Origin: Odontesthes bonariensis
Taxonomy: Eukaryota > Chordata > Actinopteri > Atheriniformes > Atherinopsidae
Length of the DNA stretch: 64,000 bases
NCBI RefSeq assembly: GCF_027942865.1
Contig: NC_134510.1
Span: forward strand, 41,042,946-41,106,945
Direction: 5' to 3'
Shown: positions 1 through 64,000 of the stretch, piece after piece
Layout of the letters: every line of letters starts with the position of its first letter
Numbering within the stretch: the stretch's first letter is position 1
Made by a program: the position numbers and the translations under genes
The notes under the pieces: model-generated
The model's input: the letters and a program-made list of their open reading frames with translations, nothing else
What the model was told of the DNA's origin: nothing
Databases searched by the model: none

Positions 1-230
1 TCTACATTGTCCGCGGGAAAATAACAGTGTGAGAAAATGATGGCAGGAGGGGCCTGGTATCCATAGTGACACAACATTCCGAATGTCAACATTACAGCAG
101 AAAAAACTTTTCTCACACACATTCTTCATGAGGGAGTCAAACAGACATATATATCTCACATAAAAAGATAAATAATTTCAGAAAGTACAGTGCAAATGCA
201 GTGTTGACAATGAATAACCCTGTAGAGCAG
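1..230. other. unresolved left edge
   Basis: AT-rich sequence with no recognisable gene. It may be the 5' end of the transposon-like unit that follows, but I see no terminal repeat or start signal that would fix a boundary. Confidence 0.3.
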
Positions 231-239
231 GAAAAAAGT

Positions 240-3200
240 TGAGAGATGGATCTGATGTAGTTGAGGTTCATCAGAAAGGTGCTGATGGAATCAACTGTGC
301 TAGTGTACAAAGAGGAGATGATTTACACATTTCTGCTGGTGAAATTGTACACTTAAAATGTAGAAAGAAGTACACAAACAAAAAAGGTGCAACAACAGAG
401 TAAAGCTGAAGCTCCAAAAAGAAGTGCCAGAGTAGCCACTGGTCCTTTCAACAGCCACACCGACTGTCTTTTCTGTGGCACTAAAGACACAAGTTGTGTC
501 AAGACTGATTCGCTTGTTGAGTCGATTCTTGAGTGTTGTCACAAGCGTGCAGATGAATGGGCTTTCACAGTGAAGGGCAGGATTGAGTATTACGCTCGTG
601 ACCTACATGCTGCTGACTAGCCTGGAAAACCAGCGCCAACTGCTGGACGGCAAAATGTTTTGCCTGCGGTTGGGTCTGGCTTCGAACCCCTTTTCATTTT
701 GAAAATACTGCCCTGAATCTGGCAGATGGCAACTAAACCAATCACAACGCAGAGATGTGTTTTGAATCAACGCGGGCGGGCCAGAGGGTCAGAGCGTTGG
801 CCTATAGGCACAGACACGGTTTGAAAGACAACGGGTTGTGCTCATCAACAATGTTCCGTTGTATCCATTGATCGGAGCCAGACTAAATTAGACATCCAAT
901 CCATTTAGGCTGGTTTATCAGGCTAGCTGCTGACTGTATTTACCACCACTTATGTAGTAGCAGTTTTCGTAATGGATATAACATCCCAATACAACTCCAG
1001 CAAGACAAAGAGGCAAAACGAAGAAAGTCTGGCCGCCCCAAAAATGAAGTTCAGGAGCAGGCATTCTTCCAACTTTGTTCTTACCTTGAAAGTCATGATG
1101 AAGAACATATGACAATTACACATCTTCAAAATAAAATGAGGGAATTCATGGCTGACCCATATGTGGAGCCATATGGAAACCAAAACCTGAAGAGAAAATT
1201 GAGAGAACAGTACCAGGGCAATGTACATTTCACTGAGGGGGAAGGCCTCCATGATATAGTAACATTCAGAGAGCAGACATCACACATTCTCAGATCTTAT
1301 TTTTGTGACCAAATAATGGATGAGGAATCGCAGAAACAAGCAATCATTCAAACAGCTGCGCGATTGATCAAAAGTGATATCAAGTCCAATGTCCCATCTG
1401 TTATGGACCAGTACCCGACCTCAAAATCACTTGAGCTTGACAATGCACTTCTATTTGTTCCTGAAACTTTGCGAACACTTTTGAATAGTCTTTTTGTGGG
1501 TTCGGAGACAAGCCGAAAGGTTGCAGCTATTGGGCAGGCAATTGTTCAGGCAGCACGACCACGCATTGTGGTTGCTCCATCACAACTTGGCCTTGCAGTA
1601 CAAGCACATCATATGTATCGGTCAAAATTCCTTGTGGATGCCCTTCATGGAATGGGGTTTGCTTCATCCTACAAAGAGGTTTTGCGCTTTGAAAAAAAAT
1701 GCAGCAGATTCTGTTGCCCCACACATATTAGCTGATGACATGGGTTCACCGCAAATGACACTTCTTTTTTGCTGGGGACAATGTTGACCACAACATCCTT
1801 ACTATTGATGGCAATGGGACATTCCATGGAATGGGAATCATAGCAGCAATAACTCCAGGTCAAAAACAACAACGGACCATTCCAAGGAAGGTCATTACCA
1901 ACTTAGATTTTACAGGGCAAAGTAAAATTCCAGTCATCAAACATAACTTTGCTAAACGTGTGCCGCAAACAAGAAACTCCAGGGTGGCAGGGGATGATGC
2001 ACATCATTCATCAAGGGCTGGAACATCCTGGCCACTCATCAATTGTCTTTTTGCCAATGATCGATCTCTATTCTGGAGACAAAACATGTATTTTGTCCAC
2101 GTTGACTTTTGTTTGTGACCAGGCCCTGAAACACAATTCTCCACCAAGTATTACATTTGATCAGCCACTGTATTGGAAAGCAGCAGAGATCATCAGGGAT
2201 GCACCACAGAGCAGTCCCCTGAAAAGGGTTGTCCTAATGGAGGTTTTCATACGTTTATGAACCTACTTGGTGCAATAGGCACACTGATGGAAGGCACTGG
2301 ACTGAGGAACATTATGGAAGTTGTGTATGGGTCAAGTACCGTCCAGCAGATGATGACTGGAAAGTCAGTGCAAAGAGCTTTTCGTGCACACTTGCTGGTG
2401 GACAGATGTCTTAATCACCTGGTTGTATCAGCACTGCAGGAGGATGACTCACAGTTTGCATGTTTAGTGAACCAAGCTGGAGACATATATTCATCCATAA
2501 CAACAAAACAAATAACTTTGGAGAGTGACACAGCATCAGATGTCTTGCACATCATTAAGGAGAAGTTGGATAGTAAGAGGTCAAAAACTAGCCAGCTCTG
2601 GGTAAACTATCAAAAGATGCTGCAGACAGCCCGAGCTTTGATGAAGGGAGATCGCACTGGCTGTTGGCAGATGCACTTGCGCGCAATCTTGGACTGTCTT
2701 CCAATATTTGCTGCGGCTGGGCACTATAACTATCTAAAGTCTGCATACTTTTACCTCCAAGAAATGTGTCAACTTGAAAGCAGACATCCTGATGTACATG
2801 AAAAGTTTTCCAGGGGTTTTCATGTAATCCGCCGCAGTAACCAGTACTGGGCAGGCCTCAGCTCTGACCTTGTCATAGAGCAGACATTGATGAGATCCCT
2901 GAAAAGCATTGGAGGCCTGACCCACGGCAGTGGATTCACTGAGGACATGCGCGCATTGTGGACCATGTCTACACCAATCACCTGTGAATACAGCAGTGCG
3001 TTGCAGGAATTCAGTAACCTCACGTATACAACCAGTGAGCAGCACAGAGAATCTTCAGAACCCAGGATTCAAAGAGACCATTTGGATCTAGAAAAAGTCA
3101 AGTCAAAGCTTGCCATGTGCTCACCATTCTCTACAGACCCATCTCTGAGAAACATTGTGACGGGGGTGGTTGCCAACGAAGAGGTAAATGTCCATGAGTT

Positions 3201-4626
3201 AGAGACTGTTGGCAATCAAATTATTGAACAAATGATCGGAAAATCAGCTTTTGGAAGAACATTCAAACGGAAAGACCGGGCTAAAACCCTTGCAGAGAAC
3301 TCCACCATCAAAGTTGCCCCTGATCGAACCATTGATCCTGCTTTACTCTTCCAACGTCTCCTCATTGTTCAAAAACTGGGCTAGTTTCACTGGAAGAAGT
3401 GATGAGTTATGAGCTTTGCTCACTTCCTGCTGCCCTGTTTGAAGGAAGGGACATCTTCCGTAAAGCTAACAAGCCCCAGTTAGCCCAGGCAGTCACGGAT
3501 TTGTTGATTCAGAAATCAAACCAAATTCTCCTTGATTCCATCCCACCAACTGAGAATTATGTCCTTGATGGAGGCTCTCTGATTCACCGCTTGCCATGGA
3601 AAAAGGGTGACAGTTATGGGGCCATTGCACAGTCATATGCAGAGTTCACCACACGCCATTATGGTACAGCAACCGTTGTTTTTGATGGTTATAGTGATGG
3701 TCCGTCCATCAAAGACAACGCACACCAGAGACGGGGTGAAAACACTCACCCCATCATTAAGTTTAGCGCAGAGACGGTGTTTGTGGGAAGAAAAGAGGAT
3801 TTCCTGTCCAGATCTTGCAACAAACAAGGACTAATGAATCTCATCACGGAGGAGATGAATAAGAAAGGATGCACTGTTATAAATGCAAAAGGTGATGCAG
3901 ATGTGGAGATGGTGAAAGCCGCAGTGAGGACATCAGAAAGTCAAATTACAACTCAGGTAGGGGAGGATACAGACCTGCTAATACTTCTCTATGCTGGGAA
4001 CAATAGAGGCCTCTATTTTCGCTCAGACAAGTTGAGATCACCTAAAGTGGATAATATCAGTGAGATGAAGAAAGCACTGGGCAGTGACTTGTGCTCCCAG
4101 TTGCTGTTCATCCACGCCTTCACAGGATGTGATTCAACATCACGCATTTTTAGTGTTGGCAAACAGACAGCTTTTAATAAACTTGTTAACGGTGACTCAA
4201 CCCTGAAGTCCTGTGCAGATTTGTTTTTGCTCCCAAATCAAGATGGCATCAGAATAGAGGACCATGGCTCCAAGGCAATGGCAGTGCTGTTTGGTGGTAA
4301 GAGTACAGATTCACTTGCTTCTCTGCGTTACCACATCTTCAGCAGGAAGCTTGTTACTACTAAATCTGTTCTTACTCCAGAACGACTACCCCCGACACTC
4401 ACTCAGAACTTACTTTCAGATCATGACATGGCTTGGAAAGGAAGGTGATCTGAATCCAGTGAACTGGGGATGGAAACTTGTGGACAATCACTTCCTGCCA
4501 GTTATGACCAGCAAACCTGCTGCCCCTGATAGCCTCCTGAAGATGGTCCACTGCAACTGCACAAGGGGCTGCCAAACCCAGCGCTGCAGCTGTAAGGCAT
4601 ATGGACTACCATGTATGTCTATTTAG
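240..4626 (+). pseudogene. decayed transposon-like gene: FEN/XPG-like nuclease core plus CXC motif
   Basis: Seen: collinear open segments in shifting frames give one protein-like series of about 1,300 codons without introns. The N-terminal part (387-620, resuming at 935) has Cys/His pairs ending in YHHLC. The middle (1109-3384) carries FAGDNVDHN and FLPMIDLYSG. The C-terminal part (3399-4448) has VVFDGY (about 3680), GDADVE (3892), GEDTDLL (3961) and TGCDST (4126), spaced like the acidic metal-binding motifs of FEN1/XPG PIN-like nucleases. It ends with RCSCKAYGLPC, a tesmin/TSO1-like CXC motif (4582-4614). Lesions: frameshifts near 380, 1695, 1770, 1945, 2240, 3375 and 4395, several at homopolymers, and a MITE at 618-925. 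Known: similar multi-copy uncharacterised ORFs occur in fish and invertebrates. Inferred: a dead copy of a mobile element or of a gene spread by one. I cannot name the superfamily and saw no terminal repeats. Confidence 0.6.
618..925. mobile_element. 308-bp MITE with terminal inverted repeats and 9-bp target duplication
   Basis: Starts TAGCCTGGAAAACCAGC; its right end, read on the other strand, starts TAGCCTGATAAACCAGC. The flanks GCTGCTGAC at 609-617 and 926-934 are perfect 9-bp direct repeats. It encodes nothing. It sits inside the N-terminal zinc-binding region of the decayed gene: the codons before it end ...HAAD and those after the second repeat continue CIYHHLC in the same frame, so the insertion is later than the coding sequence. 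An 8- to 9-bp duplication suggests a hAT- or Mutator-type transposase; the family is not certain. Confidence 0.85.
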
Positions 4627-4628
4627 CT

Positions 4629-5114
4629 TTATTTTAAATGTGCTGCCATATGAATGAAAGTGCCATAACATTTGTTGTGCAAACACACTTTTAACATCAG
4701 CATCTTTCTGTAGTTTTTATGTAGAAGCCTCGCTCCACTGTCTGTTTCCTTGAATGACTTGCTGCTATCAGTTGTGTGTTTTGCCTTTAAGTGATATTTT
4801 AGACTGGAACTACTACGCTGAGAAGACAATTCAACTTGGCAGTGTTTACAGATGACTTTGGTTCTGTCGACTCCGCCGTCTGGAAGAACTTTAACATGAA
4901 AATGGCCGAGTAAAAGTTCCGTACCCTTCTCCATGTTTGGTGGATCCGCCGATTACTTTCTTTTCCTGTTCCACAGCAGACAGCAGCAGACTTTTACAGA
5001 ATAAAAGCCTGTGAGAAACAGACTTTTACAAAATAAAAGCCTGTGAGCAGCAGACTTTTACAAAATAAAAGCCTGTGAGCAACAGACTTTTACAGAATAA
5101 AAGCCTGTGAGCAG
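4629..5114 (-). mobile_element. 5' fragment of a hAT transposon with BED zinc finger
   Basis: The minus strand at 4934-4780 encodes a BED-type finger: VICKHC followed about 20 residues later by HLKAKH, the C-x2-C...H-x4-H spacing of hAT transposase and ZBED proteins. Upstream of it (4987-5114) are about four 32-bp tandem copies containing TTTTACAAAATAAAAGCCTG. The same non-coding motif appears at 42.14 kb beside a hAT-like terminal sequence, which supports assigning both to one family. No catalytic domain remains. It ends just upstream of the aldh5a1 promoter region. Confidence 0.65.
4987..5114. repeat. 32-bp tandem repeat, about 4 copies
   Basis: Copies of CAGACTTTTACAAAATAAAA followed by GCCTGTGAGCAG, with A/G variants. 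Part of the hAT 5' region. Confidence 0.8.
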
Positions 5115-5540
5115 CAGCAGAAGTTCTGCTTTCAGAGATCCAGACAGAACAACCTGTGGGTTTTCTGTGATCCGGCTCCTGGTTCTGAATTCTCGGGCCA
5201 CCTTTGGCCCAAACTTTGGAAGATGTGAGACTTTATTTCAGCAGCAGAACAGAACAGTGGTGTCTCTCCGTGTCCTCGGCACAGCTTTGTTCTGTGTGAT
5301 GTTCTGCTGGTTTGTGGCTGAACTCTCACGGATGCTGCAGCTGAACATGAAGCCGCAGACTCAGACTCAGACTCTCCATCAGCGGAAGCAGCGCCGCGCG
5401 CAGGCTGGTTGTGGTGGTGGGAGGTCACGTGACCGCGGCGTCCTGCAGACTAGCTGAAACCGACAGAAAGCTGCAGGAGTCCCAGCTGCAGGAGCTTCAG
5501 CTGCGGCTCATTCCGTGCAGAGTCCGCCCCGCCGCCCGGT
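5115..5540 (+). promoter_or_regulatory. aldh5a1 5' flank / probable promoter and 5' UTR
   Basis: Between the hAT fragment and the start codon, composition shifts to GC-rich with several GCAGC and CGCCG runs, as expected of a housekeeping promoter. No TATA box is evident. The transcription start cannot be placed from sequence alone. Confidence 0.4.
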
Positions 5541-8500
5541 ATGTCCGCCGTCCGCCTGCTCAGGTCCCGCTGCTTCCTCCGGCAGGTGCTCCCCGGGCCC
5601 CCCGCCGCCATGCGCAGGCACTACAGCCTGGATGTGTCCCCCCCGCTGCTCCGGACGCAGGGCTACGTGGACGGCCGCTGGGTCTCCGCAGCCTCGGTGT
5701 TCCCCGTCCTGGACCCGGCCACCGGGCAGGAGATCGCCCGGGTGTCTGACTGCGGCCCGGCGGAGGCCAAGCTGGCTGTGGACGCTGCGCACCGAGCCTT
5801 TCACTCCTGGAAGCAGCACACAGCCAAGGTAGCAGCGGAACTCCATCTGAAAAACATACTATTTAATTTAAATGTAGGATATCCGCTCTACGGAGCAGCA
5901 GAAACTGATTCCACGCTATGCATGTACTGTAGTGATAAACAACTTTAATTCGGCTCCAGTAAAACCCACATTATCACACCTTTTAGATTACATCACACGC
6001 TTTCACCTTAGTTTGGTATTGGCTGCCGCCGCTCGCCGAAATCAGGTAAAAAAAACTTTCATTTTTGATATGAATGATGATTATCGTCTTCCGGAAGAAC
6101 CAGCCACAGTGAACCGCTGCCTTTTTACAACTGAGTTCATTCTAACATTAATTCGGGAAACAATTCAGTCACCAGAAAACACGCAGCTGTGATTAAATCC
6201 AACGTTTCTCTGCAGTTCCTGTAGCTTCTTACCGCCCCATGAAAGTGGATCAGATTCCCAACAGTGTTAAAGTGAGAAATGAACCGTGACTTTATGAGAA
6301 TGCTTCATGCAAAGTCACCATTCAGAGTATAATAAAGCTGTTCAGAGTCCAGCTGAGGTCTGGTTATCCCACCAACACACAGCAGCTGTAGATGAGGCTT
6401 TTTCATCTTCCAACAGCTGTTTATCGATATAAAATGAGTTTTTTTTCTGTTTCTTCTCGTGCTCACTGAAGTTATTTAACATCTTTGTTCAAATGATTGA
6501 TCATATCAGCAGATATTCTGTTCTATGGAAGCCCTGAAAGGCGGAGGAGGAGATAAAATGACTGTTTCTCGTATCCTCATTTATTTCTTTATGTTTGTTT
6601 GTTTTTTTGTATATAACACTTTATTTTTTATTTTCAAACACAGAACAAACACTACACAGAGTTGGTGTGGTTATGTTACAAACTGAAATGTGAAAAAAAC
6701 CAAACAAACAAAAAAAGGGAGGGGAGGGAATAGTTAAATACATAAAACTGACAGGCACTATTTCCAGTTGAACGTAAGCTCTCCTTTAAGAAGCTCAGAG
6801 CGTAGATCAGCGGGCAGGTAGTCCATCAGGTCGCCACACAGCTTTAAAGTTTGCAGTGTTACCACTTAATTTTGCACTTAACCTCTCCATTGGAATAACT
6901 CCAAATACGTCCCTCTACCACTGAGTTACTGTAGGAGGTTTTTCACAAATCCGGTTTCGCAGAATACATTTCCGACCGAAGTATAGTAATTTATTAGTGA
7001 GCAGGAGTTTTTTCCCTTTGATTTTTTTGTCTGGGGGTGGCAGCCCCAATAGACACTGCCCAGGATCTTTACAAATTCTCGTCTTTAGAATCGCACTTAT
7101 CTCTTTGGTTGCACATTTCCAGAACCTGGATATAACAGGGCATTTCCAAAAATAGTGAATATATGTTCCAATACCCGTCTTACATTTAGGATTTATTTAT
7201 TTTGTTAAGAAAATATGGGGTCCTGTGTTGTCTATGGATGATCTTATATTGAATTTCCTTCAATTTATTACTCAAAAACAAAGAGTGGGATAGCTTAAAA
7301 CAGTTCACCTCCTCCTCATAGGCCTTCCCAAGATCCTCCTCCCAATATTTCAGGACATTCCCAACACCATGACTATCACACCTTTGTAAGACATTATAGA
7401 AGCTCGAAATAAAACCTTTGTTTAAGGTAAACTGGATAAGGAATTTTTCCATAGGTCCTGGGTGAGTACAGGGGTCCTTCGACTCCCTAATACCAGATGT
7501 TACAAAGTGGCGAATTTGGAGGTAGGCATAAAAATCTTTGGATGAGAGGCCAAATTTAGTTTGAAGTTGGGAAAAAGCCATCATCGTGTTATTACTGTCA
7601 AATAAATCAGCTATTATTTTGATAATAGTTATTCTTTATGTTTGTTAAATGGGAGCGAAAACATTTGGGTTCCAGTTTTCCTCATTTCTCTGTGAAAGCA
7701 TGAAAAGAAAAAGGTCTGAAGACTCCTTAAAGAAAGGACAGAAAGCTGTCTGAGAGGGTTAGATAGATAGATAAGTACTTTATTCAACCCAATTTGGGAA
7801 ATTGTTGTGTTGCAGCAGCATACAGTAAAATATATGTAAACAATTAAAGTGAAAACAAGCAAATAGAATAAAATAAAATAGAAATAGTGAATAAACATTA
7901 GGTATATACAGGCTGTGACATCCTAACAGGACTGTGATTGGTTGTCCTGCAGGAGAGGAGCGTCCTGCTGAGGAAATGGTTCGACCTGCTGACGCTGCAC
8001 AAAGAAGACCTGGCCAAACTCATCACGTTCGAATGTGTGAGTATGATGTGACACTTTGACCCCACAGAGAGACGCTGAACCTGCAGGATTACACATCTGA
8101 CTGATTCAGGGTTTTATTCAGAGAACAGGATCCATCAGGGTCTGATCTGGATCTTAGTTAATGAACAGCAGCCACAGCGGGACGTTAAACCAGCTCCGAG
8201 GTGGAGAAAACCAGCAGAGCTGCTGTGGTCCTGGTTCAGTAGTTCCTGCCTCAAGGTTCCTGCCACTCACAGTTCCTGCCTCAAGGTTCCTGCCACTCAC
8301 AGTTCCTGCCACACAGTTCCTGCCACACACAGTTCCTGCCACACAGAGTTCCTGCCACACAGTTCCTGCCACACACAGTTCCTGCCACTCACAGTTCCTG
8401 CCACACACAGTTCCTGCCTCAAGGTTCCTGCCACTCACAGTTCCTGCCACTCACAGTTCCTGCCTCAAGGTTCCTGCCACTCACAGTTCCTGCCACACAC

Positions 8501-11500
8501 AGTTCCTGCCACACAGTTCCTGCCACACAGTTCCTGCCACACACAGTTCCTGCCACTCACAGTTCCTGCCACACACAGTTCCTGCCACTCACAGTTCCTG
8601 CCACTCACAGTTCCTGCCACACACAGTTCCTGCCACACAGTTCCTGCCACTCACAGTTCCTGCCACACACAGTTCCTGCCACTCACAGTTCCTGCCACTC
8701 ACAGTTCCTGCCACACAGTTCCTGCCACACACAGTTCCTGCCACACACAGTTCCTGCCACACACAGTTCCTGCCACTCACAGTTCCTGCCACACACAGTT
8801 CCTGCCACACACAGTTCCTGCCACTCACAGTTCCTGCCCACACAGTTCCTGCCACACACAGTTCCTGCCACTCACAGTTCCTGCCCACACAGTTCCTGCC
8901 ACACACAGTTCCTGCCACTCACAGTTCCTGCCACTCACAGTTCCTGCCACACACAGTTCCTGCCACACAGTTCCTGCCCACACAGTTCCTGCCGCACACA
9001 GTTCCCGCCACACAGTTCCTGCCACTCACAGTTCCTGCCACACACAGTTCCTGCCACTCACAGTTCCTGCCACACACAGTTCCTGCCACTCACAGTTCCT
9101 GCCACACACAGTTCCTGCCACTCACAGTTCCTGCCGCACACAGTTCCTGCCACTCACAGTTCCTGCCGCACACAGTTCCTGCCACACACAGTTCCTGCCA
9201 CACACAGTTCCTGCCACACACAGTTCCTGCCACACACAGTTCCTGCCGCACACAGTTCCTGCCACACACAGTTCCTGCCGCACACAGTTCCTGCCTCACA
9301 GTTCCTGCCACTCACAGTTCCTGCCACACACAGTTCCTGCCACACACAGTTCCTGCCACTCACAGTTCCTGCCACTCACAGTTCCTGCCACACAGTTCCT
9401 GCCACTCACAGTTCCTGCCACACACAGTTCCTGCCACACACAGTTCCTGCCACTCACAGTTCCTGCCACTCACAGTTCCTGCCACACACAGTTCCTGCCA
9501 CACACAGTTCCTGCCACACACAGTTCCTGCCACTCACAGTTCCTGCCACTCACAGTTCCTGCCACTCACAGTTCCTGCCACTCACAGTTCCTGCCACACA
9601 GTTCCTGCCACTCACAGTTCCTGCCCACACAGTTCCTGCCGCACACAGTTCCTGCCGCACACAGTTCCTGCCACACACAGTTCCTGCCACACACAGTTCC
9701 TGCCACACACAGTTCCTGCCAGACAGTTCCTGCCACACACAGTTCCTGCCACTCACAGTTCCTGCCACACACAGTTCCTGCCACACACAGTTCCCGCCAC
9801 ACAGTTCCCGCCACACAGTTCCTGCCACTCACAGTTCCTGCCACACACAGTTCCCGCCACACAGTTCCTGCCACACACAGTTCCTGCCACTCACAGTTCC
9901 TGCCACACACAGTTCCTGCCACACACAGTTCCCGCCACACAGTTCCCGCCACACAGTTCCCGCCACACAGTTCCTGCCACACAGTTCCTGCCACTCACAG
10001 TTCCTGCCACACAGTTCCTGCCACACAGTTCCTGCCACTCACAGTTCCTGCCACACACAGTTCCTGCCACTCACAGTTCCTGCCACACAGTTCCTGCCAC
10101 ACACAGTTCCTGCCACACAGAGTTCCTGCCACAAAGAGTTCCTGCCACACAGAGTTCCTGCCACACAGAGTTCCTGCCACACAGTTCCCGCCACACAGTT
10201 CCTGCCACACACAGTTCCTGCCACAAAGAGTTCCTGCCACACAGAGTTCCTGCCACACAGAGTTCCTGCCACACAGTTCCCGCCACACAGTTCCTGCCAC
10301 ACACAGTTCCTGCCACTCACAGTTCCTGCCACTCACAGTTCCTGCCACACAGTTCCCGCCACACAGTTCCTGCCACACACAGTTCCTACCACTCACAGTT
10401 CCTGCCACACAGAGTTCCTGCCACACAGTTCCTGCCACTCACAGTTCCCGCCACACAGTTCCCGCCACACAGTTCCTGCCACTCACAGTTCCCGCCACAC
10501 AGTTCCTGCCACTCACAGTTCCTGCCACTCACAGTTCCCGCCACACAGTTCCTGCCACTCACAGTTCCTGCCACACACAGTTCCCGGTACACACAGTTCC
10601 CGCCACACACAGTTCCTGCCACACACAGTTCCTGCTACACACAGTTCCTGCCACACACAGTTCCTGCCACACACAGTTCCTGCCACACAGTTCCTGCCAC
10701 TCACAGTTCCTGCCACACAGTTCCTGCCACTCACAGTTCCTGCCACACACAGTTCTTGGCACACACAGTTCCCGCCACACACAGTTCCTGCCACACAGAG
10801 TTCCTGCCACACAGAGTTCCTGCCACACACAGTTCCTGCCACACACAGTTCCTGCCTCACAGTTCCTGCCACACACAGTTCCTGCCACACACAGTTCCTG
10901 CCACACACAGTTCCTGCCACTCACAGTTCCTGCCACACAGTTCCCGCCACACAGTTCCTGCCACTCACAGTTCCTGCCACACACAGTTCCTGGCACACAC
11001 AGTTCCCGCCACACACAGTTCCCGCCACACAGTTCCTGCCACACACAGTTCCCGCCACACAGTTCCTGCCACACACAGTTCCTGCCACACACAGTTCCTG
11101 CCACACAGTTCCTGCCACTCACAGTTCCTGCCTCACAGTTCCTGCCACACACAGTTCCTGCCACACACAGTTCCTGCCACACACAGTTCCTGGCACACAC
11201 AGTTCCCGCCACACACAGTTCCTGCCACACACAGTTCCTGCCACACAGAGTTCCTGCCACACACAGTTCCTGCCACACAGAGTTCCTGCCACACACAGTT
11301 CCTGCAACACAGTTCCTGCCACACACAGTTCCTGCCACACAGTTCCTGCCACACACAGTTCCTGCCACACACAGTTCCTGCCACACACAATTCCTGCCAC
11401 ACACAGTTCCTGCCACACAGTTCCTGCCACACACAGTTCCTGCCACACACAGTTCCTGCCACACACAATTCCTGCCACACACAGTTCCTGCCACACACAA

Positions 11501-14500
11501 TTCCTGCCACACACAGTTCCTGCCACACAGTTCCTGCCACTCACAGTTCCTGCCACACACAGTTCCTGCCACACACAATTCCTGCCACACACAGTTCCTG
11601 CCTCACAGTTCCTGCCTCACAGTTCCTGCCTCACAGTTCCTGCCACACACAGTTCCTGTCGCACAGTTCCTGTCGCACAGTTCCTGACACACACAGTTCC
11701 TGCAACACAGTTCCTGCAACACAGTTCCTGCAACACAGTTCCTGTCGCACAGTTCCTGCCACACAGTTCCTGCCACTCACAGTTCCCGCCACACAGTTCC
11801 TGCCACACACAGTTCCTGCCACACACAGTTCCTGCCACACAGTTCCTGCCACTCACAGTTCCTGCCACTCACAGTTCCTGCCACACACAGTTCCTGGCAC
11901 ACACCGTTCCCGCCACACACAGTTCCTGCCACACACAGTTCCTGCCACACAGAGTTCCTGCCACACACAGTTCCTGCCACACACAGTTCCTGCCTCACAG
12001 TTCCTGCCACACAGTTCCTGCGACTCACAGTTCCTGCCACACACAGTTCCTGCCTCACACAGTTCCTGCCACACACAGTTCCTGCCTCACACAGTTCCTG
12101 CCACACACAGTTCCTGCCACACACAGTTCCTGCCACACACAGTTCCTGCCTCACAGTTCCTGCCACTCACAGTTCCTGCCTCACAGTTCCTGCCACACAC
12201 AGTTCCTGCCACATAGTTCCTGCAACACAGTTCCTGCAACACAGTTCCTGCAACACAGTTCCTGCCACTGGACTTCAGTTATTGATTATCTGCAGAATAA
12301 TCGGGTAACCGGATGCAGCTGATCCTCCGAGGTGAAACCAAGGAGGAGGAAAGTTAATTATTTATCCAACAAAGCGATCTGCTGGCTTCCCTGAACAGCT
12401 GCCAGTAGATCGAAGGTAAGCAGAGCAGGTCAGCTGCCCTGAAAGGGGATTTTAGCTCAGATCAGCGTTTCCTGTGGAAACCGTGGTTCATTGGTGGAGC
12501 TGCTGTTTCACACATTAACAGCTTGTTGTGTTCCGTGTTGTGTTTCTGTGTCGCCGCCGTTTCACCCCGACTCTGTGTGTGTTGCAGGGGAAGCCCCTGA
12601 AGGAGTCTCTGGGGGAGATCGCGTACGCCGCCTCCTTCCTGGAGTGGTTCTCAGAGGAGGCTCGGCGGGTCTACGGAGACATCGTTCCGTCTCCCGCCAA
12701 AGACCGAAAGATCCTGCTCCTCAAGCAGCCTGTGGGCGTGGCCTCCATCATCACGCCGGTGAGCGCCGTCTGAAACGCAAAGTTAGCCTCGGAGATGAGG
12801 GGACGGCAGAAAGGTTATTCTACCAGCTTTCTGAGGACAAAGTTTACTCAGACATGTTGTTTCTGATGAACATTAAGTTGAATTATCCAAAGAAAAGTTT
12901 ACAAAGAAAAAGTTATCAATTATTCCATCAATTAATGAGATCAGAAAAACTTAAGCAATAAATTTAAAAGAGAAAAAATTAGGTTATGAAGTGAAAAGTT
13001 GTTCCAGAGCTGACTAGGAGTTACCTAGGAGTTAAGTTAGCATTAGCTCACTAGGAGTTAAGTTAGCATTAGCTCACTTGAAGTTAAGTTAGCATCGGCT
13101 CACTAGGAGTTAAGTTAGCATCAGCTCACTAGGAGTTAAGTTAGCATCGGCTCACTAGGAGTTAAGTTAGCATCGGCTCACTAGGAGTTAAGTTAGCATC
13201 GGCTCACTAGGAGTTAAGTTAGCATCAGCTCACTAGGAGTTAAGTTAGCATCAGCTCACTAGGAGTTAAGTTAGCATCGGCTCACTAGGAGTTAAGTTAG
13301 CATCGGCTCACTAGGAGTTAAGTTGGCATCGGCTCACTAGCAGTTAAGTTAGCATCGGCTCACTAGGAGTTAAGTTAGCATTAGCTCACTTGGAGTTAAG
13401 TTGGCATCGGCTCACTAGGAGTTAAGTTAGCATCGGCTCACTAGGAGTTAAGTTAGCATTAGCTCACTAGCAGTTAAGTTAGCTGATGGAGCTGATGGAT
13501 GCTCTGCTCTGTTTGTTCTCAGTGGAACTTCCCCAGCGCCATGATCACCAGGAAGGTTGGAGCCGCTCTGGCAGCCGGCTGCACGGTGGTGGTGAAACCA
13601 GCTGAGGACACGCCGCTGTCGGCCCTGGCTCTGGCAGAGGTCGGTCCTCCGAACATCTGGAGCAGCTGCAGCCGCTCAGAGCCTCGCTTCTGCTGTGAGA
13701 CCTGTCCTGGAGCTCATTGTGACATCACTTCCTGTCTTCTCTGCAGCTGGCGGAGCAGGCGGGCATCCCAGCGGGGGTCTTCAACGTGGTTCCCTGCTCC
13801 AGAGAGAAGACCCCGTCCGTCGGGCAGGTCCTCTGCACCGATTCTCTGGTGGCCAAAATCTCCTTCACTGGATCCACGGCCACGGGGAAGGTGAGACCCT
13901 GAGCTAATGCTAACTTAACTGCTAGTGAGCTAATGCTAACTTAACTGCTAGTGAGCTAATGCTAACTTAACTGCTAGTGAGCTAATGCTAACTTAACTGC
14001 TAGTGAGCTAATGCTAACTTAACTGCTAGTGAGCTAATGCTAACTTAACTGCTAGTGAGCTAATCCTAACTTAACTGTTAGTGAGCTGATGCTAACTTAA
14101 CTCCTAGTGAACTAATGCTAACTTACCTGCTAGAGAGCTAATGCTAGCTTAACTGCTAGTGAGCCGATGCTAACTTAAGTCCTCGTGAGCCGTTGCTAAC
14201 TTAACTCCTAGTGAGCTGATGCTAACTTAACTGTTAGTGAGCTAATGCTAACTTAACTCCTAGTTAGCTAATGCTGACTTAACTCCTGGTTAGCTAATGC
14301 CAACTTAATTCTCTCAGGTGCTGTTAAAAATGGCTGCCGACACTGTGAAGAAGGCGTCCATGGAGCTCGGTGGCCACGCCCCCTTCATCGTGTTCGACAG
14401 CGCCGACGTTGACAAGGCGGTGGGCGGAGCCATGGGCTCTAAGTTCAGGAACTCTGGACAGGTGAGACGAGTCGCAGCTGCTGACGGCATGGGCGCAGAA

Positions 14501-17500
14501 CCCCGAACTGAACGCTTTCCTCCGCCCGCAGACGTGCGTGTGCTCCAACCGCTTCCTGGTTCAGAGCGCCGTCTATGACCGCTTCATGGCCAAACTGGGA
14601 CAAGCGATGGACGCCGAGCTCCGGGTGGGTCACGGCTCGGAGCCCGAGACCACGCAGGGGCCGCTCATCAACACCAGAGCTGCAGAGAAGGTAACCCGCC
14701 TGATATTTCTGCTTCTGGACATGTGGGACAGATGGGGACGGAGGGACAGATGGGGACAGGTGGTACAGATGGGACGGATGGGGACAAATGGGATGGATGG
14801 GACCCTTCCTGTTGGAGGTCGGATCAGGACACCAGATATGTCCCATCATGGTGTGTCCTGCTCTAAACTGTCCCATCATGGTTTGTCCTGCTGTAAACTG
14901 TCCCTCATGGTTTGTCCTGCTCTAAACTGTCCCTCAGTATGTCCCATCATGGTTTGTCCTGCTCTAAACTGTCCCTCATGGTTTGTCCTGCTGTAAACTG
15001 TCCCTCAGTATGTCCCTCGTCCTGCTCTAAACTGTCTCATCATGGTTTGTCCTGCTCTAAACTGTCCCTCAGTTTGTCCCATCATGGTTTGTCCTGCTCT
15101 AAACTGTCCCACCATGGTTTGTCCCGCTCTAAACTGTCCCTCATGGTTTGTCCCGCTCTAAACTGTCCCATCATGGTTTGTCCCGCTCTAAACTGTCCCA
15201 TCATGGTTTGTCCCGCTCTCAACTGTCCCATCATGGTTTGTCCCGCTCTAAACTGTCCCACCATGGTTTGCCCTGCTCTAAACTGTCCCATCATGGTTTG
15301 TCCTGCTCTAAACTGTCCCACCATGGTTTGTCCTGCTCTAAACTGTCCCATCATGGTTTGTCCTGCTGTAAACTGTCCCTCAGTATGTCCCTCGTCCTGC
15401 TCTAAACTGTCCCATCATGGTTTGTCCTGCTCTAAACTGTCCCTCAGTTTGTCCCATCATAGTTTGTCCTGCTCTAAACTGTCCCATCATGGTTTGCCCT
15501 GCTCTAAACTGTCCCATCATGGTTTGTCCTGCTCTAAACTGTCCCATCATGGTTTGTCCCGCTCTAAACTGTCCCATCATGGTTTGCCCTGCTCTAAACT
15601 GTCCCATCATGGTTTGTCACGCTCTAAACTGTCCCACCATGGTTTGCCCTGCTCTAAACTGTCCCATCATGGTTTGTCCTGCTCTAAACTGTCCCATCAT
15701 GGTTTGTCCCGCTCTAAACTGTCCCATCATGGTTTGTCCCGCTCTAAACTGTCCCTCATGGTTTGTCCTGGTCTAAACTGTCCCATCATGGTTTGTCCTG
15801 CTCTAAACTGTCCCATCATGGTTTGTCCTGCTCTAAACTGTCCCATCATGGTTTGTCCCGCTCTAAACTGTCCCATCATGGTTTGTCCTGCTCTAAACTG
15901 TCCCATCATGGTTTGCCCTGCTCTAAACTGTCCCATCATGGTTTGTCCTGCTCTAAACTGTCCCATCATGGTTTGTCCCGCTCTAAACTGTCCTATCATG
16001 GTTTGTCCTGCTCTAAACTGTCCCTCATGGTTTGTCCCGCTGTAAATTGTCCCATCATGGTTTGCCCTGCTCTAAACTGTCCCATCATGGTTTGTCCCGC
16101 TCTAAACTGTCCCATCATGGTTTGTCCCGCTCTAAACTGTCCCATCATGGTTTGTCCTGCTCTAAACTGTCCCATCATGGTTTGTCCCTCTCTAAACTGT
16201 CCCATCATGGTTTGTCCCGCTCTAAACTGTCCCATCATGGTTTGTCCTGCTCTAAACTGTCCCATCATGGTTTGTCCTGCTCTAAACTGTCCCATCATGG
16301 TTTGTCCCGCTCTAAACTGTCCCATCATGGTTTGTCCTGCTCTAAACTGTCCCTCATGGTTTGTCCCGCTGTAAATTGTCCCATCATGGTTTGTCCTGCT
16401 CTAAACTGTCCCTCATGGTTTGTCCCGCTGTAAATTGTCCCTCAGGTGGTGCAGCAGATCGAGGACGCCGTGTCCCGCGGCGCCAGGCTGCTGAAAGGCG
16501 GGAAGCGCCTGGAAGGTTCCTTCATGCAGCCGACGCTGCTGGCCGACGTCACCGCGGACATGTTGTGCACCAAGGAGGAAACCTTTGGGCCGCTGGTCCC
16601 CGTCATCAGGTCGGTTCACAGGAAAGTTCTTCATGAAGCAGTTCGGTTTCATATGAGACGGACAAGAAGGAGTTCATTTGCTTCAAACCGTCTTCAGAGC
16701 AGTGGGTCCCTAACTTTTAGTCCCAAATAGCCCTCAAACACGTGTTATCAGTCATATCATGTAAAATATCTGTAAATGTGCATAATTATTTACTAATGCC
16801 AAATACAATGGGACTCACTAGGAGTTAAGTTGGCATCGGCTCACGAGGAGTTAAGTTGGCATCGGCTCACGAGGAGTTAAGTTAGCATTAGCTAACGAGG
16901 ACTTAAGTTGGCATCGGCTCACGGGGAGTTAAGTTAGCATTAGCTCATGAGGACTTAAGTTGGCATCGGCTCACGGGGAGTTAAGTTAGCATTAGCTCAC
17001 GAGGAGTTAAGTTGGCATCGGCTCACGGGGAATTAAGTTAGCATTAGCTCACTAGGAGTTAAATTAGCATTAGCATCGGCTCACTAGGAGTTAAGTTGGC
17101 ATCGGCTCACTAGGAGTTAAGTTGGCATCGGCTCACTAGGAGTTAAGTTGGCATCGGGTCACTAGGAGTTAAGTTAGCATCGGCTCACAGGGAGTTAAGG
17201 TAGCATTAGCTAACGAGGACTTAAGTTGGCATCGGCTCACGGGGAGTTAAGTTAGCATTAGCTCATGAGGACTTAAGTTGGCATCGGCTCACGGGGAGTT
17301 AAGTTAGCATTAGCTCACGAGGACTTAAGTTGGCATCGGCTCACGGGGAATTAAGTTAGCATTAGCTCACTAGGAGTTAAATTAGCATTAGCATCGGCTC
17401 ACTAGGACTTAAGTTGGCATCGGCTCACTAGGAGTTAAGTTGGCATCGGCTCACGAGGAGTTAAGTTAGCATTAGCTCACGAGGACTTAAGTTAGCATCG

Positions 17501-19684
17501 GCTCACAGGGAGTTAAGTTAGCATTAGCTAACGAGGACTTAAGTTAGCATCGGCTCACGGAGAGTTAAGTTAGCATTAGCTCAGTAGGAGTTAAGTTGGC
17601 ATCGGCTCAGTAGGAGTTAAGTTGGCATCGGCTCAGTAGGAGTTAAGTTGGCATCGGCTCAGTAGGAGTTAAGTTGGCATCGGCTCAGTAGGAGTTAAGT
17701 TAGCATCGGCTCAGTAGGAGTTAAGTTGGCATCGGCTCAGTAGAAGTTAAGTTGGCATCGGCTCACGGAGAGTTAAGTTAGCATCTGCTCAGTAGGAGTT
17801 AAGTTGGCATCGGCTCAGTAGAAGTTAAGTTGGCATCGGCTCAGTAGGAGTTAAGTTGGCATCGGGTCACTAGGAGTTAAGTTAGCATCGGCTCAGTAGG
17901 AGTTAAGTTAGCATCGGCTCAGTAGGAGTTAAGTTGGCATCGGCTCAGTAGAAGTTAAGTTGGCATCGGCTCACGGAGAGTTAAGTTAGCATTAGCTCAG
18001 TAGGAGTTAAGTTGGCATCGGCTCAGTAGGAGTTAAGTTGGCATCTGCTCAGTAGGAGTTAAGTTGGCATCGGCTCAGTAGAAGTTAAGTTGGCATCGGC
18101 TCAGTAGAAGTTAAGGTGGTATCGGCTCAGTAGGAGTTAAGTTGGCATCGGCTCAGTAGGAGTTAAGTTGGCATCGGCTCAGTAGGAGTTAAGTTGGCAT
18201 CGGCTCAGTAGGAGTTAAGTTGGCATCGGCTCAGTAGGAGTTAAGTTGGCATCGGCTCAGTAGGAGTTAAGTTGGCATTAGCTCACGGGGAGTTAAGTTA
18301 GCGTTAGATAACTTCTCCCAACAGGACGGACTCTGGCTGAGGATTGTTGACATCCTCGGTCCAACTGAAGCCATAGGACGGTAACTTTCATGATACTGTC
18401 AGCTGACAGTTTTTTTCTCTTTTCTTTCGGTGGTGGGTTGTCGGCAGACTCTGCTCTGATGGTTTGCTCCGCACCAGAAAGAGCTCCAATTTCCCTCTTG
18501 CTCTGTTTTAATGTTGTCATTCAGCCTTTGATGTGTCTCATAACTCAGCGAAATATGGGTTTTCTGAGGATTTCTTTTTAAATAATTGTTTTTAGGTATA
18601 TAGTTAGCCTCTGTATTATAAAACGAGTGCGTACTGATAAAGTAAATTAAAAAATAATTATTTTTGTGTAGTTGTATATTGTAATAATAACGTGTGGTGT
18701 TCACCATCCCACGGCACAGCGTTTGGGAACCACTGCTGTAGAGGAATGAAACCTCTCAGGAAAAAAGTGTGCTTTTAGCTAAATGAAGTGGATCCAGCTG
18801 CCGACCAATCGCTTCCTGTCTGATTTGCAGGTTCGACACAGAAGAGGAGGCTCTGGCCATCGCTAACGCCTCAAACGTGGGGCTGGCAGGTGAGGGCGTC
18901 TCCGGAACCATGAATGAATATTCCAGTCAGGCTTCCCTCATCTGCTGCTGACTTACCGGTTAAACTTCAACCTCTTTAATAGCACACAGAATAAAAACAA
19001 GCAGGATGAGTCATTTACCAACTGACCGGGACCTGTATTATCCAGTTTGTTGTTCCATTGTCCTGCTGTTCACTGTCCACATCTGTTGGTTTACATTTCC
19101 CTCCGAAGCTTTAATGAATAAAAGCAGCAGGTGTTAAAACTCAGTGAATCCACCTCAGAGTAACAACACCACATGTTACACTGAGTCATTATTTATGGAA
19201 CACAAACTGAGACAGAACTAAGTGAACCCCTGGGTAGCTCTTGGGTTTCTGACCTCGGGGTGACCTTTAACCTTTAACATGCTAACTGCGGCCTGTAGCT
19301 CCTGGGTTTCTGACCTTGGGGTGACCTTTAACCTTTAACATGCTAACTGAGGCCTGTAGCTCCTGGGTTTCTGACCTTGGGGTGACCTTTAACCTTTAAC
19401 CTGCTAACTGAGGCCTGTAGCTCCTGGATTTCTGACCTTGGGGTGACCTTTAACCCGTCTCTCTGCCCTCAGGTTACTTCTTCTCGCAGGACGTGAGTCA
19501 GATCTGGCGGGTGGCGGAGGCGTTGGAGGTCGGGATAGTCGGGGTCAACGAGGGCCTCCTGTCCACGCCTGAGGCGACCTTTGGCGGAGTCAAGCAGTCC
19601 GGTTTGGGCCGCGAGGGCGCCAAGTACGGCATCGAGGAGTACCTGGAGGTGAAGTACATGTGCTTCGGGGGCCTGAAGCCCTGA
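5541..19684 (+). CDS. aldh5a1: succinate-semialdehyde dehydrogenase, mitochondrial (10 exons, complete)
   Basis: Oxidises succinate semialdehyde to succinate with NAD+, the last step of GABA breakdown, in the mitochondrial matrix. Exons: 5541-5828, 7953-8036, 12588-12758, 13523-13639, 13747-13890, 14318-14461, 14532-14690, 16446-16609, 18831-18889, 19473-19684. All introns are GT-AG, phases agree, and they sum to 513 codons plus stop (human 535, also ten exons). Visible marks: an Arg-rich N-terminal presequence; WNFPSAM and FTGSTATGK for NAD binding; MELGGHAPF with the general-base Glu (exon 6); TCVCSN with catalytic Cys (14535-14537) and the second Cys (14541-14543) of the known redox disulfide pair (exon 7); EETFGPL; and C-terminal [16 protein letters not shown]. 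Odd: the conserved ESGKPL reads ECGKPL across the exon 2/3 junction. Introns 2, 3, 5, 7, 8 and 9 are filled with tandem arrays. Start chosen as the first in-frame ATG giving a presequence; an in-frame Met exists at 5610. Confidence 0.96.
6600..7610 (-). mobile_element. L1-like LINE, C-terminal ORF2 fragment
   Basis: Minus-strand translation carries [19 protein letters not shown], then, after a frame break near 7186, [17 protein letters not shown] and later [21 protein letters not shown]. This is the order of the ORF2 C-terminal region in fish L1 elements (HR-x-TP, C...H...WKC). A 5'-truncated relic in aldh5a1 intron 1, ending in an AT-rich tail near 6600. Confidence 0.75.
7750..7915. mobile_element. 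LINE 3' tail with (GATA)n
   Basis: GATAGATAGATAAGTACTTT followed by ATTCAACCCAATTTGGGAAA is the typical 3' end of fish Rex/RTE-type LINEs: a GATA run, then 'actttattgatccc...gggaaatt'. No coding sequence. It lies just upstream of aldh5a1 exon 2. Confidence 0.55.
8225..12270. repeat. 4-kb minisatellite of 14/16-bp units in aldh5a1 intron 2
   Basis: About 270 units of TTCCTGCCACACACAG, TTCCTGCCACTCACAG or the 14-bp TTCCTGCCACACAG, with rarer CCGCC and GCAAC variants. Units contain no stop codons on either strand, which produces a 1,351-codon open frame (8161-12216) that is not a gene: it has no conserved content and lies inside an intron whose flanking exons join in frame. Each unit reads like a short pyrimidine tract followed by CACAG. 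Confidence 0.97.
13015..13485 (+). repeat. 26-bp minisatellite in aldh5a1 intron 3
   Basis: About 18 copies of a unit made of AGTTAAGTTAGCATCGGCTC plus ACTAGG, with TTAGC and TTGGC variants. The same family appears inverted at 13.9 kb and in direct orientation at 16.8 kb. Confidence 0.95.
13905..14316 (-). repeat. 26-bp minisatellite in aldh5a1 intron 5, inverted relative to intron 3
   Basis: About 15 copies of GAGCTAATGCTAACTTAACT plus GCTAGT, the reverse complement of the intron 3 unit. The last copy (GCTAATGCCAACTTAATTCT) runs directly into the CTCAG acceptor of exon 6. Confidence 0.93.
14830..16445. repeat. 30-bp minisatellite in aldh5a1 intron 7, containing the exon 8 acceptor
   Basis: About 53 units of TCCCATCATGGTTTGTCCTG plus CTCTAAACTG, with shorter units where CCCATCATGG is CCCTCATGG. 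The final unit, CTGTAAATTGTCCCTCAG, is itself the 3' splice site used for exon 8 at 16446. Several internal units also end TGTCCCTCAG (14930s, 15000s, 15060s, 15370s, 15440s). The 30-bp period keeps all frames open. Confidence 0.95.
16813..18305 (+). repeat. 26-bp minisatellite in aldh5a1 intron 8
   Basis: About 57 units of the family seen in intron 3. The 5' half mixes CACGAGGAG, CACGGGGAG and CACTAGGAG variants; the 3' half is dominated by CAGTAGGAG, showing local homogenisation of sub-families. Confidence 0.95.
18395..18410. other. 16-bp perfect palindrome
   Basis: ACTGTCAGCTGACAGT is its own reverse complement. It lies in the right arm of the hAT-like element. No function is implied; it contains an E-box core. 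Confidence 0.5.
19200..19455 (+). repeat. 61-bp tandem repeat, about 4 copies, abutting exon 10 acceptor
   Basis: Copies contain GGGTTTCTGACCTTGGGGTG, ACCTTTAACC and GCTAACTGAGG. The last copy grades into the pyrimidine tract and CAG of aldh5a1 exon 10 (19473). Confidence 0.9.
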
Positions 19685-19916
19685 CCTCTGACCCCGAGGG
19701 TCGGCTGCCGTGACCACGATAATCATTAGGTGGTCACATGGTGTGTTCCACTGTGACCACAAACATTAACCATCTACGCTTAGTCCTGAGTCCTGAGGTG
19801 TTCTGTTCCTGTTAGAATGATTTCAGTTCGGTGACCATTTTAAGATCCTTTTTTACCAACTTTTATTGTAATAATGAGGCTGTTAACGTGTTTAAATGAG
19901 GCTGTTAACGTGTTTT

Positions 19917-20390
19917 ATCAAATCAAATCAAATTTATTTGTAGCACATTTCATGTACAAAACAATTCAGAGTGCTTCACATAAAATAAAAGCATTGTAGC
20001 CGGGAGTGGAAGAAGCATTAAAAATACATAAAAGAATATAAAGAGAAACAAATAAAATCATTTAAATGATTGAAAGAATATAAAGAGAAACAAATAAAAT
20101 CATTTAAATGAATTTAAAAACCAGCAACAGTCCAGATAAGTTCAAAGATAGCGTGCAGATTTCATGCATAGACACATGAGAACAGAAATGTCTTTAACCT
20201 GGATTTAAAAATGTCTCCATTTGGTGAAAGTTTAATCTCCACTGGCAGTTTGTTCCACTTGTTTGCAGCATAACAGCTAAATGCTGCTTCTCCATGTTTA
20301 GTCTGGACTCTGGACTGGACCAGCTGACCTGAGTCCTTGGATCTAAGAGCTCTGCTGGCTTTATATTCTCTGAACATATGTTTTAATGAG
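19917..20390 (-). mobile_element. L2/Rex-like LINE, RT C-terminus and 3' UTR
   Basis: The minus strand encodes a 71-residue open segment with LRSKDSGQLVQSRVQTKHGE, NKWNKLPVEI and DIFKSRLKTFLFS, the standard C-terminus of L2-clade reverse transcriptases. It is followed by a non-coding tail ending in TTTGATTTGATT-type repeats at 19917. It lies in the 3' flank or 3' UTR of aldh5a1. Confidence 0.8.
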
Positions 20391-20628
20391 ACTTTAACGT
20401 GTTTTAATGTTTTAATGAGACTTTAACGTGTTTTAATGATAGGAGAAGCTAATTCTGATGTATGTTCCACTAATTAAACAAACTGTGAAATCACAACATT
20501 TACAGTTTCCTGTAAAACTGATGCTCATCGACACCAGCCTGCTCTGATTGGTCCTGGTTAGGCTCCACCCACCAGCTTTGTTTAATAGTTGAAATCCACT
20601 GACTCCGCCTCCATCAGGACCTTAATGA

Positions 20629-20657
20629 CCCCCCCCCCCCCCCCCAAAAAAAAAAAG
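20629..20657. repeat. poly-C / poly-A run
   Basis: A run of about 17 C directly followed by about 12 A; prone to sequencing error. Confidence 0.9.
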
Positions 20658-20932
20658 ACTTACCCCGGCACCAACACAACAACATATTATATTATTTGTA
20701 TTATTTTATTATATATAATCTTAAATACAAAAAGAAACCACATGTAGCTTCCAAAATGCCATGTCAATGTATATTAGAAGTTATTTAAGTTATTTAATTT
20801 AGCATATAGCATATAGCTAGCATATAGCACAAACCAGACCAGGTTGCCTTTGGGTGAAATTAGCTGCATGACATGATGCCTCAGTTCCAATTCTAGTTCA
20901 GCAAAACTAAAAATCAAACACAGTCGTGGCTA

Positions 20933-21139
20933 ATAGCAACATGTTAGCAAGAGGCTAACAGATAGCCTCTGGCTAATAACAACATGTTAGCAAGAGGCTA
21001 ACAGATAGCCTCTGGCTAATAACAACATGTTAGCAAGAGGCTAACAGATAGCCTCTGGCTAATAACAACATGTTAGCAAGAGGCTAACAGATAGCCTCTG
21101 GCTAATAACAACATGTTAGCAAGAGGCTAACAGATAGCC
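20933..21139. repeat. 42-bp tandem repeat, 5 copies
   Basis: Copies of GCTAATAACAACATGTTAGC plus AAGAGGCTAACAGATAGCCTCTG-like sequence, nearly identical to one another; intergenic. Confidence 0.92.
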
Positions 21140-21364
21140 TATAGCCCACGTCCCTCAGGTCACTGATAGAAACCTGCATCCCTTTATCTTTTGCCCGTTT
21201 CTCCTCTTCTTCTCTTTCTAAACTGGGCACCTGATGGCTTCTTTGGTCTTTCACCATGATGATGATCCATGATGACTCCACATTATTACCTTTGCTTTTC
21301 CCATTAACGCCGTCCATTCACCCGTCAATCAACTGGAGTCACGGGACGTAAACACATTCACGTA

Positions 21365-21870
21365 GATGGCTGCACAGATTTTTATTTTTATTTTTAAATT
21401 TTTTTCACATAACCCAGTTAATTACATGAAGGTATATGGGTCTATGTTCATTTTAGGAATTAAATACAGTTTATATGCACTGGAAGCAGCTTGTGTTGTG
21501 GCCTGGGATCAGTCTAAGCCCCCCTGGGCGGTCGCCCACATTACCCATAGCAGAAACCGGCCCTGGGTGCTGGTTCCATTTTGGGCCCAGCCGAAGCCCT
21601 CGGCATGTTCACGGGAGTGAAACGTCCTGTTAATTCTGACCCACATTTCATTAAATGGACCAAATAAATGAACCAGGGTCCAACTGGTCTGCATGTTGGT
21701 GTCTGTGAAGCTGTTGATCTTCTGTGAAGTGCCATGAAACTGATTATTGTCATAGATTCCATCGTCTGTGCCAAAGTGTTCCTGATCCGACGGCTGCTGT
21801 CCTGTGAGCATCCGACTTTAGACCCTCTGGGACAGATGTGGTGGGACATCCCTCACATCTGGGGGAGCTG
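21365..21870. other. unresolved, repeat-like intergenic segment
   Basis: A minus-strand open stretch of about 100 codons (21509-21811) has protein-like composition, and GGGCGGTCGCCCAC near 21527 resembles the edge of dispersed fish repeats. I do not recognise a domain and find no splice-supported gene; probably an old transposon piece. Confidence 0.3.
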
Positions 21871-21984
21871 GAAGCTGATTTAAAGCACAAAGTGTGCATG
21901 CACAGGCCTAAATAAATGTCTCTAATGTTGGGAAATAAAGTGAATGCAGAGTTTAGATTTTTGTATCTTGACTGTTTAATGTTG

Positions 21985-21990
21985 AATAAA
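21985..21990 (+). terminator. candidate polyadenylation signal for aldh5a1
   Basis: AATAAA followed by a GT-rich stretch (GTTGTTGTGG) about 25 bases on, the expected order for a plus-strand cleavage site. It implies a 2.3-kb 3' UTR containing the LINE fragment. A nearer site cannot be excluded. Confidence 0.4.
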
Positions 21991-22073
21991 ACAGATTTTA
22001 ATATTCCGAGTTGTTGTGGCGTCTCTTTGCTTTGCCGGGGTCGCTGCAGGAAAACACACGAAGAAGAACTAGA

Positions 22074-22454
22074 GGCTATGTTCCAAACCGCATACTTCTC
22101 CTACTAACTTTCTGAGTTAGTAAGCGAGTTTGAGTAAGCAGAAGTTCCCGGATGCATACTAGATTCTCCTAAATGTTGGGTATGCATCATGAGGTTACTA
22201 CTCATACTCAAACTACCCAAGATGCAACGTAACGTGACGTCGCCGATCGTCATTTCCTGTCAAAACGGCAGTTTCAAGCTAGCTACAACGAGGGTAGGTT
22301 CACTTCCTGTCTTCAAAACAAAAGCACCAAATGTATGGTAATGGCTTTCCCTATGATAAAAGGCAACGGGTATTTTATTTTGTGGAAATAACCGGAAGTG
22401 CGTTAGCTCACTGCGGCTAGCTTTAGTAGCGCCGAATTCGTGGGAACAAAATTG
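22074..22454 (+). mobile_element. MITE family 'GGCTGTGTTC', truncated copy A
   Basis: Begins GGCTATGTTCCAAACCGCAT and runs through GCGCCGAATTCGTGGGAACA, then stops. About 380 bp matches the first two thirds of copy D at 61.93 kb and, inverted, copy B at 22.54-23.16 kb. Confidence 0.85.
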
Positions 22455-22540
22455 ATCAGCTGACAGGCTGGGACACACGTCAGCTTTCCCAGCATGCATC
22501 AGTGGTTACCATGACGATGACGATATCCCCAGAAGAACAT

Positions 22541-23155
22541 GGCTGTGTTCGAAACTACACACTACATACTTCCATACTGATCGATCAGACAGTATGCAGA
22601 GCGTTTACCCACAATGCATCTCGCTCCTGCCCGAGCCGAAATCAGCCGGCCTGAAGCTGATTTCCCTTAAGCTCTAAACTCTGTAAACTTTAGCAACATT
22701 TGAAACATTTTCAGGTGAGAAAGTAGTCGTTTAGATCCCCAACGTGTTGAAAACCTGACAAAATACCGGCTGTTTACAATTTTGTTCCCACGAATTCGGC
22801 GCTACTAAAGCTAGCCACAGTGAGCAACGCACTTCCTGTTATTTTCACAAAATAAAATACCCGTTGCCTTTTATCATAGGGAAAGCCATTAGGATACAAT
22901 TGGTGCTTTTGTTTTGGAAACAGGAAGTGAACCTACCCTCGTTGTAGCTAGCTTGAAACTGACGTTTTGACAGGAAATGACGATCGGCGACGTCACGTTA
23001 CGTTGCATCTTGGGTAGTTGAGTATGAGTAGTAACCTCATGATGCATACCCAACATTTAGGAGAATCTAGTATGCATCCGGGAACTTCTGCTTACTCAAA
23101 CTCGCATACTAACTCAGAAAGTTAGTAGGAGAAGTATGCGGTTTGGTACACAGCC
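22541..23155 (-). mobile_element. MITE family 'GGCTGTGTTC', full-length copy B (inverted relative to A)
   Basis: 615 bp. Left end GGCTGTGTTCGAAAC; right end on the other strand GGCTGTGTACCAAAC. It contains conserved GTTTACCCACAATGCATCTC, GAAACATTTTCAGGTGAGAA and GTGACGTCGCCGATCGTCAT (minus-strand reading). No open reading frame. No clear target duplication flanks it. Next to its left end is a short precursor of the TACTACATACT repeat. Confidence 0.85.
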
Positions 23156-23711
23156 CTGGTGTTGCAGACGTTCTGGTTGGATTCGTGCTTCACGCATTTT
23201 GTCAAACCAACAGGTGCCTGATTAAAAACACGGATCTGATCAGGTAAATCTGAGCTTCTGTCTCAGGAAGCACGAGTTGGAATGGCGTCTGCCGCCATTT
23301 TTTTTCAATTTGAGTGACAGCTGGTTCTGCTGGTTCTGATGACGCTCCAACAGAACCATCCCCGTCTTTGTGAGCTCATCAGTGATGTCAGCAGCCTCAC
23401 AATGTGGCGGCGGCGCCCTTTAACGGCCTGCGCTGTGACATCAGCAACAGGCTCCGCCCCTGACTGAAGTCGGCCAATCAAAGGAGAGCAGGATGAGTCC
23501 CAGAAGAAAGGAGCATTATGGGATGCTGCAGCTCAGAGAGACGTGTCTCTGCGGTGCAGCAGCAGGTCGGCGGCGCCTCTGATGCGTCTCAGGGGAGGAT
23601 TCTGATTGGTCCCTGCCGTCAGAGCCGCTCACAGGACCCTGAACCTGATCCAGAACCATCAGAGGGACCAACCAACCCGAGCCGTCCCCCGTGGGTCCGC
23701 GGGCCGCCCCG

Positions 23712-26700
23712 TCAGCCGAAGGCGTTTCCGTTGCGGGCGGCCTGGGCGCCGACCCGGTTCCTCCTGCGGTCTCGGCTGAAGACGGCGTCCTGGTCGCTGT
23801 CCAGCTCGGACTCGGACATCATGAGGCTGGAGTTGTGCTCGGTGCTGCGGTGTTTGATACCTGCACAGAGGACAGACGTCCTCAGACCACGTGTGGACGC
23901 TCGCCGTCCCGCAGCCGACCAATCGGGATCACTCACTGAATCTGGGCCTGAGCTCCACCCGCTCCTGCTCGTCCACGTTGTCCAGGATGGTGTAGCGGGT
24001 CTTCTTCCTCACTTTGGTGCGTCTCCGCCTGAACAGAAAGAACAGACGGTTACTGGGACCAGGTTCCACTGGGACCAGGTTCCACTGGGACCAGGTTCCA
24101 CTGGGACCAGGTTCCTCTGGGACCAGGTTCCACTGGGACCAGGTTCCACTGGGACCAGGTTCCACTGGGACCAGGTTCCTCTGGGACCAGGTTCCACTGG
24201 GACCAGGTTCCTCTGGGACCAGGTTCCACTGGGACCAGGTTCCACTGGGACCAGGTTCCACTGGGACCAGGTTCCTCTGGGACCAGGTTCCACTGGGACC
24301 AGGTTCCTCTGGGACCAGGTTCCACTGGGACCAGGTTCCACTGGGACCAGGTTCCTCTGGGACCAGGTTCCACTGGGAACAGGTTCCACTGGGAACATAC
24401 TTACATACTTCCATACTACAAGCTGCATACTACATACTACACACTCATCGATCAGACAGTATGCAGAGCGTTTACCCACAATGCATTTCGCTCCTGCCCG
24501 AGCCGAAATCAGCCGGCCTGAAGCTGATTTCTCTTAAGCTCTAAACTCTGTAAACTTTAGCAACATTTGAAACATTTTCAGGTGAGAAAGTAGTCGTTTA
24601 GATCCCCAGCGTGTTGAAAACCTGACAAAATACTGGCTGTTTACAATTTTGTTCCCACAAATTCGGCGCTACTAAAGCTAGCCGGGTTACTGGGAACAGG
24701 TTCCCAGCTGACCCGGGTCGCTCACCTGCTGCAGCAGCAGAGGAAGAACCAGCTGAGAACCAGGATGGAGACCATCAGCACGAAGCTGCTCAGGATGACG
24801 TACAGAACCCTCCAGTCTGTGGGAGAGAAAACCGGAGTCAGTGTGGTAGAGCCATCTGCACCCAGCTCTCTGAGGGCCCCAGAGAACCCCCAGAGAACCC
24901 TCAGAGAACCCCCAGAGAACCCTCAGGGAACCCTCAGAGAACCCTCAGAGAACCCCCAGAGAACCCTCAGGGAACCCTCAGAGAACCCCCAGAGAACCCC
25001 CAGAGAACCCCCAGAGAACCCTCAGAGAACCCCCAGAGAACCCTCAGAGAACCCCCAGAGAACCCTCAGAGAACCCCCAGAGAACCCTCAGAGAACCCCC
25101 AGAGAACCCTCAGGGAACCCTCAGAGAACCCCCAGAGAACCCCCAGAGAACCCTCAGAGAACCCTCAGAGAACCCCCAGAGAACCCTCAGAGAACCCCCA
25201 GAGAACCCCCAGAGAACCCCCAGGGAACCCTCAGGGAACCCTCAGAGAACCCCCAGAGAACCCTCAGAGAACCCCCAGGGAACCCTCAGGGAACCCCCAG
25301 AGAACCCCCAGAGAACCCCCAGAGAACCCCCAGGGAACCCTCAGGGAACCCCCAGGGAACCCCCAGAGAACCCTCAGGGAACCCCCAGAGAACCCCCAGA
25401 GAACCCCCAGGGAACCCTCAGGGAACCCCCAGAGAACCCCCAGGGAACCCTCAGGGAACCCCCAGGGAACCCCCAGAGAACCCCCAGGGAACCCTCAGGG
25501 AACCCCCAGAGAACCCCCAGGGAACCCTCAGGGAACCCCCAGGGAACCCCCAGAGAACCCCCAGGGAACCCCCAGGGAACCCTCAGGGAACCCTCAGGGA
25601 ACCCCCAGAGAACCCTCAGAGAACCCTCAGGGAATATAACCATTTAAACATTTAGGTGCTGCTCCCCGCATGGCCACAGGATGGCGCCCCTCCCTCTAAA
25701 GTCAGAACCCTTAAAGTAATATATATATACATATTAAATAAATAAATATATGTATATGTGTAACTAAATGAAGGCGTTACCGCAGTTGCTTTCTCCGTCG
25801 CCGAGGTAACGACGAACCGGGCTCTCCGTCCAGGAGGGGTCGCAGGCGCACTGCTTGGTGATTGGATCGCACTGGCCCCGCCCCGAGCAGCGCAGCAGAC
25901 ACACTGAAGAAGGAAGCAGGGACTGAAACCTGGTTCTGGTTCTGAACAGGTCCCAACGGGTCCCAATGGGTCCCAAAGGGTCCCAAAGGGTCCCAACGGG
26001 TCCCAACGGGTCCCAACGGGTTCCAAAGGGTCCCAAAGGGTCCCAACGGATTCCAAAGGGTCCCAAAGGGTCCCAAAGGGTCCCAACGGGTCCCAACGGG
26101 TCCCAAAGGGTCCCAACGGGTCCCAACGGATTCCAAAGGGTCCCAAAGGGTCCCAAAGGGTCCCAACGGGTCCCAACGGATTCCAAAGGGTCCCAAAGGG
26201 TCCCAAAGGGTCCCAAAGGGTCCCAATGGGTCCCAACGGACCTGAAAGGGCCTGAAAGGGCCTGAACGGGCCTGAACGGGCCTGAAAGGGCCTGAAAGGG
26301 CCTGAACGGGCCTGAAAGGGCCTGAATGGGCCTGAAAGGGCCTGAGTGGGCCTGAACGGGCCTGAAAGGGCCTGAATGGGTCTGAAAGGGCCTGAGTGGG
26401 CCTGAACGGGCCTGAAAGGGCCTGAATGGGCCTGAATGGGCCTGAACGGGTCCAAACGGGTCCAAACGGGCCGGAGGTCCAACTTACCGACCGAGTCGAC
26501 TCTCAGCACCCGGAACAGCAGGTAGTCGCTCTTCTCCCCGAGCAGCTGGCTCCTCAGCAGAGCCACCAGCCTGGAGCTGGGGAGGGGCCCCCCGGGGGCG
26601 TGTCCGGGCCCCCCGGGGCCCCGGATGGAGAAGCGCAGCACTGTGCTGCAGACACACAGACAGGAAGCGTTTGGACCTCAGAGAGGCAGCTGTTACACAT

Positions 26701-29700
26701 CATAGATCAGACCATAGATGTGTGTAGAACGGCTCGATGTGTTGCGTCTGAGTTTAGAACGTCCGCACAGGTCGGCCATCTTACCACAGGGTGAGATGTC
26801 CGGGAGACAGTCAGACCTGAGGTAACCATAGTTACGCTAAGTGATCTGCTCTGACGCTGTTACTCTTATCTCGCAGAAATCTCCACCATTTTACACTGTT
26901 TTACAGACTAAAAGACCCTGTGCGATATTTTATTTATTCGGTCATCTGTGCAATAATTCACGTCACTACTGTGCAATATCTTTTCTATTTATGGTCAGAC
27001 TATGTGCATACAATGTGTAATTAACACAAGTGTAGTGCAATATGGGCAATAACTCAACCATAGTGCTATAACTTATTTTATTTAACTCTCTTTACTTTGT
27101 ATATCTTGTATAGCCTATATTCTTTTTTACACTTTGTTTTAGATTATTCTATATTAATGATATATTATATTAATTATTCTATATTATACTGTATTTTAGA
27201 TTTATAGAGATCCTATGTGTGTGTTTGGAGCTACTGGGGACTTGAATCTCCCTGAGGGAGTCATCCCAAGGGGTAAATAAAGTTGAGTCATGGGGCAAAA
27301 AAACCTGAAATATTTACGTTTTTATTTAAAAAAATAAATATGGACTTCGTCTGTAGTGTGATAATTAGCTTACTACTTTGATGTTTATAATAATCTAAAC
27401 GTTTAAGAATTAAGCAAGTTATGTCTTGAATGTTTGAATGTTTCACCATCAACACAATGAGAGAGCTGCCTGTGGTAAGATGGCCGCCGTCTGCGGACGT
27501 TCCACTCCGTTGCCCAGCAACGCGGACGAGACATCTAGCCATTCTATACATATCTATGATTCTATACATATCTATGATTCTATACATATCTATGGTTCTA
27601 TACATATCTATGGTTCTATACATATCTATGATTCTATACATATCTATGGTTCTATACATATCTATGGTTCTATACATATCTATGATTCTATACATATCTA
27701 TGGTTCTATACATATCTATGATTCTATACATATCTATGGTTCTATACATATCTATGGTTCTATACATATCTGTGATTCTATACATATCTGTGATTCTATA
27801 CATATCTATGGTTCTATACATATCTATGATTCTATACATATCTATGGTTCTATACATATCTATGGTTCTATACATATCTATGATTCTATACATATCTATG
27901 GTTCTATACATATCTATGGTTCTATACATATCTATGATTCTATACATATCTATGGTTCTATACATATCTATGATTCTATACATATCTATGATTCTATACA
28001 TATCTATGATTCTATACATATCTATGGTTCTATACATATCTATGATTCTATACATATCTATGGTTCTATACATATCTATGATTCTATACATATCTATGAT
28101 TCTATACATATCTATGGTTCTATACATATCTGTGATTCTATACATATCTGTGATTCTATACATATCTATGATTCTATACATATCTATGGTTCTATACATA
28201 TCTATGGTTCTATACATATCTATGGTTCTATACATATCTATGATTCTATACATATCTGTGATTCTATACATATCTATGATTCTATACATATCTATGATTC
28301 TATACATATCTATGGTTCTATACATATCTATGATTCTATACATATCTATGGTTCTATACATATCTATGCTTCTATACATATCAATGGTTCTATACATATC
28401 TATGGTTCTATACATATCTATGATTCTATACGTATCTGTGATTCTATACATATCTATGGTTCTATACATATCTGTGATTCTATACATATCTGTGATTCTA
28501 TACGTATCTGTGATTCTATACATATCTATGGTTCTATACATATCTGTGATTCTATACATATCAATGGTTCTATACATATCTATGGTTCTATACATATCTG
28601 TGATTCTATACATATCTGTGATTCTATACATATCTATGATTCTATACATATCTATGATTCTATACGTATCTATGATTCTATACGTATCTATGATTCTATA
28701 CATATCTGTGATTCTATACATATCTATGATTCTATACATATCTATGGTTCTATACATATCTATGATTCTATACATATCTATGGTTCTATACATATCTATG
28801 GTTCTATACATATCAATGGTTCTATACATATCTATGGTTCTATACATATCTATGGTTCTATACATATCTATGGTTCTATACATATCTATGGTTCTATACA
28901 TATCTGTGATTCTATACATATCTGTGATTCTATACATATCTATGATTCTATACATATCTATGATTCTATACGTATCTATGATTCTATACATATCTGTGAT
29001 TCTATACATATCTATGATTCTATACATATCTATGGTTCTATACATATCTATGATTCTATACATATCTATGGTTCTATACATATCTATGGTTCTATACATA
29101 TCAATGGTTCTATACATATCTATGGTTCTATACATATCTATGATTCTATACGTATCTGTGATTCTATACATATCTGTGATTCTATACGTATCTGTGATTC
29201 TATACATATCTATGGTTCTATACATATCTGTGATTCTATACATATCAATGGTTCTATACATATCTATGGTTCTATACATATCTGTGATTCTATACATATC
29301 TATGGTTCTATACATATCTGTGATTCTATACATATCTGTGATTCTATACATATCTATGATTCTATACATATCTATGATTCTATACGTATCTATGATTCTA
29401 TACATATCTATGATTCTATACGTATCTGTGATTCTATACATATCTATGGTTCTATACATATCTGTGATTCTATACATATCTATGGTTCTATACATATCTG
29501 TGATTCTATACATATCAATGGTTCTATACATATCTATGGTTCTATACATATCTGTGATTCTATACATATCTATGATTCTATACATATCTATGGTTCTATA
29601 CATATCTATGATTCTATACATATCTATGGTTCTATACATATCTATGATTCTATACATATCTATGATTCTATACATATCTATGGTTCTATACATATCTACG

Positions 29701-32700
29701 ATTCTATACATATCTATGGTTATCACATGTGACCCGGGGGCCCCGGTGCCCGGGGCCGTACCTGATGTGGGAGCGGCCCTGCAGCGCTCGGACCTGGACG
29801 TCCCCGTTCAGGACGTGGATCAGAGCGGCGAGCTGTCGGACCACCGTGTCCCTCTGAGCCACGCTCACCTGGGACACCGGGACCAGCATCTCCAGCTCCA
29901 CCTGCTCCCCCCCGCCGGGCTCTACGGAGACAGAGGAGGGACACACTGAGACACACTGAGACACAGTGAGACAGAGGAGGGACACACTGAGACAGAGGAG
30001 GGACACACTGAGACACAGTGAGACAGAGGAGGGACACACTGAGACACAGTGAGACAGAGGGGGACACACTGAGACACAGTGAGACAGAGGAGGGACACAC
30101 TGAGACACACTGAGACAGAGGAGGGACACACTGAGACACACTGAGACAGAGGAGGGACACACTGAGACACAGTGAGACAGAGGAGGGACACACTGAGACA
30201 CACTGAGACAGAGGAGGGACACACTGAGACACACTGAGACAGAGGAGGGACACACTGAGACACAGTGAGACAGAGGGGGACACAGTGAGACAGAGGAGGG
30301 ACACACTGAGACACAGTGAGACAGAGGGGGACACAGTGAGACACACTGAGACAGAGGAGGGACACACTGAGACACAGTGAGACAGAGGGGGACACACTGA
30401 GACACAGTGAGACAGAGGAGGGACACAGTGAGACACACTGAGACAGAGGAGGGACACACTGAGACAGAAGAGGGACACACTGAGACACAGTGAGACAGAG
30501 GGGGACACACTGAAACACACTGAGACAGAGGAGGGACACACTGAGACACACTGAGACAGAGGAGGGACACACTGAGACAGAGGAGGGACACACTGAGACA
30601 CAGTGAGACAGAGGAGGGACACAGTGAGACACACTGAGACAGGGGGGGGGACACTGAGACAGAGGAGGGACACACTGAGACACACTGAGACAGAGGAGGG
30701 ACACACTGAGACAGAGGAGGGACACACTGAGACAGAGGAGGGACACACTGAGACACACTGAGACAGAGGAGGGACACACTGAGACACACTGAGACAGAGG
30801 AGGAACACACTGAGACAGAGGAGGGACACACTGAGACAGAGGAGGGACACACTGAGACAGAGGGGGGACACAGTGAGACAGAGGAGGGACACACTGAGAC
30901 AGAGAGGGGACACACTGAGACAGAGGGGGGACACAGTGAGACAGAGGGGGACACACTGAGACAGAGGAGGGACACAGTGAGATAGAGGAGGGACACACTG
31001 AGACAGAGGAGGGACACAGTGAGACAGAGGAGGGACACACTGAGACACACTGAGACAGAGGAGGGACACACAGACAGAGGGGGGACACTGAGACAGAGGA
31101 GGGACACAGTGAGACACACTGAGACACAGTGAGACAGAGGGGGACACACTGAGACACAGTGAGACAGAGGAGGGACACACTGAGACACACTGAGACAGAG
31201 GAGGGACACACTGAGACACACTGAGACAGAGGAGGGACACACTGAGACACAGTGAGACAGAGGAGGGACACACTGAGACACACTGAGACAGAGGAGGGAC
31301 ACACTGAGACACACTGAGACAGAGGAGGGACACACTGAGACACAGTGAGACAGAGGGGGACACAGTGAGACAGAGGAGGGACACACTGAGACACAGTGAG
31401 ACAGAGGGGGACACAGTGAGACACACTGAGACAGAGGAGGGACACACTGAGACACAGTGAGACAGAGGGGGACACACTGAGACACAGTGAGACAGAGGAG
31501 GGACACAGTGAGACACACTGAGACAGAGGAGGGACACACTGAGACAGAAGAGGGACACACTGAGACACAGTGAGACAGAGGGGGACACACTGAAACACAC
31601 TGAGACAGAGGAGGGACACAATGAGACACACTGAGACAGAGGAGGGACACACTGAGACAGAGGAGGGACACACTGAGACACAGTGAGACAGAGGAGGGAC
31701 ACAGTGAGACACACTGAGACAGGGGGGGGGACACTGAGACAGAGGAGGGACACACTGAGACACACTGAGACAGAGGAGGGACACACTGAGACAGAGGAGG
31801 GACACACTGAGACAGAGGAGGGACACACTGAGACACACTGAGACAGAGGAGGGACACACTGAGACACACTGAGACAGAGGAGGAACACACTGAGACAGAG
31901 GAGGGACACACTGAGACAGAGGAGGGACACACTGAGACAGAGGGGGGACACAGTGAGACAGAGGAGGGACACACTGAGACAGAGAGGGGACACACTGAGA
32001 CAGAGGGGGGACACAGTGAGACAGAGGGGGACACACTGAGACAGAGGAGGGACACAGTGAGATAGAGGAGGGACACACTGAGACAGAGGAGGGACACAGT
32101 GAGACAGAGGAGGGACACACTGAGACACACTGAGACAGAGGAGGGACACACAGACAGAGGGGGGACACTGAGACAGAGGAGGGACACAGTGAGACACACT
32201 GAGACACATTGAGACAGAGGGGGGACACAGAGACAGAGGAGGGACACACTGAGACAGAGGAGGCACACAGTGAGACAGAGGAGGGACACACTGAGACAGA
32301 GGAGGGACACAGTGAGACAGAGGAGGGAGACACTGAGACAGAGGGGGGACACACTGTGACACACTGAGACAGAGGGGGGACACAGAGACAGAGGAGGGAC
32401 ACAGTGAGAAACACTGAGACAGAGGGGGGACACAGAGACAGAGGAGGGACACAGTGAGACACACTGAGACAGAGGGGGGACACACTGTGACACACTGAGA
32501 CAGAGGGGGACACAGAGACAGAGGAGGGACACAGTGAGACACACTGAGACAGAGGGGAGAATCACTGAGACAGAGGAGGGACACACTGAGACAAAATTAG
32601 ACAGAGGAGGGACACAGTGAGACACACTGAGACACACTGAGACAGAGGAGGGACACGCTGAGACACACTGAGACAGAGGAGGGACACAGTGAGACAGAGT

Positions 32701-35700
32701 AGGGACACACTGAGACAGAGGAGGGACACAGCGAGACAGAGGAGGGACACACTGTGACACACTGAGACAGAGGGGGGACACAGAGACAGAGGAGGGACAC
32801 ACTGAGACAGAGGGGGGACACAGAGACAGAGGAGGGACACAGTGAGACACACTGAGACAGAGGAGGGACACACTGAGACAGAGGGGGGGGACACAATGAG
32901 ACACACTGAGACAGAGGGGGGACACAGTGAGACATAGTGAGACACACTGAGACAAAGGGGGGACACACTGAGACAGAGGAGGGCCACAGAGGAGGGACAC
33001 ACGGAGACAGAGGGGACACACACTGAGACACACTGAGACAGAGGGGGGACACACTGAGACACACTGAGACAGAGGGGGGACACAGTGAGACAGAAGAGGG
33101 ACACACTGAGACAGAGGGGGGACACACTGAGACAGAGGAGGGACACACTGAGACAGAGGGGGGACACACTGAGACACACTGAGACAGAGGAGGGACACAC
33201 TGAGACAGAGGAGGGACACACTGAGACACACTGAGACAGAGGGGGGACACACTGAGACAGAGGAGGGACACACTGAGACAGAGGGGGGACACACTGAGAC
33301 ACACTGAGACAGAGGAGGGACACACTGAGACAGAGGAGGGACACACTGAGACACACTGAGACACACTGAGACAGAGGGGGGACACACTGTGACACACTGA
33401 GACAGAGGGGGACACAGAGACAGAGGAGGGACACAGTGAGACACACTGAGACAGAGGGGAGAATCACTGAGACAGAGGAGGGACACACTGAGACAAAATT
33501 AGACAGAGGAGGGACACAGTGAGACACACTGAGACACACTGAGACAGAGGAGGGACACGCTGAGACACACTGAGACAGAGGAGGGACACAGTGAGACAGA
33601 GTAGGGACACACTGAGACAGAGGAGGGACACAGCGAGACAGAGGAGGGACACACTGTGACACACTGAGACAGAGGGGGGACACAGAGACAGAGGAGGGAC
33701 ACACTGAGACAGAGGGGGGACACAGAGACAGAGGAGGGACACAGTGAGACACACTGAGACAGAGGAGGGACACACTGAGACAGAGGGGGGGGACACAATG
33801 AGACACACTGAGACAGAGGGGGGACACAGTGAGACATAGTGAGACACACTGAGACAAAGGGGGGACACACTGAGACAGAGGAGGGCCACAGAGGAGGGAC
33901 ACACGGAGACAGAGGGGACACACACTGAGACACACTGAGACAGAGGGGGGACACACTGAGACACACTGAGACAGAGGGGGGACACAGTGAGACAGAAGAG
34001 GGACACACTGAGACAGAGGGGGGACACACTGAGACAGAGGAGGGACACACTGAGACAGAGGGGGGACACACTGAGACACACTGAGACAGAGGAGGGACAC
34101 ACTGAGACAGAGGAGGGACACACTGAGACACACTGAGACAGAGGGGGGACACACTGAGACAGAGGAGGGACACACTGAGACAGAGGGGGGACACACTGAG
34201 ACACACTGAGACAGAGGAGGGACACACTGAGACAGAGGAGGGACACACTGAGACACACTGAGACAGAGGGGGGACACACTGAGACAGAGGAGGGACACAC
34301 TGAGACAGAGGAGGGACACACTGAGACAGAGGAGGGACACACTGAGACACACTGAGACAGAGGAGGGACACACTGAGACACACTGAGACAGAGGGGGGAC
34401 ACACTGAGACAGAGGAGGGACACACTGAGACACACTGAGACAGAGGGGGGATACTAAGACAGAGGAGGGACACACTGAGACAGAGGGGGGATACTAAGAC
34501 AGAGGAGGGACACACTGAGACAGAGGGGGGACACACTGAGACAGAGTGGGGGACACTGAGACAGAGGAGGGACACACTGAGACACACTGAGACAGAGGAG
34601 GGACACACTGAGACAGAGGGGGGACACACTGAGACAGAGGAGGGACACACTGAGACACACTGAGACAGAGGAGGGACACACTGAGACACACTGAGACAGA
34701 GGGGGGACACACTGAGACAGAGGAGGGACACACTGAGACACACTGAGACAGAGGGGGGATACTAAGACAGAGGAGGGACACACTGAGACAGAGGGGGGAT
34801 ACTAAGACAGAGGAGGGACACACTGAGACAGAGGGGGGACACACTGAGACAGAGTGGGGGACACTGAGACAGAGGAGGGACACACTGAGACACACTGAGA
34901 CAGAGGAGGGACACACTGAGACAGAGGGGGGACACACTGAGACAGAGGAGGGACACACTGAGACACACTGAAACAGAGGGGGGACACAGTGAGACAGAGG
35001 GGGGACACACTGAGACAGAGGAGGGACACACTGAGACACACTGAAACAGAGAGGGGACACAGTGAGACAGAGGGGGGACACACTGAGACACACTGAGACA
35101 GAAGGGGGACACCCTGAGACAGAGGGGGGACACAGTGAGACACACTGAGACACACTGAGACAGAGCGGGGACACACTGAGACACACTGAAACAGAGGGGG
35201 GACACAGTGAGACACACTGAGACAGAGGGGGGACACAGTGAGACAGAGGGGGGACACAGTGAGACAGAGGAGGGACACACTGAGACACACTGAAACAGAG
35301 GGGGGACACAGTGAGACAGAGGAGGGACACACTGAGACACACTGAAACAGAGGGGGGACACAGTGAGACAGAGGGGGGACCCCAGCAGTTCTGACCCACC
35401 TGGTCGGACCTCCACGGTGGCCGTGGCGGAGCTGGAGCGGCCCTGGGCGTCGGTCACCCTCAGCTGGAACAGGTAGGTGCCTTCCACCAGGTCAGCCAGG
35501 TACAGAGAGGCCCGGGTCTGTGATCCGAACAGAACCGCCTGCAGAGCAGAACATCTGTGAGCCCAACAGAACCTCCCGCAGAACATCTGTGATCCGAACA
35601 GAACCACCTGCAGAGCAGAACATCTGTGAGCCCAACAGAACCGCCTGCAGAACATCTGTGATCCCAACAGAACATCTGTGAGCCCAACAGAACATCTGTG

Positions 35701-38700
35701 AGCCCAACAGAACATCTGTGAGCCCAACAGAACCGCCTGCAGAACATCTGTGAGCCCAACAGAACATCTGTGATCCCAACAGAACATCTGTGAGCCCAAC
35801 AGAACTGCCTGCAGAGCAGAACATCTGTGATCCCAACAGAACATCTGTGAGCCCAACAGAACCGCCCACAGAGCAGAACATCTGTGATCCCAACAGAACA
35901 TCTGTGAGCCCAACAGAACCGCCCACAGAGCAGAACATCTGTTAGCCCAACAGAACCGCCCACAGAGCAGAACATCTGTGAGCCCAACAGAACCGCCTGC
36001 AGAACATCTGTGAGCCCAACAGAACATCTGTGAGCCCAACAGAACCGCCTGCAGAACATCTGTGATCCGAACAGAACTGCCTGCAGAACATCTTTGAGCC
36101 CAACAGAACATCTGTGAGCCCAACAGAACCGCCCGCAGAACATCTTTGAGCCCAACAGAACATCTGTGAGCCCAACAGAACCGCCTGCAGAACATCTTTG
36201 AGCCCAACAGAACCGCCTGCAGAACATCTGTGAGCCCAACAGAACATCTGTGAGCCCAACAGAACATCTGTGAGCCCAACAGAACCGCCTGCAGAGCAGA
36301 ACATCTGTGAGCCCAACAGAACCGCCTGCAGAACATCTGTGAGCCCAACAGAACCGCCTGCAGAACATCTGTGATCCGAACAGAACCGCCTGCAGAGCAG
36401 AACATCTGTTAGCCCAACAGAACATCTGTGAGCCCAACAGAACATCTGTGAGCCCAACAGAACCGCCTGCAGAACATCTGTGATCCGAACAGAACCGCCT
36501 GCAGAACAGAACATCTGTTAGCCCAACAGAACCGCCTGCAGAACATCTGTGATCCGAACAGAACCGCCTGCAGAGCAGAACATCTGTTAGCCCAACAGAA
36601 CCGCCTGCAGAACAGAACATCTGTGAGCCCAACAGAACCGCCTGCAGAACATCTGTGATCCGAACAGAACCGCCCGCAGAGCAGAACATCTGTCAACCCT
36701 GAGGGTCCCACAGATGCCTCTGGTTCTGGTTCTGTCCTGGTTCTGACCTGGTTCTGGTTTTGATCTGATTCTGACCTGGTTCTGGTTTTGATCTGGTTCT
36801 GACCTGGTTCTGACCAGGTTCTGGTTTTGATCTGGTTCTGATCTGGTTCTGACCTGGTTCTGGTTTTGATCTGGTTCTGACCTGGTTCTGACCAGGTTCT
36901 GGTTTTGATCTGGTTCTGATCTGGTTCTGACCTGGTTCTGGTTTTGATTTGGTTCTGACCTGGTTCTGACCTGGTTCTCATGGTTCTGACCTGGTTCTGA
37001 CCTGGTTCTCATGGTTCTGACCTGGTTCTGACCTGGTTCTGACCAGGTTCTGACCAGGTTCTGGTTTTGATTTGGTTCTGACCTGGTTCTCATGGTTCTG
37101 ACCTGGTTCTGACCTGGTTCTGGTGGTCTATCTTATCTGACCCAGATCCCTGTGTGACTGACCCCGGCTGCAGGACTCTGGCTGTCCCTGGTCCACAGGT
37201 AGTGGACCTGGCTCTGGTCCCCGTCGGTCACGGAGCCCCTGAGGACCAGCGAGTTGTTGGGCAGCGTGAGGCAGTGGCTGCCGCTGGCGTGGGCGACCGG
37301 GGGCCGGCGTGGTCCCTGCAGGCTCCGCCCACCTTCCTCTATCCAGACGCTCAGCAGGGCGCTGTCTGTCGCCCCCTCCTGGTCAGACACCGTCAGTTTG
37401 AAGGTGTAGCGCCCCGCCTGGACACCCGTAACCTTAGCAACCGCCCGATCCGCCTCCTCCAGCTTCATCCCGGAAGGACCGCTGGAGAAACAAGAAGACT
37501 CAGTGAACCAATCAGAGAGACAGGAAGACTCAGTGAACCAATCAGAGAGACAGGAAGACTCAGTGAACCAATCAGAGAGACAGGAAGACTCAGGTGAACC
37601 AATCAGAGAGACAGGAAGACTCAGGTGAACCAATCAGAGAGACAGGAAGACTCAGGTGAACCTATCAGAGAGACAGGAAGACTCAGTGAACCAATCAGAG
37701 AGACAGGAAGACTCAGGTGAACCAATCAGAGAGACAGGAAGACTCAGGTGAACCTATCAGAGAGACAGGAAGACTCAGTGAACCAATCAGAGACCCCGTT
37801 CCTCAGTAAGACAAACAAGATGTCCCACCTGACCACCTCCCACCGGTAGCTGCTGACGCCACGGTCGTCGGTGCTGCCGCTGCCATCGAGCCAGACGTGG
37901 CTCAGCGGGAGAACCAGCCTCCTGTCAGGACCCACGACGGCCAGCGGACCACGGTTTGACCCCCCGACATCTGCTCAGGGAAAAGCCAGCGTTAGCTTGA
38001 TTTGTTGTTACCTTGATTTATACTATATACTACATCCTGCATACTACATCCTACATACTATATACTATATACTGCATACTGTACTCTACATACTGCACAC
38101 TATATACTACATACTTCCATACTACATACTACATACCGCATACTGCAAACTGCATACTACATACCGCACACTACATACTGCAATACTACATACTGCATAC
38201 TACATACCGCATACTGCATACTACATACTGCATACTACATACTGCATACTATATACTGCATACTGTACTCTACATACTGCACACTATATACTACATACTT
38301 CCATACTACATACTACATACCGCATACTGCAAACTGCATTCTACATACCGCACACTACATACTGCAATACTACATACTGCATACTACATACTGCAAACTG
38401 CATTCTACATACCGCACACTACATACTGCATACTACATACTGCATACTACATACCGCACACTACATACTGCAATACTACATACTGCATACTACATACCGC
38501 ATACTGCATACTACATACTATATACTATATACTGCATACTGTACTCTACATACTGCACACTATATACTACATACTTCCATACTACATACTACATACCGCA
38601 TACTGCATACTACATACTGCACACTACATACTGCAATACTACATACTGCACACTACATACTGTATTTACTACATACCGCATTCTACATAATACATACTGC

Positions 38701-41700
38701 ATTCTACATACTACATACTGCATGCTACATACCGTATTTACTACATACCGCATTCTACATAATACATACTGCATACTACATACTGCATTCTACATACTAC
38801 ATACTGCATGCTACATACCGTATACTACATACTGCATACTGCATACTACATACCGTATACTACATACTACATACTGCATACTACATAGTGTATACTGCAT
38901 ACTACATACAGCACACTACATACTGCATACTACATACTGCATACTGCATACTGCATACTACATACTACATACTGCATACTGCATACTACATACTTTCATA
39001 CTACATACTGTATACTGCATACTACATACTACATACTGCATATTACATACTACATACTGCATATTACGTACTTGCATACTACATACTGCATACTATATAC
39101 TTGCATATTACATACTACATATTACATACTACATACTATATACTACACACTTGCATACTACATTCTACATACTGCATACTACATACTTGCATACTACATA
39201 CTTGCATACTACATACTGCATACTATATACTTGCATACTACATACTACATACTTGCATACTTGCATACTACATACTACATACTTGCATACTACATACTGC
39301 ATACTGGATACTACATACTATAAACTACATACTACATGCTACCTACTATATACAGTACCTCCTGCTCAGCTCGAGACTATCCGGGCAGACAGAGACAGCA
39401 GACAGAGCGCTAACAGGAAAGGGTGACACGTGCACCGCGTTTCCTCAAGTTCATAAACGTACCTGCAGCTGGTGTGGGTGGAGGAGAAGCACCGGTGGGG
39501 TCAGAGGTCATAGCCGGAACCAGAGGCTGAGAGGCGGTCGGTGCCGCCTGAGGCGGCTTTGATGCGTCTGTAAGAGAGAAAAGTTCATTAGAGCCTGATT
39601 ATCTCTGAGCCACAGTCAGCTGTTTCTTTAACAGTCGCCTTATTTCTCAGGTAACCAGGTATCAGAACCAGGTAACCAGGTATCGTAACCAGGTAACCAG
39701 GTATCAGAACCAGGTAACCAGGTAACCAGGTATCAGAACCAGGTAACCAGGTATCAGAACCAGGTAACCAGGTAACCAGGTATCGTAACCAGGTAACCAG
39801 GTATCAGAACCAGGTAACCAGGTATCAGAACCAGGTAACCAGGTATCGTAACCAGGTAACCAGGTATCGTAACCAGGTAACCAGGTATCAGAACCAGGTA
39901 ACCAGGTAACCAGGTATCAGAACCAGGTAACCAGGTAACCAGGTATCAGAACCAGGTAACCAGGTATCGTAACCAGGTAACCAGTTATCAGAACCAGGTA
40001 ACCAGGTATCGTAACCAGGTAACCAGGTAACTAGGTATCGTAACCAGGTAACCAGGTATCAGAACCAGGTAACCAGGTATCGTAACCAGGTAACCAGGTA
40101 TCAGAACCAGGTAACCAGGTATCAGAACCAGGTAACCAGGTATCGTAACCAGGTAACCATGTAACTAGGTATCGTAACCAGGTAACCAGGTAACCAGGTA
40201 TCAGAACCATGTAACCAGGTATCGTAACCAGGTAACCAGGTAACCAGGTATCAGAACCAGGTAACCAGGTATCGTAACCAGGTAACCAGGTATCGTAACC
40301 AGGTAACCAGGTATCAGAACCAGGTAACCAGGTATCGTAACCAGGTAACCAGGTATCAGAACCAGGTAACCAGGTATCAGAACCAGGTAACCAGGTATCG
40401 TAACCAGGTAACCAGTTATCAGAACCAGGTAACCAGGTATCGTAACCAGGTAACCAGGTATCGTAACCAGGTAACCAGGTAACTAGGTATCGTAACCAGG
40501 TAACCAGGTATCAGAACCAGGTAACCAGGTATCGTAACCAGGTAACCAGGTATCAGAACCAGGTAACCAGGTAACCTGTCTCTCACCTGCTGTGGGTTCG
40601 GGGGGGTCCTCAGAAACTCTGGAGGGTCCAGCGGTGACGTCCAGCTTCTGTGTGGGCAGCACCTGCTCTACAGGGTTTCCCAGAGAAGACATCAGGGGCC
40701 GACCTGCAGGAGGAGAATGATGGAGGTGATGGAGGTGATGGAGGATTCAGAGACAAAGACTCTGAAACACCTTCCAGCTCCTTTGAACGTCTGAACATGT
40801 CGACTTTACCAAAGTAAAAAATGGAACGCCTGCTGCAGCTCGGTTCTCGGTTCTGTTTGGTTCTGTTTCTACTCGAGGTTTCACTGAGATTTAAAACAGT
40901 TCTGCAGGTGCACCTACCGGGCCTCCCTGTGGTTCTGATGGCGTCGGGCTGTGCAGACGGGTTCTGATGGTGGGCGGAGTCAGTTGCAGAGGCGGTGCCG
41001 CTTTGAGTCTGTGAGAGAAACAGGAAGGTCAAAGGTCAAAGATCCAGCTGAGGCAGCAGCTGCTGAGGGAGTTCAGGAGCTTTAAAAGCTGCTAAAGATC
41101 AGAAGGAGCCAGAAACCGGGTCCTGGAGCTTCTGGGTTCTGGCCCACGGAGCCTTTAGCCGCATTTGGACAGAGTTCTAAGAACTGTCCTTCCCCAGGGG
41201 AACTGTTTCAGTCTGCATTCCCACATGAGAAATGGTCCCTAGTTCCTGAGGGCCATGGTCCCTAGTTCCTGAGGGCCGTGGTCCCTAGTTCCTGAGGGAT
41301 GGGGTCCCTAGTTCCTGAGGGCCGTGGTCCCTAGTTCCTGAGGGCCATGATCTCTAGTTCCTGTATGTCCGAATGCGGGAAAAAACGGCCCCATTCCTGA
41401 AAAGGTTCTAGGAACTGCATAAAGTTCCTACAGTGGAAATGTGGCTTTTGACTCATTACTCACCGTTCTCTCCACAGCTGGATCAGGATCATCTGGATCT
41501 GGATCAGCTGGGGTTCTGGTTCTGTTCCCCCCTCGGCTCGGCTTCTCAGAAGACGCTCTGATCTGGGCCCCGCTGCCCTGCGTGGGACCAGCCGCTGCCT
41601 CTGATTGGTTGAAGCCGGCGCCCCCCCGGTCCTCCAGGCCTCCCTCTGAGTCCTCCACATCCAGCATCCCGGGGTCCCAGAAACCTCTCCGGGGCCCGTC

Positions 41701-42568
41701 GACCCGGGCCAGGTCCTTCAGGGCCTCCAGGTCGTCCTCCGGTGATCGCTCCAGAGACTGCAGCGCCAGCGTCGGGGACGCCCTGCGCAGGAAGGCCAGG
41801 ACGGAGTCGGCGCCGGGCCGCTCCTGGGGCCGGCAGTCCGCCCCCTGCTGGCAGTTCAGGGCATAGCAGCGGCCTTTGAACAGCCACGCCAGCTCGTACC
41901 CGGGCAGCTCGCAGCACGCCGCCACGCACTGCGGCAGGGACGCCGCGTCCGGGACCCGCACGATCCCACTGCTGTGCACCGCCGGAGACACTACCGCCTC
42001 GGGAAAGGTCGCCCCCTGCCAGCACTGAGACGCCACTACAGCTGCAACACACACAGGGGCAAATAACGATTAAACTTTGAGCCCAAAGGAAGCTTCGATT
42101 CTCATTTATTCATCAATTTATTCAAACCCCTTTTGCAAAATAAAAGCCTGTGAGCAACAGACTTTGACAATAATAAAATTAATAATAAAACCTGCGTTAA
42201 TGCGCGATCAAATATTTATCAGCGTTAAATAAATAACGAGTTAACTCGCCCAGCCGTAATAAATAATAAACCTACAGAAAGTGAAAGTGACACATTTACA
42301 GTTCTGTGAAAAAGAAAAGAATCGAGGTGTTGATGGTCCAATCAGACCTCAGCCTGACTGAGATGCTGTGCAGAAACCAAAGCTGCAGACCTACTCTGAT
42401 GCTTTTATTATGCTCTGAGCTGTAAAATGTTGGACTTAAGTTTCAGTAACACAAAACATTTTGTTATCTGAAAGGTTATATATTAATTCTGAGGTGAATA
42501 TTTGAAGGTGAAACAATGTTTTTACCTTCCAGGCCGTGAAGCAGCAGCAGGAACGCTTCCTCCCACAT
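23712..42568 (-). CDS. kiaa0319: KIAA0319 orthologue, PKD-domain membrane glycoprotein (14 exons, complete, two PKD domains)
   Basis: Single-pass plasma-membrane protein linked in mammals to neuronal migration/adhesion and dyslexia susceptibility. Exons: 42568-42526, 42041-41464, 41008-40918, 40703-40587, 39567-39463, 37970-37829, 37481-37163, 35538-35400, 29921-29762, 26645-26488, 25903-25781, 24816-24726, 24028-23937, 23860-23712. They sum to 768 codons plus stop, all GT-AG and in phase. Signal peptide 1-19; MANSC-type module with Cys 21, 53, 57, 58, 73, 78, 84; Ser/Pro-rich linker to about 311; two PKD domains (about 315-415 and 418-510); conserved [20 protein letters not shown]; Cys-rich CSGRGQCDP (620-658); membrane helix about 663-685; tail with KTRYTILDN (YxxL endocytic signal) and [11 protein letters not shown]. 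Human has 1,072 residues and five PKD domains; only the equivalents of PKD4 and PKD5 are found here. Nearly every intron holds a different minisatellite. Confidence 0.95.
24050..24395. repeat. 16-bp minisatellite, about 21 copies (KIAA0319 intron)
   Basis: Units GGGACCAGGTTCCACT and GGGACCAGGTTCCTCT, lying between exon 24028-23937 and MITE copy C. Confidence 0.95.
24400..24684 (-). mobile_element. MITE family 'GGCTGTGTTC', truncated copy C
   Basis: Shares CAGAGCGTTTACCCACAATG, AAACATTTTCAGGTGAGAAA and TTTGTTCCCACAAATTCGGC with copies B and D. Before its unique part are several TACATACTTCCAT / TACTACA steps, more than in copy B. Confidence 0.8.
24875..25632. repeat. 11-bp minisatellite, about 68 copies (KIAA0319 intron)
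   Basis: Two interleaved undecamers, CCCAGAGAACC and CTCAGGGAACC, and hybrids. The open frame across it reads repeated EPPENPQ-type peptide and is not a gene. Confidence 0.95.
25948..26470. repeat. 10-bp minisatellite with two blocks (KIAA0319 intron)
   Basis: First block GGGTCCCAAA / GGGTCCCAAC (25948-26240), then an abrupt switch to GGGCCTGAAA / GGGCCTGAAC (26241-26450). The two units differ by a few substitutions, which suggests one array that diverged and was re-amplified. Confidence 0.95.
26820..27290. mobile_element. probable LINE 3' UTR remnant
   Basis: The AT-rich segment ends CCTGAGGGAGTCATCCCAAG then GGGTAAATAAAGTTGAG, the usual fish LINE tail pattern. No coding part remains. Confidence 0.45.
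27535..29725. repeat. 18-bp minisatellite, about 121 copies (KIAA0319 intron)
   Basis: Units ATTCTATACATATCTATG and the GTTC variant, plus rarer CTGTG, CGTATC and CAATG variants. The length is a multiple of 3 and stop-free in several frames on both strands, giving three open frames of more than 700 codons that are artefacts. It ends about 36 bp from the donor of exon 29921-29762. Confidence 0.97.
29930..35385. repeat. 5.4-kb minisatellite with higher-order duplications (KIAA0319 intron)
   Basis: Built from GGGACACACTGAGACAGAGG-like and GACACACTGA sub-units. On the transcribed (minus) strand the unit reads TGTGTCCCTCCTCTGTCTCAG-like, i.e. pyrimidine tract plus CAG. Long repeats of repeats are visible: about 1,080 bp (30.04-31.12 versus 31.12-32.20 kb, nearly identical), 902 bp (32.55-33.4 versus 33.45-34.3 kb) and 308 bp (34.45 versus 34.76 kb). 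Open frames up to 1,260 codons are artefacts. Confidence 0.97.
35540..36695. repeat. 20/32/37-bp minisatellite carrying a repeated splice acceptor (KIAA0319 intron)
   Basis: On the minus strand units read ATGTTCTGCAG, then GCGGTTCTGTTGGGCTCACAG. The real acceptor at 35539 is ATGTTCTGCTCTGCAG and the real exon starts GCGGTTCTGTTCGGATCACA. The array therefore repeats the acceptor plus the first ~20 coding bases. Short 20-bp units lack the GCAGGCGG part. Confidence 0.95.
36715..37130. repeat. GGTTCTGACCT-type minisatellite (KIAA0319 intron)
   Basis: Irregular mixture of GGTTCTGACCT, GGTTCTGATCT and GGTTTTGATCT steps. Confidence 0.93.
37490..37795. repeat. 30-bp minisatellite, about 10 copies, next to a splice acceptor (KIAA0319 intron)
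   Basis: Units contain AACCAATCAGAGAGACAGGA plus AGACTCAGTG. Read on the minus strand, CACTGAGTCTTCCTGTCTCT matches the real pyrimidine tract CACTGAGTCTTCTTGTTTCT of exon 37481-37163. Confidence 0.94.
38018..39358. repeat. TACTGCATACTACA microsatellite/minisatellite (KIAA0319 intron)
   Basis: Seven-base steps TACTACA, TACTGCA, TACTTCA and TACATAC-type variants; the same sequence family as the array at 62.5-64 kb, read on the other strand. Confidence 0.95.
39648..40580. repeat. ACCAGGTAACCAGGTATC minisatellite (KIAA0319 intron)
   Basis: Irregular 10- and 20-bp steps of AACCAGGT joined with AACCAGGTATCAG or AACCAGGTATCGT. It begins about 7 bp past the donor of exon 40703-40587. Confidence 0.95.
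41233..41365. repeat. 30-bp tandem repeat, about 5 copies
   Basis: Copies of GGTCCCTAGTTCCTGAGGGC plus CATGG or CGTGG, in the KIAA0319 intron between exons 2 and 3. Confidence 0.85.
42135..42262 (-). mobile_element. hAT terminal fragment
   Basis: Contains AAAATAAAAGCCTGTGAGCA, as in the hAT fragment at 5 kb, then TAATGCGCGATCAAATATTT and AACGAGTTAACTCGCCCAGC, which resembles a hAT end. In KIAA0319 intron 1. Confidence 0.55.
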
Positions 42569-43330
42569 GGTCAGAGTCTGGAAGCAGGACACCACAGCTT
42601 CAGAAACACTCATTCATCATTATTATTTCACATAACTGCAGCGTTTCACCGTCCAACCCGGAAATGGAGTCGGTAAGGGGAGGAGCTGTGACCGTTTCAG
42701 CACCACGAAGCCGGACAGCGCCACCAGGAGCCCCGCCCAGCGGGAGGAACCGCGGAAACGCACCTTCACCTCCATCTTCACCTCACCCTAACCCACCTCC
42801 ATAAACCCCTATCTTCATTAACTCAATCAGAACTACACATGTTAGACTTTAATTCGGCATATATGTGAAGCGTCCAACACGAATCCCTCCGCATCTAAAA
42901 ACGGTCTAATTGTGCTGCTCACTGAATATTCCCCCGAACACACTTCTGCACTGTGAGCTGCTTCTGGACTTCATTCAATCACAACGATCCATAAAAAATA
43001 AATCTGTCAGACCGAAACACCCCGAATCACCCGTGCACGGCTGGGTAAAAATCGCTTTATATTATTTTTGAGATTTTCACATCTTCCCGCACAAAAAGTC
43101 TTAAAATTGCTTATTTTGTCAATGGACTCTGGCGTGAATTACATTTCTACCCACCTGGTCTAACCCACCTGGTGTCCCGGGTCACTGGTTCTCCTGGCCG
43201 GTCCCGGTCCACAGCGCGGGGGTCGGACTGGTTTCTGGGTGCAGTTTAATCAGCATGATGCTAAATGTGAGCGGGGACCGGTCTGCGAAAATTATGCGTC
43301 CGACATCCGGTTTGGACTTTCAGAATAAAA
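42569..43330 (-). promoter_or_regulatory. KIAA0319 upstream region
   Basis: Sequence upstream of the ATG at 42568, which has A at -3. A GC-rich patch at 42660-42790 and another at 43180-43300 could be promoter CpG clusters. No core element is unambiguous. Confidence 0.35.
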
Positions 43331-43479
43331 TGACAAATTTAAAACTTCAAAATAAAACGTTTTATTATTTAATGAATTTAGATTTATTAAAGTCCCAGAG
43401 TCCTGATCCTGTTCCTGGAACCTTTAAAGTGTCCTGATCAGCAGTTCTGCAGCTTCCTGAAGCTCTCAGAGTTTCTCTT

Positions 43480-44645
43480 TGGACATTTCCTGCTTCTTCC
43501 CTCATCTTCAGTCCAGTCCTTGTACCTGAGCATCTTCAGAGGAATGTGTTTTTTCTTTGTTCAGCCACTTTAACTCTGAGCTGTGAAGCATTCAGGCAGG
43601 AAAAAGGCTAAATGTACCTAAACGTGAGTAATAAAACTGTTCTTTTTGCAGAAAAGTTCCAGATTAAAACACTGATGTTCAGTTAGTTAAGATTCAAATC
43701 CCACAGGACAAAAGTGAGGAAAGTTAATGCTTTTATACTGAAAAAAAGGGTCAATTATGACTAAAAGTCGCTGTTTTGCAACAAAATGAAGGAAGTGAGT
43801 CAAATCTATGAGATGGAACGGATAAAGTAAATAAATTTAAAGTCATGAAAACAAAAGATGGAGCAGCAGTCCTGATCCAGATCTCATTTCTTTACATTTT
43901 CCTTCCAAGCAGCCAGACTTTCCTGTAATATTTTACAGCGGTCTCCATCGATGGCTTTTATTTGGACATTTTCTGCGTTTTTCCCCATTTTCAGTCCAGT
44001 TTTTTCTTCATTAAGCCACTTAACTCTGAGCTATGAACCATTCAGGCAGGAAAAAGGCTCCTAACTCAAGGGATGAACCAGTGTTGTGTCCAACTCAGCA
44101 AAGAAGCCGTTTTAAACTGGATCTTTAGGCACTTTGTTCCCAGCAGCCTGTCACACATTCTCCTCCAGTGAAAGTGAAAAACAGGACTTTATATCGCCAA
44201 ACAGATTTGGAGTCAGACGAGCAACAAAGAATTATTTGATTTTTTTTACATTAATTTACTCAAATAGTGGCCTAAAATGAACAGAAACAGACATTTAATT
44301 ATAATTTCTTGTATTACAATTAATTTCCAACTACTTTTGTATGATTGTGACAGCATTATTAAGGATTTTATGTGGTTTTTGAAGCATTTTGGTCATGAGA
44401 TACATTTTATTTCTTTATATTTTGCATCCAAGCAGCTTAAGTGATCTTCAGCAACAGTTTCAACACTTTCTGAAGGTTTTTCAAAGTTTTTATTTGGACA
44501 TTTTCTGCTTTTTTCCCCATTTTCAGTCCAGTTTTTTCTTCATTAAGCCACTTAACTCTGAGCTCTGAACCATTCAGGCAGGAAAAAGGCTCCTAACTCA
44601 AGGGATGAACCAGTGTTGTGTCCAACTGAGCAAAGAAGCCGTTTT
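43480..44645. repeat. three diverged copies of a ~145-bp intergenic repeat
   Basis: Segments at about 43480-43615, 43972-44118 and 44502-44645 share TTTTCAGTCCAGTTTTTTCT, CCACTTAACTCTGAGC, CATTCAGGCAGGAAAAAGGC and, in the last two, AAGAAGCCGTTTTAAA. Spacing is about 490-530 bp, so this looks like an old ~0.5-kb tandem duplication. Confidence 0.75.
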
Positions 44646-44796
44646 AAATGTTTAAATGTAAAATCAGAAGTTTCTGATTATTCAGATTAATTTCTGCACT
44701 TTAATCACAGACTTCTTCAGAGTTTGAGGGAAAACTTTTGGATAAAAACGGAAAATAAATGAGAAAAAAAATCACAGCAGCAGTTTCACTAAATCT

Positions 44797-44802
44797 TTTA
44801 TT
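44797..44802 (-). terminator. candidate polyadenylation signal for the DENND4 gene
   Basis: TTTATT on the plus strand is AATAAA on the minus strand. It is the most distal good candidate below the stop at 48643 and would give a 3.8-kb 3' UTR full of minisatellites. A nearer site may be used. Confidence 0.25.
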
Positions 44803-44996
44803 TTTGTGTTTTCTTAAAAAACAAACATTTACAACTGAACTCACAGCCAAATATAAATTACAACAGCAAACACAACCGTGTGGTTTAAATACACTCGTCT
44901 GTTCTGCTCAATAAAACCTGCAGACTCAGCAGATTCCTTCAGAAGCTGCTTTAAAATACACAAGCAGGGAAACAGCAGAGTTCCTGCTGCACACGT

Positions 44997-44999
<3 letters not shown>

Positions 45000-45042
<43 letters not shown>
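45000..45042. repeat. (CA)n microsatellite
   Basis: About 21 CA dinucleotides. Confidence 0.97.
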
Positions 45043-45045
<3 letters not shown>

Positions 45046-45309
45046 ATCCAGTGCATCATGATCGGTTCAGTTTGAATCGGTTATTGAACAGGAAACGAGG
45101 CGGAGCGGCTGCTGAAGTTAAAGTTCCTAAAACTGACATCTTTGCCTTTAGCTCCTCCCACCTGTGATGTCACAGGAGGAGGAACCAGGAAGTTCCAGGG
45201 ATTTCACACAAAGAGACGAGGAGAGGAGACGAGGAGACAAAGAGACGAGGAGAGGAACATCTGGAAGAAATGACTTTAAATCAGTGTTCAAACTGCAGAA
45301 GAGGAGAAA

Positions 45310-46320
45310 CTAAAGTTAACTTTAGTTAACTCAGTTAACTAAAGCTGAGCTAACTGAGTTAACTCAGAGCTAACTGAGCTAACTCTGAGCTAACTGAGTT
45401 AACTCTGAGCTAACTGAGCTAACTCTGAGCTAACTCCAAGCTAACTGAGTTAACTCTGAGCTAACTGAGCTAACTCAGAGCTAACTCTGCTAACTCTAAG
45501 CTAACTGAGCTAACTCAGAGCTAACTCAGAGCTAACTGAGTTAACTCTGAGCTAACTCTGAGCTAACTGTGCTAACTCTGACCTAACTGAGCTAACTCAG
45601 AGCTAACTCTGCTAACTCTGACCTAACTGAGCTAACTCAGAGCTAACTCTGCTAACTCTAAGCTAACTGAGCTAACTCAGAGCTAACTCAGAGCTAACTC
45701 TGCTAACTCTGAGCGAACTCGGAGCTAACTATGAGCTAACTGAGTTAACTCTGAGCTAACTCTGACCTAACTGAGCTAACTCTGACCTAACTCCAAGCTA
45801 ACTGAGCTAACTCTAAGCTAACTGAGCTAACTCTGAGCTAACTGAGTTAACTCTGAGCTAACTCTGAGCTAACTCTGCTAACTCCAAGCTAACTCTGAGC
45901 TAACTCTGAGCTAACTCTGAGCTAACTGAGTTAACTCAGAGCTAACTCTGCTAACTCTGAGCTAACTCCAAGCTAACTGAGTTAACTCTGAGCTAACTGT
46001 GCTAACTCTGACCTAACTGAGCTAACTCAGAGCTAACTCTGCTAACTACAAGCTAACTCTAAGCTAACTCAGAGCTAACTCTGAGCTAACTCTGCTAACT
46101 CCGAGCTAACTCTGAGCTAACTGAGTTAACTCTGAGCTAACTCTGCTAACTCTGACCTAACTGAGCTAACTCAGAGCTAACTGAGCTAACTCTGACCTAA
46201 CTCTGCTAACTCTGAGCTAACTCTGAGATAACTCAGAGCTAACTCTGCTAACTCCAAGCTAACTGAGCTAACTCTGAGCTAACTCTGAGCTAACTCTGAG
46301 CTAACTCTGAGCTAACTGAG
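45310..46320. repeat. GAGCTAACT minisatellite
   Basis: Steps of 9-12 bp: CTGAGCTAACT, CAGAGCTAACT, CTGCTAACT, GAGTTAACT. Confidence 0.95.
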
Positions 46321-46694
46321 TGAAAAACTGAAACTGAACTTGATTGTGTCGCCTTCTCTTGGCTTCACGTCATCATTGGATCCATCTGAATGTCTTTAAG
46401 TCCCAGACTTCCCATGATGCGTCCAGTTAAAGGAACAGTCTGCGGTACTTTTCACTCTGAACATTAAACGCAGGTCGGAGCAGCCTGGTGGTGCCGAGTC
46501 CGGCAGCTTCTGAAAGAAGATCCCGGTGGGAGCAGGACGCTGTGAGGGTCGGTGCTTTGTGGGTTCTGGGCTGCAGGCGGGAGGAACATCTGGGGAACAT
46601 CTGTTGGGTTCAAGCATCAGAACTCAGCTGACGTCTGCAGCAGCAACACAGGAGCCGCCTTCCCAAACCTCTGAGGGCTGCAGGGACGCCGGGA

Positions 46695-47338
46695 GGTGGA
46701 GGGAACCCCGCCTTCCTGTGGAGGGTACCCCGCCTTCCTGTGGAGGGAACCCCACCTTTCTGTGGAGGGAACCCCGCCTTCCTGTGGAGGGAACCCCGCC
46801 TTCCTGTGGAGGGAACCCCACCTTCCTGTGGAGGGTACCCCGCCTTTCTGTGGAGGGAACCCCGCCTTCCTGTGGAGGGAACCCCACCTTCCTGTGGAGG
46901 GAACCCCGCCTTTCTGTGGAGGGAACCCCGCCTTTCTGTGGAGGGAACCCCGCCTTCCTGTGGAGGGAACCCCGCCTTCCTGTGGAGGGAACCCCGCCTT
47001 CCTGTGGAGGGAACCCCGCCTTCCTGTGGAGGGAACCCCACCTTCCTGTGGAGGGAACCCCACCTTTCTGTGGAGGGAACCCCGCCTTCCTGTGGAGGGA
47101 ACCCCGCCTTCCTGTGGAGGGAACCCCACCTTCCTGTGGAGGGAACCCCACCTTTCTGTGGAGGGAACCCCGCCTTTCTGTGGAGGGAACCCCGCCTTCC
47201 TGTGGAGGGAACCCCGCCTTTCTGTGGAGGGAACCCCGCCTTTCTGTGGAGGGAACCCCGCCTTCCTGTGGAGGGAACCCCGCCTTCCTGTGGAGGGAAC
47301 CCCACCTTCCTGTGGAGGGAACCCCGCCTTTCTGTGGA
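46695..47338. repeat. 22-bp minisatellite, about 29 copies
   Basis: Units GAGGGAACCCCGCCTTCCTG plus TG, with CACC and TTTC variants. Six overlapping open frames across it are artefacts of the stop-free unit. Confidence 0.96.
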
Positions 47339-47409
47339 TGCTTCCAGAAACAGCTGCAGCTGCTGGGGGCTGAAAACGTTTGACATGCTGAAGCGCTCAA
47401 AGCAAGGTT

Positions 47410-48335
47410 CATCTGAGCGGGAACTCTGAGGGGGAACTCTGAGCGGGAACTCTGAGGGGGAACTCTGAGGGGGAACTCTGAGGGGGAACTCAGAGGGGGA
47501 ACTCTGAGGGGGAACTCAGAGGGGGAACTCTGAGGGGGAACTCTGAGGGGGAACTCTGAGGGGGAACTCAGAGGGGGAACTCTGAGGGGGAACTCTGAGC
47601 GGGAACTCAGAGGGGGAACTCTGAGGGGGAACTCTGAGGGGGAACTCTGAGCGGGAACTCTGAGGGGGAACTCAGAGGGGGAACTCAGAGGGGGAACTCT
47701 GAGGGGGAACTCTGAGCGGGAACTCAGAGCGGGAACTCAGAGGGGGAACTCTGAGGGGGAACTCTGAGCGGGAACTCTGAGCGGGAACTCTGAGGGGGAA
47801 CTCTGAGGGGGAACTCTGAGCGGGAACTCAGAGGGGGAACTCTGAGGGGGAACTCTGAGCGGGAACTCTGAGCGGGAACTCTGAGGGGGAACTCTGAGGG
47901 GGAACTCTGAGCGGGAACTCAGAGGGGGAACTCTGAGGGGGAACTCTGAGGGGGAACTCAGAGGGGGAACTCTGAGGGGGAACTCTGAGCGGGAACTCTG
48001 AGCGGGAACTCTGAGGGGGAACTCTGAGGGGGAACTCTGAGGGGGAACTCTGAGGGGGAACTCTGAGCGGGAACTCAGAGGGGGAACTCTGAGGGGGAAC
48101 TCTGAGCGGGAACTCAGAGGGGGGACTCTGAGGGGGAACTCTGAGGGGGAACTCTGAGGGGGAACTCTGAGCGGGAACTCTGAGCGGGAACTCTGAGGGG
48201 GAACTCTGAGCGGGAACTCAGAGCGGGAACTCTGAGGGGGAACTCTGAGGGGGAACTCTGAGCGGGAACTCTGAGGGGGAACTCTGAGCGGGAACTCTGA
48301 GGGGGAACTCTGAGGGGGAACTCTGAGCGGGAACT
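47410..48335. repeat. 15-bp minisatellite, about 60 copies
   Basis: Units GGGGGAACTCTGAGC / GGGGGAACTCTGAGG / GGGGGAACTCAGAGG with very regular length. Confidence 0.96.
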
Positions 48336-48539
48336 CTTGTTGTGTATTTTAAAGCAGGACAAAGCACTCAGACGCGGCCGGTCCGTCTGCACATGCATGA
48401 AGCTCCGCCTCCTGACAGCAGATCGTGGTCGGCTCCTCTGGGCCGGCGCTCCACCTTCAGCCCGCCCGCTGCTGCCGGACGGCGTTCGGGATCTGTGATG
48501 GAGGCGAGCGGCGGCTGGTTGAGCGTCCCCCCCACATCC

Positions 48540-48612
48540 ACCAGGAGGCGGCGGGAGGTGGAGGACAGCGGGGGGAGGCGGCGGGAGGTGGAGGACAGCG
48601 GGGGGAGGCGGC
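48540..48612. repeat. 30-bp GC-rich tandem repeat, 2-3 copies
   Basis: Copies of GGCGGGAGGTGGAGGACAGC plus GGGGGGAGGC, just downstream of the DENND4 stop codon, in its 3' UTR. Confidence 0.85.
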
Positions 48613-48642
48613 GGGGGTCCTCCCAGAGGGTCCCGGGCCCCC

Positions 48643-51600
48643 TCAGCACTCCAGAGGCGGGTGGAAGCTGCGCCTGCAGTCCACAGCTTTGGGGCTGGGC
48701 GGCTGCGCCCGCCTCCTGCGCAGCTCCTCGCGCCCCAGAGCGCCGCTGAGCCGCGAGTACGCCGCCTTGTACTTCTTATCGAAGGCCGCTGCAGGAGGAG
48801 AAACCAGAGAGGATCAGCAGGTCAGTTTGTGTCGGTGTTACGGTGAGTTACAGCGCAGAGCGTCCCCCGGACACGTGGAGCCTCAGCACGGCTCAGGACA
48901 CCTTAAAGGGACAGTTCTCCTCCTTAAAGGGACAGTTCGCCTCTTTAAAGGGACAGTTCGCCTCCTTAAAGGGACAGTTCGCCTCTTTAAAGGGACAGTT
49001 CTCTTTAAAGGGACAGTTCTCCTCTTTAAAGGGACAGTTCTCCTCTTTAAAGGGACAGTTCGCCTCTTTAAAGGGACAGTTCTCCTCTTTAAAGGGACAG
49101 TTCTCCTCTTTAAAGGGACAGTTCTCCTCTTTAAAGGGACAGTTCTCTTTAAAGGGACAGTTCTCCTCTTTAAAGGGACAGTTCTCTTTAAAGGGACAGT
49201 TCTCCTCTTTAAAGGGACAGTTCTCCTCTTTAAAGGGACAGTTCGTCTCTTTAAAGGGACAGTTCTCCTCTTTAAAGGGACAGTTCTCCTCTTTAAAGGG
49301 ACAGTTCGCCTCTTTAAAGGGACAGTTCGCCTCTTTAAAGGGACAGTTCTCCTCTTTAAAGGGACAGTTCTCCTCTTTAAAGGGACAGTTCTCCTCTTTA
49401 AAGGGACAGTTCTCTTTAAAGGGACAGTTCTCCTCTTTAAAGGGACAGTTCACCTCTTTAAAGGGACAGTTCTCCTCTTTAAAGGGACAGTTCTCCTCTT
49501 TAAAGGGACAGTTCGCCTCTTTAAAGGGACAGTTCTCCTCTTTAAAGGGGCAGTTCGCCTCTTTAAAGGGACAGTTCTCCTCTTTAAAGGGACAGTTCTC
49601 CTCTTTAAAGGGACAGTTCGCCTCATTAAAGGGACAGTTCGCCTCTTTAAAGGGACAGTTCGCCTCTTTAAAGGGACAGTTCTCCTCTTTAAAGGGATAG
49701 TTCACCTCTTTAAAGGGACAGTTCGTCTCTTTAAAGGGACAGTTCTCCTCTTTAAAGGGGCAGTTCGCCTCTTTAAAGGGACAGTTCTCCTCTTTAAAGG
49801 GATAGTTCTCCTCTTTAAAGGGACAGTTCTCCTCTTTAAAGGGACAGTTCTCCTCTTTAAAGGGACAGTTCGCCTCTTTAAAGGGACAGTTCTCCTCTCT
49901 CCTCTTTCCTTTCCTTTCTTTTTGTTTTCTTCTGTTTACCTGCTGTGCAGACCGTGCAGACTTTTTCCTGTTGAGCCATTTTGCTCAACAGGAAAGGAAA
50001 GAGAAGGAACCAAAAGGAAAGGTCTGACTTTTTCCTGGAGAACCATTTTGTGATGCAAATGTATTACTCTGTTGAACGCATATTGTTCTGAGAAGCAAAA
50101 CGCTTTATTTTTTAAACCCCAGCCAACTAGCCGGACTACCTTCATCAACACCAAAACGAGGCTGGAACTCTGCTCACAGGACGCAGCAGGGGGGAAGAAG
50201 ATGTTCAGAAATTATGCTGCTGATATGGGATGTTACACAGCTTCATGTCAGAAGAGGCGAACTGTCCCTTTAAAGAGGCGAACTGTCCCTTTAAAGAGGC
50301 GAACTGTCCCTTTAAAGAGGAGAACTCTCCCTTTAAAGAGGAGAACTGTCCCTTTAAAGAGGAGAACTGTCCCTTTAAAGAGGAGAACTGTCCCTTTAAA
50401 GAGGCGAACTGTCCCTTTAAAGAGGAGAACTGTCCCTTTAAGAAGCAGCTCCACATGTCAGACGGGTCCTAAATGTCCCGTTATGGGTCAGTCTGTCTGC
50501 TGATGGCACGTTTCCAAACGTCAGCCCCTCCCACCGAAATAAATGCAAAAATATAGAAATAACTTTTTATAATGATGATCGTTTCTAAAATGGAGTAAAA
50601 TACGTATTTATGCAACACAACTGTAAAGAATGTGAGATTTAAACTGGTTTTAATGTTTAGAATTGAAGCAGAAAAATGAATTCCTTCCAATCTGAACACA
50701 TTTCTGTGTTTATTCGGCCTCTTTGTGCACATCTGTGTGCACATCTGTGTGCACATCTGTGTGAAGGTTTCGGCTCGGGCGGCGGTCTCACCAACATGAT
50801 CTTTGCCCATCGCTGCCAGGGTGAGGAAGAGGAACTCTCTGTACAGACTCCTGTCGGGTTAAACAGAACATCATCAGGAAGCTCAGCACAGCGACCTTAC
50901 AGCTGCAGATGTGTGAGTGTGAGCCCACCTCTGGATCCGGGGGGCTCCCGGCTGCTTGGCCAGCGCTTCCAGGAACAGGGTGACGGCTTTGTGCACCTCG
51001 TTCATGCCCACCCAGCGCAGCACCTCCTCCAGGAAGGCCAGCGTGAACGGGTGGTTGTGCCTCCGCCAGCTGTAGCTCCTCATGGGGACGCCGCCTGGCA
51101 CCAAACACAGTCACATGGGTTAAAACGGGCCTGAGGGCGGCGGGCACTGTGTGTGTGTTTGACTTACTGTGGATCCTCCACAGCACGTAGAGGGGGGGCC
51201 ACTGGTCTGTGTCGGGGGTCAGGGTGTCCCAGAGGAGCCGGACCCTCACTGCAGAGCTCTCCGACAGGGAAACCTGCAGGAAGACAGGCTGAGGGTCAGC
51301 TGCTGTCACATGACCTCAGACTGCTGTCACATGACTGTCACATGACCCAAGCTGCTGTCACCTTACTGTCACATGACCTCAAACTGCTGTCACATGACTG
51401 TCACATGACCTCAAACTGCTGTCACATGACTGTCACATGACCTCAAACTGCTGTCACATGACTCAGACTGCTGTCACCTTACTGTCACATGACCCAAACT
51501 GCTGTCACATGACTGTCACATGACCCAAACTGCTGTCACCTTACTGTCACATGACCCAAACTGCTGTAACATGACTGTCACATGACCTCAAACTGCTGTC

Positions 51601-54600
51601 ACATGACTCAGACTGCTGTCACCTTACTGTCACATGACCCAAACTGCTGTCACATGACTGTCACATGACCCAAACTGCTGTCACATGACTGTCACATGAC
51701 CCAAACTGCTGTCACCTTACTGTCACATGACCTCAAACTGCTGTCACATGACTGTCACATGACCTCAAACTGCTGTCACATGACTCAGACTGCTGTCACC
51801 TTACTGTCACATGACCCAAACTGCTGTCACATGACTGTCACATGACCCAAACTGCTGTCACCTTACTGTCACATGACCCAAACTGCTGTCACATGACTGT
51901 CACATGACCTCAAACTGCTGTCACATGACTGTCACATGACCTCAAACTGCTGTCACATTACTGTCACATGACCGTCACATGACCCAGACTGCTGTCACAT
52001 GACCCAAACTGCTGTCACATGACTGTCACATGACCTCAAACTGCTGTCACATTACTGTCACATGACCGTCACATGACCCAGACTGCTGTCACATGACCCA
52101 AACTGCTGTCATATGACTGTCACATGACTCAAGCTGCTGTCACATGACTGTCACATGACTCAAGCTGCTGTCACATGACTCGGATTGCTGTCACATGACC
52201 CAAACTGCTGTCACATGGCTGTCACATGACTGTCAGATGACTCAAGCTGCTGTCAGATGGCTGTCACATGACTCAGACTGCTGTCACTTGACTCTAACTG
52301 CTGTCAGATGACTGTCAGATGACTGTCAGATGACTGTCAGATGACTGTCAGATGACTCAAGCTGCTGTCACTTGACTCTAACTGCTGTCACATGATTGTC
52401 ACATGACTCAGACTGCTGTCACTTGACTGTCAGATGACTGTCACATGACCTCACGCTGCTGTCACATGACTCAAACTGCTTCATCTGGTGTAATCTCATT
52501 TATCAGGGAAACGCAATTTAAATCATCATCACAGCACCAACGATGGACCCACAGCTGGATCTTGTTCCCGTGCAGCAGCAGCAGCGTACCTGTGTGAACT
52601 GGCTGACCAGCGGCGAGCCCCGGACCAACTGCAGCAGGTTGCTAGGCAACCCGAGCCGCTGGAAGTACCACACCAGGTTCCAGAAGATGATGGAGTGGCT
52701 GTCCAAGAACTGCGGCTGGGCCAGCACCGCCTCGCCCTCGTTCTCCAGCAGACTCTCCAGCTCCTTCCTCAGAACCAGGGGGCTCAGGTACGCCACCGTC
52801 ACCTGAGGCGCCCCGCCCGCCGACGAGCCCTGGGGGAGGGGGCGGAGTCTGTCAGCGAGGCGGGAAACATGGGGGGAAGACGTGTGAGAGGTGTGAAACG
52901 TTACCGTGGTGGTCCTGCTGGTCTCGGAGTAGCTGCTGGTCTCGGAGCTGGAGTCCTCGCTCAGCCCGTTGCACTGGTGCCGCAGGGACGCCTCCTGGGC
53001 GCTGGGGGGCCTCACGGCGCTCTCCACCTCGTCCTCCAGGTTCCAGTTGCAGCGTTCCGCACTGAGGACACACGAGAGGGAGCATGAAGCCTCTACACGT
53101 CTGTCCAACTGAAGGAAGACGGCGTCACGAGAGAGAGAAGCCCGGCTTAACATCAGGAGCGTGAGGAGGGCGCGGCTGAGTGTGTCCAGAGGTGTGTGCG
53201 GCGCCCTGACTGTTTTAAACACGAGGACGCTCTGCTGAGGCGCCTCTTTAACCACGTCTGAATAGTTCCAATTGGTGTGAATTGGACTCTAATTGGTGTG
53301 AATTGGACTCTAATTGGTGTGAATTGGACTCTGTTTGGTGTGAATTGAACTAATTGGTGTGAATTGGACTCTGTTTGGTGTGAATTGAACTCTGTTTGGT
53401 GTGAATTGGACTAATTGGTGTGAATTGGACTCTAATTGGTGTGAATTGGAACCAATTGGTGTGAATTGGACTCTAATTGGTGTGAATTGGACTAATTGGT
53501 GTGAATTGGACTCTGTTTGGTGTGAATTGGACTCTGATTGGTGTGAATTGGACTCTGATTGGTGTGAATTGGACTAATTGGTGTGAATTGGACTCTAATT
53601 GGTGTGAATTGGACTAATTGGTGTGAATTGGACTCTGTTTGGTGTGAATTGAACTCTAATTGGTGTGAATTGGACTAATTGGTGTGAATTGGACTCTGTT
53701 TGGTGTGAATTGGACTCTAATTGGTGTGAATTGGACTAATTGGTGTGAATTGGACTCTGTTTGGTGTGAATTGGACTCTGTTTGGTGTGAATTGGACTCT
53801 AATTGGTGTGAATTGGAACTAATTGGTGTGAATTGGACTCTAATTGGTGTGAATTGGACTAATTGGTGTGAATTGGACTCTGTTTGGTGTGAATTGGACT
53901 CTGTTTGGTGTGAATTGGACTCTGATTGGTGTGAATTGGACTCTGATTGGTGTGAATTGGACTAATTGGTGTGAATTGGACTCTGTTTGGTGTGAATTGG
54001 ACTCTGTTTGGTGTGAATTGGACTCTGATTGGTGTGAATTGGAACTAATTGGTGTGAATTGGACTCTAATTGGTGTGAATTGGACTCTAATTGGTGTGAA
54101 TTGGAACTAATTGGTGTGAATTGGACTCTAATTGGTGTGAATTGGACTAATTGGTGTGAATTGGACTCTAATTGGTGTGAATTGGACTCTGTTTGGTGTG
54201 AATTGGACTCTGATTGGTGTGAATTGGTGTGAATTGGACTGTATCTTTAAAGTGCCTTTAGATGACATTTGTTGTGATTTCTAAATAAAACTGAATAGAA
54301 ATGACTGATCACATACATGATCTTGAGTGCTGACTGTTTTAAACACGAGGACGCTCTGCTGCGGCGCCTCTTTAACCAGGTCCGAATTGTTCAGGTTAGA
54401 ATATTACTCGTGCACTGGAAAAAAATCTAAATCTTACCAAGTATATTTTTCTCATTGAGACACAACTGCCTAACAAGCACCATTTCAGCCAGATATAGGG
54501 ACTTGTTTTAATACAATACATCTGGAATATCTTGTTAAATGAAAAAGTCTTGAAAACAAATTGTTTTGAGTCATATTTCACATGAAACAAGCTTTTTTTT

Positions 54601-57600
54601 TTATATTTGAAGAGGTTTTTAAGCTAATTTCAAGATCCCTTTTAACTCAAAGGTCCTAAATATCACATTTTATTTCAAGAAATCTTGACAAGCCGATTTT
54701 CACTAGTTCCATTGGCAGATTTTTTTGCTTATTTCAAGCAAAAACGTCTTTTATTTGTTGTTTTTTTTTACTTATTTTTTTTTATTAATCTTTTTGGCAG
54801 ACAGATAAACATACAAATCAGTGAAATCAAGAAAATTATAGATGCACACCAGTTTTCTGTCCCTTTTGAATATATCATTAACTCACAATCCAAACTACAG
54901 AGCAAACAAACAACAACAAAAAAAACAACAACAAAGTGCCTACATTATACCATATATCAAACCTTGATCTCTGAACAAATCAAATCGGAAAAGGAGTATC
55001 ACATTTATCACATATATCACATTTATCTAGTCATGTCTTCTATATAATTCAAAAATACCTCCCAAACCTGATTGAACAGATCTTCTCTCCCTCTAACACT
55101 GAAGGTTACCCTCTCATATGAGGCCATTTTTGTCGTCAGCTCTGTCCATTCCCTAAAACAGCAGATGTTAGCTGACTTCCAATGCCTCAGTATTATCCTA
55201 CATCCAGTTAAGGTTGCTAATCGTAGCCAAAGCCTTCCAGATAGACTGATGTTCTCTGGTAACACACCCAAAATACATAAGGCAGGAGATTTAGACAAGT
55301 TAAATTGAAGATATTGATAATTCCACCCCAAAGCTGATCATTTTTGTCACAGCCATAGAGCATGTGAACTAAGGTGCCCACTTCTTTCTGGCATTTCCAG
55401 CAGGAGTCCCTATCCGTTCATTTCAGTTTGACTAATTTACTGGGGGTCCAATATTTTCTATTAAAGGGATGGTTCGGAGTAGATTCACCCTGGGGTCATT
55501 TGAACCGTGACATCCAGCCAAGTAGCCCACCCGCAGTTTTTCCGATATTGGCTGAACATCAGCTGATCTACTACTGTAGACAACAAAGCAAGGCTGCTCA
55601 ATTTCTCCATTGATAAAATAAATTCACAACTCTACAACATAAAAATTCATAAAAAAATCATGTAGAATATAGCATATACTTTGTTGTCTACAGTAGTAGA
55701 TCAACCCTCATCTTACTTTGAAGCTCCCAGAAGTGACGTCGACGCAGCTTTAGCAGCAGAGAAGCTATCAGGCTTGTGTTGATAATAATAAACTCCTGGA
55801 CTATGTACAAACTTTCAAATGCATCGTTTTGTGAGTACAGACCATATTTGTACTACTGTAGAAGTTTGGTGTCATGGCATGTGATTTTAGTGTGGTAATT
55901 TTGGAGATACTGCCAGGGTCCATTAGTGCTTGTACGAAGCTATTCGGGATAACTCAGTAACTCAGCTGATGTTCAGCCAATATCGAAAAAACTGCGGGTG
56001 GGCTACTTGGCTGGATATCACGGTTCAAATGACCCCAGGGTGAATCTACTCCGGAGTATCACTTTAAGTATTTTGTATTGAATCATCTGCGCCTGTGTTT
56101 CCCTTGAACAGATATACAAAGAGGCAACAAGCTTCTCCCAATCCTCCTCTAAAACTGGAGTATCTAAATCCTTCTCCCAGCACTTTCTCAACCCCTTGGA
56201 GGGGCATTTTTTCCAGTGTGGAGTTAACTCGTGTTTGAAGGATCCATCAGGTTTGACCTTTTGTTTTATCGGACATAGAGCTCACGTTTTAATGAGAGTA
56301 AAGACACAGATTCAGCCCGCCGGGTGGGACTCGGTACCTGCTGACGGGTCCCAGGTCGCAGATCTCGGCGCTCAGGAAGGGGACGAAGGAGGCGGAGCAG
56401 AACGGGCAGGACGAGTTCAGGTTGGAGTCGTCTGAGGTCCAGCCGGCCATGATCTCCTCATCATAGACGAAGTAGTTACAGCTGCGGCACAGCGAGCAGC
56501 TGGACATCAGCACCTGGACGCACACACCGGAGGACCATCAATAGTCTCAGAAGCTCAATCAAATGGGTGGAACCTGACATGGTCTGCCATACTTTTTATT
56601 TGTGTTCACTTTGACCCTAAGAAGCAATAATCAGAGGGTCTGCTCTGCCGGAAACATCGCGGAAAAAAAATTGTGGCCATTTCAGTGTATGTACCCTTCA
56701 TTTTTTGACAGAAAATGTTGGAAAATGACAATTTTCCACCAATCCTCAGTGGGTTCGGTCAATAAATGCATTCCAGATGCACGGAACACATGTGGAGACA
56801 ACATCCAATGAAATTATAACTCTTCAAATACATTTCTACATGACTTTGGCTCAATTTAATGCAAAGAAATCGGGCGTTTTTTTCACTTTTTTCCAATATT
56901 TTTCATCTTTACTTCATTGGCAATCAATTATTCCCCCAAATTATGACATCAGTCAACATGCCATTCTGTTCACCCAACAGTAAACTCATTCCACAGAAAA
57001 AAATGTGAAAAATTCAACCAAAATCATTGGATCTGTGAGGATTTCCCTGCTGGGCCTCGTTGGCGATCAACAGGCTCAGAACCTCAATAGAATATTAGCG
57101 TATTCTCAAAATTTCGTCAGACATTCTGGATATTTTAGCATCGTGGCACACTTACACATGATCTTAGTCATTTGAATGAGTTTGAAACAACCAACAGACT
57201 TCGAAGCTACTCACTCAGAACCGCTCTAACCAGCGAACCGCTTACCTCCATGCCCACCCCCTCCTGACTGGCGTCCCAGGACCTGCGCAGAGGATACGAT
57301 GGAGCGGGCGTGTCCGTCAGGTCGAGGTCACTTCCTACAGACAGCGAGCTCTGAGGAGGACCACACAGATTATTCAGGAACATCCCGTCAAAACGTGAAA
57401 CAAATGATCAACTGTCGTCTTACAGGCTGAAAACTGCAGCTGATCAATAAAAAAAGACAAAAAAGTATCAATTTATTCATTAAAATATATGAATCTCAGA
57501 CAGAAACTGATGCTGAATATAAATATTAGCAATAAAAGTCAAACTGTAAAGAATCAAGCATGTCTTAAAGACATGAAGAACTTTCTGCTTCTAAACTCAA

Positions 57601-58466
57601 ACTGAAGTCGTTATCTTTGGACCTGAAACTGTCTGGTTCTATCGTTACTCTGGATGGTGTTTCCTCGGCTTCTGCTCCTACAGTGAGGAACCTCTGAGTT
57701 ATTTCTGACCAGGATCTGTCCTCTGAGCCACATATGAAACAGGTTTCTGGGACTGCCTTCTTTCACCTTCGTAGTATTGTTAAAATCAGGAACATCTTGT
57801 CTCAGAGTGATGCAGAAAAACTGCTCCATGCATCTGTTACTTCAGGGTTGGACTGCTGTAATTCTTTACCGATCTTTTTTTTTGTTTGGACTCTTTAAAG
57901 TGCCTTTAGTTGTTGTTTTGTTTGTTTGTTTTGTTTATTTTGTTAAACGGTGTCATACACCAAAAAGGTGCCCAGCCCGCAACCCACACCATAAGTAATA
58001 AGAAGCAACAGTCCAAAGAACATCTCCATCATGGCTAATCCAACATGTACGGGTCAGTAGGCAACAACCCCACTCAGACATAACGTTGGTGAGCTTCCAA
58101 CACATATTGGGCTAAATAAAACACTTTGATGTAAGTCTGCACTCATCGGACATAGAAAATAAATCATGACATTCCAAGGTCAATTCAAGGAAGAGCTTCA
58201 GTCTAACTTCATGGTAAAAAGGAGAGTAAAACAGAAAATGCATCTCATTAACCCTAACCCTATGTTACCCTAACCCTTTGTTACCCTAACCCTTTGTTAC
58301 CCTAACCCTAACCCTTTGTTACCCTAACCCTTTGTTACCCTAACCCACACAGGGGGCACTTTCTGTTCTCTGGGCCAGAGGCCAGAGACCAGAGACCAGA
58401 GAACAGAGGCCAGAGGCCAGAGGCCAGAGAACAGAGGCCAGAGGCCAGAGAACAGAGGCCAGAGAA

Positions 58467-58499
<33 letters not shown>

Positions 58500-58606
58500 A
58501 ACAGAGGCCAGAGGCCAGAGAACAGAGGCCAGAGGCCAGAGAACAGAGGCCAGAGGCCAGAGAACAGAGGCCAGAGGCCAGAGAACAGAGGCCAGAGGCC
58601 AGAGAA

Positions 58607-58639
<33 letters not shown>

Positions 58640-58662
58640 AACAGAGGCCAGAGGCCAGAGAA

Positions 58663-58695
<33 letters not shown>

Positions 58696-58697
58696 AA

Positions 58698-58730
<33 letters not shown>

Positions 58731-59348
58731 AACAGAGGCCAGAGGCCAGAGAACAGAGGCCAGAGGCCAGAGGCCAGAGAACAGAGGCCAGAGGCCAGAG
58801 AACAGAGAACAGAGGCCAGAGAACAGAGAACAGAGGCCAGAGGCCAGAGAACAGAGGCCAGAGGCCAGAGAACAGAGGCCAGAGGCCAGAGAACAGAGGC
58901 CAGAGGCCAGAGAACAGAGGCCAGAGAACAGAGGCCAGAGGCCAGAGAACAGAGGCCAGAGAACAGAGGCCAGAGAACAGAGGCCAGAGAACAGAGGCCA
59001 GAGGCCAGAGAACAGAGGCCAGAGAACAGAGGCCAGAGGCCAGAGAACAGAGGCCAGAGGCCAGAGAACAGAGGCCAGAGAACAGAGGCCAGAGGCCAGA
59101 GAACAGAGGCCAGAGAACAGAGGCCAGAGGCCAGAGGCCAGAGAACAGAGGCCAGAGAACAGAGGCCAGAGAACAGAGGCCAGAGGCCAGAGAACAGAGG
59201 CCAGAGAACAGAGGCCAGAGAACAGAGGCCAGAGAACAGAGGCCAGAGGCCAGAGAACAGAGGCCAGAGAACAGAGGCCAGAGGCCAGAGGCCAGAGAAC
59301 AGAGGCCAGAGAACAGAGGCCAGAGGCCAGAGAACAGAGGCCAGAGAA

Positions 59349-59381
<33 letters not shown>

Positions 59382-59677
59382 AACAGAGGCCAGAGAACAG
59401 AGGCCAGAGGCCAGAGAACAGAGGCCAGAGGCCAGAGAACAGAGGCCAGAGAACAGAGGCCAGAGGCCAGAGAACAGAGGCCAGAGAACAGAGGCCAGAG
59501 AACAGAGGCCAGAGAACAGAGGCCAGAGAACAGAGGCCAGAGGCCAGAGAACAGAGGCCAGAGGCCAGAGAACAGAGGCCAGAGAACAGAGGCCAGAGGC
59601 CAGAGAACAGAGGCCAGAGGCCAGAGAACAGAGGCCAGAGAACAGAGGCCAGAGGCCAGAGAACAGAGGCCAGAGAA

Positions 59678-59710
<33 letters not shown>

Positions 59711-59859
59711 AACAGAGGCCAGAGAACAGAGGCCAGAGGCCAGAGAACAGAGGCCAGAGGCCAGAGAACAGAGGCCAGAGAACAGAGGCCAGAGGCCAGA
59801 GAACAGAGGCCAGAGGCCAGAGAACAGAGGCCAGAGGCCAGAGAACAGAGGCCAGAGAA

Positions 59860-59892
<33 letters not shown>

Positions 59893-61829
59893 AACAGAGG
59901 CCAGAGAACAGAGGCCAGAGGCCAGAGAACAGAGACCAGAGGCCAGAGGCCAGAGAACAGAGACCAGAGGCCAGAGAACAGAGGCCAGAGGCCAGAGAAC
60001 AGAGGCCAGAGAACAGAGGCCAGAGAACAGAGGCCAGAGGCCAGAGAACAGAGGCCAGAGAACAGAGACCAGAGAACAGAGACCAGAGGCCAGAGAACAG
60101 AGAACAGAGGCCAGAGGCCAGAGGCCACTTCTCAGCTGGGCCCAAACAGAGCTCTGCGCTCTGCTGAGGTTCAGGGGGACAAAGTGCTCTGGATGGTACA
60201 CAGACTTTATCAGACAATACATTCAGTTTAGGTTTGTACAGAATCTCTTCTGCCCAATTTTGTTTATAATTTTCAAATAATATTATCTTAATTTGTTTAA
60301 CACTACAGGATCATTTATTTCCATATATGGATTGGAGACCTACTTTGTCCAACGACTATATTTGAGAGGTTCCACAAAAAATTTTTGATGAAATTTGTTG
60401 TGATTTCTAAATAAATCTGAACAGAAAAGACTGATCACATATATGATCTTGAGATTCTTCTTCATGTTTTTTATGTACTGAGTTCTTCTTCTGCAGTTCT
60501 CGGCGCTTCGCTGGAAGGAAACGGCGTGACGCAGCGCCCTCACCTCTGAGGTGGCGTTGACCAGCCTGTCCTTGGCTTTCAGCAGCGTCTCGGCCACCTG
60601 AGCCTTCCTGGACTGCCTCTGCTCCGACACCCGCCGTCCGATCCCCCCGCCGCCTCCGGGCCGCCGGTCGTCCACGCTGGCGGCCCGCCGCACCGACGCC
60701 CTGTGTTTGGTGGGCGTGAGGAGCTGCTGCAGTTTCCCCGCCAGACCCCCCCGGCTCGGGGACGAGACGTTGTTGGAGTTCTCGTCCACCTTGCTGCTCC
60801 GGTGGGCGGAGTCTCTGGCTCCAGCAGGTCTGCAGGTTAGAGGTCAGAGGTCAGAGGTCAGAGGGCGGGGCTGGTCAGATCAAAGCTGCGCACACCTGAG
60901 GTGGACACACTGACTTAAGGACTAATTGGTGTGAAATGGTGTGAATTGGACATTGAATTGGACCAGAGGCAGGTGGACACTGACCTGCCGTCTCTCTCTG
61001 CAGGCCGGCAGCTGCAGGCCGGCTCCGGCTCGGCCGCCTCGGCGCACTCTCTGTAGAAGTTGGAGAGGCAGACCTGACTGCGGGGAACCACCAGGCCTCC
61101 GGGCGGCGGCGGCGTGGAGGTGTCCCGGCGCCCCAGAGGGGGCTTACGGGAGCCGGCGTCCCCGCATCCGTTGGTCCCCGAGTTGTGGAGGAGGGTCTTC
61201 TTGGAGGGTTTGGCCTCTGAGGACGGAGAGGAGGCGTTAGTGGAAAAAATGCCCCTCCAAAAATAAGTAAGAAAGACGTTTTTGCTTGAAATAAGCAAAA
61301 AAATCTGCCAATGGAACTAGTAAAAATCGGCTTGTCAAGATTTCTTGAAATAAAATGTGATATTTAGGACTTTTGAGATAAAAGTGATCTTCAAATTAGC
61401 TTAAAAACCTCTTCAAATTAAAAAATAAAAGCTTCATGTGAAATATGACTCAAAACAATTTGTTTAAGACTTTTTCATTTAACAAGATATTCCAGATGTA
61501 TTGTATTAAAACAAGTCCCTATATCTGACTGAAATGGTACCTGTTAGGCAGTTGTGTCTGATATTAAGTGTAATGAGATACTCAATGAGACAAATATACT
61601 TGGTAAGATTAAAATTTTTTCCAGTGTGGTTCCGACCCGCCCGGGGAAGGCGGCGCTGACGGCGAGCTCTTACTGTCGCTCAGCGTCCTCACGCTGCTCA
61701 GGCTGCTGCTCTTCACCAGCGGACCCGTCAGGGACTCGTGGCTGGAGCTCTCGCTCAGACCGCTCCAGCTGGACTGACGAATCAGGGTGGAGTGGGGGCG
61801 GGGCCTCTGGTCAGGGTCCATCATGACTT
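48643..61829 (-). CDS. dennd4b: DENND4-family Rab guanine-nucleotide exchange factor, C-terminal 11 exons (5' partial)
   Basis: DENND4 proteins activate Rab10 through an N-terminal DENN domain, which lies beyond the right edge. Exons: 61829-61674, 61216-60985, 60829-60544, 57350-57246, 56513-56338, 53061-52905, 52829-52590, 51273-51168, 51094-50929, 50850-50792, 48788-48643 (stop). All are GT-AG and in phase; about 609 codons are present. Visible: Ser-rich linker [19 protein letters not shown]; a double CxxC module (CSLCRSC ... [16 protein letters not shown] ... CPFC) in 56513-56338; [20 protein letters not shown] and [16 protein letters not shown] in 52829-52590; LLWDTLTPD...[19 protein letters not shown]-terminus AFDKKYK...[12 protein letters not shown]...PLEC. 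Family is firm. Paralogue b is inferred from the neighbourhood: human DENND4B is at 1q21, and 1q21- and 6p-type genes share chromosomes in fish. DENND4A or DENND4C is possible. Introns carry large arrays and several transposon relics. Confidence 0.85.
48895..49900 (+). repeat. 20-bp minisatellite, about 50 copies (last DENND4 intron)
   Basis: Units TTAAAGGGACAGTTCTCCTC and TTAAAGGGACAGTTCGCCTC, with some 16-bp units lacking CCTC. Confidence 0.97.
49964..49995. other. perfect 13-bp-stem hairpin
   Basis: TTTCCTGTTGAGC, loop CATTTT, then GCTCAACAGGAAA. It lies between the direct and inverted blocks of the 20-bp minisatellite. Confidence 0.85.
50255..50450 (-). repeat. inverted block of the 20-bp minisatellite, about 10 copies
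   Basis: Units GAGGCGAACTGTCCCTTTAA and GAGGAGAACTGTCCCTTTAA are the reverse complement of the 48.9-kb array, 350 bp away from it. Confidence 0.95.
50726..50764. repeat. 12-bp tandem repeat, about 3 copies
   Basis: GCACATCTGTGT repeated just downstream (minus strand) of exon 50850-50792. Confidence 0.85.
51298..52480. repeat. CTGCTGTCACATGACTGTCA minisatellite (DENND4 intron)
   Basis: Mixture of CTGCTGTCACATGA and CTGTCACATGACC(T)CAAA steps, several dozen copies. Each step carries TCACATGA, an E-box/M-box-type motif; TCAGATGA variants dominate at 52.2-52.4 kb. It begins about 25 bp from the acceptor of exon 51273-51168. Confidence 0.95.
53262..54236. repeat. AATTGGTGTGAATTGGACTC minisatellite (DENND4 intron)
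   Basis: About 50 steps of 16-21 bp: AATTGGTGTGAATTGGACT with optional CT, and TTTGGTG or GATTGGTG variants. It is flanked by a ~50-bp direct repeat at 53208-53258 and 54333-54383, and followed by an L2-tail-like sequence (54240-54300). Confidence 0.95.
54413..54757. mobile_element. dispersed ~345-bp element, copy 1
   Basis: Contains ACAAGTC-type, ATTTCAAGAAATCTTGACAA and TTCCATTGGCAGATTTTTTT. It matches 61.24-61.63 kb in reverse orientation. One end reads CACTGGAAAAAAATC. Non-coding; a MITE-like family in DENND4 introns. Confidence 0.8.
54960..56215 (-). mobile_element. L1-like LINE ORF2 C-terminal fragment, interrupted by a MITE
   Basis: The minus strand reads (56215-56064) [20 protein letters not shown] and IQYK, then after the insertion [31 protein letters not shown], and later sequence to about 54960. 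The CWKC...H motif is that of L1 ORF2 C-termini. Stop codons make it a relic. It sits in the DENND4 intron upstream (genomically left) of exon 56513-56338. Confidence 0.75.
55465..56063. mobile_element. 599-bp TTAA-flanked MITE with ~105-bp inverted repeats
   Basis: TTAA at 55461-55464 and 56064-56067 flank long inverted repeats. Left arm AGGGATGGTTCGGAGTAGAT...; right arm on the other strand AGTGATACTCCGGAGTAGAT..., both continuing TCACCCTGGGGTCATTTGAA through to GGCTGAACATCAGCTGA. TTAA duplication and an AG start suggest the Kolobok type; piggyBac is the alternative. No coding capacity. Confidence 0.85.
57605..57880 (+). mobile_element. L2-like LINE reverse transcriptase fragment
   Basis: Plus-strand codons read SAPTVRNL, a stop, then [20 protein letters not shown] and [20 protein letters not shown] and [17 protein letters not shown], the conserved C-terminal part of L2/Rex RT. 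Relic in a DENND4 intron. Confidence 0.85.
57880..58248. other. repeat-derived intronic sequence
   Basis: Begins with CTCTTTAAAGTGCCTTTAG, the LINE tail motif also seen at 54.24 kb, then AT-rich sequence in which I recognise nothing. Confidence 0.4.
58249..58347. repeat. interstitial telomere-like repeat
   Basis: TTAACCCTAACCCTA followed by several TGTTACCCTAACCCTT steps. Mixture of the vertebrate CCCTAA hexamer and a derived CCCTTTGTTA form. Confidence 0.85.
58370..60125. repeat. 7-bp two-letter minisatellite (DENND4 intron)
   Basis: About 250 heptamers, essentially only two kinds, CAGAGGC and CAGAGAA (rare CAGAGAC), in irregular order. All three minus-strand frames are open for about 600 codons; none is a gene. 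Confidence 0.97.
60838..60863. repeat. 7-bp repeat forming a splice pyrimidine tract
   Basis: AGAGGTC repeated three to four times. On the minus strand, CTCTGACCTCTGACC immediately precedes CTAACCTGCAG, the acceptor of exon 60829-60544. Confidence 0.8.
61240..61627. mobile_element. dispersed ~345-bp element, copy 2 (inverted)
   Basis: Reverse orientation of the 54.4-kb copy. Ends AGTGGAAAAAATGC and, on the other strand, CACTGGAAAAAATT, a short imperfect inverted repeat. Ends 47 bp from the donor of exon 61829-61674. Confidence 0.8.
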
Positions 61830-61929
61830 CTGCAACAAACACAATCAACCGCATCACCGTCATCGATGGGTTAACCAATCAGAGCGAGGGATGGAGGCCG
61901 AGGCGTGAGGTGCGCCCTCAGGTAACTTA

Positions 61930-62520
61930 GGCTGTGTTCCAAACCGCATACTTCTCCTACTACTCCTACTAACTTTCTGAGTTAGTATGCCAGTTTGAGT
62001 AAGCAGAAGTTCCCGGATGCAAACTAGATTCTCCTAAATGTTGGGTATGCATCATGAGGTTACTACTCATACTCAAACTACCCAAGATGCAACGTAACGT
62101 GACGTCGCCGATCGTCATTTCCTGTCAAAACGGCAGTTTCAAGCTAGCTACAACGAGGGTAGGTTCACTTCCTGTTTTCAAAACAAAAGCACTGATTGTA
62201 TGGTAATGGCTTTCCCTATGATAAAAGGCAACGGGTTTTTTATTTTGTGAAAATAACCGGAAGTGCGTTAGCTCACTGCGGCTAGCTTTAGTAGCGCCGA
62301 ATTCGTGGGAACAAAATTGTAAATAGCCGGTATTTTGTCAGGTTTTCAACACGTTGGGGATCTAAACGACTACTTTCTCTCCTGAAAATGTTTCAAATGT
62401 TGCTAAAGTTTACAGAGTTTAGAGCTTAAGGGAAATCAGCTTCAGGCCGGCTGATTTCGGCTCGGGCAGGAGCGAAATGCATTGTGGGTAAACGCTCTGC
62501 ATACTGTCTGATCGATGAGT
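61930..62520 (+). mobile_element. MITE family 'GGCTGTGTTC', copy D with expanded end
   Basis: Starts GGCTGTGTTCCAAACCGCAT and is collinear with copy B through to CTGTCTGATCGATGAGTATG. Instead of about 35 bp of terminal sequence it then enters the TATGTAGTATGCAG array. Confidence 0.88.
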
Positions 62521-64000
62521 ATGCAGTATGTAGTATGCAGTATATAAGTATGTAGTATGTAGTATGTAGTATGCAGTATGCAGTATGTAGTATATAAGTA
62601 TGTAGTATGCAGTATGTAAGTATGTAGTATGTAGTATGCAGTATGTAGTATGCAGTATATAGTATGTGGTATGCAGTATGTAAGTATGTAAGTATGTAGT
62701 ATGTAGTATGCAGTATGCAGTATGCATTATGTAGTATGCAGTATGTAGTATGCAGTATGCAGTATGTAGTATGCAGTATATAGTATGTGGTATGCAGTAT
62801 GTAAGTATGTAAGTATGTAGTATGCAGTATGTAGTATGCAGTATGTAGTATGCAGTATGCAGTATATAGTATGCAGTATGCAGTATGTAGTATGCAGTAT
62901 GCAGTATGTAGTAGGTAGTATGCAGTATGTAGTATGCAGTATGTAGTATGCAGTATATATTATGTAGTATGTAGTATGTAGTATGCAGTATGTAGTATGT
63001 AGTATATATTATGTAGTATGTAGTATGCAGTATGTAGTATGCAGTATATATTATGTAGTATGTAGTATGTAGTATGCAGTATGTAGTATGTAGTATGCAG
63101 TATATAAGTATGTAGTATGCAGTATGTAGTATGCAGTATATATTATGTAGTATGTAGTATGTAGTATGCAGTATGTAGTATGTAGTATGCAGTATATAGT
63201 ATGTGGTATGCAGTATGTAAGTATGTAAGTATGTAGTATGCAGTATGTAGTATGCAGTATGTAGTATGCAGTATGTAGTATGCAGTATGTAGTATGCAGT
63301 ATGCAGTATGTAGTATGGAGTATGCAGTATGTAGTATCCAGTATATAGTATGTGGTATGCAGTATGTAAGTATGTAAGTATGTAGTATGCAGTATGTAAG
63401 TATGTAGTATGTAGTATGTAGTATGCAGTATGTAGTATGTGGTATGCAGTATGTAAGTATGTAAGTATGTAGTATGTAGTATGTAGTATGCAGTATGCAG
63501 TATGTAGTATGCAGTATGTAGTATGCAGTATGTAGTATGCAGTATGCAGTATGTAGTATGCAGTATGTAGTATGGAGTATGCAGTATGTAGTATCCAGTA
63601 TATAGTATGTGGTATGCAGTATGTAAGTATGTAAGTATGTAGTATGCAGTATGTAGTATGCAGTATGTAGTATGCAGTATGCAGTATGTAGTATGCAGTA
63701 TGTAGTATGCAGTATATAGTATGTAGTATGCAGTATGTAGTATGCAGTATATAGTATGTGGTATGCAGTATGTAAGTATGTAGTATGCAGTATGTAGTAT
63801 GCAGTATGTAGTATGCAGTATATAAGTATGTAGTATGCAGTATGTAAGTATGTAGTATGTAGTATGTAGTATGCAGTATGTAGTATGCAGTATATAGTAT
63901 GTGGTATGCAGTATGTAAGTATGTAAGTATGTAGTATGTAGTATGCAGTATGTAGTATGCAGTATGTAGTATGCAGTATGCAGTATGTAGTATGCAGTAT
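62518..64000. repeat. TATGTAGTATGCAG array, runs off the window
   Basis: At least 1,480 bp of 7-bp steps AGTATGC, AGTATGT and AGTATAT plus AAGTATGT. The right boundary is not seen. It starts inside MITE copy D. Confidence 0.97.

Follow-up and report, generated by a model that had tools for sequence, protein, structure and literature searches.

Intronic minisatellites in contact with 3' splice sites in a subtelomeric zone of the Odontesthes bonariensis genome

Introns of aldh5a1, KIAA0319 and DENND4, three neighboring but unrelated genes of Odontesthes bonariensis, carry tandem arrays that run up to the acceptor of the next exon. This arrangement raises the question of whether 3' splice sites are places where minisatellites arise or places where they stop. 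An earlier note, made from the letters alone, named seven such acceptors. It read the repeat unit in several of them as a copy of the pyrimidine tract with its AG, and it proposed that asymmetric tracts may seed expansion, leaving exons preceded by many decoy acceptors. The stretch analyzed, referred to as the window, comprises 64,000 bp (contig C6:41,042,946-41,106,945) and lies 1.13 Mb short of the end of a 42.2-Mb contig. It holds three genes:

aldh5a1, plus strand: 10 exons, 513 codons open, E=1.4e-225 to the mitochondrial SSADH 2w8n
KIAA0319, minus strand: 14 exons, open coding sequence, Pfam KIAA0319 domains
DENND4, 3' half, minus strand: 11 exons in the window, open coding sequence

The part of DENND4 inside the window has no Pfam match, and the DENN domains identified by Pfam belong to the 5' half of the gene, beyond the window. 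In these open models, the seven exons begin where the earlier note had placed them: aldh5a1 exons 6, 8, and 10 at 14318, 16446, and 19473; KIAA0319 exons 7, 8, and 9 at 37481, 35538, and 29921; and DENND4 exon 3 at 60829.

Of the 64,000 bp of the window, 31,556 (49%) consist of tandem arrays longer than 50 bp. Tandem repeats also account for 18,407 bp of the adjoining 30,000 bp and for 16,639 bp of a 40,000-bp stretch of C23 that lies about 0.55 Mb from the contig start. Fifteen 10-kb places sampled elsewhere, picked by hand and not randomly drawn, contain 5,092 bp of repeat in 150,000 bp (3.4%). Within this sample, repeats are concentrated near chromosome ends, as the two places less than 3.5 Mb from a contig end hold 4,179 bp in 20,000 bp and the other 13 hold 913 bp in 130,000 bp; the rank correlation of repeat content with distance to the end across all 15 places is not significant (rho -0.32, p=0.24). 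Unit counts were taken over 945 Mb in 187 contigs and are lower bounds. The unit of the array in KIAA0319 intron 9 is dispersed, with 1,664 matches genome-wide, and for the matches listed, on contigs of known length, its 18-mer lies within 2 Mb of a contig end except on C16. The window belongs to a subtelomeric zone in which minisatellites expand freely and fill introns, and arrays cover at least 0.6 of the intron in 15 of its 22 array-bearing introns. Human VNTRs are likewise enriched subtelomerically and provide a parallel of long-unit tandem repeats near chromosome ends, although the abstract of that report, unlike the present case, draws no link to splice acceptors (PMC7608644).

The arrays that bear on the question are located in the window, in the 5' half of DENND4, and in KIAA0319L, the paralogue of KIAA0319 on C23:

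13900..14308, plus strand: 26-bp array of a dispersed family, filling aldh5a1 intron 5 (before exon 6)
14839..16441, plus strand: 30-bp-unit array of 1.6 kb, filling aldh5a1 intron 7
19234..19455, plus strand: 61-bp array, ending 17 nt upstream of aldh5a1 exon 10
29940..35380, minus strand: 5.4-kb array of the CCTCCTCTGTCTCAGTGTGTC type, 99% of KIAA0319 intron 8
35400..35538, minus strand: KIAA0319 exon 8, coding, source of the repeated exon bases
35517..36680, minus strand: exon-spanning array at KIAA0319 exon 8, units of 20, 32, and 37 bp
37485..37793, minus strand: 30/31-bp-unit array, most of KIAA0319 intron 6
60834..60864, minus strand: 7-bp array, 4.4 copies, 31 bp, by the DENND4 exon 3 acceptor
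67966-71071 in window numbering (C6:41,110,911-41,114,016): exon-spanning array of 3.1 kb at DENND4 exon N
KIAA0319L, array p7: 587 bp, acceptor match to -3, ending at the AG
KIAA0319L, array f: 1.9 kb, ending at the AG, one mismatch between -30 and -3, looser beyond

Each acceptor (-30..+30) was aligned to its array, using only array sequence 40 nt or more from the site. For seven acceptors among 65 introns, this remote sequence aligns without gaps over 26-59 nt, two of them at exon-spanning arrays and five at arrays that leave just the last 2-4 bases of the intron. One exon-spanning array is that of KIAA0319 exon 8, whose longest unit joins 15 intron bases, including the AG, to the first 22 coding bases. 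Tandem Repeats Finder (TRF) leaves a gap of 0 nt at this acceptor and extends the array 22 nt into the exon, and 51 of the 52 positions in [-30,+22] match the remote array. A 22-base pattern of the unit, with up to 2 mismatches allowed, has 23 genome-wide matches, all of which lie here and include the true site, and the control has 0. KIAA0319L has an exon boundary at the same place (..SPAAG / DVLNNSDH.. vs ..SPAAG / AVLFGSQT..), in a protein alignment that is ungapped around the boundary and 46% identical overall, and its intron at this boundary is 112 bp long with no array. Because the paralogue has this boundary without an array, the coding bases of KIAA0319 were copied into the intron and not the reverse. 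At DENND4 exon N, all 59 positions from -30 to +29 match the remote array, the unit consists of the acceptor plus 29 coding bases, and 80 of 80 genome-wide matches fall at its own locus. This exon encodes VCYRILMQL.. within a PPR match (residues 699-739, the exon starting at 702), which points to copying from exon into intron in this gene as well.

The five remaining arrays stop just before the exon. The match to the remote array reaches -5 at aldh5a1 exon 8, with TCAG left over, -4 at KIAA0319 exon 7, with CAG left over, and -3 at KIAA0319 exon 9, with AG left over (TRF gaps of 4, 3, and 18 nt, respectively); the two KIAA0319L arrays complete the set. At aldh5a1 exon 8, TGTCCCTCAG is also present in five upstream copies of the array. 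Genome-wide matches of the units are confined to their own loci at aldh5a1 exon 8 (39/39), KIAA0319 exon 7 (5/5, one being the acceptor itself), and KIAA0319L p7 (11/11), and the 133 matches of the KIAA0319 exon 9 unit lie on a single strand, all in its own array among the matches listed. At the level of sequence, identity and single-locus units establish the exon-spanning step, with the array-free paralogue boundary as further support in KIAA0319, and in the five other arrays the matches show the repeated stretch to be the end of the intron without its final 2-4 bases. A single-locus unit indicates local growth, yet being confined to one locus is not specific to acceptors, given that one non-acceptor control array is nearly private (94 of 95 matches at its own locus) and the intron 9 unit is dispersed.

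Other arrays near acceptors have different affinities. The aldh5a1 exon 6 array (TRF gap of 9 nt) matches its acceptor only to -7, and its 26-mer occurs in 463 copies genome-wide (187 forward and 276 reverse), on at least 11 contigs among the matches listed. The same 26-mer recurs in opposite orientation in two other aldh5a1 introns (window 13025-13483 and 16814-18299). Because the family is present in so many copies, in both orientations and in other introns, the exon 6 array is not a copy of its own acceptor. An acceptor-built origin is likewise ruled out for the aldh5a1 exon 10 array (TRF gap of 17 nt), where the match reaches only -18; its unit is similar to that of a DENND4 intron array that runs opposite to its gene. 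At DENND4 exon K, the acceptor matches its own array to -7, and 30 of 63 matches of the 12-mer are local, with a relative on C17. The 31-bp array at DENND4 exon 3 (TRF gap of 4 nt) is too short to tell from an ordinary pyrimidine tract. The arrays and exon starts named in the earlier note are thus confirmed, but they do not form one class: four of the seven arrays are acceptor-built or acceptor-ended, those at aldh5a1 exons 6 and 10 drop out, and the DENND4 case is minor. Its reading that some units copy the acceptor is supported by the unit at KIAA0319 exon 8, which includes the AG, and by three other arrays that lack just the final 2-4 bases.

Across the 46 arrays of at least 60 bp, the acceptor of the array's own intron is the best match among 65 acceptors in nine (0.7 expected), namely the seven cases above plus the arrays at aldh5a1 exon 6 and DENND4 exon K, and the intron's own donor is the best match in six (0.7 expected). 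Among arrays more than 40 nt from the site, none of 32 has its own acceptor as the best match and 1 of 35 has its own donor. Contact with an acceptor in part already implies likeness to it.

Array position was compared with a null in which all arrays of one intron form one rigid block that is uniformly placed. Cut-offs of 5, 10, 20, 25, and 50 nt were looked at, and the p-values are uncorrected for that. An array is present in 22 of the window's 32 introns. It comes to 5 nt or less from the acceptor in four of them (1.4 expected, p=0.04) and from the donor in none; within 25 nt, the counts are nine (5.8 expected, p=0.05) and four. Once the seven named cases are removed, the 15 remaining introns show two arrays within 25 nt of an acceptor and two within 25 nt of a donor (1.9 expected). 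The positional claim is weak in the window alone, largely because many arrays almost fill their introns.

The comparison was extended to a new set of 33 introns. It consists of 30 kb with the 5' half of DENND4 (16 introns, 10 with arrays, counting the exon O-P intron that crosses the window end) and 40 kb with most of KIAA0319L (17 introns, nine with arrays). Exon boundaries in this set were placed by inspection of reading frames and splice signals, with vertebrate homologues as a guide and with the arrays visible, hence not blind, and they were checked by open joined frames and Pfam; one of the two genes is the paralogue of a gene in the window. Of the 19 array-bearing introns, six have an array no more than 5 nt from the acceptor (1.08 expected, p=0.0002) and one has an array equally close to the donor, so that the preference for contact at acceptors over donors recurs in introns outside those covered by the earlier note. 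The counts for acceptor and donor are seven and two within 10 nt, eight (4.6 expected, p=0.03) and five within 25 nt, and 10 (7.8 expected, p=0.11) and eight within 50 nt; the preference fades past 25 nt. The DENND4 5' part alone (10 array introns) has four of each within 25 nt. Collagen exons were also considered as a genome-wide exon set and dropped, as many of their best matches fall in long open frames that may be minisatellites translated as if they were protein.

In the pooled 65 introns, 41 with arrays, contact within 5 nt occurs at 10 acceptors (2.5 expected, p=0.00006) and at one donor, where the array is a TG dinucleotide run. The array is closer to the acceptor in 22 introns and closer to the donor in 18, and a general tendency of arrays toward acceptors is not supported by these numbers. 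Because the imbalance is 10 to one within 5 nt but only 22 to 18 overall, the signal is a contact class at acceptors, not a general attraction.

These observations are probably best explained by a subtelomeric zone that contains both dispersed repeat families and private local arrays, a minority of the local ones having grown on a 3' splice site. Two kinds of array coexist: dispersed families that land anywhere in an intron, and arrays of a single place that grew locally. In the exon-spanning pair, a segment made of the end of the intron and 22-29 coding bases from the exon start underwent tandem duplication, and amplification brought it to tens of copies. The likely seed would be slippage, or unequal exchange, involving short direct repeats located at the junction; GTGTTACAG lies on either side of the junction at DENND4 exon N, as does GTTCTG at KIAA0319 exon 8. 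Such structures offer a mutational route for the start of subtelomeric minisatellites. In the five AG-ended arrays, selection would halt the array at the AG, which presumably could not be overwritten because the exon needs it and the repeat supplies the pyrimidine tract and, usually, a branch-site motif, so that such a unit could take the place of everything upstream of the AG. For these arrays, growth toward the AG from elsewhere in the intron fits equally well as birth there. A general sense-pyrimidine bias of intronic arrays was rejected, and because only 13 of 24 window arrays exceed a sense pyrimidine fraction of 0.5, there is no evidence in the window for an asymmetric tract as a universal seed.

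The simplest competing explanation is intron filling only, in which arrays begin at any point in an intron and expand until they meet splicing signals that halt them, the acceptor playing no special part; we consider the chances of this account evenly balanced. The high coverage of window introns and the near parity of arrays closer to acceptors and to donors are what it predicts, and dispersed families account for aldh5a1 introns 3, 5, and 8 and KIAA0319 intron 9. It gives no reason for units to include coding bases, as found in two cases, nor for the excess of contacts at acceptors over donors within 5 nt.

A related explanation, to which we assign slightly less than an even chance, holds that arrays arise at random and that only those whose units supply a branch site and a pyrimidine tract are tolerated up to the AG. 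Likeness to the acceptor would then be a result of survival and not of origin. This selection filter is consistent with the five arrays that leave just the last 2-4 intron bases and with the excess of sense over antisense yTnAy motifs in the eight arrays that lie 10 nt or less from an acceptor (Wilcoxon p=0.016). Compared with the other 38 arrays, these eight have a higher sense pyrimidine fraction (0.64 vs 0.52, p=0.04) and more sense yTnAy per 100 nt (3.9 vs 1.8, p=0.04), which fits the local-growth reading as well; with a 30-nt limit (13 vs 33 arrays), both differences are weaker (p=0.10 and p=0.05, respectively). The two exon-spanning units are beyond the reach of such a filter, however, and its branch-motif statistics are weak, with one array of this type, KIAA0319L p7, containing no yTnAy at all.

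At the other extreme, subtelomeric 3' splice sites could be preferred birthplaces of minisatellites, by way of junction direct repeats, R-loops, or splicing-coupled breaks, and many genes would then have tens of identical competing acceptors chosen by position only. This stronger version of the local-growth reading is unlikely. A detection artefact, in which TRF extends pyrimidine-rich arrays into ordinary tracts, is more doubtful still. Short arrays do contribute to the signal, since four of the 10 pooled contacts within 5 nt are arrays or dinucleotide runs below 60 bp and three of the six in the new introns are arrays below 50 bp. Nevertheless, arrays of at least 100 bp still make contact within 5 nt of the acceptor in six of 35 pooled introns (1.9 expected, p=0.007) and in three of 15 new introns (0.71 expected, p=0.03), with none at donors in either set, and the long ungapped matches at the seven acceptors involve remote parts of the arrays. 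An assembly artefact with collapsed or invented repeats is very improbable, as units vary from copy to copy in many arrays and all four gene models stay open across them, even though the analysis rests on the assembly.

The local-growth reading of the exon-spanning pair has a counterpart in the mirages of amphioxus, in which tandem repeats extend across intron-exon boundaries of Adh3, globin, and PGBD5 genes (PMC3087553, PMC3902484). In mirages, as here, a minisatellite-like unit spans the exon-intron boundary and many copies keep AG/GT signals. The amphioxus globin gene BflGb6 has its intron end and exon start duplicated, as in the two cases here, and the Adh3 units of 10-72 bp overlap the unit sizes found in this region. 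KIAA0319 exon 8 and DENND4 exon N both have a unit over the boundary and retain the splice signal in 19 and 64 copies, respectively, and by structure they appear to belong to the mirage kind. The five AG-ended arrays have no unit over the boundary and are not mirages by that definition. Mirages affect both boundaries, whereas the arrays described here affect essentially acceptors only: duplication of both 5' and 3' boundaries, which is not a strict requirement, was not found in the 41 array introns. In BflGb6, units of 150-160 bp occur in 3 or 6 copies, compared with units of 20-41 bp in tens of copies here. Large copy number, acceptor bias, and the subtelomeric setting distinguish the present arrays. 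We read the exon-spanning class as the acceptor-biased, vertebrate form of mirages. An exon edge duplicated into an intron is also a step in intron-gain models. Introner-like elements, whose dispersed copies would each introduce a new intron, were rejected as an alternative identity, as the acceptor-spanning units are single-locus and the intron position at KIAA0319 exon 8 is common to the paralogue.

Vertebrate parallels are also known. In the human IFI6/G1P3 gene, a minisatellite yields multiple splice donors; the unit acts as a splice signal there as it may here, with the donor involved instead of the acceptor. Human internal tandem repeats in duplicated genes, some located at exon-intron boundaries, have units of about 30 bp in about 4 copies on average, half of them in coding sequence, according to the part of the report consulted (PMC2812944). 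They share with the present arrays a minisatellite expansion at an exon boundary that alters gene structure, and they differ in that the reported outcomes include exon elongation and new introns (PMC2812944). The literature covered was mainly open-access papers, and no claim is made that vertebrate cases are unpublished.

The upstream copies in the exon-spanning arrays are candidate decoy acceptors. Sites were scored with a position weight matrix (PWM) built from 22 clean window acceptors, with a threshold of 9.6. A cruder acceptor-like score (256 sense, 0 antisense) was dropped, as 244 of its sites came from two arrays (172 and 72) and the PWM disagreed. Strong decoys were found in one of the 24 window arrays scored, that of KIAA0319 intron 7 (20 sense, 0 antisense), and none of the others has a site above threshold; the many decoys that the earlier note expected as a common result are therefore rare in the window. 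At KIAA0319 exon 9, the best array site and the true site (8.9 and 6.8) both fall below 9.6, and upstream of KIAA0319 exons 7 and 9 there is no near copy of the respective -10..+6 segment. Decoys thus appear real where the unit contains the AG and minor otherwise. At KIAA0319 exon 8, the best decoy scores higher than the true site (12.3 vs 11.4), 3 copies are identical over -20..+10, the 19 AG-bearing near copies are those of -10..+6 with up to 2 mismatches, and the upstream frame is open for 290 codons. The DENND4 exon N array has 49 upstream copies with the same 30 bases from -20 to +10 as the true site, and the 64 AG-bearing copies are counted by the same rule. The closest identical core (-8..+6) lies 71 nt upstream, and the distances of 59 sites are spread nearly evenly over the three frames (22, 19, and 18). 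Because 49 copies share 30 bases exactly, local sequence cannot tell the spliceosome which site to use. The true site is probably kept by position: it is the final copy, and exon definition would pair it with the donor downstream of the exon. DENND4 exon N offers a natural, repeated test of 3' splice site choice.

AGTATGT-type 7-bp arrays in four places begin 40-44 bp from the start of CAGAGCGTTTACCCACAATGCAT, the terminal motif of an interspersed element:

Arrays of the AGTATGT type near CAGAGCGTTTACCCACAATGCAT
window 62518-64000, continuing to 66733
73947-75122, in window numbering extended into the next 30 kb
3814-5333, in the joined coordinates of L021-L022 (40 kb of C23 holding most of KIAA0319L, the paralogue of KIAA0319)
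17847-17878, in the same joined coordinates

The arrangement at these four places looks as if the end of the element had seeded the minisatellite. Two observations count against such seeding: a similar 7-bp array at 38020-39353 has no CAGAGCGTTTACCCACAATGCAT-type motif close by, and motifs of this type at 22597 and 24464 have no 7-bp array called adjoining them.

In KIAA0319, exons 5 and 6 are separated by an intron (window 37970-39463) of which a 7-bp array makes up 89%; judging by the domain order, further domains would presumably lie at this position. The KIAA0319 model contains two K319L-like PKD stretches, versus five in KIAA0319L (Pfam), a deficit that may reflect either domain loss or an assembly gap.

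Among the 41 array-bearing introns, donor contact (≤5 nt) occurs only in KIAA0319L, where the exon b donor sits within a TG run (GTGTGTGTG; L022 of C23, 1115-1199, or 11115-11199 in joined coordinates).

Two arrays of a single DENND4 intron have one 21-bp unit in common, in opposite orientations:

Arrays of the 21-bp unit in one DENND4 intron
window 48903-49898, orientation opposite to that of the second array
window 50252-50441

A related 21-mer occurs in both orientations in an upstream DENND4 intron (75447-76371 and 77110-79147).

In aldh5a1, the dispersed 26-mer unit filling intron 5 (window 13891-14317) carries, in sense, donor-like (GTGAGC), branch-like (TGCTAAC) and acceptor-like (CTAG) motifs, all within a single unit. 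Upstream of the gene, window 600-4600 holds a long, broken coding-like region that, judged by eye, looks like the decayed gene of a mobile element or a decayed multicopy gene.
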